Source: Ruminococcus sp.
Lineage (GTDB): Bacteria; Bacillota; Clostridia; Oscillospirales; Acutalibacteraceae
NCBI GenBank assembly: GCA_022510955.1
Contig: JAFLSM010000018.1
Coordinates: 1 to 43,005 of the forward strand
Direction: 5' to 3'
Length of the DNA: 43,005 bases
The position numbers were made by a program, and so were the translations under genes. The notes under the pieces are model-generated. The model was not told the origin of the DNA. It worked only from the letters and a program-made list of their open reading frames with translations, and made no database searches. Shown piece after piece: positions 1 to 43,005 of this stretch (position 1 is its first letter; each line of letters opens with the position of its first letter).

Positions 1-59
1 ATGTATAACGCGAAATTTGCCTGAAAGATATCCATTTTTAATTGGTGTTTAGTATTATA

Positions 60-1904
60 TTATACTTCCTGCAAAATCGGTAAAATCATAGGACTTCTGC
101 GTGTACGCTGACTAATCAGCTTTGCCACATCGTCCTTTATTTTATTCTTTATTACGCCCCACTCATGAATTCCGTGGCTTGCGCAATTATCCAAAATATC
201 AAGTGAAAGCTTTCTGACTTCGTCAAGCAGACCTTCACTTTCTCTTACATACACAAATCCTCTTGAAACCACATCAGGACCGCTTATAACATGACCATCA
301 TAAACATCAAGAGAAGCAACAATGATGATAAGACCATCCTGTCCCAAATGCTTACGGTCACGCAGTACAATACTTCCTACATCACCAACACCAAGTCCAT
401 CAACAAACACCTTTCCTGACTGCACAGGTGCAAGCTCTTTGATACCATTTTCGCTAATTTCGACTGCACTGCCGACATCACCGATAAAAATATTTTTCTT
501 GCTCATTCCCAAAAACTCCGCAAGCTCGGCATGTTTTCTGAGATGCTTTTGCTCACCGTGAACAGGGAAAAAGTATTTTGGCTTTACAAGGCGGTGCATA
601 ATCTTGAGTTCTTCCTGACAGGCATGACCCGAAACATGAACATCGTACATTGATTCATATATAACTTTGCAGTTCTTTTTGAGAAGTTCATCAACAACAT
701 TGCCGACTGTCTTTTCATTGCCGGGAATAGGATTTGCCGAAATGATTATAAAGTCGCCCTCGCCTACCATTACCTTGCGGTGGTCGGAATAAGCCATTCT
801 TGAGAGTGCACTCATCGGCTCGCCCTGACTGCCTGTTGTTACCAAAACAACCTGCTCAGGCATATATTTATCAAGCATATCAATATCTATAATAATATTC
901 TCAGGAATTGTCAGATATCCGAGTCTGCCGGCAACATCCATATAGTTGACCATACTTCTGCCGGAGAATGCTACCTTTCTGCCGTACTTTGCAGCACAGT
1001 TGATAATCTGCTGCACACGGTTTACATTTGATGCAAAGGTTGCAATAATAATTCTGTAGTTTTCGGCACTTTTGAAAAGTCCGTCAAGGCTGTCAGACAC
1101 CATATGCTCTGTCGGTGTATATCCGGGTCGCTCTGCATTTGTGCTTTCTGCAAGAAGTGCAAGCACACCGTTGTCACCCTCACGGGCAATGCTGGAAAGG
1201 TCAATCATATCGCCTGTTATCGGTGTGCAGTCAATTTTGAAGTCACCTGTGTGCATAATAGTACCGGCAGGTGTGTGAATTGCAAATGCAACTGCATCGG
1301 GAATTGAATGGTTTACATGAATAAATTTAATATCCATACAGCCAAGCTTTATGCTGTCCCCTGCATTTACTACATTGAGCTGTGTGTGGTTTAAAAGACT
1401 GTGTTCTTTTAACTTGTTACCCACAAGACCAAGTGTAAGCGGTGTTCCGTAAATAGGAATATTTACCTTTGAAAGCAAGAAAGGAAGTCCGCCGATATGA
1501 TCCTCATGACCGTGAGTTAGCACAATGCCTTTAACTCGGTCAAAATTTTGCTCAATATAGGAAAAATCAGGAATTACAAGGTCAACGCCGAGCATATCCC
1601 CGTCCGGAAAAGCCATTCCGCAGTCAACAATTATAATGTCATTTTGACACTCAATGACCGTGATGTTTTTGCCGATTTCATTAAGCCCGCCCAAAAAAAT
1701 AATCTTAACCGAAGGCTTGTTTGAGGTTCTGTTCTGCTTTTTGTAGGATATTTTTCCGTTTACTCTTTTTAAATTACCCGGTTTACCCTGTGAATTATTA
1801 TTAATATTTCTGCCGTTTGAGCCTTTCTTAAAGGTTTGCTTGTTATTTCCCTTTGAGTACTTATTTTGTCTTGGCTTAAATTTTGTTTTATTTTCTGTAC
1901 TCAC
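60..1904 (-). CDS. rnj: Ribonuclease J (metallo-beta-lactamase/beta-CASP RNase)
   Basis: 614 residues. RNase J is a cytoplasmic 5'-3' exo- and endoribonuclease for mRNA decay and rRNA maturation in Firmicutes. The zinc motif HGHEDH (His131, His133, Asp135, His136) follows the LGGLNEIGKN opening of the catalytic domain, and the beta-CASP region and the C-terminal VASLDVYDGHVISGPDVV segment are typical. The first 65 residues form a Lys/Arg/Asn-rich low-complexity extension before the catalytic fold, longer than in Bacillus RNase J1 and probably disordered and RNA-binding. The start is GTG at 1904: GGAGGT lies six bases upstream (1911-1916 on the opposite strand) and no better ATG exists. It is transcribed alone, divergently from rnhA. 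It could be the J1 or J2 type; the intact motif argues for an active enzyme. Confidence 0.95.
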   Translation of the reverse strand: MSTENKTKFKPRQNKYSKGNNKQTFKKGSNGRNINNNSQGKPGNLKRVNGKISYKKQNRTSNKPSVKIIFLGGLNEIGKNITVIECQNDIIIVDCGMAFPDGDMLGVDLVIPDFSYIEQNFDRVKGIVLTHGHEDHIGGLPFLLSKVNIPIYGTPLTLGLVGNKLKEHSLLNHTQLNVVNAGDSIKLGCMDIKFIHVNHSIPDAVAFAIHTPAGTIMHTGDFKIDCTPITGDMIDLSSIAREGDNGVLALLAESTNAERPGYTPTEHMVSDSLDGLFKSAENYRIIIATFASNVNRVQQIINCAAKYGRKVAFSGRSMVNYMDVAGRLGYLTIPENIIIDIDMLDKYMPEQVVLVTTGSQGEPMSALSRMAYSDHRKVMVGEGDFIIISANPIPGNEKTVGNVVDELLKKNCKVIYESMYDVHVSGHACQEELKIMHRLVKPKYFFPVHGEQKHLRKHAELAEFLGMSKKNIFIGDVGSAVEISENGIKELAPVQSGKVFVDGLGVGDVGSIVLRDRKHLGQDGLIIIVASLDVYDGHVISGPDVVSRGFVYVRESEGLLDEVRKLSLDILDNCASHGIHEWGVIKNKIKDDVAKLISQRTRRSPMILPILQEV

Positions 1905-2467
1905 AAATTTACCTCCATAAAATTTTTATACTATATAATTACCGCTGCCGTAAATAACACACGATCATATCAAGGCAAACGGTGAATTTAAAAATATATA
2001 ATTATCCTATTTTTTCTACGGATAAAATGTACATAAACTAATTTTTTATGAGCATAGCATAGCTATCCCATAATATTATATTTTATTATTTTAACTCAAA
2101 TACAGTAGTTAGTCAAGGTAACAAAAGAAATAAAAAGTAATTTTTATACACTGCATAAGTTTGGCTGTAATTATAGAGTGTTCACCTATCTTTAGAAGAT
2201 TTCAATATGCATTCTATACAACTTAGAAAGCATAATAAAAACACTGTTGACAAAAAAGCGTATAAATGTTATATTAAACATAATATATGAATATATAATC
2301 ATACATTCAATGGTATTGTAAAATTCAGAAGATTAATTCTATAAATAATATGACATTACTCATGCAAAACCGATAAAATTCATAAGTAAAATTGGCTTTT
2401 GCTTGATACTAAAGAAATTACGCTTATATTATGCACACTTTTTGGAAAAATAATAATAAAATAATGG
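1905..2467. other. AT-rich divergent intergenic region
   Basis: About 560 bases between rnj and the rnhA promoter. It is very AT-rich and has many stops in all frames. I see no coding region, no convincing RNA gene and no strong hairpin. It presumably holds the rnj promoter, but I cannot single one out. Confidence 0.5.
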
Positions 2468-2496
2468 TTGCATTTGGCTGTTTTGAGTATTATAAT
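2468..2496 (+). promoter_or_regulatory. Promoter of rnhA
   Basis: TTGCAT (2468-2473) and a perfect TATAAT (2491-2496) are separated by 17 bases, a good vegetative sigma-A promoter. The rnhA ribosome site AGGAG (2516-2520) follows closely, giving a short leader. Confidence 0.7.
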
Positions 2497-2527
2497 ATAA
2501 GTCGAATATCATATTAGGAGTATCGTC

Positions 2528-2965
2528 TTGAAACAAGTTGAAATTTTTACCGACGGAGCATGCAGCGGAAATCCCGGTCCTGGAGGCTGGGGTGCAATTT
2601 TACGCTACAACGGCATTGAAAAGGAATTATCCGATGGTGAGGCAAATACCACTAACAACAGAATGGAGCTTTCAGCAGTAATATTTGCACTTAGTAAGCT
2701 CAAAGAACCCTGCAAGGTTAAGCTTTACAGCGATTCTCAATATGTTTGCAACGCTTTGAAGCTTGGTTGGGCAAAAAAGTGGAAAGCAAACGGTTGGATG
2801 CGCAACAAAAAGGAACCTGCTCTTAATCCCGAGTTGTGGGACAAGCTTTTAAATCTTTGTGACATTCACGAGGTTGAAGTAAATTGGGTAAAAGGTCATG
2901 CAGGACATCCTGAAAACGAACGCTGTGACCAACTTGCTGTTGCTGCGGCGCGCAAGTATTCATAA
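2528..2965 (+). CDS. rnhA: Ribonuclease HI
   Basis: 145 residues, the normal length of bacterial RNase HI, which cuts the RNA strand of RNA-DNA hybrids (R-loops, Okazaki primers). The opening [16 protein letters not shown] carries catalytic Asp9; Glu47 (NRMELSAV), Asp69 (YSDSQYV) and Asp134 (ERCDQLA) complete the DEDD site, and His124 in [10 protein letters not shown] is the flexible-loop His. The start is TTG at 2528, chosen because AGGAG lies seven bases upstream and the family N-terminus begins there. Small weak hairpins separate it from iscS downstream. Confidence 0.95.
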
Positions 2966-2998
2966 GCATAATAAAATCAAAATCTTTAGATTTTATGT

Positions 2999-3049
2999 AA
3001 AATACCGCTTATCGGTGTTTTACAAAACGGCATCGGTGTGTTGCCGTTT
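2999..3049 (+). other. Two tandem hairpins between rnhA and iscS
   Basis: AAAATACCG (2999-3007) pairs with CGGTGTTTT (3013-3021) with one G-T pair, and AAACGGC (3025-3031) pairs with GCCGTTT (3043-3049). Neither is followed by a long U-tract, so they look less like a strong terminator than like a processing or attenuation structure in the iscS leader. The function is unproven. Confidence 0.4.
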
Positions 3050-3078
3050 ATAAGCATTATATACGAAGGTGATTATAG

Positions 3079-4278
3079 ATGAGAAATATTTACGCCGACA
3101 ACTCGGCTACTACTAAAATCGCTCCCGAAGTTCTTGAAAAGATGCTGCCCTACTTTACAGAGGTTTACGGCAATCCGTCAAGCCTTTACAGTGTTGGCGG
3201 CAAGGCTAAGGAAGCACTTGAAACCGCTCGCGAGAATATTGCCCGCAACCTTGGTGCAAAATCGGCAAGCGAGATTTACTTTACATCAGGCGGCAGTGAA
3301 TCTGATAACTGGGCTGTAAAGGGTGTGGCTCACGCACTCAAAGCAAGCGGAAAAAAGCATATTGTCACTTCCAAATTTGAACATCACGCAATTCTTCATA
3401 CATGTGCGGCTCTTGAAAAAGAGGGCTTTGAGGTAACATATCTTGATGTTTACGAAGACGGTCTTGTGCGTGTCCAGGATGTTGAGAATGCAATTAGAGA
3501 GGATACAGCCCTCGTCACTATTATGTATGCAAATAATGAAATCGGCACAATTCAGCCTATTTCAGAGATTGGCGCTGTATGCAAAAAGAAGGGTGTTTTG
3601 TTCCATACGGACGCAGTTCAGGCGGCAGGATATGTAAGAATCAATGTTGTTGAGGAAAACATTGATTTGCTTTCAATGACAGCACATAAAATTCACGGAC
3701 CAAAGGGTTGCGGTCTTTTGTATGTCAGACGAGGTGTAAAAATACAAAACCTTATCGACGGCGGTGCTCAGGAAAGGAACAGACGAGCAGGCACAGAAAA
3801 TGTTGCCGGCGTTGTCGGTCTTGACGTAGCTCTTCAGCTTGCAATAGATACAATGGAACAAAGAAATGAAAAGCTCACAAAAATGCGTGACCGTCTTATT
3901 GACGGCTTACTCAAAATTGAGCGTTCAAGAATAAACGGCGACAGAGTACGCAGACTTCCCTGCAATGTTAATATGTGCTTTGAGGGCATCGAGGGCGAAA
4001 GCCTGCTTTTAAGACTTGACCTAAAGGGTGTACAGGCATCATCAGGTTCTGCATGCACTTCGGGTAGCCTTGATCCGAGCCATGTACTTTTGTCAATCGG
4101 TCTTCCCCACGAAATCGCTCACGGAAGTATGCGACTTTCATTCTCTGATGAAAATACAGAAGAAGATATCGATTATATTCTTGAAATTGTTCCTGATATT
4201 GTATCTTACCTTAGATCAATGTCACCGCTTTGGGAAGCTATTAAAAAGAAAGAAGCACAGGAACAAGCAAATGCTTGA
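3079..4278 (+). CDS. iscS: Cysteine desulfurase (NifS/IscS type)
   Basis: 399 residues. PLP-dependent cysteine desulfurase that passes sulfur as a Cys persulfide to the Fe-S scaffold and to tRNA thiolation enzymes. The PLP lysine is Lys204 in [12 protein letters not shown] and the catalytic Cys is Cys326 in [17 protein letters not shown]; the long Cys loop marks the NifS/IscS class I group rather than SufS. The family start YADNSATTK is present. ATG at 3079 has the ribosome site GAAGGTGAT about eight bases upstream. iscU follows 30 bases after the stop, so the two form an ISC-like pair. No Rrf2/IscR gene stands in front, unlike many Clostridia. Confidence 0.95.
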
Positions 4279-4308
4279 TCAAATAAAGGCTTAGGAGGTT
4301 ATGATATA

Positions 4309-4731
4309 ATGGCATATTCAGAAAAAGTTATGGACCATTTTGCAAACCCACGAAATGTCGGCGAGATTGAAAACGCTGACGGCATTGGTGAAGTGGGCAA
4401 CTCAAAATGCGGAGATATTATGAAAATGTATATCACAGTTGAAAACAATATTATTGTAGATGTTAAATTCAAGACATTCGGCTGTGGTGCAGCGATTGCT
4501 ACAAGCAGTATGGCAACCGAAATGATTAAGGGCAAATCTATTGATGATGCTCTTAAGCTTACAAACAAAGCAGTTATGGAAGCTCTTGACGGACTTCCAC
4601 CAGTAAAGGTTCACTGTTCTGTACTTGCCGAGCAGGCAATCAAGGCAGCAATTTCTGACTACTATACAAAACAGGGTATTGACCCTGAACCTATTGTGGG
4701 CAACATTCCGGAATGTGACCACTGTCATTAA
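4309..4731 (+). CDS. iscU: Fe-S cluster scaffold (IscU/NifU N-terminal family)
   Basis: 140 residues. The scaffold on which [2Fe-2S] clusters are built from IscS sulfur. The three cluster ligands Cys34 (SKCGD, with Asp36), Cys59 (FGCGAA) and Cys103 (VHCSVLAEQA) are present. The C-terminus adds NIPECDHCH, an extra Cys-x-x-Cys-type tail after the usual fold, common in clostridial members. AGGAGG stands about ten bases before ATG 4309. It pairs with iscS in sequence and context. The LPPVKVHC motif is a variant of the HscA-binding LPPVK seen in IscU. Confidence 0.93.
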   Translation: MAYSEKVMDHFANPRNVGEIENADGIGEVGNSKCGDIMKMYITVENNIIVDVKFKTFGCGAAIATSSMATEMIKGKSIDDALKLTNKAVMEALDGLPPVKVHCSVLAEQAIKAAISDYYTKQGIDPEPIVGNIPECDHCH

Positions 4732-4774
4732 GAAATTTATTGTTGCTTCATAAGTTAAATTTATAATGCAACTG

Positions 4775-4896
4775 TTGCGACCCGAAGATTTACTTCTCTT
4801 GTTAGGTAACAATCCATAATCTCTGTCCGAGTTTAGATAGAAATTATAATGTTTACTATTAAATAGAAGTATATCTTAGGGTCGCAAATTTTTTTA
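4775..4896 (+). terminator. Large inverted repeat with U-tract after iscU; dispersed repeat copies
   Basis: Arms of 22 bases (4775-4796 and 4866-4887) match at 20 positions and are separated by 69 bases; the right arm runs straight into ATTTTTTT. This should terminate the iscS-iscU transcript. The arm core CCCGAAGATATACTTCT recurs at 40636-40652 and, shorter, at 40529-40537, so the hairpin is also built from a dispersed intergenic repeat. Confidence 0.6.
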
Positions 4897-5024
4897 TAAA
4901 ATAATAAAACAAATTTTAAATGTTCTAAAAAAACAAAAAATTTCTGCATAAAATCTGCCTTGCTTTCAAACAATAAAAATGCAAATGTTTTGCTAAAATT
5001 ATTTAATCAAGGGAGATTTTAGAT

Positions 5025-5201
5025 ATGAAGGCAACCGGTATTGTAAGAAGGATTGACGACTTAGGAAGAGTTGTCATACCCAAGGAAATAAGACGAACTC
5101 TGCGTATTCGTGAGGGCGACCCGCTTCAGACAACATTGACACCGTGGCTCAGCTTCTGCAAAAATATGAGCAAGTTGAACGAAAGGCTGAGGCTTGGGTA
5201 G
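5025..5201 (+). pseudogene. spoVT: 5' part of spoVT, cut off by element insertion
   Basis: Codons 1-33 (5025-5123) encode the AbrB/SpoVT swapped-hairpin DNA-binding domain, opening MKATGIVRRIDDLGRVVIP and running to REGDP, essentially the Bacillus SpoVT N-terminus (recalled from memory). After the core GGCGACCCG (5115-5123) the reading frame enters element DNA, adds 25 unrelated residues and stops at 5201, giving a 58-residue product. GGGAG stands nine bases before the ATG. The missing 147 codons lie at 21891-22334 in a compatible frame. SpoVT is a late forespore regulator of sigma-G genes in Bacillus. As it stands, only the DNA-binding domain could be made; whether it acts alone is unknown. 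Confidence 0.92.
5115..5141 (+). other. attL junction (core plus right attP arm)
   Basis: The core GGCGACCCG (5115-5123) joins spoVT codons 31-33 to element DNA. The element-side arm AACATTGACA (5132-5141) is the exact reverse complement of TGTCAATGTT at attR. In the joined attP the 26 bases between the arms centre on the GA dinucleotide of the core (5118-5119), the expected symmetry for a large serine recombinase. Confidence 0.8.
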
Positions 5202-5259
5202 TACATAATGACGGAGGATTTTGAGATAGCGGTGTAAATCAGAGAAGGTAAACCTTTGA

Positions 5260-5314
5260 TTATGTCAAGTAAAATTTATTTTCACTTGACATAACTTTAT
5301 TGACCGAATATAAT
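5260..5314 (+). promoter_or_regulatory. Promoter and operator of the AbiE operon
   Basis: A consensus promoter, TTGACA (5286-5291), 17 bases, TATAAT (5309-5314), is overlapped by a perfect 11-bp inverted repeat, TTATGTCAAGT (5260-5270) and ACTTGACATAA (5284-5294), whose right arm contains the -35 box. A repressor bound here would block RNA polymerase. AbiEi antitoxins are known to repress their own promoter through inverted repeats, so AbiEi is the likely ligand. That assignment is inference. Confidence 0.75.
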
Positions 5315-5338
5315 AATAGTGAAAGGACGGTGAGAATT

Positions 5339-6034
5339 ATGAAAACAGTTTCACAGATTGGCAGTACATTACAAAAGCAACCCGAGTGTCTTTTAATGGC
5401 TTCGGATATATATAAAAAGAGCTTCAACAACACAATCAGCGAAGAAGCGTACTATCAAACGCTCACGCGTATGTGTAAGCAAAAGGAATTGATTAGATTA
5501 TCAAAAGGGATTTACTGTATTCCTCAAAAAACAAGATTCGGCATAGTTACACCATCCGAAAAAGAGATTATTAATTACTTTGTTGACAATGAGAATGGAG
5601 TTGTGCTCGGATACTCTCTGTACAATTCTATCGGTCTTACCACACAGGTATCGAAAACTGTTCATATTCTCTCCTCACGAATTGCTGACAAAAAAAGAAA
5701 TCTGAATAATATCTATGTTGAAAAGCTGAATATGGTATTTACTGCTAAAAGAAAATCGGTAATATGTATGTTAGATATACTTTATAATTTCAAGAACATA
5801 GAAGATTTGAATTACAAAGCTTTTTTAATCTACTGCAAACAATTCGCAAGTGAATATAATGAATTTGAAACAGAGTATGTTATTGAAAAGACCGGTTATC
5901 CGAAATGGACTATTGCTTTCCTGGCTGAGGTGTTGAACTTCTTTAAAGTCAATCATTCACTCAACCAGTACCTCTCGCCTCTTTCCAAATACAACATTCC
6001 TAATATGGAGGATATCTATGAATCTGCACACTAA
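5339..6034 (+). CDS. AbiEi-family antitoxin (transcriptional regulator)
   Basis: 231 residues. Antitoxin of a type IV toxin-antitoxin / abortive infection system. The N-terminal 60 or so residues look like a winged helix (VSQIGSTLQKQPECLLMASDIY ends the first helices, then YYQTLTRMCKQKELIRLSKG), the usual DNA-binding part; the rest resembles the AbiEi/DUF6088 group. ATG at 5339 is chosen over TTG at 5300 because the -10 box (5309-5314) lies downstream of 5300 and AAAGGACGG precedes 5339. The gene overlaps the toxin gene by 17 bases, so the two are translationally coupled. Likely autoregulated through the inverted repeat upstream. Family assignment rests on partner and pattern, not on a search. 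Confidence 0.75.
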   Translation: MKTVSQIGSTLQKQPECLLMASDIYKKSFNNTISEEAYYQTLTRMCKQKELIRLSKGIYCIPQKTRFGIVTPSEKEIINYFVDNENGVVLGYSLYNSIGLTTQVSKTVHILSSRIADKKRNLNNIYVEKLNMVFTAKRKSVICMLDILYNFKNIEDLNYKAFLIYCKQFASEYNEFETEYVIEKTGYPKWTIAFLAEVLNFFKVNHSLNQYLSPLSKYNIPNMEDIYESAH

Positions 6035-6953
6035 ACCTGAAGATTTCCATGCGTTGATACAGCTATCGGCAAGATATAAAAACATCCCAGAATCCGCCGT
6101 AGAACGCGACTATTTTATTGTAATGGCATTACAGCGCCTTGCAGAGAGCGAGTTAGGCGACGCGTGTGTTTTCAAAGGCGGAACCTCACTAAGTAAATGC
6201 TATCCAAACTCCATAGAACGCTTTTCTGAGGATATCGACTTAACCTTCTATCAAACCGAAGGCTTATCAGATAAACAAATCGAAAGAAAACTGAAAGCAG
6301 TCGAAAAAACAATGACAGAAGGTTTCCAAACTGAGCCTATCCTTGTAGAAAGGAACAAACGAAACAAAAGCACATACTTCTGGTATGACGATGAAAACAA
6401 TCGTGTAAAGTTAGAGATTGGTTCTTCCGTTCGACCCGAGCCTTTCAGCAAAAAGAGTTTGAAAATCTATATACAGGAATATCTTGAATCGCAACAACTT
6501 TTTGATGAAATCAGCAATTTTGAGTTAGTACCAGTAGAAATCAATACGCTGAATATTGAAAGAACTTTTATCGATAAAGTTATGTCTGTCAAACGCCATG
6601 CAATTTGCGGCACGCTTGATAAAAAAGTGCGACACATTTACGATGTCACCCGATTGTTTGAACTTGACGAGATTAAGCGGTTTCTTGATAACGGAGATGA
6701 AGTTAAGCGACTACTTCAGCTAACCAAAAACACAGATTCAGCCTATTTAGAAAAGAGAAACATTCCTAAAGAGTACAACCCTTTAGGGGCGTATAATTTT
6801 GATGCATGGCGTGACAGATTTGACACACGGATTAAAGATATTTATGAGCAGTTACACAAAAGTTTGCTCTATACAAACGAAAAACAAGATTTTAACAAAG
6901 CGGTATCTGCTTTTGAGAAAATCAATCAAAAGTTTATAGAGTCGGGGGAATAA
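6018..6953 (+). CDS. AbiEii/AbiGii-family nucleotidyltransferase toxin
   Basis: 311 residues. Toxin half of the AbiE system, a DNA polymerase beta-fold nucleotidyltransferase that blocks growth; some relatives modify tRNA 3' ends. The signature VFKGGTSLSKCYP (Gly54-Gly55-Thr56-Ser57) and RFSEDIDL (Asp72, Asp74, the metal-binding acidic pair) are intact, as is a downstream EIGSSVRPEP strand. GGAG stands seven bases before ATG 6018, inside the antitoxin gene. A strong terminator follows at 7049, closing a two-gene operon. On this element it could stabilise inheritance as well as block phage; that role is inferred. Confidence 0.85.
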   Translation: MNLHTKPEDFHALIQLSARYKNIPESAVERDYFIVMALQRLAESELGDACVFKGGTSLSKCYPNSIERFSEDIDLTFYQTEGLSDKQIERKLKAVEKTMTEGFQTEPILVERNKRNKSTYFWYDDENNRVKLEIGSSVRPEPFSKKSLKIYIQEYLESQQLFDEISNFELVPVEINTLNIERTFIDKVMSVKRHAICGTLDKKVRHIYDVTRLFELDEIKRFLDNGDEVKRLLQLTKNTDSAYLEKRNIPKEYNPLGAYNFDAWRDRFDTRIKDIYEQLHKSLLYTNEKQDFNKAVSAFEKINQKFIESGE

Positions 6954-7048
6954 TCAAAATCATCCGTTCAAGGTAGATATTTCATAGAGAAGTTTATAAG
7001 TGAAATCATGGTAGTTAAAACGTCTGCAAAATGGATTTTACGCAAAAT

Positions 7049-7087
7049 GAAGGATAAGGTAATTTTACCTTATCCTTCTGTTTTTTT
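7049..7087 (+). terminator. Terminator of the AbiE operon
   Basis: A perfect 14-bp stem (GAAGGATAAGGTAA, 7049-7062, with its reverse complement at 7065-7078) is followed by TGTTTTTTT. The stem also ends transcription weakly from the right. Confidence 0.9.
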
Positions 7088-7139
7088 CTTGTTAATGCAA
7101 ACTACAGCCTTTTTCCATAAATTCAAAAATATATTTTCA

Positions 7140-7740
7140 CTATTTCTCCTCCTCAAAAATGTAGAGATACAAATCTTCAAGGGTTGGTTTAACTGAAGTG
7201 CATTTATGGTTCTCTGGCAGATAATCACTTATCCTCACAGTGATTTTATCACCGCTGTGAACGAGGTTTGATACCCGATAGGTTGATTGAAAACGAGCTA
7301 AATCCTCTTTTTCAATCTCAATTTCAAAACCCTTATTCCTAATTTCATTTACGAGGTTCTGCGGTGTATCACATGATACAAGTCTGCCCTCTTTGAGCAA
7401 AAATTTTCTTTGCTATAAATTCGATATCCGACACAACATGGGTTGAAATAAGCACAATTCTATCGTCTGCAATCTCGCTGATAAAATTGCGTATACGGAT
7501 ATGCTTCTTCGAATCAAGTCCTGCCGTAGGCTCGTCAGGAATCAGGACTTCGGGATTATTTAAAAGAGCCTGCGCAATCAAACCGCGCTGTTTCAGCTCT
7601 CTCGAGAACGCTCCAAGCTTTTTATGCGCCGCCTAACTGAGATTTACCATTTCAAGCAAGGCGGTGATTTTTTCTTTTGATCGCACAGTTTTCTTAATAT
7701 CTCTCTTATATCTTTCTTCAACACTCCATATATTTTTCCT
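7140..7740 (-). pseudogene. Decayed ABC transporter ATP-binding subunit
   Basis: Reading leftward from about 7740, the opposite strand gives the middle and end of an ABC ATPase: a helical-domain segment (ITALLEMVNLS), an in-frame TAG, then GAFSRELKQRGLIAQALLNNP (degenerate signature helix), Walker B with D-loop LIPDEPTAGLD, H-loop ISTHVVSDIEF, and after a frameshift near 7400 the tail LKEGRLVSCDTPQNLVNEI to the stop at 7140. The Walker A half is missing. Family resemblance is to two-component drug or bacteriocin-type exporters. It has at least one nonsense codon, one frameshift and a 5' truncation, so it is not functional. Confidence 0.8.
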
Positions 7741-7809
7741 TCTGAACTTAAGCGCAAATACGATACTATTCTCAATCACACAGAATTATACGAATACAAG
7801 CACGGCAAG

Positions 7810-8244
7810 ATGTTAATGCACTTAAAGTTTTGTTTTGGGAGTATCCCCAATGAACTAACCCCTACGGCAATGCTTAGATACTACCGACAACGCAAAAGAT
7901 TAACTACACAGCAGTTAGCCGAGAGTGCTGGAATTGTCCATGCCACACTTTTAATGTACGAGCGTGAACAGTTTCCGATACCATATCAAACTGCGGTAGC
8001 ATTTGCAGATATTCTTGAAATTGATAGAAATTTGCTTTTTGATGACTTTGCTCAATTTATGGATTATTCCTACAACTACAAGTTGCGAGAAGTAAGGAAA
8101 ACATACGGATTAAATCAAGCAGTTTTCGCTGAAAAAGCAGGCATAAGTTGGAGTATCTACTCTAAATGGGAAGGTGGATCACAACAGTCATCAAGAAAAA
8201 TATATCAGCAATTGATAGCAACATATCCCGAAATAAATATATAA
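7810..8244 (+). CDS. Protein with two helix-turn-helix (XRE-like) modules
   Basis: 144 residues as called. Two XRE-like modules follow each other: residues about 20-72 (MLRYYRQRKRLTTQQLAESA, then TLLMYER) and about 90-140 (LREVRKTYGLNQAVFAEKAG, then SIYSKWEGG). A regulator of element genes is likely. The start is uncertain: there is no clear ribosome site before 7810, and the same frame is open back to 7681 with protein-like sequence (HTELYEYKHGK), so the gene may be a 3' remnant of a longer one abutting the ABC relic. A terminator follows at once. Confidence 0.55.
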   Translation: MLMHLKFCFGSIPNELTPTAMLRYYRQRKRLTTQQLAESAGIVHATLLMYEREQFPIPYQTAVAFADILEIDRNLLFDDFAQFMDYSYNYKLREVRKTYGLNQAVFAEKAGISWSIYSKWEGGSQQSSRKIYQQLIATYPEINI

Positions 8245-8287
8245 AAATACAGCGTATCTGCTATAAAAACGGCTACGCTGTATTTTT
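8243..8287. terminator. Bidirectional terminator
   Basis: AAAAATACAGCGTA (8243-8256) and its exact reverse complement (8274-8287) form a 14-bp stem with A- and U-runs at its two ends, so it can work in both directions. It overlaps the stop of the two-HTH gene. Confidence 0.85.
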
Positions 8288-8359
8288 AATTGGCACATTG
8301 GTGTTATTGCCCGTTTTTCTGTAAAATAAAAGCACACTAAAACACAGGAGAAAAACACT

Positions 8360-8734
8360 ATGGAAAAATCATTATTTGAACAAATGGGTGGTACTTATAC
8401 GCAAATTGGAGATTGTCTGCTACCAAATCTTATCTTACCCGAACAACAAGATCAACCAATCGGAGTATGGGGACAGCGACACGCAATATATTTGAAACAA
8501 CACCATAAAATTATTTATATGAACCTGTTGACAAGTGAGAAACTAAACGACTATCTTGTCGATATTGAAAATCAGGCTGAAAATATGTTTCTTCAACTCG
8601 TAAAACAACTGATGGGAAGCGAAAATATAACAGAAGAACTTAAGGCAAAAGATCAGATGGAATGGGTTGCGCAAATGAACAATGTTTGCATCAGAGCAAG
8701 AGAAATTGTAAATTCTAAATTGATTTTTATATAG
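8360..8734 (+). CDS. tnpV: TnpV-family transposon-associated protein
   Basis: 124 residues. Matches the TnpV family of small proteins carried by clostridial transposons: FEQMGGTYTQIGDCLLPNL, then IGVWGQRHAIYLKQH, then LLTSEKLNDYLVDIENQAE and a C-terminal QMEWVAQMNN. The biochemical role of TnpV is not established. AGGAG lies nine bases before ATG 8360, and hairpins bound it on both sides, so it is a single-gene unit. It marks the region as built from transposon pieces. Confidence 0.8.
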   Translation: MEKSLFEQMGGTYTQIGDCLLPNLILPEQQDQPIGVWGQRHAIYLKQHHKIIYMNLLTSEKLNDYLVDIENQAENMFLQLVKQLMGSENITEELKAKDQMEWVAQMNNVCIRAREIVNSKLIFI

Positions 8735-8739
8735 TTAAC

Positions 8740-8775
8740 TCCGCTACCAGATTTTAACTGGTAGCGGATTTTGCT
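8740..8775. terminator. Terminator between tnpV and hsdR
   Basis: TCCGCTACCAG (8740-8750) pairs exactly with 8758-8768 around a 7-base loop, then TTTTGCTTT. It lies between converging genes and probably serves both. Confidence 0.85.
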
Positions 8776-11700
8776 TTATACTAAGCCAAAATATTTTTCA
8801 AAAAAGTCTTTTAACTTATCAATAACAGTTTGTTTTTTTAAAGCCCTATTTGAACCACCTGAAAATCTTGAAATTGGAGGTAATATTTTATCAAGATCTG
8901 TTCCTGTGGTTTTTATCCCACCGTCTCTGAATGAGTTTTCTATAAATTTTTGAGCTTCATCGTGTTTAAGTTTTTCATCTTTGATGATTATTTCCAAGTC
9001 CTGCTTTTTTTGCTTTTTGACAAATTCTTTCCAGTCCTTTTCAACATCTGTTTTTATTGTCATTTGGGCAACAAATCCCTCGATTAAGGCTTTTTTACTG
9101 CGCAACTCAACACTTGCATCTATTGATTTTTTAATATTAGCAAGAATTGTTTTATCCTCACAGTTTGATTCATGGTATTTGGCGACAAGCATCAAGATAT
9201 AATCTATATTGACCTCGATCTGCTTAATAAGTTCGATTTCAAAGACAATATCATCGTTAATCCGTTCTTTTTCAATGTCACTTTTTTTAGTGTAATCTTG
9301 ATATAAATCAATATAAATGCTTTGGTAATCCTGTAAATCTCTAACGGATACAGCATTATCGCTTTCAAAATCGTCAAAACATCTTAAAATATTTCTTAAT
9401 TTTAAAATGCGACCAAACAGTTTAATAAATTCTTTTTCGTTATCCTCACCAACGATTTGACTGCTTATCGGAAATTCATTCACAAGTCTGGTTACAAGCT
9501 CGCTATAACCTTCAATATGTTTTCCGTTATCATCTTCATAGCCATTCATATATTCATTGTAAGTTTTTAGGATAACCATACCTCTTGCGTTTTTGTCTCC
9601 AAAAAGCGCTAAGGCGTTATTAGTAGCAATCTCAAGATTTCTAAAACAAACAATGTTTCCAAATGTTTTAACTGAGTTCAAAATACGATTGGTACGGGAA
9701 AACGCTTGTATCAAACCATGATCTTTTAAATTCTTATCTACCCACAAGGTATTGAGTGTAGCTGCGTCAAATCCTGTTAAAAACATATTGACTACGATCA
9801 ACAAATCAATCTCACGATTTTTCATTCGTAATGAAACATCTTTATAATAGTTAGGAAATTTATCAGCAGATGTATCATAGCTAACATTAAACATCCTATT
9901 ATAATCATCAATGGCACTGTCAAGAAAATCTCGTGAAGTCTGATCAAGACCGCTTGTGTCGAAATTCTCGTCTTGTAAGATATCATCCGGATCTTCTTCG
10001 TTTGGATTGAAACTGAATATTGTGGCAATATTTAATTTATGACCGGTTTCCTCCATTTGTTTTTTAAATTCATTGTAATATGCAATCGCTGCCGGAATAG
10101 ATGCGACTGCAAAAATCGAATTAAAACCATTTACTTTTGCAGTTGTTTTTTGCTCTGATACAGTGTTATTCTTGGACTTCGCCATTTTTTCTACATTCGT
10201 AATCACTTTATGGTCATAATAAGAACGACTTTGATTGCGATAAGTTTTTTGCTCAAAATGTTCAAGAATATATTGTGTAATCTCAGATACCCTTTTAGGA
10301 TCAATCAAAGCTTTTTCACGGTCAATTGCCTTTACTTGCTTGTCGTATAAAAGCTCAGGGTTTTTAATCGTGTTGATGTAATCGATTCTAAAAGGCAGTA
10401 CATTTCCATCGTGGATAGCATCTACAATGGTGTATGCGTGCAGAGGTCTTACTTTGTTTCCGTTTTCATCCGGTTCACCGCCGAAAACCTGTGCTGTGGT
10501 ACGCATATTCGGAGCATTGGAACTGTTCGAGTTTATTGCGAAAATAGGAGTGCCTGTAAAACCGAAAATATGATAATTTTTAAAGTGCTTTGTAATTGAC
10601 TTGTGCATATCTCCAAACTGAGAACGGTGGCATTCATCGAAAATCATAACAATATGTTTATTATAAACTTCATGTTCTTTGTTCTTGGATATGAATTTAT
10701 CTAACTTTTGAATGGTTGTGATGATGATTCTTGCATTATCATCTTCCATTTGTTTTTGCAGAATTTTAGTAGAGGTGTTGCTGTTAGCGGCACCTTTTTC
10801 AAATCTGTCGTATTCTTTCATTGTCTGATAGTCAAGATCTTTTCTATCTACAACAAACAATACTTTATCAATAAATTTCAATCCTTGAGCAAGCTGTGCG
10901 GTTTTAAAGCTGGTTAAAGTCTTGCCGCTTCCGGTTGTATGCCAAATATAACCGCCCGCATCTTTTCTGCCGGTTTTTTTGAGATTGGTAGAAACGATAA
11001 TGCGGTTTAGAATTTTTTCAGTTGCTGCAATTTGATAAGGACGCATTACCAATAATAAATTCTCTGAAGTAAACACACAGTAACGAGTCAAAATATTAAG
11101 CAGGGTATGTTTTGCAAAAAAGGTTTTTGTGAAATCCACAAGGTCTGGGATGGTGCGATTTTTCTCATCCGCCCAATAACTTGTGAATTCAAAACTATTG
11201 GAAGTTTTTTTCTTTTTGGCGGCGTCTTTCTCTGCATTGTCTTTGATATGCTGAAATCTTGTTGTGTTAGAATAATACCTTGTATGTGTACCGTTGGAAA
11301 TTACAAATAACTGTACATACTGATACAATCCGCTGCCAGCCCAAAAACTGTCACGCTGATATCGATTGATTTGATTAAACGCTTCTCGAATCGCATTGCC
11401 TCGTTTTTTTAGTTCAATATGCACTAACGGCAATCCGTTTACCAAAATTGTCACATCATAACGAGTATCATGCTTTCCGCCGTTTTCTTCATACTGATTT
11501 ATTACCTGCAAATGATTATTATGGATATTTGATTTGTCTATCAGCTTGACGTTTTTTACATAACCGTTATCAATGGTAAGGTTTTGCAGATAATCTTCCT
11601 GTATTTTGCGGGTTTTCTCTACAATGCCATCATTTCCGTTTGAAATAACACCGTTATAAAAGTCGTTCCACTCTTTATCAAAAAAGGTGTAGTTATTCAA

Positions 11701-11907
11701 TTTTTCAAGCTGAGCACGAAGATTGTCAATTAAGTCCTGTTTGCTTTTTATAGTAATGTATTCATAGCCCTGACTAACAAGGCGATTTATAAAATCCTGT
11801 TCAAGCGTCGCTTCGCTTTGATAGTCGGTGCTTTTTCTTTTTTCGGGTGTGTACTCAGCCACCACTGTACTTTCTGTAGAGCTTGCCACGATTTCAAAGC
11901 TATTCAT
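8776..11907 (-). CDS. hsdR: Type I restriction enzyme, R (endonuclease/translocase) subunit
   Basis: 1043 residues, full length for HsdR. It translocates DNA using ATP and cuts unmodified DNA in complex with HsdM and HsdS. The N-terminal PD-(D/E)xK nuclease shows Asp151 and Glu165-x-Lys167 ([20 protein letters not shown]). The superfamily 2 motor shows Walker A TTGSGKT (324-330), Walker B DECH (424-427), motif III GFTGTP (449-454) and motif [12 protein letters not shown] helical HsdS/M-docking region follows. ATG 11907 has AAAGGAGG nine bases upstream and overlaps the hsdS stop by eight bases (ATGAATAG). All key residues are intact, so it should be active. Last gene of the operon. Confidence 0.96.
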
Positions 11908-13153
11908 TTTCCGGTGCCTCCTTTTTCTTAAAAGTTAAGACTTTATCTCGATAATATTCATATTGTTTTTGCCGTGCTTCAATTTCGGCAGACAAGCACT
12001 CACTGATATCGTTGCAAAGTTGATTGAAACGATAAAGAATATCAACAATACGTTGTTGCTCCGCAAGAGATTTATCCTGGTCTTCTGGATATGGAATTGG
12101 AATAGTTAATTTTTCAAAATCAGTTTTGTTAAATTTACTTTGCCCCATATTCGAAGTAACCTTTTTTAAATTTCTTTGAAAATCAGAAGACTCGAATATA
12201 TATTTTAAATATAACAAATTAACCTTGCTGCTATGAATTAACAAGGCATTTTTAGCAAGAGCATTATATTTATAAGGTAGCTTTTTCGGATCGATATAAT
12301 ATACTTCTCCGCAATTTCCTACACTCGGCAAAACAATACAAGGCTCATTTAATTGAACTCTCCATAAATAATTATAAGAATGTTTTGATATATAGATAGG
12401 AGATTCATGTGTATAATTACACTTTATGTCAACCGTTCTAATAAGTTGTGCGTAATCTGGTTTTGATAAATAAGGGACATTTTTAGCAACTTCGGCAAAA
12501 GAACCTGCTGCAGCAAAATTAGTTATTTTATCACAAACCCCTTTTACCGGATGCAATTCACTATGTTTAATCGAATTCAAAACATTATCTCTATAATACT
12601 CATACTGCTGTTTTCTCGTGGTAAGTTCAGTAGTGAGTTCAGCAGTAAGTTCAGCAGTGAGTTCTGCAAATTCGTCTAATATACGGGCAATCTCTTCTTG
12701 TACTGGTAAGGGAGGAAGAGGAATTTTAAATTTTGAATATTTTTCGATCCACTGACGAGTATGATCCACCGGAATATATTGAATGTTTGTCATTACATGA
12801 TATAAATATCTAAAATCCGCATCATGAGGACTATCTTTTTTTAACCTTAACATCTTCATTGCAGAAGATTTTACTTTAAAATTAAAGCTAACCCAATGAA
12901 AAGAAGTGGTAAAATCATCAAAAATTATAACTGGATTCCCTTGCGATGCTTCATATATACCTGTACTCTCATTAGTATACCCTAAAATAAAAGATTGCCC
13001 TGCCGTTAAAACCGGAATCTTAAAATCATCATTATATTTAGTATCTTTTACAATATATTTGGTGGGCTGTTCATAATCTATAACTGTATATAAAAAGTCA
13101 AATTCAACACCATCAGGACAAAATTCATTGATAAGCTGTTCTAATTTACTCAT
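11900..13153 (-). CDS. hsdS: Type I restriction-modification specificity subunit
   Basis: 417 residues from ATG 13153 (AGGAGG eight bases upstream; the in-frame GTG at 13162 overlaps that site and is rejected). HsdS sets the bipartite DNA target. It has two target-recognition domains, about residues 1-145 and 195-370, each followed by a conserved helix: [17 protein letters not shown] with the central spacer, and [13 protein letters not shown] near the end. The central spacer holds four TAEL-like tetrapeptides (residues about 163-178) encoded by four 12-bp repeats, as in the EcoR124 family, where repeat number alters the gap between the two half-targets. The gene overlaps both neighbours by eight bases. 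Confidence 0.93.
12621..12668 (-). repeat. Four 12-bp tandem repeats in the hsdS spacer
   Basis: Units at 12621, 12633, 12645 and 12657 differ from each other at one to three bases; on the forward strand each reads GTRAGTTCWGYA-like. They encode (A/T)ELT four times. Because 12 is a multiple of three, gain or loss of a unit keeps the frame and would only change spacer length. Confidence 0.9.
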
Positions 13154-13946
13154 TTTCCTCACCTCCTGTGCTCCACCCTAAAGTCCCGATAGCTTCCATT
13201 AGCTCTCGATTGGTTTTAATTTTTTCTAATACACCTGTAACTAAACGATAAAAAGCATTAAATTTTAATAGAGCTTCTTTTTCGCTACAACGACCGTGCA
13301 CTACGCCACTTAATTCTCTAAAAAGTCTGTAACCATTATTGGAAAACTCCTCAGGGATTATATTGCGTTTTTCATTAACTTCTTTAAGATATCTTTCTGT
13401 TGATTTATGTTGTGTTTTCCCGTTTTTATCAACAAAAGTATCTAATATGTTTTCGGTTGTTCCTACTTGTTTAATAACTGATTCAAAAACTGATCTCAAG
13501 TATACAACAGAACCTGCTCCAAACCCCTCTCTTGAAGCTCTTTTGGACTTTTCAAGAAACTCTGTAAAATCTCCGTATTCACTGTTGATAAGTGCAACAT
13601 TTTCTGAAAACTTTTCCGTTCTTTTCAGTATTCGTATTTCAGGTGCAGCAAGAGTAATATCGTTTTTGCTTTCAACCAAGAACCATACCCGAACCGTGGT
13701 TCCGCAATTACAAGATAAAATACCATCAATGCTAATTAAAGTTTTACTTTCAAAAATGCAACTTATTTTACCTACCGAGTAAAATGTACGGATATCATCA
13801 CAAATTCTACAATAATAGTTCAGTGCAATATTGCAGTTCAACAGTTTTTCTTGTTGTCCTATTTTTCCCTTTTTATTAACTAAGAAACCCTCTACTTGTT
13901 TGTATTCATCAATTGGAGGCTTGGAAAGTATGTCACCTAACGTCAT
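13146..13946 (-). CDS. Unknown protein inside the hsd operon (possible zinc ribbon plus DUF4145-like part)
   Basis: 266 residues; I do not recognise it with certainty. An N-terminal third has Cys46-x-x-Cys49 (YYCRIC) and Cys79-x-Cys81 (LSCNCG) around beta-rich sequence, which suggests a zinc ribbon. Residues about 125-245 are helical, with [18 protein letters not shown] and [11 protein letters not shown], resembling DUF4145-type helical domains found fused to or beside restriction proteins. ATG 13946 overlaps the hsdM stop (ATGA) and its own stop overlaps the hsdS start by eight bases, so it is co-translated with the modification genes. It may be an accessory or regulatory partner. Not a standard type I subunit. 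Confidence 0.7.
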
Positions 13947-15592
13947 ATTTTCGCCTCCTTAATTGCAGCAATAATCGCATCAATTTCGGTACGCAATGTG
14001 TTTTCATGCTGAACAATCTGAGATATTTGCTCATTAAGAACAGATATATCAATAACTTCTCTTGTGTCCTCGCTTTCTACATAGGTTGATACGGAAAGAT
14101 TATAATTCGCTTTTTCAATATCTTCCTGTTTAACAAGTGCAATAAAGTGATCTATTGATTTTCTGCTCTTATAAGCGTTTAATATTTTTTTAATATTTTC
14201 CGGAGCTAATTTGTTGCTATTTGTAGCTTTGGCAAATTCTTTTGAAGCGTCAATAAACAAAGTGTTGTTATCTATTTTAGATTTTTTGAGCACCATAATA
14301 CAGGTTGCAATGCTTGTTCCATAAAATAGATTATCAGGTAGCTGGATAATACATTCAATGTAGTTGTTATCAATTAGATATTTTCTGATTTTTTGTTCTG
14401 ATCCGCCACGATACATAATACCGGGAAAGCAAACAATAGCTGCTGTTCCGTTTGTAGCAAGCCAATGCAAGCAATGCATAATAAACGCAAAATCTGCTTT
14501 TGATTTAGGAGCAAGCACACCTGCAGGAGAAAAACGCGGATCATTAATCAATGTTCCGTTATCAGAGCCTTCCCATTTAATAGAGTAGGGCGGATTTGAA
14601 ACGATAGCTTCGAAAGGTTCTTCGTCCCAATGTTTAGGATCAATTAAAGTATCGCCGTGTTCGATGCTGAATTTATCATAACCTATGTCATGCAGGAACA
14701 TATTTATACGACACAGATTATAAGTGGTAATGTTAATTTCCTGACCGAAAAAGCCATTTCGAACATTATCTCTACCAAGAATCTTTGCAAACTTCAAAAG
14801 TAATGAACCGCTACCCACAGCAGGATCATACACTTTATTGACTTCTGTTTTCATATTACCTTTGTTATCAAGAAGCGAAATGTTTGTAAGCAACTCGGAT
14901 ACCTCTTGTGGAGTGAAAAATTCACCACCGCTTTTGCCGGCATTGGAAGCATACATACTCATCAGATACTCATATGTATCGCCAAAAGCATCAATGGAAT
15001 TATCTTGATAATTACCAAGATCCATATCCCCAATAACTGTAATTAACCTTTTAAGTCGTTTGTTTCTCTTAATAACGGTTGGACCAAGCTTATTGCTGTT
15101 CACATCTATGTCGTCAAACAGTCCTTTAAAATTATCTTCACTCGGAGTGCCAATAGCTGACGCTTCAATATTTTTAAAGTTAGTCTGTAATATTTCATTT
15201 AAGTTTTCGTCCAATTCTGCGACTTCTACTTCTTTTCCGCCTTTTTCTGCTTTTTCTTTAGCGTATTTATCTGCTTTTTTAATTTTGTTTAATAAATTAC
15301 CAAACAACTCACTTGGCAGAATAAAGAATCCTTTCTCCTGTACCATATCATCTTTGATGCGTACTGCTATAGCATCATCAATTTCAGCATAATTAAATTC
15401 TTTATTTCCGGATTCCCACTCTCCTTCATTTATGTAATCCGTAATGTTTTCAGAAATGTATCTATAGAACAACATACCTAAAACATACTGTTTAAAATCC
15501 CAACCATCAACGCTACCTCTAAGTTCATTAGCAAGCGCCCATATTGTACGATAAAGTTCCGTTCTCTCTTGTTCTCTTTTATTATTACTCAT
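13943..15592 (-). CDS. hsdM: Type I restriction-modification N6-adenine methyltransferase subunit
   Basis: 549 residues from ATG 15592. HsdM methylates adenine in the target using S-adenosylmethionine and forms M2S with HsdS. After an N-terminal helical HsdM_N domain come motif I DPAVGSGSLLLKF (about 256-268) and catalytic NPPY (333-336). An upstream ATG at 15607 is possible, but GGAG is correctly placed for 15592, which also gives an eight-base overlap with the regulator stop (ATGAGTAA), the same arrangement as elsewhere in the operon. It overlaps the next gene by four bases. Confidence 0.95.
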   Translation of the reverse strand: MSNNKREQERTELYRTIWALANELRGSVDGWDFKQYVLGMLFYRYISENITDYINEGEWESGNKEFNYAEIDDAIAVRIKDDMVQEKGFFILPSELFGNLLNKIKKADKYAKEKAEKGGKEVEVAELDENLNEILQTNFKNIEASAIGTPSEDNFKGLFDDIDVNSNKLGPTVIKRNKRLKRLITVIGDMDLGNYQDNSIDAFGDTYEYLMSMYASNAGKSGGEFFTPQEVSELLTNISLLDNKGNMKTEVNKVYDPAVGSGSLLLKFAKILGRDNVRNGFFGQEINITTYNLCRINMFLHDIGYDKFSIEHGDTLIDPKHWDEEPFEAIVSNPPYSIKWEGSDNGTLINDPRFSPAGVLAPKSKADFAFIMHCLHWLATNGTAAIVCFPGIMYRGGSEQKIRKYLIDNNYIECIIQLPDNLFYGTSIATCIMVLKKSKIDNNTLFIDASKEFAKATNSNKLAPENIKKILNAYKSRKSIDHFIALVKQEDIEKANYNLSVSTYVESEDTREVIDISVLNEQISQIVQHENTLRTEIDAIIAAIKEAKI

Positions 15593-15938
15593 CTTTACAT
15601 TCTCCATTCTTTAATAATTTTTCGTAGTCTATACCATTTCGCAATTCTCTGCACAAATCTTTATTTTTTAGTGTTTGCGCAATATCAGCAGGCACTTCAT
15701 TTCGCTCTTGTGCAGCTAAATCAAAAAACAACGCTATTTGTTCAGGCTTGGGCTTTAATAACTGAAGCATTGCAAATTGTCTGTCAGGAGGAGGCGGATT
15801 GACTTTACCGCTTAAAATATCATAAAAGTAGGGCTTCTTTATGCCAAGTGCGGTGTAAAACTTGACATTTGATAAATCTGCCTCTTTTATCATTTGCGCA
15901 AGCAAATTGCAGAACTTCATAGGAGCATCAACAATCAA
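15585..15938 (-). CDS. HTH (XRE-like) regulator heading the hsd operon
   Basis: 117 residues from TTG 15938, with GGTGGTGAT about five bases upstream; ATG 15920 is an alternative without a ribosome site. Residues about 10-60 form a Cro/C1-type helix-turn-helix (AQMIKEADLSNVKFYTALG, then KPYFYDILSGK). First gene of the operon and overlapping hsdM, so it probably controls restriction-modification expression, and the palindrome in its own promoter is the obvious binding site. Controllers delay restriction after entry into a new host in other systems; here that is inference. Confidence 0.75.
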   Translation of the reverse strand: MIVDAPMKFCNLLAQMIKEADLSNVKFYTALGIKKPYFYDILSGKVNPPPPDRQFAMLQLLKPKPEQIALFFDLAAQERNEVPADIAQTLKNKDLCRELRNGIDYEKLLKNGECKDE

Positions 15939-15961
15939 GTAATCACCACCATTTCTAAATT

Positions 15962-16013
15962 AGTATGTAAGTTTACATACTAACATACTATCATATTTAA
16001 AAACAAATGTCAA
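15962..16013 (-). promoter_or_regulatory. Promoter and palindromic operator of the hsd operon
   Basis: On the minus strand TTGACA (16008-16013) is 17 bases from TAGTAT (15985-15990). A perfect palindrome AGTATGTAA-gt-TTACATACT (15962-15981) lies just downstream, and a further half-site AACATACT (15982-15989) overlaps the -10 box. A bound repressor would stop initiation. The XRE protein encoded directly downstream is the likely ligand. Confidence 0.7.
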
Positions 16014-16093
16014 TCTAAAAGCCTCTGAATATGGCTTTTGCGTCAAATTCATTGGTTTTTTGGCAAAAAATTTTAGTTTGTCTGTCCGAATGA

Positions 16094-16459
16094 TTCGGGA
16101 AATCATTTCAGATTATAATTGCAAACCATTACCTGGACGGCTATGCCGGAGCTCGTCCATCTCATGCTGCATGGCAGGGACAAATCGCCAGTCTAAGCGG
16201 TCGTCGCAGATATCTATCCTTGGAGGATATCGGCTACGGCACAGGAGATGGCTTCAAGAGTTGGAACTGTCGTCATTACTGGTACCCATATTTTGAAAGC
16301 AGCAGAAAAATGTATTCTGTTAAAGATTTAGCTAAATTTGAGCTGAAAGATATCGAATTTCCAGACAGCTCTATGCACACACTCTATGAAATTGAGCAGT
16401 ACCAATGTTCTTATGAGCGCAAGATCCGCGAAACAAAATACTGTTTTAAAACGTATTAA
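16094..16459 (+). pseudogene. Relic of a phage minor capsid protein 2 gene (C-terminal part)
   Basis: From about 16127 the frame reads HYLDGYAGARPSHAAWQGQ, then GYGTGDGFKSWNCRHYWYPYFE, and ends in YERKIRETKYCFKTY. The ARPSHAAWQG, GYGTG and WNCRH motifs are characteristic of minor capsid protein 2 of tailed phages of Firmicutes (Phage_min_cap2). There is no start codon, the 5' two-thirds are missing and no other head genes are near, so this is a dead fragment. It shows that the element descends from, or was invaded by, a prophage. Confidence 0.75.
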
Positions 16460-16610
16460 AGGACGTTTTATCCTATCTTACAATGACTGCGATTTTATAA
16501 GAGGAGAATATAAAAACTTCAATATTCGCTATGTTACGCGTAATAATCTCCTCCCTGCCGGAAATTGCGACAGAGGAGCATATAAAGAGGTTATCATAAA
16601 AAATTACTAA
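16443..16610 (+). pseudogene. Relic of a D12-class DNA adenine methylase (C-terminus)
   Basis: About 55 codons in the frame ending at 16610, reading KRIKGRFILSYNDCDFIR and later NFNIRYVTRNN and ending EVIIKNY. This is the typical C-terminal pattern of Dam-like phage methylases (FILSYND, then I/LIKNY). The catalytic DPPY and AdoMet motifs are absent. It is joined directly to the capsid relic in another frame, so a deletion between two phage genes is likely. Confidence 0.55.
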
Positions 16611-16680
16611 TATCGCAATAATATTACTAAATCATGTATTTAATTACTGGTTTTGTCATTATAATACATGAGGCGTTATT

Positions 16681-16950
16681 ATGTTACGGATTAATCTTTC
16701 AACAATTTTAGGTTCAAAAAGAATTAGTCAGGCTGAGTTAGCACGAAAAACAGGAATTAGACTAGCAACCATAAATGAAATGTATTACGAATTATGTGAG
16801 CGTGTTAATCTTGAACATATTGAAAATATTTGTGAAGCACTTAACTGTGATATATTAGATTTATTTGAGTATGTTCCAAATAAGGCTAAGTTTACAGCCA
16901 AAAAACTTATTGTTGAAAGTCATGGTAACCAAAAAAGCATAAGATATTAA
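16681..16950 (+). CDS. Small XRE-family regulator
   Basis: 89 residues. A single Cro/C1-type helix-turn-helix fills residues 5-65: INLSTILGSKRISQAELARK, then GIRLATINEMYYE and LEHIENICEALNCDILDLFEY. The LEHIENICEALNCDILDLF stretch is the conserved tail of the YozG/HTH_26 kind. The ribosome site is weak (GAGGCG); a TATAAT at 16660-16665 lies so close to ATG 16681 that the leader would be only about ten bases. It stands alone before a strong terminator. Possible immunity or cargo regulator of the former prophage. Confidence 0.8.
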   Translation: MLRINLSTILGSKRISQAELARKTGIRLATINEMYYELCERVNLEHIENICEALNCDILDLFEYVPNKAKFTAKKLIVESHGNQKSIRY

Positions 16951-16988
16951 AAAAAGCCTTGCAAATGGAAAAATCCGCAAGGCTTTTT
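16951..16988 (+). terminator. Terminator after the small XRE gene
   Basis: AAAAAGCCTTGC (16951-16962) pairs exactly with GCAAGGCTTTTT (16977-16988); A- and U-runs allow use in both directions. It directly follows the stop codon. Confidence 0.9.
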
Positions 16989-16992
16989 ACTA

Positions 16993-17016
16993 TTATGCAG
17001 AAATATTTCTGCATAA
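16993..17016. repeat. 24-bp perfect palindrome
   Basis: TTATGCAGAAAT (16993-17004) is followed without a spacer by its reverse complement (17005-17016). The rest of 17017-17240 is AT-rich with no gene I can support. A protein-binding site or a relic of a second terminator (T-rich sequence follows) are both possible. Confidence 0.6.
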
Positions 17017-17240
17017 ATATTCTTTTTTTACTTTCTTATATTTTTTGTGAAAACTTTTTTTCATTTTGCGCGAAAAGCTACACTGAGAAGTATTTTAATA
17101 GGGGTTAATTTGTTTAAGCACTACAAATTGCGAGAAACGGCTTGTGTTACGATATTATATTTCTCGTATTCGTATAGCGAAAGCAGACATAAATCAGGTG
17201 TAGGCGATTTGTGGCGGCGAGAGAGGCGGGTTTGAGTAAA

Positions 17241-18593
17241 CTAATTGTTTGGTATGTCCTTTCGCTTGCGGTTTGGGAAGTATGCCTCGTTCCATTCGAT
17301 GTATTCTTCGAGTGTAATTTTGCCGTTGGAGCAGTCATCACGCTTTGAAATTGCAGCGTACTTCCATTTCTTAAAATCAGGTTCCTTGATTTGATTGACT
17401 TTTACGCGCGCCCAATAGCGGCGGTAATACTTTCGATAGATTGGCAGGGTCTCGTTCTCTGCCATTTTTATTTTGTAATTTTCTTCGGCGGCGAGGTCGC
17501 GACAGGAACGCATTTCTCCGAAGTGAGTCCGATTGCAATACCGCGCATCATAGTTACCCTTGACGGTAAAATACTGTCCGCAACGTTCGCAACATTTCAG
17601 CTTGACATCGTACTCCATCAGTTTATTAAATTTTAACTCCAAAAACTCTGAAAGGCTCTCGCTACGATATCGGATAACAGGATTGTGGTTATAGTTATGA
17701 AAATACATTAATGTATTCGCATCAATGTCGTGCTCCTCTGCAAATTCAGCAAGCGCTAACGTATCATAATTCGTCGGTTCTTTTCTGTTCCCCGTTATCA
17801 ATCGCTGCTCTTGGTTAAACTGAACTAAAGTCGGCATTTTATTTATCTTTCGATAGAGATAATATCGTGCGGCAGGCGACATGTCCCCCAACACTTCAGG
17901 ATAAAAGTTTTTTTCAAAACAAAACTCCAATAAATACTGATACTCTTCCTGTAGTGTTTTCAGATACTTATAATAGTCAAACATAGCTTCTGACAAATCC
18001 GCATCCTGTTTGATAGACGGCGGAAACATTGCTGAAGCCGTTGAGCCAAACGCTAAGTGGTTTATTAATTTCTTATAGGTGCGATAAATAAGAAAACGAT
18101 TTATATTCTCCTGTATCTCACTTTCCACGTTGGATAATTCTATCTCATCAAATTTATATAATCTGCATCTGACTTCCTCATACAAAGAATCGAAATCGGC
18201 ATACACAAATTCAAATAATGCTTCGCCCAAGGGTAATGTGACGACACTTCCGCTGAGAGGATTGTTTTTCTGTTGCGGTTCGATATCGGGATGCTGATTG
18301 TAAAAAACTCGTTCAAATTCATCAATCTCTGTTGAGTCAATCGGAAATCGAATGTCATCTAAGAACTCTGAATTATTATCAACGCTATGCACCTGCAAAG
18401 ATTTCATCTGCTCCTCTGCTTCAATGCACAGCGCAACAAATTCATCATCAGCGGTTTTCATAAGTTGCGTTGTATTGTTCTCAGGATGGAACGAAGCATA
18501 GACCATACCATCATCAAACGCAACATTCTCTGTTCCAATTCTTTTCAACAGATATTCTTCATAGTCGGTTAATTTGTATTTTGATAAATCCAT
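17241..18593 (-). CDS. DUF6076-like element protein with Cys-rich C-terminal finger
   Basis: 450 residues from ATG 18593 (GAAGGTG just upstream; the TTG at 18641 lacks a ribosome site). It resembles the DUF6076 proteins of unknown function common on mobile elements of gut Clostridia; that name is from memory. The N-terminal 250 residues are acidic and helical. The C-terminal part has LKCCERCGQYFTVKGNYDARYC, a CxxC and Cys pattern of a zinc finger, followed by a basic RKYYRRYWARVKV stretch, so nucleic-acid binding is likely. It is divergent from the HTH gene at 18746, and both promoter regions carry TTGTACAA sites. No catalytic motif seen. Confidence 0.65.
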   Translation of the reverse strand: MDLSKYKLTDYEEYLLKRIGTENVAFDDGMVYASFHPENNTTQLMKTADDEFVALCIEAEEQMKSLQVHSVDNNSEFLDDIRFPIDSTEIDEFERVFYNQHPDIEPQQKNNPLSGSVVTLPLGEALFEFVYADFDSLYEEVRCRLYKFDEIELSNVESEIQENINRFLIYRTYKKLINHLAFGSTASAMFPPSIKQDADLSEAMFDYYKYLKTLQEEYQYLLEFCFEKNFYPEVLGDMSPAARYYLYRKINKMPTLVQFNQEQRLITGNRKEPTNYDTLALAEFAEEHDIDANTLMYFHNYNHNPVIRYRSESLSEFLELKFNKLMEYDVKLKCCERCGQYFTVKGNYDARYCNRTHFGEMRSCRDLAAEENYKIKMAENETLPIYRKYYRRYWARVKVNQIKEPDFKKWKYAAISKRDDCSNGKITLEEYIEWNEAYFPNRKRKDIPNN

Positions 18594-18608
18594 AAACGCA
18601 CCTTCATT

Positions 18609-18703
18609 TTGTACAATCCAAATTTCTTTATAAATCAACAATTCATCTAAGTCTAATTTATATTGTACAAATCTATTGTAAGTTTGTCAATCATCGCTAT
18701 AAT
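18609..18703. promoter_or_regulatory. Divergent control region with two TTGTACAA palindromes
   Basis: TTGTACAA occurs at 18609-18616, just ahead of the minus-strand gene, and at 18663-18670, just ahead of a plus-strand promoter TTGTAA (18676-18681), 16 bases, TATAAT (18698-18703). Two copies of an 8-bp palindrome 54 bases apart suggest one regulator controlling both genes. Confidence 0.5.
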
Positions 18704-18745
18704 AAAAATCAAGGACGTTCTAAGAAAAACAAAAGAGGTGCTAAA

Positions 18746-19045
18746 TTGAAAAAATACAAAGATTATTTTATGTTACCGAACAAGATTTTTGAATTAAAAT
18801 TGAAACCGAGAGACTTCATTGTGTATTGCTGTTTAATTCGTCACAAAGATAACGAGAATCATACTTGCTATCCCTCACGCAAATTGATAGCACAGGAATG
18901 CTGTATCACACCGAGGACGGTTGATAAGGCGTTGGCGAGTTTACAAAGCCTTGGAATGATTCATTTGCAAAACAGAAAAAGAATGAACGGCAGCAACACG
19001 ACCAATCTCTACACGGTTACAGTGCTGTTAGAAAACGCGGCGTAA
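18746..19045 (+). CDS. Small winged-helix (HTH_36/replication-initiator-like) protein
   Basis: 99 residues from TTG 18746, with AGAGGTG five bases upstream. The sequence opens MLPNKIFELKLKPRDFIVY and continues CYPSRKLIAQECCITPRTVDKALASLQSLGMI, the helix-turn-helix of HTH_36 proteins, which often begin plasmid and element replication initiators. Only that N-terminal domain is present, so it is probably a DNA-binding regulator or a shortened initiator. It is divergent from the DUF6076-like gene and may bind the TTGTACAA sites. Confidence 0.7.
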   Translation: MKKYKDYFMLPNKIFELKLKPRDFIVYCCLIRHKDNENHTCYPSRKLIAQECCITPRTVDKALASLQSLGMIHLQNRKRMNGSNTTNLYTVTVLLENAA

Positions 19046-19412
19046 ATTACTATGTGTACTGTAAACTCTGCTTTACAAATAACTATACCCATAGAACTAT
19101 ATAGAGTTCCAACAGAACAAGAGAAAAGTACAGTTTAGAAATTTCAGAAAATCAGAGAATTTCGCTCGGTCGAAAAGAAAGCAGGAGAAAGCCCGACGCC
19201 TATTTGGGGCGCCGGACGAACCACAACAGCCGGCAATGCCGACTGTTAAGCCGTTTTTCGGGGTTTTGTTGTCTCAAAAAATAGGAGTCAATTATAAGGC
19301 TTAGCGCTTTTGACGGCGCTTTCATAGGAGATAAACCTAGAAAAAGCCAGCGTTCAAGCCAAAAACTAACAGCGCTTTGACTGACGTAATCGGAAAATCA
19401 GGGAGGTTTTGA
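19046..19412. other. 367-base non-coding, hairpin-rich region of the element
   Basis: GC-richer than its surroundings and without a supported gene. It has an imperfect hairpin CAGCCGGC-aat-GCCGACTG near 19229-19247, a GC-rich CCCGACGCC...GGCGCCGG stretch near 19189-19214, and AGCGC/GCGCT repeats near 19305-19375. A structured leader RNA for the next gene, a transfer or replication origin, or debris are all possible. I cannot choose. Confidence 0.35.
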
Positions 19413-19823
19413 ATGTATAACGAGGACAAAAAGGAACGATTCACTTTGTGGATGAATCACTCCACTTTCGATAAGGTCGAGAAGATTTATCGCGAAGATA
19501 ACTGCGAAAAGAAAAGTGAATTTATTGAAAAAGCGGTTAATTTTTACTGCGGATATTTGAATATGAACAAGAGCGAAGAATTTCTTTCTCCCGTTCTTAA
19601 TGATGTAATTAAAAAGCAATTTACTCAAAGCAATAAAAGAATCAGCAGACTGATTTTCAAATTGGCTGTTGAACTTGCTATCACAATGAATATTGTTGCT
19701 TTCAATCAGGGAGTAGATAAAGAAGTTCTCAAAACCTTGCGCGGTGAGTGCGTAAAGGAAGTTAAGAAAACGAACGACATCTTCACCTTTGATGACGCGG
19801 ACGATTGGCAGAAAGGATTGTGA
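19413..19823 (+). CDS. Ribbon-helix-helix-like small element protein
   Basis: 136 residues. The start RFTLWMNHSTFDKVEKIY followed by KKSEFIEKAVNFYCGYL has the beta-strand, helix, turn, helix (SEFIEKAV) pattern of Arc/MetJ ribbon-helix-helix DNA-binding proteins. The C-terminal part is helical and unassigned. GGGAGG lies six bases before ATG 19413. It heads a run of three genes ending in the recombinase (next gene 44 bases on), so it may control integration or excision, for example as a directionality factor. That role is inference. Confidence 0.6.
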   Translation: MYNEDKKERFTLWMNHSTFDKVEKIYREDNCEKKSEFIEKAVNFYCGYLNMNKSEEFLSPVLNDVIKKQFTQSNKRISRLIFKLAVELAITMNIVAFNQGVDKEVLKTLRGECVKEVKKTNDIFTFDDADDWQKGL

Positions 19824-19867
19824 TTAATTGAACAAGAAAAGTTAATAATAACCAGTGAGGTGATTTC

Positions 19868-20098
19868 TTGAGAATCGAGGTAAAGGAAAAGCCTTGCAAG
19901 ATGGTTTTGTTTTATCTGAACCACAAAGAAGCCGCCGACCAAAAACTGCGGCAATCTCTTAAAGAGAATGCGCGGATATGGAAAGAGCAGTCTTTTCTTT
20001 CTGTGGTGGTGGAATCGGGAGCAGATGATTTAGAGGACTCTCTATACTGCTTGATGAAGCAAAACCGCAAGGCTGTCGCTGAAAAGCTATCGGCGTAA
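19868..20098 (+). CDS. Small conserved-looking protein before the recombinase
   Basis: 76 residues from TTG 19868, with GAGGTGAT five bases upstream. I do not recognise a named family. The sequence opens with two beta-like strands (MRIEVKEKPCKMVLFYLNHK), then acidic and basic helices; there is no transmembrane segment or catalytic motif. Position 112 bases before the recombinase makes it a candidate recombination directionality factor or recombinase regulator. Some serine-recombinase modules carry such a small gene. Confidence 0.55.
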   Translation: MRIEVKEKPCKMVLFYLNHKEAADQKLRQSLKENARIWKEQSFLSVVVESGADDLEDSLYCLMKQNRKAVAEKLSA

Positions 20099-20172
20099 AT
20101 TCGAGTGCGACCGCGCTCGAATACATAAATTCTTTTACCAATTATTTCATCTGGCTATTATAAAAATCGTGT

Positions 20173-20180
20173 GATACAAT
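20173..20180 (+). promoter_or_regulatory. Possible sigma-E-like -10 box before the recombinase
   Basis: GATACAAT at 20173-20180 differs by one base from the sporulation sigma-E -10 consensus CATACAAT and lies 30 bases before the recombinase ATG. I find no good -35 for sigma-E or sigma-A, so this is weak. It is worth noting because the recombinases of skin elements in Bacillus are under sigma-E. Confidence 0.25.
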
Positions 20181-20210
20181 GTTGTCAACAAACATATCGG
20201 AGACGATAAT

Positions 20211-22334
20211 ATGACGGAAAAATTCTATATTGCGGCGTACTGCCGTATCTCAGTGGACGATGAACTGAATAAAGAAAACACCTCTATTGAAAACCAGAAA
20301 GCAATCATCGAGGACTATGTAAGACAAAACTTTCCTAACTCGGAGCTTGACTTCTACGAGGACAGGGACAAAAGCGGATACACCTTTGAGCAACGAGAAG
20401 GCTACCAAAAGCTAAGGCGCAAGCTGTTCAAAAATCAATACGACATTCTGATTATCAAAGACCTTTCAAGATTCTCCAGACGAAACGGTGCGGGCTTGGT
20501 AGAACTCGAAGCTTTGCGTGATGAAGGAATACGGATTATCGCAATCGGCGACGGAATTGACTATCCGACCAATGACGACTGGCTACGGATTCAAATCTAC
20601 TTCTTCATGAACGAAATGCCTGTCACCGACACCTCAAAAAAGGTGCGGAATGTTATCAAACGGCGACAGCAGGACGGCAAATGGATATGCTCTGTTCCCT
20701 ATGGCTATGTGATTACGAATAGCAAAACGATGGCATTTGAGGTGGAACATACTGAAGCGGTGGTCGTGCAAAAGGTGTATGAGTTGTACAATCAAGGCTG
20801 GGGATACAAGAAAATCGCTAACTACCTGACAGACCAACACATTCCCACACCGCGAATGAACGAGCGAGCAAGAAAGGAAGCGCGCGGCGAGGAGTGTCAC
20901 CTAAAAGCAAAGCCGCAGTGGAGTATTGCAACCATTCAAGGGATTTTGACAAACGACTTTTACATCGGTACACTCCGTCAGGGAAAATACACGCGCAAGA
21001 AAATCAACGGACAGGACATTAAAAAGGACGAGAGCGACCACATTGTATTTCTTAAAAACCACGAGCCGATTATCGACTACCGTGTGTTCGCAACCGCGCA
21101 AAATGCAATGAAGGAGCGAACCAAAAGCAACTATAGAGGTATCAAAAAATTCACCAACGCATACTCAGGCTTGATGGTCTGCGGCGACTGCGGAAGTCCG
21201 ATGTTCCCGATGAGCAGAAGCGATATGAAGGAAGCATACCGCTGCGGAGAGTATCACAAGCGCGGCACAAAAGCCTGCACAAGCCATCACATTCGCGTGG
21301 AAACTCTCGATGCAATTGTCAAGGAGTATCTCCGAATGGTGTGCGATACCTCTTCGGGAATGATTGATAAACTGCAACAAACCATCGCCGAGGAAGAAAG
21401 TCATATTCAATCAACCAACAATACGCTTGACCAATTGGAAGAAATGATTGCCGATACCAAAGCAGAGAAAAAGGCTCTCATACGGCAATGCGCACGAGAC
21501 ATTGCCCGAAAGCCAAATCAGGAAAACGATATTCAAGAAACCTATGACGAGCTGATTGCGGAGTGTGACGAACGGATTGAAGGACTTCAAAATCAAATCA
21601 AGATGACCTACGATAAACACAACACTGTAATTGAGGCCAACCGAACCGCAAAGCTTGCGATAGATCTTTTCAATGAAATACTGGACAAGGAGAAGTTAGA
21701 GAAAAACGACCTTGAACTGCTGATTGAGAAAATCTACATCTACGAGGATCACATTCACATTAAGCTAAAAAATGATATTGACAGTATTCTGAAAAGCGGT
21801 ACGGAAAAGCTCTCAACGGTTAAAACACAAGACCGTAAAAACGCACCCGATAAGGTATTTTCTGTCAATGTTATCAGTGACGGCGACCCGTTGGAAATTT
21901 ACACTGCAACCGACGGTGAGGTTATTTTTAAGAAATACTCGCCCGTTGGTGAACTTTCTGCCTTTGCAGGTCAATATGCAGATGTACTTGCACGCATAAG
22001 CGCATTGCCAACTTTGATTTGCGACAAAGATCATGTGGTAGCTGCCTCAGGTGTTTCTAAACGAGAGTTTCTGGAACGCAGAGTAAGCACTATTTTGGAA
22101 AGCTATATGGAAAACCGAAAAAGTTATGCCGCAACTCAGCAAAGTGCAAACAGTGTACAACCGATTGAGGGTGTAGAACACAGTGCCGCTGTAATTTATC
22201 CGATTATCGCATCAGGTGATGTTACGGGTGCAGTCGTTATGCTCAGCGGTGAGAGTATGAAAGTACCGTCAAACACTGAAATTAAGCTTGCACAGTCAGC
22301 AGCTGCATTCTTAGGCAAGCAAATGGAAGAATAA
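20211..22334 (+). CDS. Large serine recombinase fused in frame to the C-terminal part of SpoVT
   Basis: 707 residues. Residues 1-557 are a large serine recombinase: resolvase domain with Arg12 and catalytic Ser14 in YCRISVDDE, DLSRFSRR helix, recombinase domain (PYGYV onward), zinc ribbon VCGDCGSPMF...CGEYHKRGTKAC and a coiled coil at about 385-470. Residues 558-707 are SpoVT residues 31-180 because the frame crosses attR without a stop. In the excised circle the same frame would instead end with 25 residues from the left end (stop at 5201), giving a 585-residue enzyme. All catalytic residues look intact. ATG 20211 has GGAGACG upstream. It should catalyse both integration and, with a partner, excision. 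Confidence 0.93.
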   Translation: MTEKFYIAAYCRISVDDELNKENTSIENQKAIIEDYVRQNFPNSELDFYEDRDKSGYTFEQREGYQKLRRKLFKNQYDILIIKDLSRFSRRNGAGLVELEALRDEGIRIIAIGDGIDYPTNDDWLRIQIYFFMNEMPVTDTSKKVRNVIKRRQQDGKWICSVPYGYVITNSKTMAFEVEHTEAVVVQKVYELYNQGWGYKKIANYLTDQHIPTPRMNERARKEARGEECHLKAKPQWSIATIQGILTNDFYIGTLRQGKYTRKKINGQDIKKDESDHIVFLKNHEPIIDYRVFATAQNAMKERTKSNYRGIKKFTNAYSGLMVCGDCGSPMFPMSRSDMKEAYRCGEYHKRGTKACTSHHIRVETLDAIVKEYLRMVCDTSSGMIDKLQQTIAEEESHIQSTNNTLDQLEEMIADTKAEKKALIRQCARDIARKPNQENDIQETYDELIAECDERIEGLQNQIKMTYDKHNTVIEANRTAKLAIDLFNEILDKEKLEKNDLELLIEKIYIYEDHIHIKLKNDIDSILKSGTEKLSTVKTQDRKNAPDKVFSVNVISDGDPLEIYTATDGEVIFKKYSPVGELSAFAGQYADVLARISALPTLICDKDHVVAASGVSKREFLERRVSTILESYMENRKSYAATQQSANSVQPIEGVEHSAAVIYPIIASGDVTGAVVMLSGESMKVPSNTEIKLAQSAAAFLGKQMEE
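21863..21890 (+). other. attR junction (left attP arm plus core)
   Basis: TGTCAATGTT (21863-21872) is the exact reverse complement of the arm at 5132-5141. The core GGCGACCCG (21882-21890) repeats that at 5115-5123, after which spoVT homology resumes (TTGGAAATT encoding LEI). Nine and eight bases separate the arms from the core, so attP is symmetric about the core GA (21885-21886). Confidence 0.8.
21882..22334 (+). pseudogene. spoVT: 3' part of spoVT (GAF-like sensor domain)
   Basis: Codons 31-180 of spoVT. After GDPLEIYTATDGEVIFKKYSP, the end of the AbrB domain, comes the GAF-like domain (FAGQYADVLARISALPTLIC, AASGVSKREFLERR, VIYPIIASGDVTGAVVML) ending LGKQMEE, very like Bacillus SpoVT, 178 residues. 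It has no start of its own here and is only translated as the tail of the recombinase. Fused to codons 1-33 it gives a complete protein with no base lost. Without the N-terminal half it should not bind DNA. Confidence 0.92.
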
Positions 22335-22404
22335 ACAGCCAGTTGGTTGCACCTGTCCGAGTAGATAGAGTTTATTTTTTATAAACCTTTTGTGCCCGAC
22401 TGTT
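22335..22404 (+). other. Structured spacer after spoVT
   Basis: Contains CTGTCCGAGTAGATAGA (22353-22369), which resembles the loop of the 4775-4887 repeat (CTGTCCGAGTTTAGATAGA at 4822-4840), and a short GTTTAT/ATAAAC hairpin. So pieces of one intergenic repeat stand on both sides of the spoVT locus. No gene. Confidence 0.35.
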
Positions 22405-22456
22405 ATGTACAAGCAATTTCCTATAAAATAAATTTTAACATGCTCTCTTTAGCATT

Positions 22457-22509
22457 AAAAGCTATTTCATGAACACCATTACAGTGACTTGTGAAATAGC
22501 TTTTATTTT
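22457..22509 (+). terminator. Terminator of the spoVT/recombinase transcript
   Basis: AAAAGCTATTTCA (22457-22469) pairs exactly with 22492-22504, followed by ATTTTT. It is the first strong hairpin after the spoVT stop codon. Confidence 0.75.
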
Positions 22510-22530
22510 TATGTATACCAAAATATATGC

Positions 22531-22568
22531 CAAAAGACCTGCTTTTATATAAACAAGCAGGTCTTTTG
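22531..22568 (-). terminator. Terminator of the flavodoxin operon
   Basis: CAAAAGACCTGCTT (22531-22544) pairs exactly with 22555-22568. It lies just downstream of the flavodoxin stop (22605) on the minus strand, with A/T-rich flanks on both sides. Confidence 0.8.
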
Positions 22569-22604
22569 ACAAAAATATGAAATGGTATTAACTGTTTAAT
22601 AGAA

Positions 22605-23021
22605 TCAGGCAAGTGCTGCACCAAGTGCCTTGCAATTTGCTGTTGCTTCATCATCAGGAACATCATTGCAAATTACACTTTCCGAAACAAGGTTTGCTCC
22701 TTTTGTTTTGCAAGTGTCCTCCCAATTACGCATCCACTCTCCGTCGCCCCAGCCGTAAGAACCAAATAGGGCAACATTTTTGCCTGTAATATCACATGCG
22801 TTAAATGCAGGTTCAAACTCGCTGTCTTCAAGTTCCTCTGCTCCCATTGCAGGACAACCAAAGGCGATTGAATCATATGTTGAAACTGTCGATATGTCAA
22901 AATCAGAAACATTAGTAAGTGTTACATCGGCACCCTTTTCTTTTGCACCTTCTGCAACAGCATTAGCCATTGCCTCTGTATTGCCTGTTCCTGTCCAAAA
23001 TACTACTGCTACTTTACTCAT
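22605..23021 (-). CDS. Flavodoxin
   Basis: 138 residues, a short-chain flavodoxin: FMN-binding electron carrier that can replace ferredoxin when iron is scarce. The phosphate loop WTGTGNTEAMA is at residues 9-19, and FGCPAMGAEELED and FGSYGWGDGEWM form the 60s and 90s FMN loops. A weak AAGGTTTGAG precedes ATG 23021. It follows the DUF3793 gene by 20 bases in the same direction, so both belong to one operon with an iron-type operator upstream. Induction under iron limitation is expected from family and context. Confidence 0.93.
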   Translation of the reverse strand: MSKVAVVFWTGTGNTEAMANAVAEGAKEKGADVTLTNVSDFDISTVSTYDSIAFGCPAMGAEELEDSEFEPAFNACDITGKNVALFGSYGWGDGEWMRNWEDTCKTKGANLVSESVICNDVPDDEATANCKALGAALA

Positions 23022-23041
23022 TATTACTCAAACCTTTCGCT

Positions 23042-23599
23042 TCATTTTAAAGTGGTCACAGTAAGCTTTTGAAGAGTTGTTCCCTGTAACCATTTGGAAT
23101 AATAGATGTCAGAACATTTTCTAAATTTATTGAACTTCTTTACAGCCTGTTCTTCATCGCCGTAGACCTTCCAAAGCCCTGCACATTTGCAGCCGCTTCC
23201 CTTGTGAAGAATAAATCCGTAAACATCCTCGGGAGGATAACCAAGGAAAAGTCCTATTTCATGCGGAAACTCAGTACAAGTGCTCACTCTTTGCTTGAGT
23301 TTTGCAATGCAGCTGTTCATATCAAGTGAATGGTAGCCCTGATTTTTAAGCAGCTTGCAAGCGTATTCATCAGATAAATCAGAGGCAAGCAAGGAAGGAC
23401 GAAAAACATAAATTAAAACCCTGCCATTGCCAAACTTTAGTGGTATCACCTGAACGCCCTTATTGCTGAAAATTCTGTTTAGCCTTGCAATGAAATCTTT
23501 AAGTTCTTGTTTGGTGTTATAATTTGTGCTAAACAGGTTTCCTGTTTTAATTCCGGCAAGAGTAGGCGAACAGTGTTTAATAATTAAATCTTCTGACAT
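23042..23599 (-). CDS. DUF3793 family protein
   Basis: 185 residues from ATG 23599, with AAAGGAG seven bases upstream; the longer frame from 23638 has no ribosome site. The family has unknown function and is often found beside flavodoxin and iron or heme genes in Clostridia. The signature HCSPTLAGIKTGNLF at the N-terminus and EFPHEIGLFLGYPPEDVYGF in the middle are clear, with a Cys-rich GSGCKCAGLWKVYG further on. The GTTAGT-N4-ACTAAC palindrome lies 72 bases before the start. A link to iron or redox control comes from context only. Confidence 0.85.
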   Translation of the reverse strand: MSEDLIIKHCSPTLAGIKTGNLFSTNYNTKQELKDFIARLNRIFSNKGVQVIPLKFGNGRVLIYVFRPSLLASDLSDEYACKLLKNQGYHSLDMNSCIAKLKQRVSTCTEFPHEIGLFLGYPPEDVYGFILHKGSGCKCAGLWKVYGDEEQAVKKFNKFRKCSDIYYSKWLQGTTLQKLTVTTLK

Positions 23600-23660
23600 C
23601 TGCTTACTCCTTTTGATAATTGATAGTTGATAAACCACAAATATTATCTGCGAATCTCTT

Positions 23661-23698
23661 TAGAAATTGAGTTAGTGCTTACTAACTTAGTTTCTAAG
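23661..23698. promoter_or_regulatory. Iron-type operator before the DUF3793-flavodoxin operon
   Basis: GTTAGT-gctt-ACTAAC (23671-23686) is a perfect palindrome of the GTTAGY-N4-RCTAAC kind repeated in the feo region. It is nested in a longer dyad (23661-23698, 15 of 17 pairs). A DtxR-family repressor is the expected ligand. Confidence 0.65.
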
Positions 23699-24013
23699 GA
23701 AAAACATCTAATAAGATGTTTCCCTTTTGCAAGTATAAATATACCACTATGTAAATAATTATTCAGCTCTTGCAGGACGATATATGCTCCATTCAGACAA
23801 TAATTTTTTGCAGTAAATTAGGGACAGCTTTCTACCGTCCCTGAAAGGAGAAGAGATATTATGAATAATTACCCGGCAAAGTAATTATTATTTAATATCA
23901 GTGTCGGAACCACACAAACACTGTATGAACAAACTCTCTGTATCTGTTCAACAATTAAATTATATCACCATTATTTTATATTAACGGCTCTCAATAGACA
24001 TTTTATAATCCAT
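23699..24013. other. Spacer between DUF3793 and the AraC gene, with a possible 7-codon ORF
   Basis: No ordinary gene. It has a short hairpin near 23698-23722, a hairpin AGGGAC...GTCCCT near 23820-23842, and on the plus strand AAAGGAG (23844-23850) followed by ATG at 23861 and a 7-codon frame MNNYPAK ending at 23884. The ribosome site is strong for so short a frame. It may be a leader peptide or chance. Confidence 0.35.
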
Positions 24014-24964
24014 TCAGACATAAAGTTTTCGAAATTCGTTTGGTGTGACATTCATAAACTTTTTAAATGCACCTGCAAACTTACTTCCGTTTGTATAACC
24101 CACGCTACAGGCAATATCAAGCACACTGCGGTCAGTCTCTTTCAACAAGACAGCTGCGGTCTGCATCTTATAATTGTTAATAAAAGTGTGTATCGTATCG
24201 CCATAAACACCTTTAAAACATATTTTTAAAGTAGTTTGAGAGATACCAAACATATCCGCAAGCTGAGGAATTGTGATTTGCTCGTCAATATGCCTGATAA
24301 GATATTCCTTTGCTTGTTTAGTCGCAATTACTTGTGAGCGAGAAAAATACTTTCTCTCTTCGTCATTTGTAATCTCAAGAGCACTTAAAAAAAGTAGCAG
24401 TTCAAGTACTTTGACTTTTAGATATCCCTTTCTTATGTTTCCAGGCACAGAGTAAAGTTCTGAAAAAATGTGTTCAATACTTTTGTTCTCTCGCATTATA
24501 GTATATGTTTTATCTGAGCAGAATTTTTTGACAAGCTCTGTCGGAGTAACAAAAACATCATCAAGCACACATGAAAGGCATCGAGGGACTCTTGTCATGT
24601 CAATCATCACTGATATTCCATGATAGTGACCAATCGGAAAATAGCTGTTGCGAATATCTTTGCCTCTTTTCTGAATTGAAAGGTCACCGGACGAGAGATA
24701 CAGATATTCACCGTTTTTGTATTCAAACTCAACTCTTCCCTCCTGGCAGTGGTTAACCTCAAGAATTTCTCTGCCTTGTATAAGTTCAATTTCACAAGTT
24801 TGTGCGTGCATATCGTAATATACAAGCTCAATACCCTCAAAAAGCGGATAGCAGGTAAGTATGCAATCATCTGGATTTCGCTTTGATTTATAGACTGTTG
24901 CACCGTTAGATTGCTCGGTGATTACATCACTTGATACAAAAATACTATTGTTTGTTTGGTTCAT
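24014..24964 (-). CDS. AraC-family transcriptional regulator
   Basis: 316 residues. The C-terminal 100 residues have the two AraC helix-turn-helices: ITIPQLADMFGISQTTLKICFK and DIACSVGYTNGSKFAGAFKKFMNVTPNEFR. The N-terminal 200 residues are a beta-rich sensor domain (CEIELIQGREILEVNHCQEG, GDLSIQKRG) like the PchR/siderophore-responsive subgroup. It lies between the feo operon and the DUF3793-flavodoxin operon, so a role in iron or redox-stress genes is plausible. ATG 24964 is the family-like start, but I see no strong ribosome site. The ligand is unknown. Confidence 0.88.
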   Translation of the reverse strand: MNQTNNSIFVSSDVITEQSNGATVYKSKRNPDDCILTCYPLFEGIELVYYDMHAQTCEIELIQGREILEVNHCQEGRVEFEYKNGEYLYLSSGDLSIQKRGKDIRNSYFPIGHYHGISVMIDMTRVPRCLSCVLDDVFVTPTELVKKFCSDKTYTIMRENKSIEHIFSELYSVPGNIRKGYLKVKVLELLLFLSALEITNDEERKYFSRSQVIATKQAKEYLIRHIDEQITIPQLADMFGISQTTLKICFKGVYGDTIHTFINNYKMQTAAVLLKETDRSVLDIACSVGYTNGSKFAGAFKKFMNVTPNEFRKLYV

Positions 24965-25068
24965 AATTACAGTTACTCCTCGACTTTCGTAACACTGTAT
25001 TCTTCTGTGCTTAAGACTTTCAAGTACTCATTGCTAATAATACTTTCAATAGATAAATTTTAATATAA

Positions 25069-25098
25069 ATATGGGGATGCAAATTTGCACCCCCATAT
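25069..25098 (-). terminator. Terminator of the feo operon
   Basis: A 30-base hairpin, ATATGGGG-a-TGCAAA with its complement (25069-25098) and one mismatch, directly follows the FeoB-associated gene. Its minus-strand side runs into TTTATATTAAAATTT. Confidence 0.7.
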
Positions 25099-25099
25099 A

Positions 25100-25273
25100 T
25101 TAACCTTTGTTATGGCAACTTTGACTCGCCGGACAGCTACTACAGCCACATCCGCAGGAGGATTTGCCTTTTTTCTTGTTTTTCGCCATTCTTATAATCA
25201 CAATACCTACTACTGCCACAACAACTGCTGCAACAATAATTGTACCAATATTGTTAATAATCCAATCTAGCAT
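25100..25273 (-). CDS. FeoB-associated Cys-rich membrane protein
   Basis: 57 residues from ATG 25273 (GGGAGGAATAAAA upstream; a TTG at 25288 overlaps the ribosome site). One transmembrane helix (IGTIIVAAVVVAVVGIVIIR) is followed by a Lys-rich turn and a Cys-rich tail, SSCGCGCSSCPASQSC, matching the FeoB-associated family. The tail may shuttle or bind Fe2+ at the cytoplasmic mouth of FeoB; the function is not proven. It is 33 bases after feoB and ends the operon. Confidence 0.9.
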   Translation of the reverse strand: MLDWIINNIGTIIVAAVVVAVVGIVIIRMAKNKKKGKSSCGCGCSSCPASQSCHNKG

Positions 25274-25306
25274 TTTTATTCCTCCCAAATTTATATTTGC
25301 AAGTTG

Positions 25307-27826
25307 TTAAACTCTCTTTGTCTTAAGTCTGTTCGACTCTTTATATGGCTTTGCAAGCATAAAAATTGCAAATACAATAACAAGAACTGCAAGAATAATG
25401 CCGATAATATTTGCAACACTTGCAACAAATGCACCTGTAACAATCAAACCAATCTGATTAACCACAAGAGCAACAGAATAAGCAAATGCACACTGATAGC
25501 CTACAGCAAACCAGAACCATTTTGCATTGTTCATTTCTCTTTTGATAGCACCCATAGCGGCAAAGCAAGGAGCACAAAGAAGATTGAATGCAAGGAAAGA
25601 ATAACCGCTGATTACTGTGAATGTATCGGCAAGGTTTGCATATACCGAAGCATCGCCTGATGTGTATAGAATACCCATTGTACCAACAATGTTTTCTTTT
25701 GCAACAAGACCTGTAATAGCCGCAACAGTTGCCTGCCAGTTGCCCCAACCAAGCGGTGCAAAAAGCCAAGCGATTGCATTACCGATAATTGCAAGAATAC
25801 TACTGTCAATCTGATCTTCGGCAAGCATTTGGAATGTACCGTCAACCCAACCAAAGTATGTTGTAAACCAAACGACAATCGTTGAAAGAAGGATAATTGT
25901 ACCTGCCTTCTTGATGAATGACCAGCCACGCTCCCACATTGAACGAAGAACACTGCCTACTGTTGGAAGGTGATATGCAGGGAGTTCCATTACAAACGGA
26001 GCAGGATCTCCGGAGAATATCTTTGTCTTTTTGAGCATAACACCCGAACATACAATAGCAAAAATGCCAAGGAAGTATGCTGATGGAGCAACCCATGGAG
26101 CTCCTCCGAAAATTGCACCTGCTATCATTGCAATGAAAGGAAGCTTTGCACCGCAAGGGATAAATGTAGTTGTCATAATAGTCATTCGGCGATCACGCTC
26201 GTTTTCGATTGTACGAGATGCCATAATACCGGGAACACCGCAACCTGAGCCGATAAGCATTGGAATAAATGATTTACCCGAAAGACCGAACTTGCGGAAA
26301 ATTCTGTCCATTACAAATGCTATACGAGCCATATATCCGCAGCCTTCGAGGAATGCAAGGAAAATAAACAGTACGAGCATCTGTGGAACAAAGCCGAGAA
26401 CCGCACCAACACCTGCTACAATACCGTCAAGAATAAGACCGTTAAGCCAATCTGCACAATTCAATGCGTTAAGAGCATTTTCAATAAGAGCAGGAATGCC
26501 GGGTACCCAAACGCCGTAATTTGCTGGGTCGGGCTCATCAAAACCATTTTCTTCAAAGTAAGCAACTGCATCAAGGTATGATAATGAGTTTGTTGACTCT
26601 TCTGCTTCTTCTGAAAGATTTTCAGGAATTGCACTATAGTAAACATCAATGTTATCCTCAGCAAGAGTTTCTTCGTCCTCTATAGTGTATTCTGTTTTTT
26701 CTTCTGTTGTTGTAAATGCCTTTAATTCTGCAAGTACTGCATCAGCATCAAAAGCCTCGTCTTCAAGGTCAAGACCAACAAAAGCATCTACTGCATTGCA
26801 GGCATCTGTAAACTCATCTGCCGCCTCTTCGTACTTTCCTGCACTTATTCCAAACAGATGCCAGCCATCTCCGAAAAGTCCATCGTTTGCCCAGTCAGTG
26901 AATATACCTCCGACTGTTGTAACAGAAACATAATATACAATAAACATTACTAACGCAAAAATCGGAAGGGCCGCCAAACGGTTTGTTACAACCCTATCAA
27001 TCTTATCTGATACTGAGAGTTTATCTTTGTTTTTCTTTTTGTAACAACCATCAATGATTGAAGCTATGTACAGATATCTTTCGTTTGTTATAATGCTTTC
27101 TGCGTCATCGTCAAGCTCATTTTCAGCAGCCTTGATATCATCTTCAATGTGCTTTTTAACGCTATCACTCAAATTAAACTGTTCAAGTACCTTATCGTCA
27201 CGCTCAAAAATTTTGATGGCATACCATCTTTGTTGTTCCTCTGGCATTTCATGAACAGCAGCTTCTTCTATGTGAGCTATTGCATGTTCAACAGCACCGC
27301 TAAAGCTGTGCATAGGGATTGTCTTTGTTGACTTTGCAGCCTCAACAGCCGCCTCTGCTGCTTCCACTACACCTGTACCCTTAAGAGCAGAGATTTCAAC
27401 TACCTTGCAGCCAAGCTGACGAGAAAGTTCATCTGTGTTTATTTTGTCGCCGTTCTTACGAACAATATCAATCATATTTACTGCAACAACAACTGGAATT
27501 CCAAGTTCTGTAAGTTGAGTAGTAAGATAAAGGTTACGTTCAAGGTTTGTACCATCAATAATATTAAGAATTGCATCAGGGCGATTTCCAATGAGATAAT
27601 TACGGGCTACAACCTCTTCAAGTGTATAAGGTGAAAGTGAGTATATACCTGGCAAGTCAATAACGCTTACGCCGTCATGCTTTTTTAGCTTGCCCTCTTT
27701 CTTTTCTACTGTTACGCCGGGCCAGTTACCTACAAATTGATTTGAACCCGTAAGTGCGTTAAACAAAGTTGTTTTACCGCAGTTAGGGTTACCGGCAAGT
27801 GCAATTTTAATTTTGTTATCTCTCAT
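25307..27826 (-). CDS. feoB: Ferrous iron transporter FeoB
   Basis: 839 residues. Membrane Fe2+ transporter with an N-terminal GTPase: G1 GNPNCGKTT (12-20), G2 VTVEKKEG, G3 DLPG (57-60), G4 NMID (117-120), G5 ISALKGTG. Helices and the two Gate motifs (IPCGAKLPFIAMIAG; LLCAPCFAAMGAIKREMN) follow. Between the first transmembrane helix (about 285-305) and the GVGAVLGFVPQM helix sits an unusual acidic insertion, roughly residues 320-440, with 34 Asp/Glu and 3 Lys in its 331-435 part. GGAGGA precedes ATG 27826, and the palindrome at 27843-27858 lies directly upstream of that site. Downstream of two feoA genes. Confidence 0.96.
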   Translation of the reverse strand: MRDNKIKIALAGNPNCGKTTLFNALTGSNQFVGNWPGVTVEKKEGKLKKHDGVSVIDLPGIYSLSPYTLEEVVARNYLIGNRPDAILNIIDGTNLERNLYLTTQLTELGIPVVVAVNMIDIVRKNGDKINTDELSRQLGCKVVEISALKGTGVVEAAEAAVEAAKSTKTIPMHSFSGAVEHAIAHIEEAAVHEMPEEQQRWYAIKIFERDDKVLEQFNLSDSVKKHIEDDIKAAENELDDDAESIITNERYLYIASIIDGCYKKKNKDKLSVSDKIDRVVTNRLAALPIFALVMFIVYYVSVTTVGGIFTDWANDGLFGDGWHLFGISAGKYEEAADEFTDACNAVDAFVGLDLEDEAFDADAVLAELKAFTTTEEKTEYTIEDEETLAEDNIDVYYSAIPENLSEEAEESTNSLSYLDAVAYFEENGFDEPDPANYGVWVPGIPALIENALNALNCADWLNGLILDGIVAGVGAVLGFVPQMLVLFIFLAFLEGCGYMARIAFVMDRIFRKFGLSGKSFIPMLIGSGCGVPGIMASRTIENERDRRMTIMTTTFIPCGAKLPFIAMIAGAIFGGAPWVAPSAYFLGIFAIVCSGVMLKKTKIFSGDPAPFVMELPAYHLPTVGSVLRSMWERGWSFIKKAGTIILLSTIVVWFTTYFGWVDGTFQMLAEDQIDSSILAIIGNAIAWLFAPLGWGNWQATVAAITGLVAKENIVGTMGILYTSGDASVYANLADTFTVISGYSFLAFNLLCAPCFAAMGAIKREMNNAKWFWFAVGYQCAFAYSVALVVNQIGLIVTGAFVASVANIIGIILAVLVIVFAIFMLAKPYKESNRLKTKRV

Positions 27827-27842
27827 ACCAAACTCCTCCTTC

Positions 27843-27858
27843 GTTAGCTTTAGCTAAC
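27843..27858. promoter_or_regulatory. GTTAGC palindrome just before feoB
   Basis: GTTAGC-ttta-GCTAAC, perfect 6-bp arms, lies 17 bases before the feoB start and touches its ribosome site. As operator it could control an internal promoter; as RNA it would form a hairpin next to the ribosome site. Confidence 0.65.
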
Positions 27859-27893
27859 TACATGTTATAGTAAGTCGACTAATTATCATCGTC

Positions 27894-28115
27894 TTACTCT
27901 ACCTCAATAATCTCAGCGTCTGCTTTTCTAAGTGAAAGCTCATAGCCTCTTACAGTAATTTCAATAGGATCACCAAGAGGAGCAACTTTTCTTACATAAA
28001 TCTCAACACCCTTAGTAATGCCCATATCCATAATTCTGCGTTTTACGACGCCTTCGCCGTGCAGTTTTACAACCTTAACGGTTGAGCCGACTTTTGTCTG
28101 CTTTAAAGTGTTCAT
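27894..28115 (-). CDS. feoA: FeoA-family protein
   Basis: 73 residues from ATG 28115; the ATG at 28121 is too close to AGGAG. A small SH3-like cytoplasmic partner of FeoB. The pattern VGSTVKVVKLHGEGVVKRRI, DMGITKGVEIYV, APLGDPIEITVRGYELSLRK is diagnostic. It is the second of two feoA genes before feoB, 68 bases from it. Two different FeoA proteins in one operon are common in Clostridia. Confidence 0.93.
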   Translation of the reverse strand: MNTLKQTKVGSTVKVVKLHGEGVVKRRIMDMGITKGVEIYVRKVAPLGDPIEITVRGYELSLRKADAEIIEVE

Positions 28116-28189
28116 TGTCATTCTCCTATATCTATAAGGGCCCTGCCCTAAATTTGACTTATATTAAAAGCATCTTAAACATACCCAAA

Positions 28190-28402
28190 TTAAACCATTA
28201 TTTTTTGTGCCATTTCACGGCTGATTGCAACACGAGTTTCTTTTACTACAACAATAAGGTTGCCCGAATTTGATGTTATTAACTTAGCCTTGCCGCCAAC
28301 AACAAAACCAAGGTTTTCAAGATGCTTTTTTACACTTGGGTTGCCCCCTATTTTTTTTATTGTATAATCTTCGCCTGTAACGGCAAGTGCCAATGGTAAC
28401 AT
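28190..28402 (-). CDS. feoA: FeoA-family protein, first copy in the operon
   Basis: 70 residues. SH3-like FeoA fold: LALAVTGEDYTIKKIGG, then KKHLENLGFVVGGKAKLIT and NLIVVVKETRVAISREMAQKI. It is more divergent from the second copy than a recent duplication would be. AAAGGAG is placed six bases before ATG 28402. The palindrome GTTAGT-N4-ACTAAC at 28417-28432 overlaps the promoter-leader region just upstream, so it is likely repressed when metal is sufficient. Confidence 0.9.
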   Translation of the reverse strand: MLPLALAVTGEDYTIKKIGGNPSVKKHLENLGFVVGGKAKLITSNSGNLIVVVKETRVAISREMAQKIMV

Positions 28403-28416
28403 ACTATGCTCCTTTT

Positions 28417-28432
28417 GTTAGTTACAACTAAC
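28417..28432. promoter_or_regulatory. GTTAGT palindrome before the first feoA
   Basis: GTTAGT-taca-ACTAAC, perfect arms, 15 bases before the feoA start and next to its ribosome site. Same family as the sites at 23671, 27843, 28571 and 28716. Confidence 0.7.
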
Positions 28433-28570
28433 CAACGATTACAAATATTATTTAATTCCAATAGTAAAAGTAGTCGGTGGGCTACAGCTTCCCGAGCAAA
28501 TAACCACATATAAAAACGCTCTTTTGTTTCCAACAGTTTCAGAGTAAATACTATAAAGTTAAACATTTAA

Positions 28571-28586
28571 GTTAGCAGTTGCTAAC
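28571..28586. promoter_or_regulatory. GTTAGC palindrome in the feo/dtxR intergenic region
   Basis: GTTAGC-agtt-GCTAAC, perfect arms, about 170 bases before the first feoA start, within the likely feo promoter region. Confidence 0.7.
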
Positions 28587-28596
28587 AAACGAATTA

Positions 28597-28628
28597 AAAA
28601 TACGGTTAGCCACTACTAACCGTATTTT
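28597..28628. promoter_or_regulatory. Extended dyad containing a GTTAGC site
   Basis: AAAATACGGTTAG (28597-28609) and its exact reverse complement (28616-28628) form a 13-bp stem with a 6-base loop. It includes GTTAGC-cact-ACTAAC with one mismatch. It could be an operator, a terminator of a short upstream RNA, or both. Confidence 0.55.
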
Positions 28629-28715
28629 ATATTACAGTATTTTCTTGATAATGTCAATAGAAATTGTCAAGAATTTTAACTAAATAAGATTTTTAGTAAA
28701 TTGTATAATAATCGA

Positions 28716-28731
28716 GTTAGCTTATGCTAAC
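28716..28731. promoter_or_regulatory. GTTAGC palindrome before the DtxR-family gene
   Basis: GTTAGC-ttat-GCTAAC, perfect arms, seven bases after a TATAAT at 28703-28708, 120 bases before the regulator gene. Suggests autoregulation. Confidence 0.65.
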
Positions 28732-28768
28732 ATATTTGTGCAAACTATAATTTCGCACGAACTTCTGA

Positions 28769-28797
28769 TTGATTTATACTTCAATTTATGATATTAT
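28769..28797 (+). promoter_or_regulatory. Probable promoter of the DtxR-family gene
   Basis: TTGATT (28769-28774), 17 bases, TATTAT (28792-28797). It gives a leader of about 45 bases to the ATG at 28852. Confidence 0.5.
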
Positions 28798-28851
28798 ATA
28801 AAAGAAAAGTTATGAATACTTTTTAAGGAATATCTTTGGAGGAATATCATA

Positions 28852-29226
28852 ATGATACTCAAGGAATCAGGCGAGATGTATCTTGAAACAATATATGTGC
28901 TTAGTAAAAAGAGCAATTATGTGCGTTCTATAGATGTTTGTGAAGAAATGGGATATTCAAAACCAAGCGTCAGCCGTGCTGTAGGACTATTAAAAGAAGG
29001 CGGTTATCTTACTGTTGGAAATGAAGGGGCATTAAACTTGACACCTCTCGGTAAAGAAATCGCTGAGAAAACATATGAGCGTCATACTGTGCTGTCAAAG
29101 CTGTTTATGTCACTTGGGGTTTCTGAAGAAGCCTCTACTGCTGATGCTTGTAAGATTGAGCATGTCATTAGTGATGAAACATTCGATGCATTGAAAAAGC
29201 ATTTAAATGAGCACTTGAACAGATGA
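28852..29226 (+). CDS. DtxR/MntR-family metal-dependent regulator
   Basis: 124 residues. The winged helix (GEMYLETIYVLSKKSNYVRS, DVCEEMGYSKPSVSRAVGLL, GYLTV wing) is followed by the dimerisation domain with metal-ligand-like residues (ERHTVLSKLF, ACKIEHVISDETFDAL). It is shorter than DtxR, lacking the SH3-like third domain, as MntR and many clostridial members do. GGAGG precedes ATG 28852. It is divergent from the feo operon; the six GTTAGY-N4-RCTAAC sites around both operons are its likely targets. Whether it senses Fe2+ or Mn2+ cannot be read from sequence; context favours iron. Confidence 0.9.
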   Translation: MILKESGEMYLETIYVLSKKSNYVRSIDVCEEMGYSKPSVSRAVGLLKEGGYLTVGNEGALNLTPLGKEIAEKTYERHTVLSKLFMSLGVSEEASTADACKIEHVISDETFDALKKHLNEHLNR

Positions 29227-29248
29227 TATTACAAAACTTTGAATTAAC

Positions 29249-29284
29249 AAAACACTGTTTAGTAAAACTAAGCAGTGTTTTTTA
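29249..29284 (+). terminator. Terminator of the DtxR-family gene
   Basis: AAAACACTG (29249-29257) pairs with the complement at 29273-29281, with a further TTAGT/ACTAA inner stem, ending in TTTTTT. Confidence 0.85.
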
Positions 29285-29565
29285 CTTCACAGGAATTTAA
29301 TTGCACATAAGAATCCGAACAACAAATTTATTCAATATAAAATTACATGAGTATTTTATAAGAGTTTGCAGAGTACCTATATTAATCCTCGTAAATGCAT
29401 TTACACAAATCTTATTCGCTCCGCCTGTATTGAATTCGTTCATAAATTATAGCAATTTTAATTCTATATTCGTGTGAATTAGTTTGTGGATAACTTAAAT
29501 AGTAAGTAAACTATATCTATGATAACTAAGTTATTTGATATTATTATTTTACACTAAAACAAATA
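29285..29565. other. AT-rich spacer without a gene
   Basis: About 280 bases between the regulator terminator and the surface-protein terminator. AT-rich, all frames interrupted; I see nothing else in it. Confidence 0.5.
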
Positions 29566-29587
29566 GGGCTGACCAAATGGTCAGCCC
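29566..29587 (-). terminator. Terminator of the cohesin surface-protein gene
   Basis: GGGCTGACCA (29566-29575) and its exact complement (29578-29587) form a 10-bp stem; the minus-strand side continues TATTTGTTTT. It lies 35 bases after the stop codon. Confidence 0.85.
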
Positions 29588-29622
29588 ATTGCAATTATTT
29601 AAAAATAATTAGATTAGTTCAA

Positions 29623-32148
29623 TTAGAACATTTCTCTCTTTCTTAGCACGAACATTACTGCTGTACCAGCAACAAGAACTGAGAGAATGATGATAGCCAT
29701 AGAAGCATCACCTGTCTGAACTGTACCATTACCACCATTTGAATTTGGTGTGTCAGCTGTGCCAGCTGGCTTTGTTGGTGTGTCAGATGTTGAGCTACCA
29801 TTATCTGTAGCAGGCTGAGTTGGAACTTCTACTGTAGTAGTAGCCTCTGTTGGCTCCTCAGCTGGAGCAACTGTTGTCTCTTCTGGAGCTGTTGTGCCCT
29901 CAGGAGCTGTAGTATCCTCAGGAGCTGTTGTGTCCTCAGGAGCTGTTGTGTCCTCAGGAGCTGTAGTATCCTCAGGAGCTGTAGTATCCTCAGGAGCTGT
30001 TGTGTCCTCAGGAGCTGTTGTATCATCCTGAACAGGAACGATTACAGTATCAAGGTCAGAAACAGTTGTAATATCTTCAGCAACTTGGCCGTTGAATACA
30101 ACACGCACCTGTGAATCCTCATTAACTGTGCCATCCTCGTTCAACTCAGCTGTTTCAAGAACTGAAACAAGGAGAGTAACAGTTGTGTCACCTTCAGCAA
30201 TCTTCTTGAACTGAGCATTTACAAATGGTGCATCAGCAGTAACATTGTAAAGATTTAAGTTAGAAGCAGAACCTTCTACCGCACCAACAACGCTTAAGTT
30301 GTAGTCAGCGCCAGCAGTCATCTGTGGCATAAAGTTATCAGTTGTGATAAGCTCAAGAACTGCTGGATCATAAATAAGTGTCCACTGTGTTGCTAAAACA
30401 TTTGCAGTAAATGAATATTCAACATTTACAACCTCGTCAACCTTTGCAACATAAGTATCTGTTGGTAAGAAGTTAGAGTTTGCTGTAATTACATTACCAG
30501 AAACTGTTGTAGCTTCTGTTGTATCCTCAGTTACAGGAGCTGTTGTAGCTTCAGTTGTTTCTGGAGCATCTGTAGCTGTTGTATCCTCAGTTACAGGAGC
30601 TGTTGTAGCTTCTGTTGTTTCCGGAGCATCTGTAGCTGTTGTATCCTCTGTTACAGGAGCTGTTGTATCGTCTGGATTTGTTGGCAATGGTTCAGGCCAA
30701 ATAGTTGTTGTAGCCTTAACATTGTTCTTAGCAATATTTTCTACATTAGCAATCTTGTCTCTAACGAGATAATCTTCAGTTGAAGAATCAACTAACTCAT
30801 TATCGTCAAGTTCTGCAACAATCATTGACTCGAGTTCGCAACCGATTGTTGTTGTTACAGCACCCTTGCCTGTAATATCAAGAACTTCAAATTCAACCTC
30901 TAAGAAAGGCTTAGTAGAATCAATTTCCCAAAGGTTAAGGTTTGAACCATTAAGCTTAATTGAACCTGAAACACCACGGAGGTTAACTACGCAACCACCT
31001 ACGCCTGTCATTGGAAGAGTCTTTGAGTTCTTCCAATCATCAGCTACCTTAAGAACTTCAGGATCATATGTGAGACCATCAATCGCTGTTGAATCAACAT
31101 CCTTTGTACCAATCTGGAAGTTCATGATTGACTTGTCACTTTCAATGTAATAAGAAACTCTGATTCTGTCTGTATCTGCATTGTACTTAGCTTCAACCTT
31201 TGAGAAGAAGTTAGATGTAGCATTTACTGTAAGTGAATCAGTTGCAGGAACTGTTGTAGCTTCTGTTGTTTCCTCAGTAGCTGTTGTTGTTTCTACAGGA
31301 TCTGTTGTGATAGTATCATCGTCCTGAACCTTCTGTGAAATTGTAAACTTAGCACCTGACTTTGTACCATAGTTAAATCCTGTAAGATCAAATGTAACTG
31401 TTACTGTGTAAAGGTTTTCGTCATCGTCACCTTCACCAATTTTAGCTGTGATGTTGCCACCATTGTAAACGGCATCTGTTACAACATCCATGCCTTCAAA
31501 TGTGCCGCCCCAGTTATCGCCCCAGTCACCGTTGGCTGCAAACTTAATCTGAGCGTTATCGTTGCCTTCAACATCAACCATAACAAGTTCATAAACACCA
31601 TCTGAAATTTCTTCCATGAAGTTTTCATCTGCTGCCGGATCCCATGCGATATCATTAAGCCAGCCTGAACCGCCGTTACCAACAGCTCTGATTGACTCAA
31701 CTTCAAATGTTACATCAACAATGCCATCGCCTTCAACATTAACTTTAGCAGCTGCAGGGTCGTATGTAATTGTTACATCACAAGCCTCTGCAATATTGAA
31801 CTGGAAGTTAAATGCACCAGCATCTGTGCTGATGTTGCCGTCAGCATCTACACCAATAGCACCTTCACCTTTTTTACCTGAGCCATCTGCAGTAATAACG
31901 CCAATCTTGAACTGAGCGTTTGAAAAAGGCTGAACATCTTCGAGTGTGAGTGTGTAAACACCGTCAACTTCTGTCATAACATTAGTTTCAGTTCCAAAGT
32001 TCCAGTTTTCACCAAAAACTTCTTCTGAACCTGCTACAACATAAGTTGTGCCTTCACCTGTTTCAGCTGATACGCTGACTGCAGCAACTGCTACCATTGA
32101 CACAGTGAGCATTACAGCTAATAACAAGCTGATAATTTTTTTGGACAT
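29623..32148 (-). CDS. Secreted scaffoldin-like protein with X25-like and two cohesin-like domains, sorting signal
   Basis: 841 residues from ATG 32148 (GGGAGG upstream). A signal peptide (about 1-27, ending VSVSA) precedes two beta-sandwich modules (about 30-140 and 150-280, with VFGENWNFGT and GDWGDNWGGTFEG) resembling starch-active X25 modules. Two cohesin-like domains follow: about 305-450 (LTVNATSNFFSKVEAKYNAD..LTYDPEVLKV) and 540-690 (NSNFLP..LIYDPAVLELI). Thr/Pro/Glu-rich linkers join them. The end has a TGD-type sorting signal, VQTGDASMAIIILSVLVAG and RKREMF. Cohesins bind dockerins on enzymes, so it may hold amylases at the cell surface, as amylosome scaffoldins do in Ruminococcus bromii (from memory). 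Domain names rest on pattern only. Confidence 0.75.
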   Translation of the reverse strand: MSKKIISLLLAVMLTVSMVAVAAVSVSAETGEGTTYVVAGSEEVFGENWNFGTETNVMTEVDGVYTLTLEDVQPFSNAQFKIGVITADGSGKKGEGAIGVDADGNISTDAGAFNFQFNIAEACDVTITYDPAAAKVNVEGDGIVDVTFEVESIRAVGNGGSGWLNDIAWDPAADENFMEEISDGVYELVMVDVEGNDNAQIKFAANGDWGDNWGGTFEGMDVVTDAVYNGGNITAKIGEGDDDENLYTVTVTFDLTGFNYGTKSGAKFTISQKVQDDDTITTDPVETTTATEETTEATTVPATDSLTVNATSNFFSKVEAKYNADTDRIRVSYYIESDKSIMNFQIGTKDVDSTAIDGLTYDPEVLKVADDWKNSKTLPMTGVGGCVVNLRGVSGSIKLNGSNLNLWEIDSTKPFLEVEFEVLDITGKGAVTTTIGCELESMIVAELDDNELVDSSTEDYLVRDKIANVENIAKNNVKATTTIWPEPLPTNPDDTTAPVTEDTTATDAPETTEATTAPVTEDTTATDAPETTEATTAPVTEDTTEATTVSGNVITANSNFLPTDTYVAKVDEVVNVEYSFTANVLATQWTLIYDPAVLELITTDNFMPQMTAGADYNLSVVGAVEGSASNLNLYNVTADAPFVNAQFKKIAEGDTTVTLLVSVLETAELNEDGTVNEDSQVRVVFNGQVAEDITTVSDLDTVIVPVQDDTTAPEDTTAPEDTTAPEDTTAPEDTTAPEDTTAPEDTTAPEGTTAPEETTVAPAEEPTEATTTVEVPTQPATDNGSSTSDTPTKPAGTADTPNSNGGNGTVQTGDASMAIIILSVLVAGTAVMFVLRKREMF
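29885..30028 (-). repeat. Eight 18-bp tandem repeats (APEDTT linker)
   Basis: Eight consecutive 18-base units, each close to GGAGCTGTTGTGTCCTCA on the forward strand and encoding a TTAPED hexapeptide. The units differ mainly at two third-codon bases. This is the wall-spanning linker before the sorting signal and is prone to length change. Confidence 0.9.
30521..30667 (-). repeat. 60-bp tandem repeats in the inter-cohesin linker
   Basis: Two full 60-base units (30521-30580, 30581-30640) and a partial third. They encode a 20-residue Thr/Ala/Pro/Glu-rich repeat between the cohesin-like domains and are nearly identical, so recent expansion or homogenisation is likely. Confidence 0.85.
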
Positions 32149-32425
32149 TTTAAGTTCCTCCCTAAAAATTTTCCGAGATATCGGTGTAAATATTATATTA
32201 TAATTAATGACAAAAATCAAGTACTTTAGCCAAAAAAGTTTTGAAGCATTATATGTAAATTTATTAGTTATATATTATTATTTTCGTACAAGTTCACCTA
32301 AATTGATTAAAAATTAACGCAATTTTTCACTACTCATCCTCATAATTATAGCAGAATTATAAATTATCACAAAAAGAATTGCATAAATTTGTATCATTTA
32401 ATTATTTTAAAACAATATTCCGTAT

Positions 32426-34162
32426 TTATTCTTGAATTCCATTTAACGGAGTAACATATAAAGTCCTGTTGTTGACATAAATCACCATTCCCGGTTTTGA
32501 GCCGTTTGGCTTGCTGACATACCGTACAAAAGTGTAATCCACAGGTACCTGACTGCTGTTTTGAGCTTTGCTGTGATACGCTGCAATGCGTGCCGCCTCG
32601 AAAATTGCAGTCTCACTAATCTCTTTTCCCTCTGCAAATATTATTGCGTGCGAACCGTGAATATCTTTAGTATGCAACCACATGTCATTTTTTCCTGCCA
32701 TTTTAAGAGTAAGCTTGTCATTCTGCTTATTATTTCTGCCGACAAGAATTTTAAAACCATCACTTGAAATAAATTCATAAGGAGGAAGCGCAGACGGATT
32801 TTTCTGCTTTCCCTTTTGACGATGCAGATACCCCTGTTCAGTCAGTTCCTCACGAATCTGGATTAAATCACGCTCGTTTTCTGCCCTCATAACCGTATCT
32901 AACACAGATTCAACATATAAAAGTTCCGATTGTCCCTTTTTTATTTGCTCTGTCAAAACATTTTCGGCATTTTTTGCTTTTTGATAATCCTTGTAATATT
33001 TTTGTGCATTGGTCGCAGGTGAAATTGCAGGATTTAACTTTATACGAAGTGTGCTGTAATTTTCATCATAAAAATTTTCAACATCAACATACTCTGCACC
33101 TCGTTCGATACGATATAGATTCGCTTGCAAAAGATCACCGCAAATGCGTAACTGCTCCCGATTTTCACATTGCTTAAGTTCAATTTGCTGTTTGCTGAGC
33201 TTGCGAGCAATTCGTTCAGAGGTGTTTGTAAGCAACTTTACAAGACTCTGCGATTTGACACGCATTCTCTCTTTTGAATCACGGGCATCGTAAAAAGTAT
33301 CAAGCAATTCAGAATAACTATCGAAGTTTTCTATCTTTGTAAAATCACCATACTGAGTAATGGGCATAAAGCTGAAATCCATCGGCTTGCCGTCCTCACG
33401 ATAAATAACACAAGGTTTTCCTGAGCAATTTTCGGCAATTTCTTTTAGATTTTTGAGTTTCGAATTAAGCTTATCGCACAGCACTCCCTCAATACGATTA
33501 GTTGAGCCTTCCATTACTTTATACTCAATTTCACGACAAATTATCGGAGAAACACCTTGAATAACACGCAAAAGTGCTTTGTTAAGGGACATTTCACTTT
33601 CAAGATTTTTCAGTTTTGAAACAACATCATCAATCTCGGCTTCAACAATGTTAATCTTATCATGCGACTCGGGCAACTCATACTTCAAATTAGGCAAAAC
33701 AAGGCGTCGACTGCTCATCGTTAAATCAACACGCTTTAGTGAGTCAATGATTACTCCGTCGGAGTCCACAATGATGATATTGCTGTACATACCCATAATT
33801 TCACACACAACGGTAATCTTTACGGTATCACCAAGTTCATTTACACACTCAAAATCGAAAAAAATTACTCGGTCGCAATCCATCTGGCGAACAGCAACAA
33901 GCTTGCCCCCACCAATTCTCTTGCGAAGAAGCATACAGAACATCGGAGGCTGAGCCGGGTTTTCAGGAGTAGTAACACAAAAATTAACTCTCGGAGAATT
34001 TGCTCTGGCAGACAGCAAAAGTTTTTTGTTTCCGTTAAAGGTACGGAGTGCAAAAACAAGTTCTTCCCTATTTGGCTGATAAATTTGCGACACCCTTGCC
34101 CCGAGTGCCACAGACTCTATTTCATTTTTTATATGTCGCAAAAATATTCCGTCGAGTGCCAT
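32426..34162 (-). CDS. rqcH: RqcH / NFACT-family ribosome quality-control protein
   Basis: 578 residues. The bacterial Rqc2 homologue, which binds stalled 50S-peptidyl-tRNA and recruits Ala-tRNA for C-terminal alanine tailing; once annotated as fibronectin-binding protein FbpA. The NFACT-N domain opens MALDGIFLRHIKNEIESVALG with ARVSQIYQPNREELVF; a long coiled coil spans about 290-430; the NFACT-R domain near the end shows NDMWLHTKDIHGSHAII. AGGAGG precedes ATG 34162. It is the last gene of walJ-rlmH-rqcH, 36 bases after rlmH. No signal peptide, so cytoplasmic. Confidence 0.94.
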   Translation of the reverse strand: MALDGIFLRHIKNEIESVALGARVSQIYQPNREELVFALRTFNGNKKLLLSARANSPRVNFCVTTPENPAQPPMFCMLLRKRIGGGKLVAVRQMDCDRVIFFDFECVNELGDTVKITVVCEIMGMYSNIIIVDSDGVIIDSLKRVDLTMSSRRLVLPNLKYELPESHDKINIVEAEIDDVVSKLKNLESEMSLNKALLRVIQGVSPIICREIEYKVMEGSTNRIEGVLCDKLNSKLKNLKEIAENCSGKPCVIYREDGKPMDFSFMPITQYGDFTKIENFDSYSELLDTFYDARDSKERMRVKSQSLVKLLTNTSERIARKLSKQQIELKQCENREQLRICGDLLQANLYRIERGAEYVDVENFYDENYSTLRIKLNPAISPATNAQKYYKDYQKAKNAENVLTEQIKKGQSELLYVESVLDTVMRAENERDLIQIREELTEQGYLHRQKGKQKNPSALPPYEFISSDGFKILVGRNNKQNDKLTLKMAGKNDMWLHTKDIHGSHAIIFAEGKEISETAIFEAARIAAYHSKAQNSSQVPVDYTFVRYVSKPNGSKPGMVIYVNNRTLYVTPLNGIQE

Positions 34163-34198
34163 ATGAGCCTCCTCTATACTAATCTTTAGACTATGTAT

Positions 34199-34684
34199 TT
34201 ACTTATGATATTTACCGTTTGTAGAAATTTCAAAGGCGCGGTAGATTTGTTCGCTCAAAATCATTCGAGCCATTTGGTGTGGAAAAGTCATTTTACTCAT
34301 TGATAGTTTCAGGTTAGCCCTGCTTTTAACCTCATCACTCAAGCCGTAGCTTCCTCCAATTATAAAATCAATAATGCTTTTTCCCGATAAACTTGCATTG
34401 TCAATTACCTTTGAGAGCTCTTCGCTTGACAGAAGCCTGCCCTCAATACACATTGCAATAACATAATCGCCTGAACCAATCTTTTGCAAAATGCGTTTGC
34501 CCTCGGCATCAAGCACCTCTGCAATCTGAGATTGATTAGGCGTATTGCTGCGTATTCGCTCTTCGTTAAGCTCTATAATATTGTACTTACAATATGCAGT
34601 TAGGCGTTTTGAGTATTCACCTATTGCATCAGTAAAGTATTTTTCTTTTATTTTTCCTATACAAATTATATTAATCTTAATCAT
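34199..34684 (-). CDS. rlmH: 23S rRNA pseudouridine-1915 N3-methyltransferase
   Basis: 161 residues, the family length. A SPOUT methyltransferase that methylates pseudouridine 1915 in helix 69 of 23S rRNA. It opens MIKINIICIGKIKEKYFTDA, has the cofactor-knot segment IDFIIGGSYGLSD and SKMTFPHQMARMILSEQIYRA, and ends in KYHK (usually PYHK). It starts nine bases after walJ, the same order as in Bacillus. Confidence 0.96.
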   Translation of the reverse strand: MIKINIICIGKIKEKYFTDAIGEYSKRLTAYCKYNIIELNEERIRSNTPNQSQIAEVLDAEGKRILQKIGSGDYVIAMCIEGRLLSSEELSKVIDNASLSGKSIIDFIIGGSYGLSDEVKSRANLKLSMSKMTFPHQMARMILSEQIYRAFEISTNGKYHK

Positions 34685-34693
34685 ATTATCACA

Positions 34694-35491
34694 TCAAAAA
34701 ATTACCGAATGTACTCTTGTTTCCGGTGGAGCAACATCAAGGGTATAATCGCTTCTGAATTTTAATCCTGCATTGTCGAGTGCAGATACTGAGGTTGAAA
34801 GTGCTAAGCGCGGAGTGTTATTTTGCTCACTCAAATGTCCCAGCATAAGACGAAGTGTACCACCTTTGACAAGCTCGGCAAGTTCATTTGCACAGGCATC
34901 ATTGGAAAGATGACCTCTGTCTGATAATATTCTCCGCTTAAGTGGATAGGGGTAGATACCCGTTTTAAGCATTTCTATGTCGTGATTTGATTCAAGCACA
35001 ACAAAGTCACTCTGCTGTGCAGCAGTTCTGATTTCAGGTAGCATCACTCCCATATCGGTTGCTATCAAAGCAGATTTTCCGTCAGAAGCAGTCACCCTGA
35101 AACAACAACTTTCAGCTGCATCATGAGGAGTGTTGTATCTTTGAACAAGCATATTACCGATTGCAATTTCGGTTTCTATTAATATAGTATCCGTATCAGG
35201 TGAAATTTTATTGCCGGATTCAAGGGCATTTAGCGTACCAAGACTTGCATAAACAGGAAGATTATATCGCTTGGCAAGTACTTTGACAGCACTGCAATGA
35301 TCAGTGTGTTCATGAGTGACAAAAACTGAACTGATATTGCTCATTTTAAGTCCATTTGCTTCCATTGCATTTTCAATCTGCTTGCAAGATCTGCCGGCAT
35401 CAATCAGTACTCCCTCATTCAATGTGCCTATGTAATAGCTGTTACCCTTGCTTCCGCTAAAAAGCGGCACTACTCTTGCCAAATTTATCAT
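34694..35491 (-). CDS. walJ: WalJ/YycJ metallo-beta-lactamase-fold hydrolase
   Basis: 265 residues. Predicted metal-dependent phosphodiesterase-type enzyme; in Bacillus it lies in the walRK region and has been linked to coordination of division and replication, but its substrate is unsettled. The motif THEHTDH (about 59-65) supplies metal ligands, with FSGSKGNSYYIG at the start and LIATDMGVM and LSNDACANELAEL later. It starts the walJ-rlmH-rqcH run. No walRK genes are next to it here. Confidence 0.9.
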   Translation of the reverse strand: MINLARVVPLFSGSKGNSYYIGTLNEGVLIDAGRSCKQIENAMEANGLKMSNISSVFVTHEHTDHCSAVKVLAKRYNLPVYASLGTLNALESGNKISPDTDTILIETEIAIGNMLVQRYNTPHDAAESCCFRVTASDGKSALIATDMGVMLPEIRTAAQQSDFVVLESNHDIEMLKTGIYPYPLKRRILSDRGHLSNDACANELAELVKGGTLRLMLGHLSEQNNTPRLALSTSVSALDNAGLKFRSDYTLDVAPPETRVHSVIF

Positions 35492-35660
35492 CCTTATTAA
35501 AAATTTTTCATTATCCTATATGATAACATATTTTATTTCTTTTTACAACTTGAATCAGCAATAGCTTAGATATATATTTCAAGATATAGATTTTTAAAAC
35601 TATTAATTTTTGTTATAGTAGTAGATCTTTAAATACTTATATTAATTGCAAAAGTAAAAA

Positions 35661-35682
35661 CACCCTCTCAAATGAGAGGGTG
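35661..35682 (-). terminator. Terminator of the CBM26-like protein gene
   Basis: CACCCTCTCA (35661-35670) and its exact complement (35673-35682); the minus-strand side continues TTTTTACTTTT. It lies 33 bases after the stop codon. Confidence 0.88.
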
Positions 35683-35714
35683 AAAATTGATCATAAATTT
35701 AGATTAACAATTAA

Positions 35715-36713
35715 TTAACCAAAAATTCTCTTACGAGCAAAGATTGCTACACCAGCAGCTGCTACAACTGAGAAGAGAACAATGAATGCCATTGAAGCAT
35801 CACCTGTCTGAATTGTACCATTGTCAGTTGAGTTGTTTTTAGCTGTATCATTAGTTGAGCTTGAAGCATTACCTGATGGGTTGCCAGCTGTTGGCTTTGT
35901 TGAATCTGTGTTAGCTGCAGTTGTTGTTGGAGCTGTTGTTGTTTTCTGATCATCTGATGGATTTGAAGGCTCAATCGGAGTTGAATCCATATCAAAAGGT
36001 GGCTGGTAAGCTGTATCCATAACTTCACCTGCTGCTACAGCTTCTTCAAGAGTTGGCTGAACGCCGTACTTACCGTCGCCATAGTAGTAATACCACTCGC
36101 CGCCGTACTGACCCTTGCCGCTAAGTTCATTGAAAGAATATTTGTTAACATCGCAAACAAAGATCATATTGTCAAATCCAGTTTCTTCATCTAAACCGTC
36201 AGGATAAAGATCAGACTCGCCCGGATCATAGTATTCTGAACCAATATTGCATGTCTGGAAAGCTGCAAAATACTGCTCTTCTGAAAGCTGATATTTGTAA
36301 CCTGAATTTTCATCATCAGGATTAATCAGTTCACGAGTACCACCGTTAACATAGTTATTCCAAACAATCTGTCCTACATCAGTTGGGCAGTTGATGTAAT
36401 AAATTGAACCTTCTGCATATGTACCTTCATACTGTGCAATAACGCCCGGCCATTGAGCAGCGCCTTCATTTGAACCGTCAACTGAAGCACCTGCATCTGT
36501 GCCATCCCACCAATAGATGCCTGCGATTGTGTCCTTTGTGAAGCTGTTTTCCCAGTTCTTAGGCATATAGAAGTAGTATTTGTGAGTATCAGTTGTTGAT
36601 GGCACATAACGACCATTCGCATCTGTGTTTGCAGATACGCTAACCATTGCAACTGTCATCATAGAAGCAACAAGTGCAACTGCAAGAATAATACTAAAGA
36701 TTTTCTTTTTCAT
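35715..36713 (-). CDS. Secreted CBM26-like starch-binding protein with sorting signal
   Basis: 332 residues from ATG 36713 (GGAGGAG nine bases upstream; the TTG at 36731 overlaps it). The signal peptide ends near MVSVSA. Residues about 35-220 contain YYFYMPKNWENSF, IYWWDG, AAQWPGV and IVWNNYVNGG, the aromatic and WPG pattern of CBM25/26 starch-binding modules. A Thr/Ser/Asn-rich linker leads to IQTGDASMAFIVLFSVVAA and RKRIFG, a sorting signal nearly the same as in the 29623 gene. The signal peptides are also alike, so the two share an origin for their ends. Probably displays starch-binding on the wall. Confidence 0.7.
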   Translation of the reverse strand: MKKKIFSIILAVALVASMMTVAMVSVSANTDANGRYVPSTTDTHKYYFYMPKNWENSFTKDTIAGIYWWDGTDAGASVDGSNEGAAQWPGVIAQYEGTYAEGSIYYINCPTDVGQIVWNNYVNGGTRELINPDDENSGYKYQLSEEQYFAAFQTCNIGSEYYDPGESDLYPDGLDEETGFDNMIFVCDVNKYSFNELSGKGQYGGEWYYYYGDGKYGVQPTLEEAVAAGEVMDTAYQPPFDMDSTPIEPSNPSDDQKTTTAPTTTAANTDSTKPTAGNPSGNASSSTNDTAKNNSTDNGTIQTGDASMAFIVLFSVVAAAGVAIFARKRIFG

Positions 36714-36858
36714 TGTAGAAATCTCCTCCAAAATATTTTCCGAATCTATCGGTTATAATTATTATATAATAAATATATTTAAAAATCAATTACTAAATTA
36801 ATGAAACAAAGTAAAAAATTCAACAAAAATCGAATGCACTATTTAGCATTTTTTACAA

Positions 36859-37713
36859 TTATTGTTCACTTTTGTCAGAATTTCGATAACGATTTCCTTC
36901 TGCCTGTTTTTTTGAATCGTCTCTCTTTTTAACTATAATAACGGCAACAATAGCTAAAACTATTACTGCAACACCGACAATTATGAGAACTGCTGTACCT
37001 GAGCCGCCATTTGAACCGCTTATTGACGGATCGTCACTGCTTTCATTTACTACATAACGAGTTGCTGAAACAATCTTTGTAACAATTTCTGAACCCTTAA
37101 TCTCTTTATGAGTGTCTTTGTTTGGTGAGTTGTCGCCCATACCGTCATCATAGTTTTTAAATGAACCTGTATGTGTATTAAGGAAAGTTTCCTCAGTTGT
37201 AATCACTGCCTGCTGATCAGCTGCACTGTTTTCTTCTCCTGTTGAGTAATCATAAGTAAACTTATAATTCGAGAGAGTTACCATATCAATGTTATACATA
37301 TGAGCAATATACTGTGAAATTGATGTTTCACCTGTGCCTACAACCTCAAACTGAACAGAAAGGAAGGATGCCTGCTTTGAGAAGTCAGCCTCTTCCATAA
37401 CATTTGTCCAGGTAATTGCAATCTGATTTTCAAGCTTTGCATTATATACAACACCGTCAAATTTCTCAAACTTTAGCGAGCCGTCAACATACTTGAGCTT
37501 TGAGTTGTCATAATTCAAATACATCTGTAAGCCAACAATCTTTTTGTCGCAATCTGCAAGATTGATTGTCAAAGTAAGCGTATCGCCCTTCTGCAAAGTA
37601 ATTGCAGAGTTGACACTTAACTCCTCAGCAGCAAAAGCTGTTGCACCCATTGATGAAAGCATTACAAGCAAAACTGCTAACATTGATGAAATTTTAAGTA
37701 ATTTTCTTTTCAT
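36859..37713 (-). CDS. Membrane-anchored single-cohesin-like protein
   Basis: 284 residues from ATG 37713. ATG 37725 is an alternative; AAAGGA is twelve bases before the first and touching the second. The signal peptide MKRKLLKISSMLAVLLVML to FAAEE is followed by one cohesin-like domain (about 32-165): ITLQKGDTLTLTINLADCDK, LQMYLNYDNSKLKYV, SFLSVQFEVVGTG. A linker follows, then a transmembrane helix (TAVLIIVGVAVIVLAIVAVIIV) and a charged cytoplasmic tail, so it is held by a membrane helix, not a sortase signal. Dockerin partner not in this window. Confidence 0.72.
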   Translation of the reverse strand: MKRKLLKISSMLAVLLVMLSSMGATAFAAEELSVNSAITLQKGDTLTLTINLADCDKKIVGLQMYLNYDNSKLKYVDGSLKFEKFDGVVYNAKLENQIAITWTNVMEEADFSKQASFLSVQFEVVGTGETSISQYIAHMYNIDMVTLSNYKFTYDYSTGEENSAADQQAVITTEETFLNTHTGSFKNYDDGMGDNSPNKDTHKEIKGSEIVTKIVSATRYVVNESSDDPSISGSNGGSGTAVLIIVGVAVIVLAIVAVIIVKKRDDSKKQAEGNRYRNSDKSEQ

Positions 37714-37831
37714 TGCTTTATTCATTCCTTTAAATTTTTTAAAATCACAAATCAAATTATACAACAAATTAAAACATATTTCAATGAAAATTATTGAATA
37801 TATTGTGAATTTTTTGTGAAGTCAATAAAAT

Positions 37832-38845
37832 TTACTTATAACCATTAATATTATTTGACTGCCAATTCCAAGAATCATAGCACATATCCTCAAGATTTTT
37901 CTCAGCAACCCAGCCAAGAATCTCCTTTGCCTTTGTTGCATCGGCAAAACATTCTGCAATATCACCTACACGGCGAGGTTTAATCACATAGGGAATGTCT
38001 ACACCGTTCACCTTGATAAATGCCTTTACAATGTCAAGAACACTGTATCCTGTTCCTGTACCGAGATTAAAAATCTCTGTTCCCTTGTGGTCGGATGAAT
38101 ACTCAATAGCCTTAACATGACCTTTTGCAAGGTCAACAACATGAATATAGTCACGCACACCTGTACCGTCATGAGTAGGATAATCGTCACCAAACACACC
38201 GAGCTGTTTTAGTCTGCCTGCTGCAACCTGTGTAATGTATGGCATAAGATTATTGGGAATACCGTTGGGATCTTCACCGATCCTTCCGCTTTCGTGAGCA
38301 CCAATCGGGTTGAAATAACGGAGAAGAACAATAGACATTTCAGGATTTGCGTTTGCTGTATCCGTCAAAATCTGTTCCATCATCAGCTTTGTCCAGCCAT
38401 ATGGATTTGTGGGTGAACCTGTTGGCATTGTTTCAACAAGAGGAACCGATATAGGTGTACCGTAAACAGTTGCAGATGAACTAAAAATAAACCTGTTCAC
38501 ATTGTACTTTTTCATCGCTTCAAGTAAAGTCAGTGTTGAATCTATGTTGTTTCTGTAATATTCAACAGGCTTTTCAACACTCTCACCCACCGCCTTTAAT
38601 CCTGCAAAGTGAATTACTGCGTCAAGGTTATTTTCAGAAAAAATTCTGTCAACGGCATCTTTATCACAAACATCAGCCTCATAAAGCGGAATATGTTTAC
38701 CCGTAATTTCCTCAACACGCTTTACAGCCTCGGGACAGCTGTTTGAAAAATTATCTGCAATTACAACCTCGTGTCCTTCTTTGATAAGCTCCACACATGT
38801 GTGCGTACCAATGTAACCTGCACCTCCGGCTAATAAAACCTTCAT
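37832..38845 (-). CDS. galE: UDP-glucose 4-epimerase
   Basis: 337 residues, the family length. Interconverts UDP-glucose and UDP-galactose with bound NAD (Leloir pathway, cell-surface sugars). NAD motif GGAGYIGTH (7-15), the catalytic Ser/Thr region IFSSSATVYG and Tyr-x3-Lys in YGWTK are present, with VLLRYFNPIGAHESGRIGEDP typical. AAGGA precedes ATG 38845. It follows the cyclophilin gene by 47 bases on the same strand and may be co-transcribed. Confidence 0.96.
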   Translation of the reverse strand: MKVLLAGGAGYIGTHTCVELIKEGHEVVIADNFSNSCPEAVKRVEEITGKHIPLYEADVCDKDAVDRIFSENNLDAVIHFAGLKAVGESVEKPVEYYRNNIDSTLTLLEAMKKYNVNRFIFSSSATVYGTPISVPLVETMPTGSPTNPYGWTKLMMEQILTDTANANPEMSIVLLRYFNPIGAHESGRIGEDPNGIPNNLMPYITQVAAGRLKQLGVFGDDYPTHDGTGVRDYIHVVDLAKGHVKAIEYSSDHKGTEIFNLGTGTGYSVLDIVKAFIKVNGVDIPYVIKPRRVGDIAECFADATKAKEILGWVAEKNLEDMCYDSWNWQSNNINGYK

Positions 38846-38892
38846 AGAAACATCCTTCCAAGTATATTGTCTATAATGTTATTTAATCAAGC

Positions 38893-39411
38893 TCAGCATT
38901 TTTCAGGTTCAGGATAATCAACGCCCTTAGTATCAACTGTAATCTTGCTGATAATCTGAGGATCAAGAGGCTTATCTCTAAAATCAGTATCAACCTCAGC
39001 GATTTCATTTACTACATCCATACCGTCAGTAACCTTACCGAAAGCAGCATACTGACCGTCAAGATGAGGAGCTGCCTTATGCATAATAAAGAACTGTGAA
39101 CCTGCGGAGTTCGGCATCATTGAACGGGCCATTGAAAGCACGCCCTCGGTATGCTTGAGTTCATTTTTAAAACCGTTACCATCAAACTCACCTTTTATTG
39201 AATAACCTGGATTGCCCATACCAGTGCCATCAGGACAACCGCCCTGCAACATAAATCCATAGATTACTCTGTGGAATGTAAGTCCGTTGTAAAAGCCTTT
39301 TTTGATTAGGCTTATAAAGTTGTTTACCGTATTTGGTGCAACTTCAGGAAAAAGCTCGGCTGTGATTGTTTTGCCGTTTTCCATTTCGATTGTAACAATA
39401 GGATTGCTCAT
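38893..39411 (-). CDS. Cyclophilin-type peptidyl-prolyl isomerase
   Basis: 172 residues from ATG 39411 (AAAGGA nine bases upstream; ATG 39429 lies on that site). Catalyses cis-trans isomerisation of Xaa-Pro bonds. The conserved FHRVIYGFMLQGGCPDGTGMG, SMARSMMPNSAGSQFFI and YAAFGKVTDGMDVV are intact, so it should be active. No signal peptide, so cytoplasmic. Confidence 0.95.
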   Translation of the reverse strand: MSNPIVTIEMENGKTITAELFPEVAPNTVNNFISLIKKGFYNGLTFHRVIYGFMLQGGCPDGTGMGNPGYSIKGEFDGNGFKNELKHTEGVLSMARSMMPNSAGSQFFIMHKAAPHLDGQYAAFGKVTDGMDVVNEIAEVDTDFRDKPLDPQIISKITVDTKGVDYPEPEKC

Positions 39412-39659
39412 AGATAAAATTCCTTTCATGTATATATTGGACATAATAATATAATGATTTTACTCTATATTTTGTCAAATATCAAGTATTTTTTTCTACT
39501 TCACAAGTTTGTTTTATCGTAATGTACAATCTAAGGATATAAACTAATATTGCGAAAGTAAAAATGATATTTATAAAGTAATTGTTGTTTGAATTTCGGG
39601 ATACTGCACTATGATACATTCTGAACTTGTGGAGCGAAAGTAAAAAATGTTTATATAAC

Positions 39660-39688
39660 TTGAAACAACAGGAAAAGTATGGTATATT
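39660..39688 (+). promoter_or_regulatory. Promoter of thrH
   Basis: TTGAAA (39660-39665), 17 bases, TATATT (39683-39688). Transcription would begin near 39695, leaving a leader of about 130 bases. The stretch 39445-39659 upstream has no gene I can support. Confidence 0.6.
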
Positions 39689-39694
39689 ATCTAA

Positions 39695-39824
39695 TAAGAT
39701 ATTTATACTGCCAACTCAGTTTGCCGCAAGCGACAACGAGAGACGGCTAAATTTCCATTTACGCTTTATCAGCCCACGGTAAGGTTGTAGTTATTTTTAA
39801 ATTATATTTGTGGGCGGAAAGGCT
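39695..39824 (+). promoter_or_regulatory. Long, possibly structured 5' leader of thrH
   Basis: GCCCAC (39772-39777) can pair with GTGGGC (39810-39815), which touches the ribosome site GGCGGAAAGG, so the stem would hide it. A GCCG/CGGC pair (39723-39726 and 39743-39746) lies upstream. I do not recognise a known riboswitch class. Leader control of an amino-acid gene is plausible but unproven. Confidence 0.4.
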
Positions 39825-40436
39825 ATGGAAATTAATATGAATATAGTATGTCTTGACCTTGAGGGTGTACTCGTACCGGAAATTTGGATTGCTTTTGCAG
39901 AAGCTACCGGAATTGAAGAACTTAAGAAAACTACTCGTGACGAACCGGATTACTCAAAGCTTATGCAATACCGTCTTGATATTTTAAAGCAACACAATCT
40001 TGGTCTTAAAGAAATCCAAGAAACAATCGCAACTATTGATCCTATGGATGGCGCAAAGGAGTTCTTGGATGAGCTTCGTTCACTTTCACAGGTTATTATT
40101 ATCAGTGATACATTCACACAGTTTGCAAAGCCACTTATGCAAAAGCTTGGCTGGCCTACAATTTTCTGCAATACACTTGAGGTTGCAGAGAGCGGTGAAA
40201 TCACCGGATTTAAGATGAGAATTGAAAATTCAAAATATACAACTGTTAAGGCATTGCAGTCAATCGGCTATGAGACTATTGCAAGCGGCGACAGCTATAA
40301 CGATCTTGGTATGATTAAGGCAAGCAAAGCAGGATTTTTATTTAAGAGCACAGACAAAATCAAGGCTGATAATCCTGAGTTTCCTGCCTTTGAAACATAT
40401 GACGAGCTTCTTGCAGCTATCAAGCAGGCACTTTAA
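39825..40436 (+). CDS. thrH: ThrH: phosphoserine phosphatase / homoserine phosphotransferase (HAD family)
   Basis: 203 residues from ATG 39825; GTG 39810 and ATG 39837 are alternatives. A HAD-superfamily enzyme that removes phosphate from phosphoserine and can pass it to homoserine. The nucleophile loop is CLDLEGVLVPEIWIAFAEAT (Asp11), motif II VIIISDTF and motif IV SGDSYNDLGMI are intact. The LEG in place of DGT is characteristic of ThrH. It links serine and threonine synthesis. Single-gene unit between its promoter and a strong terminator. Confidence 0.92.
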   Translation: MEINMNIVCLDLEGVLVPEIWIAFAEATGIEELKKTTRDEPDYSKLMQYRLDILKQHNLGLKEIQETIATIDPMDGAKEFLDELRSLSQVIIISDTFTQFAKPLMQKLGWPTIFCNTLEVAESGEITGFKMRIENSKYTTVKALQSIGYETIASGDSYNDLGMIKASKAGFLFKSTDKIKADNPEFPAFETYDELLAAIKQAL

Positions 40437-40455
40437 TTTATAACCTTTTCTATTG

Positions 40456-40491
40456 ACGCACATTGCTACGGCATTGTGCGTTTTTATTTTT
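40456..40491 (+). terminator. Terminator of thrH
   Basis: ACGCACA (40456-40462) pairs with TGTGCGT (40475-40481), followed by TTTTATTTTTTT. Confidence 0.85.
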
Positions 40492-40528
40492 TTGACGCTT
40501 CAAAAGTATTAGTATGTAACCATTGTAT

Positions 40529-40675
40529 CCCGAAGATTAACTTTAATTATTTGGTGAAGTTCATAATTCACTATTTTAAGTTTGTTATTATTCATCTTAG
40601 TTTTATTAGTGAGTAATAAAAGCGGCCACTGCCGCCCCGAAGATATACTTCTGTTGATTGATTAACATCATAAAG
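40529..40675 (+). repeat. Dispersed intergenic repeat, full and partial copies
   Basis: CCCGAAGATATACTTCT at 40636-40652 matches the arms of the inverted repeat at 4775-4887, and similarity extends to about 40 bases (AACATCATAA side). A shorter copy CCCGAAGAT is at 40529-40537. The region between thrH and the methyltransferase otherwise holds no gene; TATAAT at 40705-40710 may be the methyltransferase -10. Confidence 0.6.
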
Positions 40676-40731
40676 CACTATTATAAGGTAAACTAAATCA
40701 GTATTATAATATTTTTTAAGAGGTGAGTAAA

Positions 40732-41547
40732 TTGGAAAACATTAAAGAAGTCTATGAATTTTACAACAACGGAGCAGAAATTGACCGTCTTGAAAAAGGG
40801 TTAGGCAAAATTGAGTTCTATCGCACAAAGGAGATACTATCTCAATACATAAATGATAACTCTGTAATCTATGATATTGGAGGCGGTATAGGCAAATATT
40901 CACAATGGCTTGCAAAAAATAATGATGTAACACTCATTGAACTTGCACCAAATGCCGTTGAGTTCGCAAAAAAGACTATGGATACGAACTGTTTATATAA
41001 AGCAGAAATAGGTGATGCACGAAAAATCGAAAAGCCTGACGAAAGTGCAGACATCGTACTTCTTATGGGACCTCTTTATCACTTACAGAAACAATCTGAG
41101 CGTAACAGAGTGTTGAGCGAAGCATACAGAGTGCTCAAAAAGGGCGGTCTGCTATTTGCCGTAGGAATTTCAAAATTCAGTTCGACCACATGGGCATTAT
41201 CTGTTTATGGAAACGGAAACAATTTTATTGATGATGATATTTACCTTAATATGCTAAAAAAAGAGCTTGAAACAGGAAAACATATCAGACCGAAAGAATA
41301 TTCCTTTTTTATCGCGAATGCTTATTTTCACACTATTGATTCTCTTACAAATGAAGTTAGCAGTAATGGTTTTGAGATTATAAATCAGCATGCCATTGAG
41401 AGTTGCATTTGGATTTCGCCTGCACTCGACGAAAAATGGGAGAATGAAGAAAGTCGCAAACGACTTCTTGATATTATCCACGCAACAGAGCATGAAAAAA
41501 CACTTATGGGAATAAGTCCTCATTTTATGGTAGTTGCAAAAAAATAA
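40732..41547 (+). CDS. Class I SAM-dependent methyltransferase
   Basis: 271 residues from TTG 40732, with AGAGG eight bases upstream; the GTG at 40723 lies on that site. Rossmann-fold methyltransferase with motif I VIYDIGGGIGKYSQWLA, acidic loop LIELAPNAVEFAKK, motif III GDARKI and LLMGPLYHLQ, then RVLKKGGLLFAVG. The substrate cannot be told; the GPLYHL motif is seen in small-molecule methyltransferases of the UbiE/Methyltransf_11 group. It stands alone between a repeat-containing spacer and a bidirectional terminator. Confidence 0.85.
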   Translation: MENIKEVYEFYNNGAEIDRLEKGLGKIEFYRTKEILSQYINDNSVIYDIGGGIGKYSQWLAKNNDVTLIELAPNAVEFAKKTMDTNCLYKAEIGDARKIEKPDESADIVLLMGPLYHLQKQSERNRVLSEAYRVLKKGGLLFAVGISKFSSTTWALSVYGNGNNFIDDDIYLNMLKKELETGKHIRPKEYSFFIANAYFHTIDSLTNEVSSNGFEIINQHAIESCIWISPALDEKWENEESRKRLLDIIHATEHEKTLMGISPHFMVVAKK

Positions 41548-41612
41548 TAATATCAGTTTCTTATGTATATTATTTTACATTTAATATTAATTTCTGAATA
41601 AATATTAGAAAA

Positions 41613-41657
41613 CACCTCATTTAACGGCATTATATCGCAATGCCAATAAATGAGGTG
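41613..41657. terminator. Bidirectional terminator between converging genes
   Basis: CACCTCATTTA (41613-41623) pairs with 41647-41657 and GGCATT (41626-41631) with AATGCC (41639-41644), a long stem with one small internal bulge; both outer sides are A/T-rich. Confidence 0.85.
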
Positions 41658-41704
41658 CTTTACTTATAAGATGTATCATAGCTTTGATACAAAAACATTA
41701 TATT

Positions 41705-42628
41705 TTATTCAAGGTTTGACTTGATGAAATTTGTCATATCTTCGGCAGTTGAATATTGAAGCTCACTTTCAAAGCCGTGACCTACGCCCTCTTCTGTCTT
41801 TAGCTTTGCATTTTCATAGACCTCTACTGCCCTTTCCGAATATGAAAACGGCACAACCTGATCATCAGTACCATGATAAATCATTACAGGTCCTTTGTAT
41901 TTGCTGATTTCGTCATAGACATCAAAGGTTAAACAATCGGCATAATAAACCTTTCCAAGCTTCATCCCCCATATTGAATACTCTTCGGGAACATCATCTG
42001 TATCAGGATAAAGGCAGTTCGCCATATCAGGTATGCTGTAAGCAGGATACAAAAGTGTAAGCCCCCTTACCTTATTGGAAAGCTCTGAGGCGCAGAGTGA
42101 CGCCACAACACCTCCCTGACTTTCTCCCATAAGAAACATATTATCAGCGTCAACATAATCAAGACTCTTTATCTTCTCAAAAACAGATAGCATATCTTTC
42201 TTTTCGGTGAGAATAGACATATCAGTGGTTTTGCCGTCACTTTTGCTGTCATTTGAACCTCCGCAAAAATCAAAAAGATAGGTAACTATACCGTTTTTTG
42301 CAAATGTTTCTGCATATCTAACATTGTTGCTATATCTACCTGTAAAACCGTGACCGACTATTACAGTCGGAAATTTTTGATTGTTTTCTCCCTGCGGAAT
42401 ATAGATTTGTCCGTAAATGTTATTGTTATCTCTTTTGCACCAAAGTTCTTCTATTTTATATTCATACATTTTACCAATCTCCATATTGCTATCTTGTTCT
42501 GTTGTATCTTGCGTGGAATCAGTCTGAACAACTGTTTGCTCCTCACCTGATGAGCCGTTACAGCCAATGAACAGAATTGCACAAAATATAATTAAAGTCA
42601 AAACTATACTTAAATGCCGAAATTTCAA
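41705..42628 (-). CDS. Alpha/beta-hydrolase lipoprotein (esterase-like)
   Basis: 307 residues from TTG 42628 (AGAGG eight bases upstream; the GTG at 42637 overlaps that site). The lipoprotein signal LIIFCAILFIGC ends at Cys, followed by a Ser/Thr/Gln-rich spacer, so it is anchored on the outer face of the membrane. Alpha/beta-hydrolase motifs: oxyanion HGFTGR, nucleophile elbow GESQGG, acid in HGTDDQVVP and His in GVGHGF. Similar enzymes are acyl or feruloyl esterases that trim plant polysaccharides or esters; the substrate here is unknown. The catalytic triad is complete. Confidence 0.85.
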   Translation of the reverse strand: MKFRHLSIVLTLIIFCAILFIGCNGSSGEEQTVVQTDSTQDTTEQDSNMEIGKMYEYKIEELWCKRDNNNIYGQIYIPQGENNQKFPTVIVGHGFTGRYSNNVRYAETFAKNGIVTYLFDFCGGSNDSKSDGKTTDMSILTEKKDMLSVFEKIKSLDYVDADNMFLMGESQGGVVASLCASELSNKVRGLTLLYPAYSIPDMANCLYPDTDDVPEEYSIWGMKLGKVYYADCLTFDVYDEISKYKGPVMIYHGTDDQVVPFSYSERAVEVYENAKLKTEEGVGHGFESELQYSTAEDMTNFIKSNLE

Positions 42629-43005
42629 GAATAACACCTCTTACTTTTTATTTTAATAATTATATTTTAACACATAATTTATAAAATTAAAACAAAAAAG
42701 CATCCTGCAAAAGCGCGTGAGCCATAAGGAAACATTCACAAAAACATGACTTGCGCCAAGTAGACGGAAAAATGAAAAACGCTATGCAAAAGGTTGGTCC
42801 GATTGCATGGCGTTTTTCTTTGCCTGGGCGCCCGATTAGAATTTTTAGCGTCCGAAGGACGCGCAGCCGTCACGAAAGCGACGATATCAGGGGTTTGGAG
42901 AATTGCCCTCAACAAGCAATTTTTGCTGTTTGGTCATTTGTGAACCAACGGTGAAAATTCGCAAACTTGCACAAGTTTGCATTGCTTGCCAATTTGTGAA
43001 TCGCG
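42629..43005. other. Terminal 377 bases without a recognised gene
   Basis: Contains a hairpin with AAACGC/GCGTTT and ATGCAA/TTGCAT stems (about 42777-42814), a perfect GCGTCC-gaa-GGACGC hairpin (42848-42862) and GC-richer DNA than the rest of the window. It may be an intergenic repeat or the start of an RNA gene; no open frame here looks like a protein. Confidence 0.4.

Follow-up and report, generated by a model that had tools for sequence, protein, structure and literature searches.

The question raised by this locus is whether a mobile element lying inside the sporulation regulator gene spoVT merely interrupts that gene, or whether its own recombinase gene is cut in the same event. The window, i.e. 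the whole stretch of 43,005 nucleotides of Ruminococcus sp. DNA that was analysed, contains the following parts of spoVT and of the recombination sites:

5025-5123, + strand: 5' part of spoVT, codons 1-33, ending in the attL core
5115-5123, + strand: attL core GGCGACCCG, exact 9-bp direct repeat
21882-21890, + strand: attR core GGCGACCCG, exact 9-bp direct repeat
21882-22334, + strand: 3' part of spoVT, codons 31-180 and stop, recognised by its reading frame and SpoVT_C

A sequence-only reading had described a 16.8-kb element that splits spoVT and shares a core at both breaks. Both parts of the gene were read at these positions, the element inside spoVT measures 16,767 bp core to core, and the 9-bp repeat is exact and ends sharply, with no extra base common to both copies on either flank. 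The 180-codon frame that had been claimed for the joined gene was also recovered: flanks joined in silico contain no internal stops, and their product is 88% identical to the closest of 52 intact SpoVT proteins (L127, L128, L129, L033), the N-terminal residues being 33/33 identical to those of the closest intact SpoVT. Thus, a sporulation gene is interrupted here, and exact joining restores its frame. What did not stand was the description of the 3' half as a separate fragment, since it forms residues 558-707 of the recombinase open reading frame. The earlier observation is correct but incomplete; the recombinase-SpoVT fusion and the stranded recombinase tail, which it overlooked, are the real novelty of the locus. 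The fusion and the sequence preceding it are placed as follows:

20172-20180, + strand: promoter-like sequence TG-A-TACAAT of the extended -10 type, upstream of the recombinase, found by pattern count
20211-22334, + strand: recombinase-SpoVT chimera of 707 amino acids, from Pfam domains and a structural model

The serine recombinase to which the element had been ascribed is encoded at its end, and has the domains of a large serine recombinase according to Pfam: Resolvase (residues 7-158), Recombinase (181-303) and a zinc ribbon (318-375), with a coiled coil in addition. It runs in frame through attR and terminates as SpoVT (SpoVT_C, 581-706), the sole SpoVT_C match of this 99% complete genome. 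An AlphaFold model, which served for domain presence only (mean pLDDT 68), predicts long helices at 363-433 and 435-491; structural matches were 9y66 and 9dxh, and the SPbeta integrase YokA was matched by sequence. Database names of such chimeras, where any are given, are stage V sporulation protein T or recombinase family protein, so that the case is hidden by annotation. The pN/pS ratios over 55 pairs (0.19-0.38 for the recombinase and 0.21 for SpoVT_C) indicate that purifying selection acts on both, the linker being the least constrained segment (0.71). Conservation of SpoVT_C may nevertheless reflect nothing but recent insertion, as in the comparison of G012 with G017, where pS was 0.05-0.16 for the recombinase and 0.30 for SpoVT_C. 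A single chance event in an ancestor may explain why the frames agree at the junction; if this agreement persisted only through the native tail's need for an open linker, the fusion to SpoVT_C would perhaps be a by-product. The putative extended -10 promoter is of a vegetative-like, enriched pattern, with TG.TA[CT]AAT present in 29/45 regions upstream of the recombinase and a shuffled mean of 0.7. A half-site over this promoter (best match 9.3/14 vs 8.2 for shuffled sequences, 41 loci) is suggestive only.

At the opposite end of the element, SpoVT 1-33 continues in frame at attL into a short extension:

5124-5198, + strand: predicted recombinase C-terminal tail of 25 codons, stop TAG at 5199-5201, from profile, codon conservation and predicted helix
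5124-5140, + strand: attP right arm, ends AACATTGAC, inverted repeat with 21864-21880
21864-21880, + strand: attP left arm GTCAATGTTATCAGTGA, within the recombinase frame, inverted repeat with 5124-5140

A profile of this tail found an almost full-length match in 30/44 genomes or records searched (31 rows), the consensus of 32 tails is close to TLTPWxRFCFAMLDLAKRxGW, and a helix is predicted in the stranded sequence. Over the same 32 tails, mean identity in codons 13-23 was 0.50, 0.71 and 0.39 at codon positions 1, 2 and 3, respectively; by this excess of position 2 over position 3 the tail is clearly coding and conserved as protein. Read across the predicted attP, it would be the recombinase's own C-terminus.

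By the pairing of their arms, the two element ends carry halves of a predicted attP that is an inverted repeat and covaries. In the window 13/19 scored positions pair. Left and right arms of the same element matched at a mean of 15.0/19 positions (range 11-17) in 35 elements whose two ends were read (ends were assigned to each other by genome, and in five cases lay on a single contig), compared with 5.2/19 for shuffled arms and 13.8/19 for arms from different elements, and in the re-pairing test the observed total was reached in 0/20,000. A re-run with L103 paired to the attL of its own contig gave 15.0, 13.8 and 5.2, again with 0/20,000, and the test was also repeated without near-duplicates and without G015. 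The site is a short palindrome whose central core is common to attB, as in attP sites of large serine recombinases, and its centre of symmetry would make GA the crossover dinucleotide. As the tail reads as the recombinase C-terminus through attP, this site would lie inside the recombinase gene, and integration would consequently swap 3' ends between that gene and spoVT.

The best explanation, which we consider likely, is that spoVT and the predicted recombinase gene have been cut at the same core with exchange of their 3' ends, and that precise excision would restore both. It is built from sequence: two chimeric frames, palindromic covarying attP halves, conservation of the tail as protein, wide recurrence and kinship of the recombinases. 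The native tailed recombinase would be made from the circular form only, and would insert the element into spoVT by attP x attB recombination. The enzyme encoded after insertion would lack its own tail and have the SpoVT sensor domain instead, and its activity or direction might thereby be reset. Excision, in which a small protein conserved upstream would probably act as directionality factor, would rebuild spoVT and the native enzyme together.

The arrangement recurs widely. The junction lies at the same spoVT codon in 18/148 relatives (17 in frame, one frameshifted), spoVT is fused in 47/80 named loci, and all 120 matches listed in a protein search, the first being the window's own, carry recombinase domains and SpoVT_C. 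Hosts belong to Ruminococcus, Oscillospiraceae, Lachnospiraceae and Clostridia, and include Anaerotignum lactatifermentans DSM 14214. The check proposed earlier, for intact spoVT in relatives, found it in 26 of the 80 named loci, and 27 intact genes were also read in relatives. Decayed halves throughout, which had been named as contrary evidence, were not encountered: of the 47 fused named loci, 46 retain a SpoVT 3' half of full length (145-154 residues), and damage was found only in L110, L122 and, at the junction, G070. The window's flanking genes stood beside intact spoVT in 0/59 intact loci, in the flanks examined, so the empty site is judged from the spoVT gene only and not from synteny. 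In several drafts the contig ends near the junction, for which ordinary explanations suffice.

The recombinases are much closer kin than their hosts' SpoVT, which is a clear sign that the elements were transferred between hosts; in L048 and L109, for instance, the recombinases are 91% identical and the SpoVT_C parts 41%, and over 741 pairs the two correlate at 0.30. At sites other than spoVT, close kin of the recombinase are found with C-terminal extensions of unrelated sequence (P0123, comprising 65 member sequences; P0124; G050:C101), and a more distant element, L120, occupies the same spoVT site without a fusion.

Searches for the excised and native forms gave the following picture. The consensus attP pattern matched 0 stretches in IMG/VR and 0/163 of the loci examined. 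In the 18 carrier genomes (up to 3 mismatches) there were 9 matches, each of which had the spoVT side of attL; elements whose arms have diverged, G015 for example, might be missed by this search. A tail-directed protein search yielded 82 matches, none extending beyond 27/49 residues, i.e. all ending at the junction, and a further one gave 4 candidates, none of which scored. One genome (L105) with both fused and intact spoVT (L212/L217) was considered as a case of two states and rejected: over the 773 bp common to the two, identity is only 82%, so this bin comprises two organisms and is not evidence of excision.

A tentative alternative is that the element behaves like skin, with programmed excision during sporulation yielding SpoVT, as for sigK, spsM and gerE. 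The core repeat, a large serine recombinase at one end and the exact restoration of spoVT agree with it. The elements skin (sigK), SPbeta (spsM), gin (gerE) and yin (yabG) likewise bear a recombinase and split a sporulation gene at a short core, with joining restoring the gene; gin, as described, also shares the 9-bp core and the lack of phage genes (PMC5595907, PMC10747680, PMC4191935). Our element differs from them in its target, spoVT, which in C. difficile encodes a regulator of the forespore, and in that its own recombinase gene is predicted to have been split, with fusion to a host protein. SpoVT is reported to be required for heat-resistant spores of C. difficile (PMC3789822), and the skin recombinase of that species is described as made also in vegetative cells, with gating by a directionality factor (PMC5025042). 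SpoIVA was found in 18/18 carriers, including the window genome, but its presence in 140/148 relatives overall makes this uninformative. The window genome has a sigG-like gene (267 aa, 399 bits to TIGR02850) below the family cut-off, which 0 genomes exceeded, with some match in all 148. Against programmed excision, sporulation-sigma patterns in the 450 bp before the recombinase showed no clear enrichment in 45 regions (sigE 0, loose sigE 1 vs 0.7 expected, sigG 0, sigF 2 vs 0.4, sigK 0), and the joined spoVT form was not found in sequence searches. Moreover, known intervening elements are reported to lie almost all in mother-cell genes (PMC6957869), and SpoVT of C. difficile is placed under forespore control by sigma F/G (PMC3789822), so the mother-cell logic of skin is not simply transferable; excision in the forespore would strip the germ line of the element unless it were reinserted. 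With spoVT, the list of sporulation genes interrupted by mobile elements grows by one, contrary to the mother-cell rule if its product is made in the forespore as in C. difficile.

With about the same modest probability, the insertion may lock itself: loss of the tail would disable the recombinase, and spoVT would remain broken until a complete recombinase was supplied in trans. Such logic equals that of the archaeal SSV-type integrases as described (PMC8371274), the native form was absent from the IMG/VR, carrier-genome and tail-directed protein searches, and integration at secondary sites likewise removes the tail. However, the elements have clearly moved between hosts, which implies that excision or another exit must exist, and the full length of SpoVT_C in 46/47 fused named loci also speaks against such locking.

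The exchange of 3' ends, our preferred reading, may go further, although we regard this extension as somewhat doubtful. It would be a reciprocal-exon genetic switch: on integration the tailed integrase would become an excisionase-like chimera with the SpoVT GAF sensor, and excision would reset it. No self-splitting integrase would then have preceded it either among serine recombinases or beyond the Archaea. In its boldest form both chimeras would re-associate, SpoVT(1-33)-tail docking on recombinase-SpoVT(34-180) via the split AbrB fold; the tail, made from the spoVT promoter, would be returned in trans, and excision would be tied to the switching on of spoVT. Self-splitting integrases were termed exclusively archaeal in 2021, in a source that treats the tyrosine type (PMC8371274). 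SSV-type integrases share with our element an attP inside the integrase gene, which integration splits, as was read here from both ends; they are archaeal tyrosine recombinases, whereas this is a clostridial large serine recombinase that loses a short tail only, with its catalytic part left intact and a domain of the host added. In the integration-dependent immunity of mycobacteriophage BPs, as reported, attP likewise lies in a control gene whose C-terminus and state are changed; there a repressor loses a degradation tag (PMC4557955), while here it is the recombinase that would be altered, its conserved tail being replaced by a sensor domain of the host. A serine integrase engineered to carry its directionality factor as a fusion partner is reported to favour attL x attR (PMC5737554), illustrating the same principle, that a domain fused to an integrase alters reaction direction. 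Those fusions are artificial; the SpoVT_C fusion is natural, and any effect of it on direction is hypothetical. The locus suggests that an integrase can change its own C-terminus by integrating, and the natural pairs of enzyme forms bear on how serine integrases choose direction.

It is rather unlikely that the exchange is incidental, i.e. that a conventional integrative island has an att site overlapping the recombinase 3' end and that the C-terminal changes are without consequence. The weakly constrained linker, the arbitrary C-terminal extensions at secondary sites and the unfused L120 would fit, but conservation of the tail protein past the att arm in many lineages is unexpected of a dispensable end. 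This is a draft genome, and in many relatives the element ends lie on different contigs, but an assembly artefact or chance similarity is wholly improbable: the arrangement recurs in many genomes assembled separately and also in an isolate type strain, at least G000, G012, G015, G037 and L081 have the two ends on a single contig, and the attP arms covary.

A separate problem is what the element carries. Its further open reading frames include:

5300-6034, + strand: AbiEi-like antitoxin (cargo; PADLOC PDLC02251, E 1.2e-78)
6018-6953, + strand: AbiEii toxin, type IV toxin-antitoxin (cargo; Pfam PF08843, PADLOC)
7810-8244, + strand: HTH protein (Pfam HTH_19/HTH_31)
8360-8734, + strand: TnpV-family protein (Pfam PF14198, E 3.7e-43)
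8776-11907, - strand: HsdR, type I restriction subunit (cargo; Pfam, PADLOC)
11900-13162, - strand: HsdS, specificity subunit (cargo; Pfam, PADLOC)
13146-13946, - strand: protein between hsdM and hsdS, 0 Pfam or PADLOC matches
13943-15607, - strand: HsdM, modification subunit (cargo; Pfam, PADLOC)
17241-18641, - strand: DUF6076 protein (Pfam)
19868-20098, + strand: small protein, candidate directionality factor, conserved upstream of the recombinase

The small protein has no Pfam match. Its relatives lie within 3 kb upstream of the recombinase in 41/48 parsed loci, in 35 of these 41 within 300 bp and on the same strand, and it may well be the directionality factor. The defence cargo proposed earlier was borne out by Pfam and PADLOC as AbiEi/AbiEii and type I restriction-modification. 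The Pfam scan of the 16 element open reading frames found no phage structural or lysis genes, and the element is thus not classed as a prophage; a plasmid search returned no place covering 80% of the query. As insertions at this site are found repeatedly in Clostridia of gut and rumen, they may influence spore formation and gene flow there. The cargo differs by host: one has defence genes, a second a polysaccharide cluster and a third Cas9. In the phage search, one unannotated 9.2-kb faecal record covers the query, at 50% identity.

In the window, a single contig of a draft genome of 2.23 Mb (99% complete), the sequence-only reading had spoVT codons 1-33 at 5025-5123 and codons 31-180 at 21882-22334, and this is borne out: the core GGCGACCCG stands exactly at both breaks, the core-to-core distance is 16,767 bp (16.8 kb had been claimed), and joining the flanks restores an uninterrupted SpoVT of 180 residues, 88% identical to the nearest among 52 intact SpoVT sequences compared. 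The genes flanking the split spoVT are presumably nifS/nifU-like and flavodoxin-like. The separate 3' fragment of spoVT implied by the same reading does not exist. Positions 20211-22334 form a single 707-aa frame, in which Pfam identifies resolvase, recombinase, zinc-ribbon and SpoVT_C domains; the recombinase passes attR and continues as SpoVT.

This fusion recurs among relatives. Profile PF15714 (SpoVT_C) matched 125 of 148 genomes searched, and in 14 of them, the window genome included, the domain lay within frames of more than 700 aa. The attP left-arm pattern was present in 16 of the 148; with reading of loci, the junctions totalled 18, in frame in 17 genomes (G000, G006, G012, G015, G017, G037, G040, G050, G053, G058, G069, G081, G085, G087, G117, G130, G147) and shifted through a short deletion in G070. 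Only 115 codons are open upstream of the junction in G006, and the contigs of G085 and G087 stop within the recombinase. By taxon labels, the 18 carriers represent four genera and four families of the same order, and a class sample of 391 genomes added at least three frames above 700 aa (G176, G208, G508). A contig scan of named genomes gave at least 80 loci, classed by reading the junction; the 80 listed comprise 47 fused, 26 intact, two other and five without a junction in the contig, counts that may overlap with those of the 148 relatives and are not summed with them. Unsplit spoVT in relatives, which the earlier reading had proposed to look for, is thus common, and the decayed halves that it had set against itself are not what fused loci carry: the SpoVT part has 145-154 residues in 46 of 47, the sole exception being L110 (133 residues). 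One of the two other loci, L122, is fused with a frameshifted SpoVT part; in the second, L120, the recombinase ends ahead of the junction. Some fused loci are titled Ruminococcus, Oscillospiraceae, Lachnospiraceae or Borkfalkia, and others come from a soil Bacillota and from the isolate Anaerotignum lactatifermentans DSM 14214. In a protein database (8,000 scored, the window's own protein first), SpoVT_C and recombinase domains occurred together in 120 of 120 among the matches listed, where every organism-bearing name says Ruminococcus sp.

At attL, spoVT codons 1-33 extend in frame by about 25 residues to a stop, and this tail reads, across the predicted attP, as the recombinase's own end. 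A 58-position profile built from ten attL frames (matches of at least 55 positions) gave 31 rows; these fell in 30 of the 44 sources searched, which were 43 named genomes plus a single IMG/VR record. Thirty tail loci were opened, 26 parsed automatically and L184 read separately, leaving out L187, L194 and L207; the 31st match, G556:C59, was read as L213. For codon statistics, 32 distinct tails were used, with truncated G147 and G015, whose tail is unlike the others, dropped and one duplicate merged. Over codons 13-23, located past the att arm, mean pairwise identity was 0.50 at the first codon position, 0.71 at the second and 0.39 at the third, and 31 of the 32 tails have arginine as residue 23, encoded by five arginine codons. 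Because position 2 is the most conserved and the arginine is kept through five codons, the pattern bespeaks protein-level selection. In the predicted fold of the attL chimera (mean pLDDT 67), residues 41-54 form a helix, where pLDDT is about 80.

The left arm, on the attR side, and the right arm, on the attL side, are inverted repeats of each other centred on GA of the core, as in G012 (GTCAATGTTATCAGTGA / TCACTGACAACATTGAC). The two arms of one element match on average at 15.0 of 19 positions, against 5.2 for shuffled arms and 13.8 for arms from different elements (35 elements); pairs were assigned by genome, with ends on one contig at least in G000, G012, G015, G037 and L081. Since none of 20,000 re-pairings reached the observed pairing sum, which holds without near-duplicates and G015, both ends behave as halves of a single maintained site. 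A promoter-like stretch of the recombinase, TG.TACAATGTTGTC, overlaps an att half-site-like CAATGTTGTC (window 20172-20190, equivalents in other loci), hinting, on weak statistics, at autoregulation through recombinase binding.

Some evidence weighs against the proposed mechanism. In near relatives of the recombinase, unrelated sequence follows the identical point of the core (proteins P0123 and P0124, contig G050:C101, opened as L175), giving arbitrary C-terminal extensions; with the 65 members represented by P0123, one of the secondary sites is common. Targets besides spoVT are therefore used, and an insertion can persist without SpoVT_C gain; what secondary-site insertions share is loss of the tail. 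Nor does the site force fusion, since at L120, with the same attB, the recombinase stops about 170 bp short of the junction. L120 and L208, from one genome, have a distinct serine recombinase (45% identity) at the same spoVT core in a conventional layout, free of any fusion. In L173 (G147:C15, minus strand), two spoVT 5' ends at 838 and 11354 lie about 10.5 kb apart with differing att arms, the first resembling attL of L208 and the second of the tailed class; this looks like a second element class, possibly supplying a spoVT 5' end of its own into which the tailed element has gone.

No excised form was found in IMG/VR, the loci opened, the 18 carrier genomes or tail-directed protein searches. 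Fused and intact spoVT in one bin (L105 and L217, G558) were rejected as two states, because their shared stretch is 82% identical over 773 bp and the bin thus mixes two organisms.

Over 55 pairs from 11 carriers of the genus, mean pN/pS was 0.19 for the catalytic part, 0.31 for the recombinase domain, 0.38 for zinc ribbon plus coiled coil and 0.71 for the linker; the value for SpoVT_C, 0.21, indicates that this domain is not decaying in carriers. Recombinase pS can fall below that of SpoVT_C (G012/G017), which suggests that some insertions are recent; constraint on SpoVT_C may stem from the time before insertion. Identities of recombinase and SpoVT_C correlate weakly (0.30 over 741 pairs; L048 and L109 share 91% and 41%, respectively); the element family inserts afresh into the spoVT of each host.

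Chimeras, tail, site, recurrence and transfer are read directly from sequence. In the mechanism we propose, the tailed enzyme would integrate, the chimera would be a changed enzyme, the small upstream protein would serve as directionality factor, and excision would restore both genes. The AlphaFold model of the chimera supports an intact SpoVT_C domain (matching structures 2w1t and 2w1r) after a low-confidence linker, and nothing finer; re-association of the two SpoVT pieces is an idea based on the AbrB fold. In the searchable part of the open-access literature, 'large serine recombinase' and SpoVT did not meet in one paper, and neither a spoVT-splitting element nor a self-splitting serine integrase was found, candidate matches proving not to be such cases on checking; hence, as far as those texts reach, two known kinds are newly combined, with a distinctive reciprocal swap of protein ends.

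SpoIVA is present in 18/18 carriers and 140/148 relatives, so that hosts look spore-forming and SpoIVA gives no carrier contrast. Three nearly complete genomes of the genus (G046, G061, G084) have SpoIVA and no SpoVT_C match; their spoVT may be lost or broken at contig ends. In C. difficile, sigma F and G control spoVT, and its mutant yielded no heat-resistant spores (PMC3789822); deletion in B. cereus has a severe effect (PMC5061766). Should SpoVT also work in the forespore of the present hosts, one-way excision would strip the element from the spore, which would leave reinsertion after germination, poor carrier sporulation or non-developmental excision.

Approximate element lengths, both ends on one contig
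Window: ~17 kb
G015: 43 kb
G012: 56 kb
G037: 87 kb
L081: roughly 12 kb

Cargo varies between elements. The defence cargo predicted for the window's element was found as AbiE and type I R-M. G012 carries Cas9, Cas1, RloB and a Spo0A_C protein (34 proteins scanned; among the matches listed, 25 of 49 families). The 43-kb island of G015 (L042, L166, L167) is filled by a polysaccharide biosynthesis cluster (36 scanned; among the matches listed, 25 of 50 families), and the spoVT site can therefore, judging by its genes, host a surface-polysaccharide locus. Constant are the recombinase and a small protein nearby in 41 of the 48 loci parsed out of 63. In 35 loci the small protein is encoded on the same strand at most 300 bp upstream, four have it at a distance of 1.1-2.1 kb and two have it on the opposite strand; two members tested matched no Pfam family. 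Between hsdM and hsdS in the window lies the gene for a protein of 266 aa that belongs to no known family (13146-13946, minus strand); it overlaps the ends of both.
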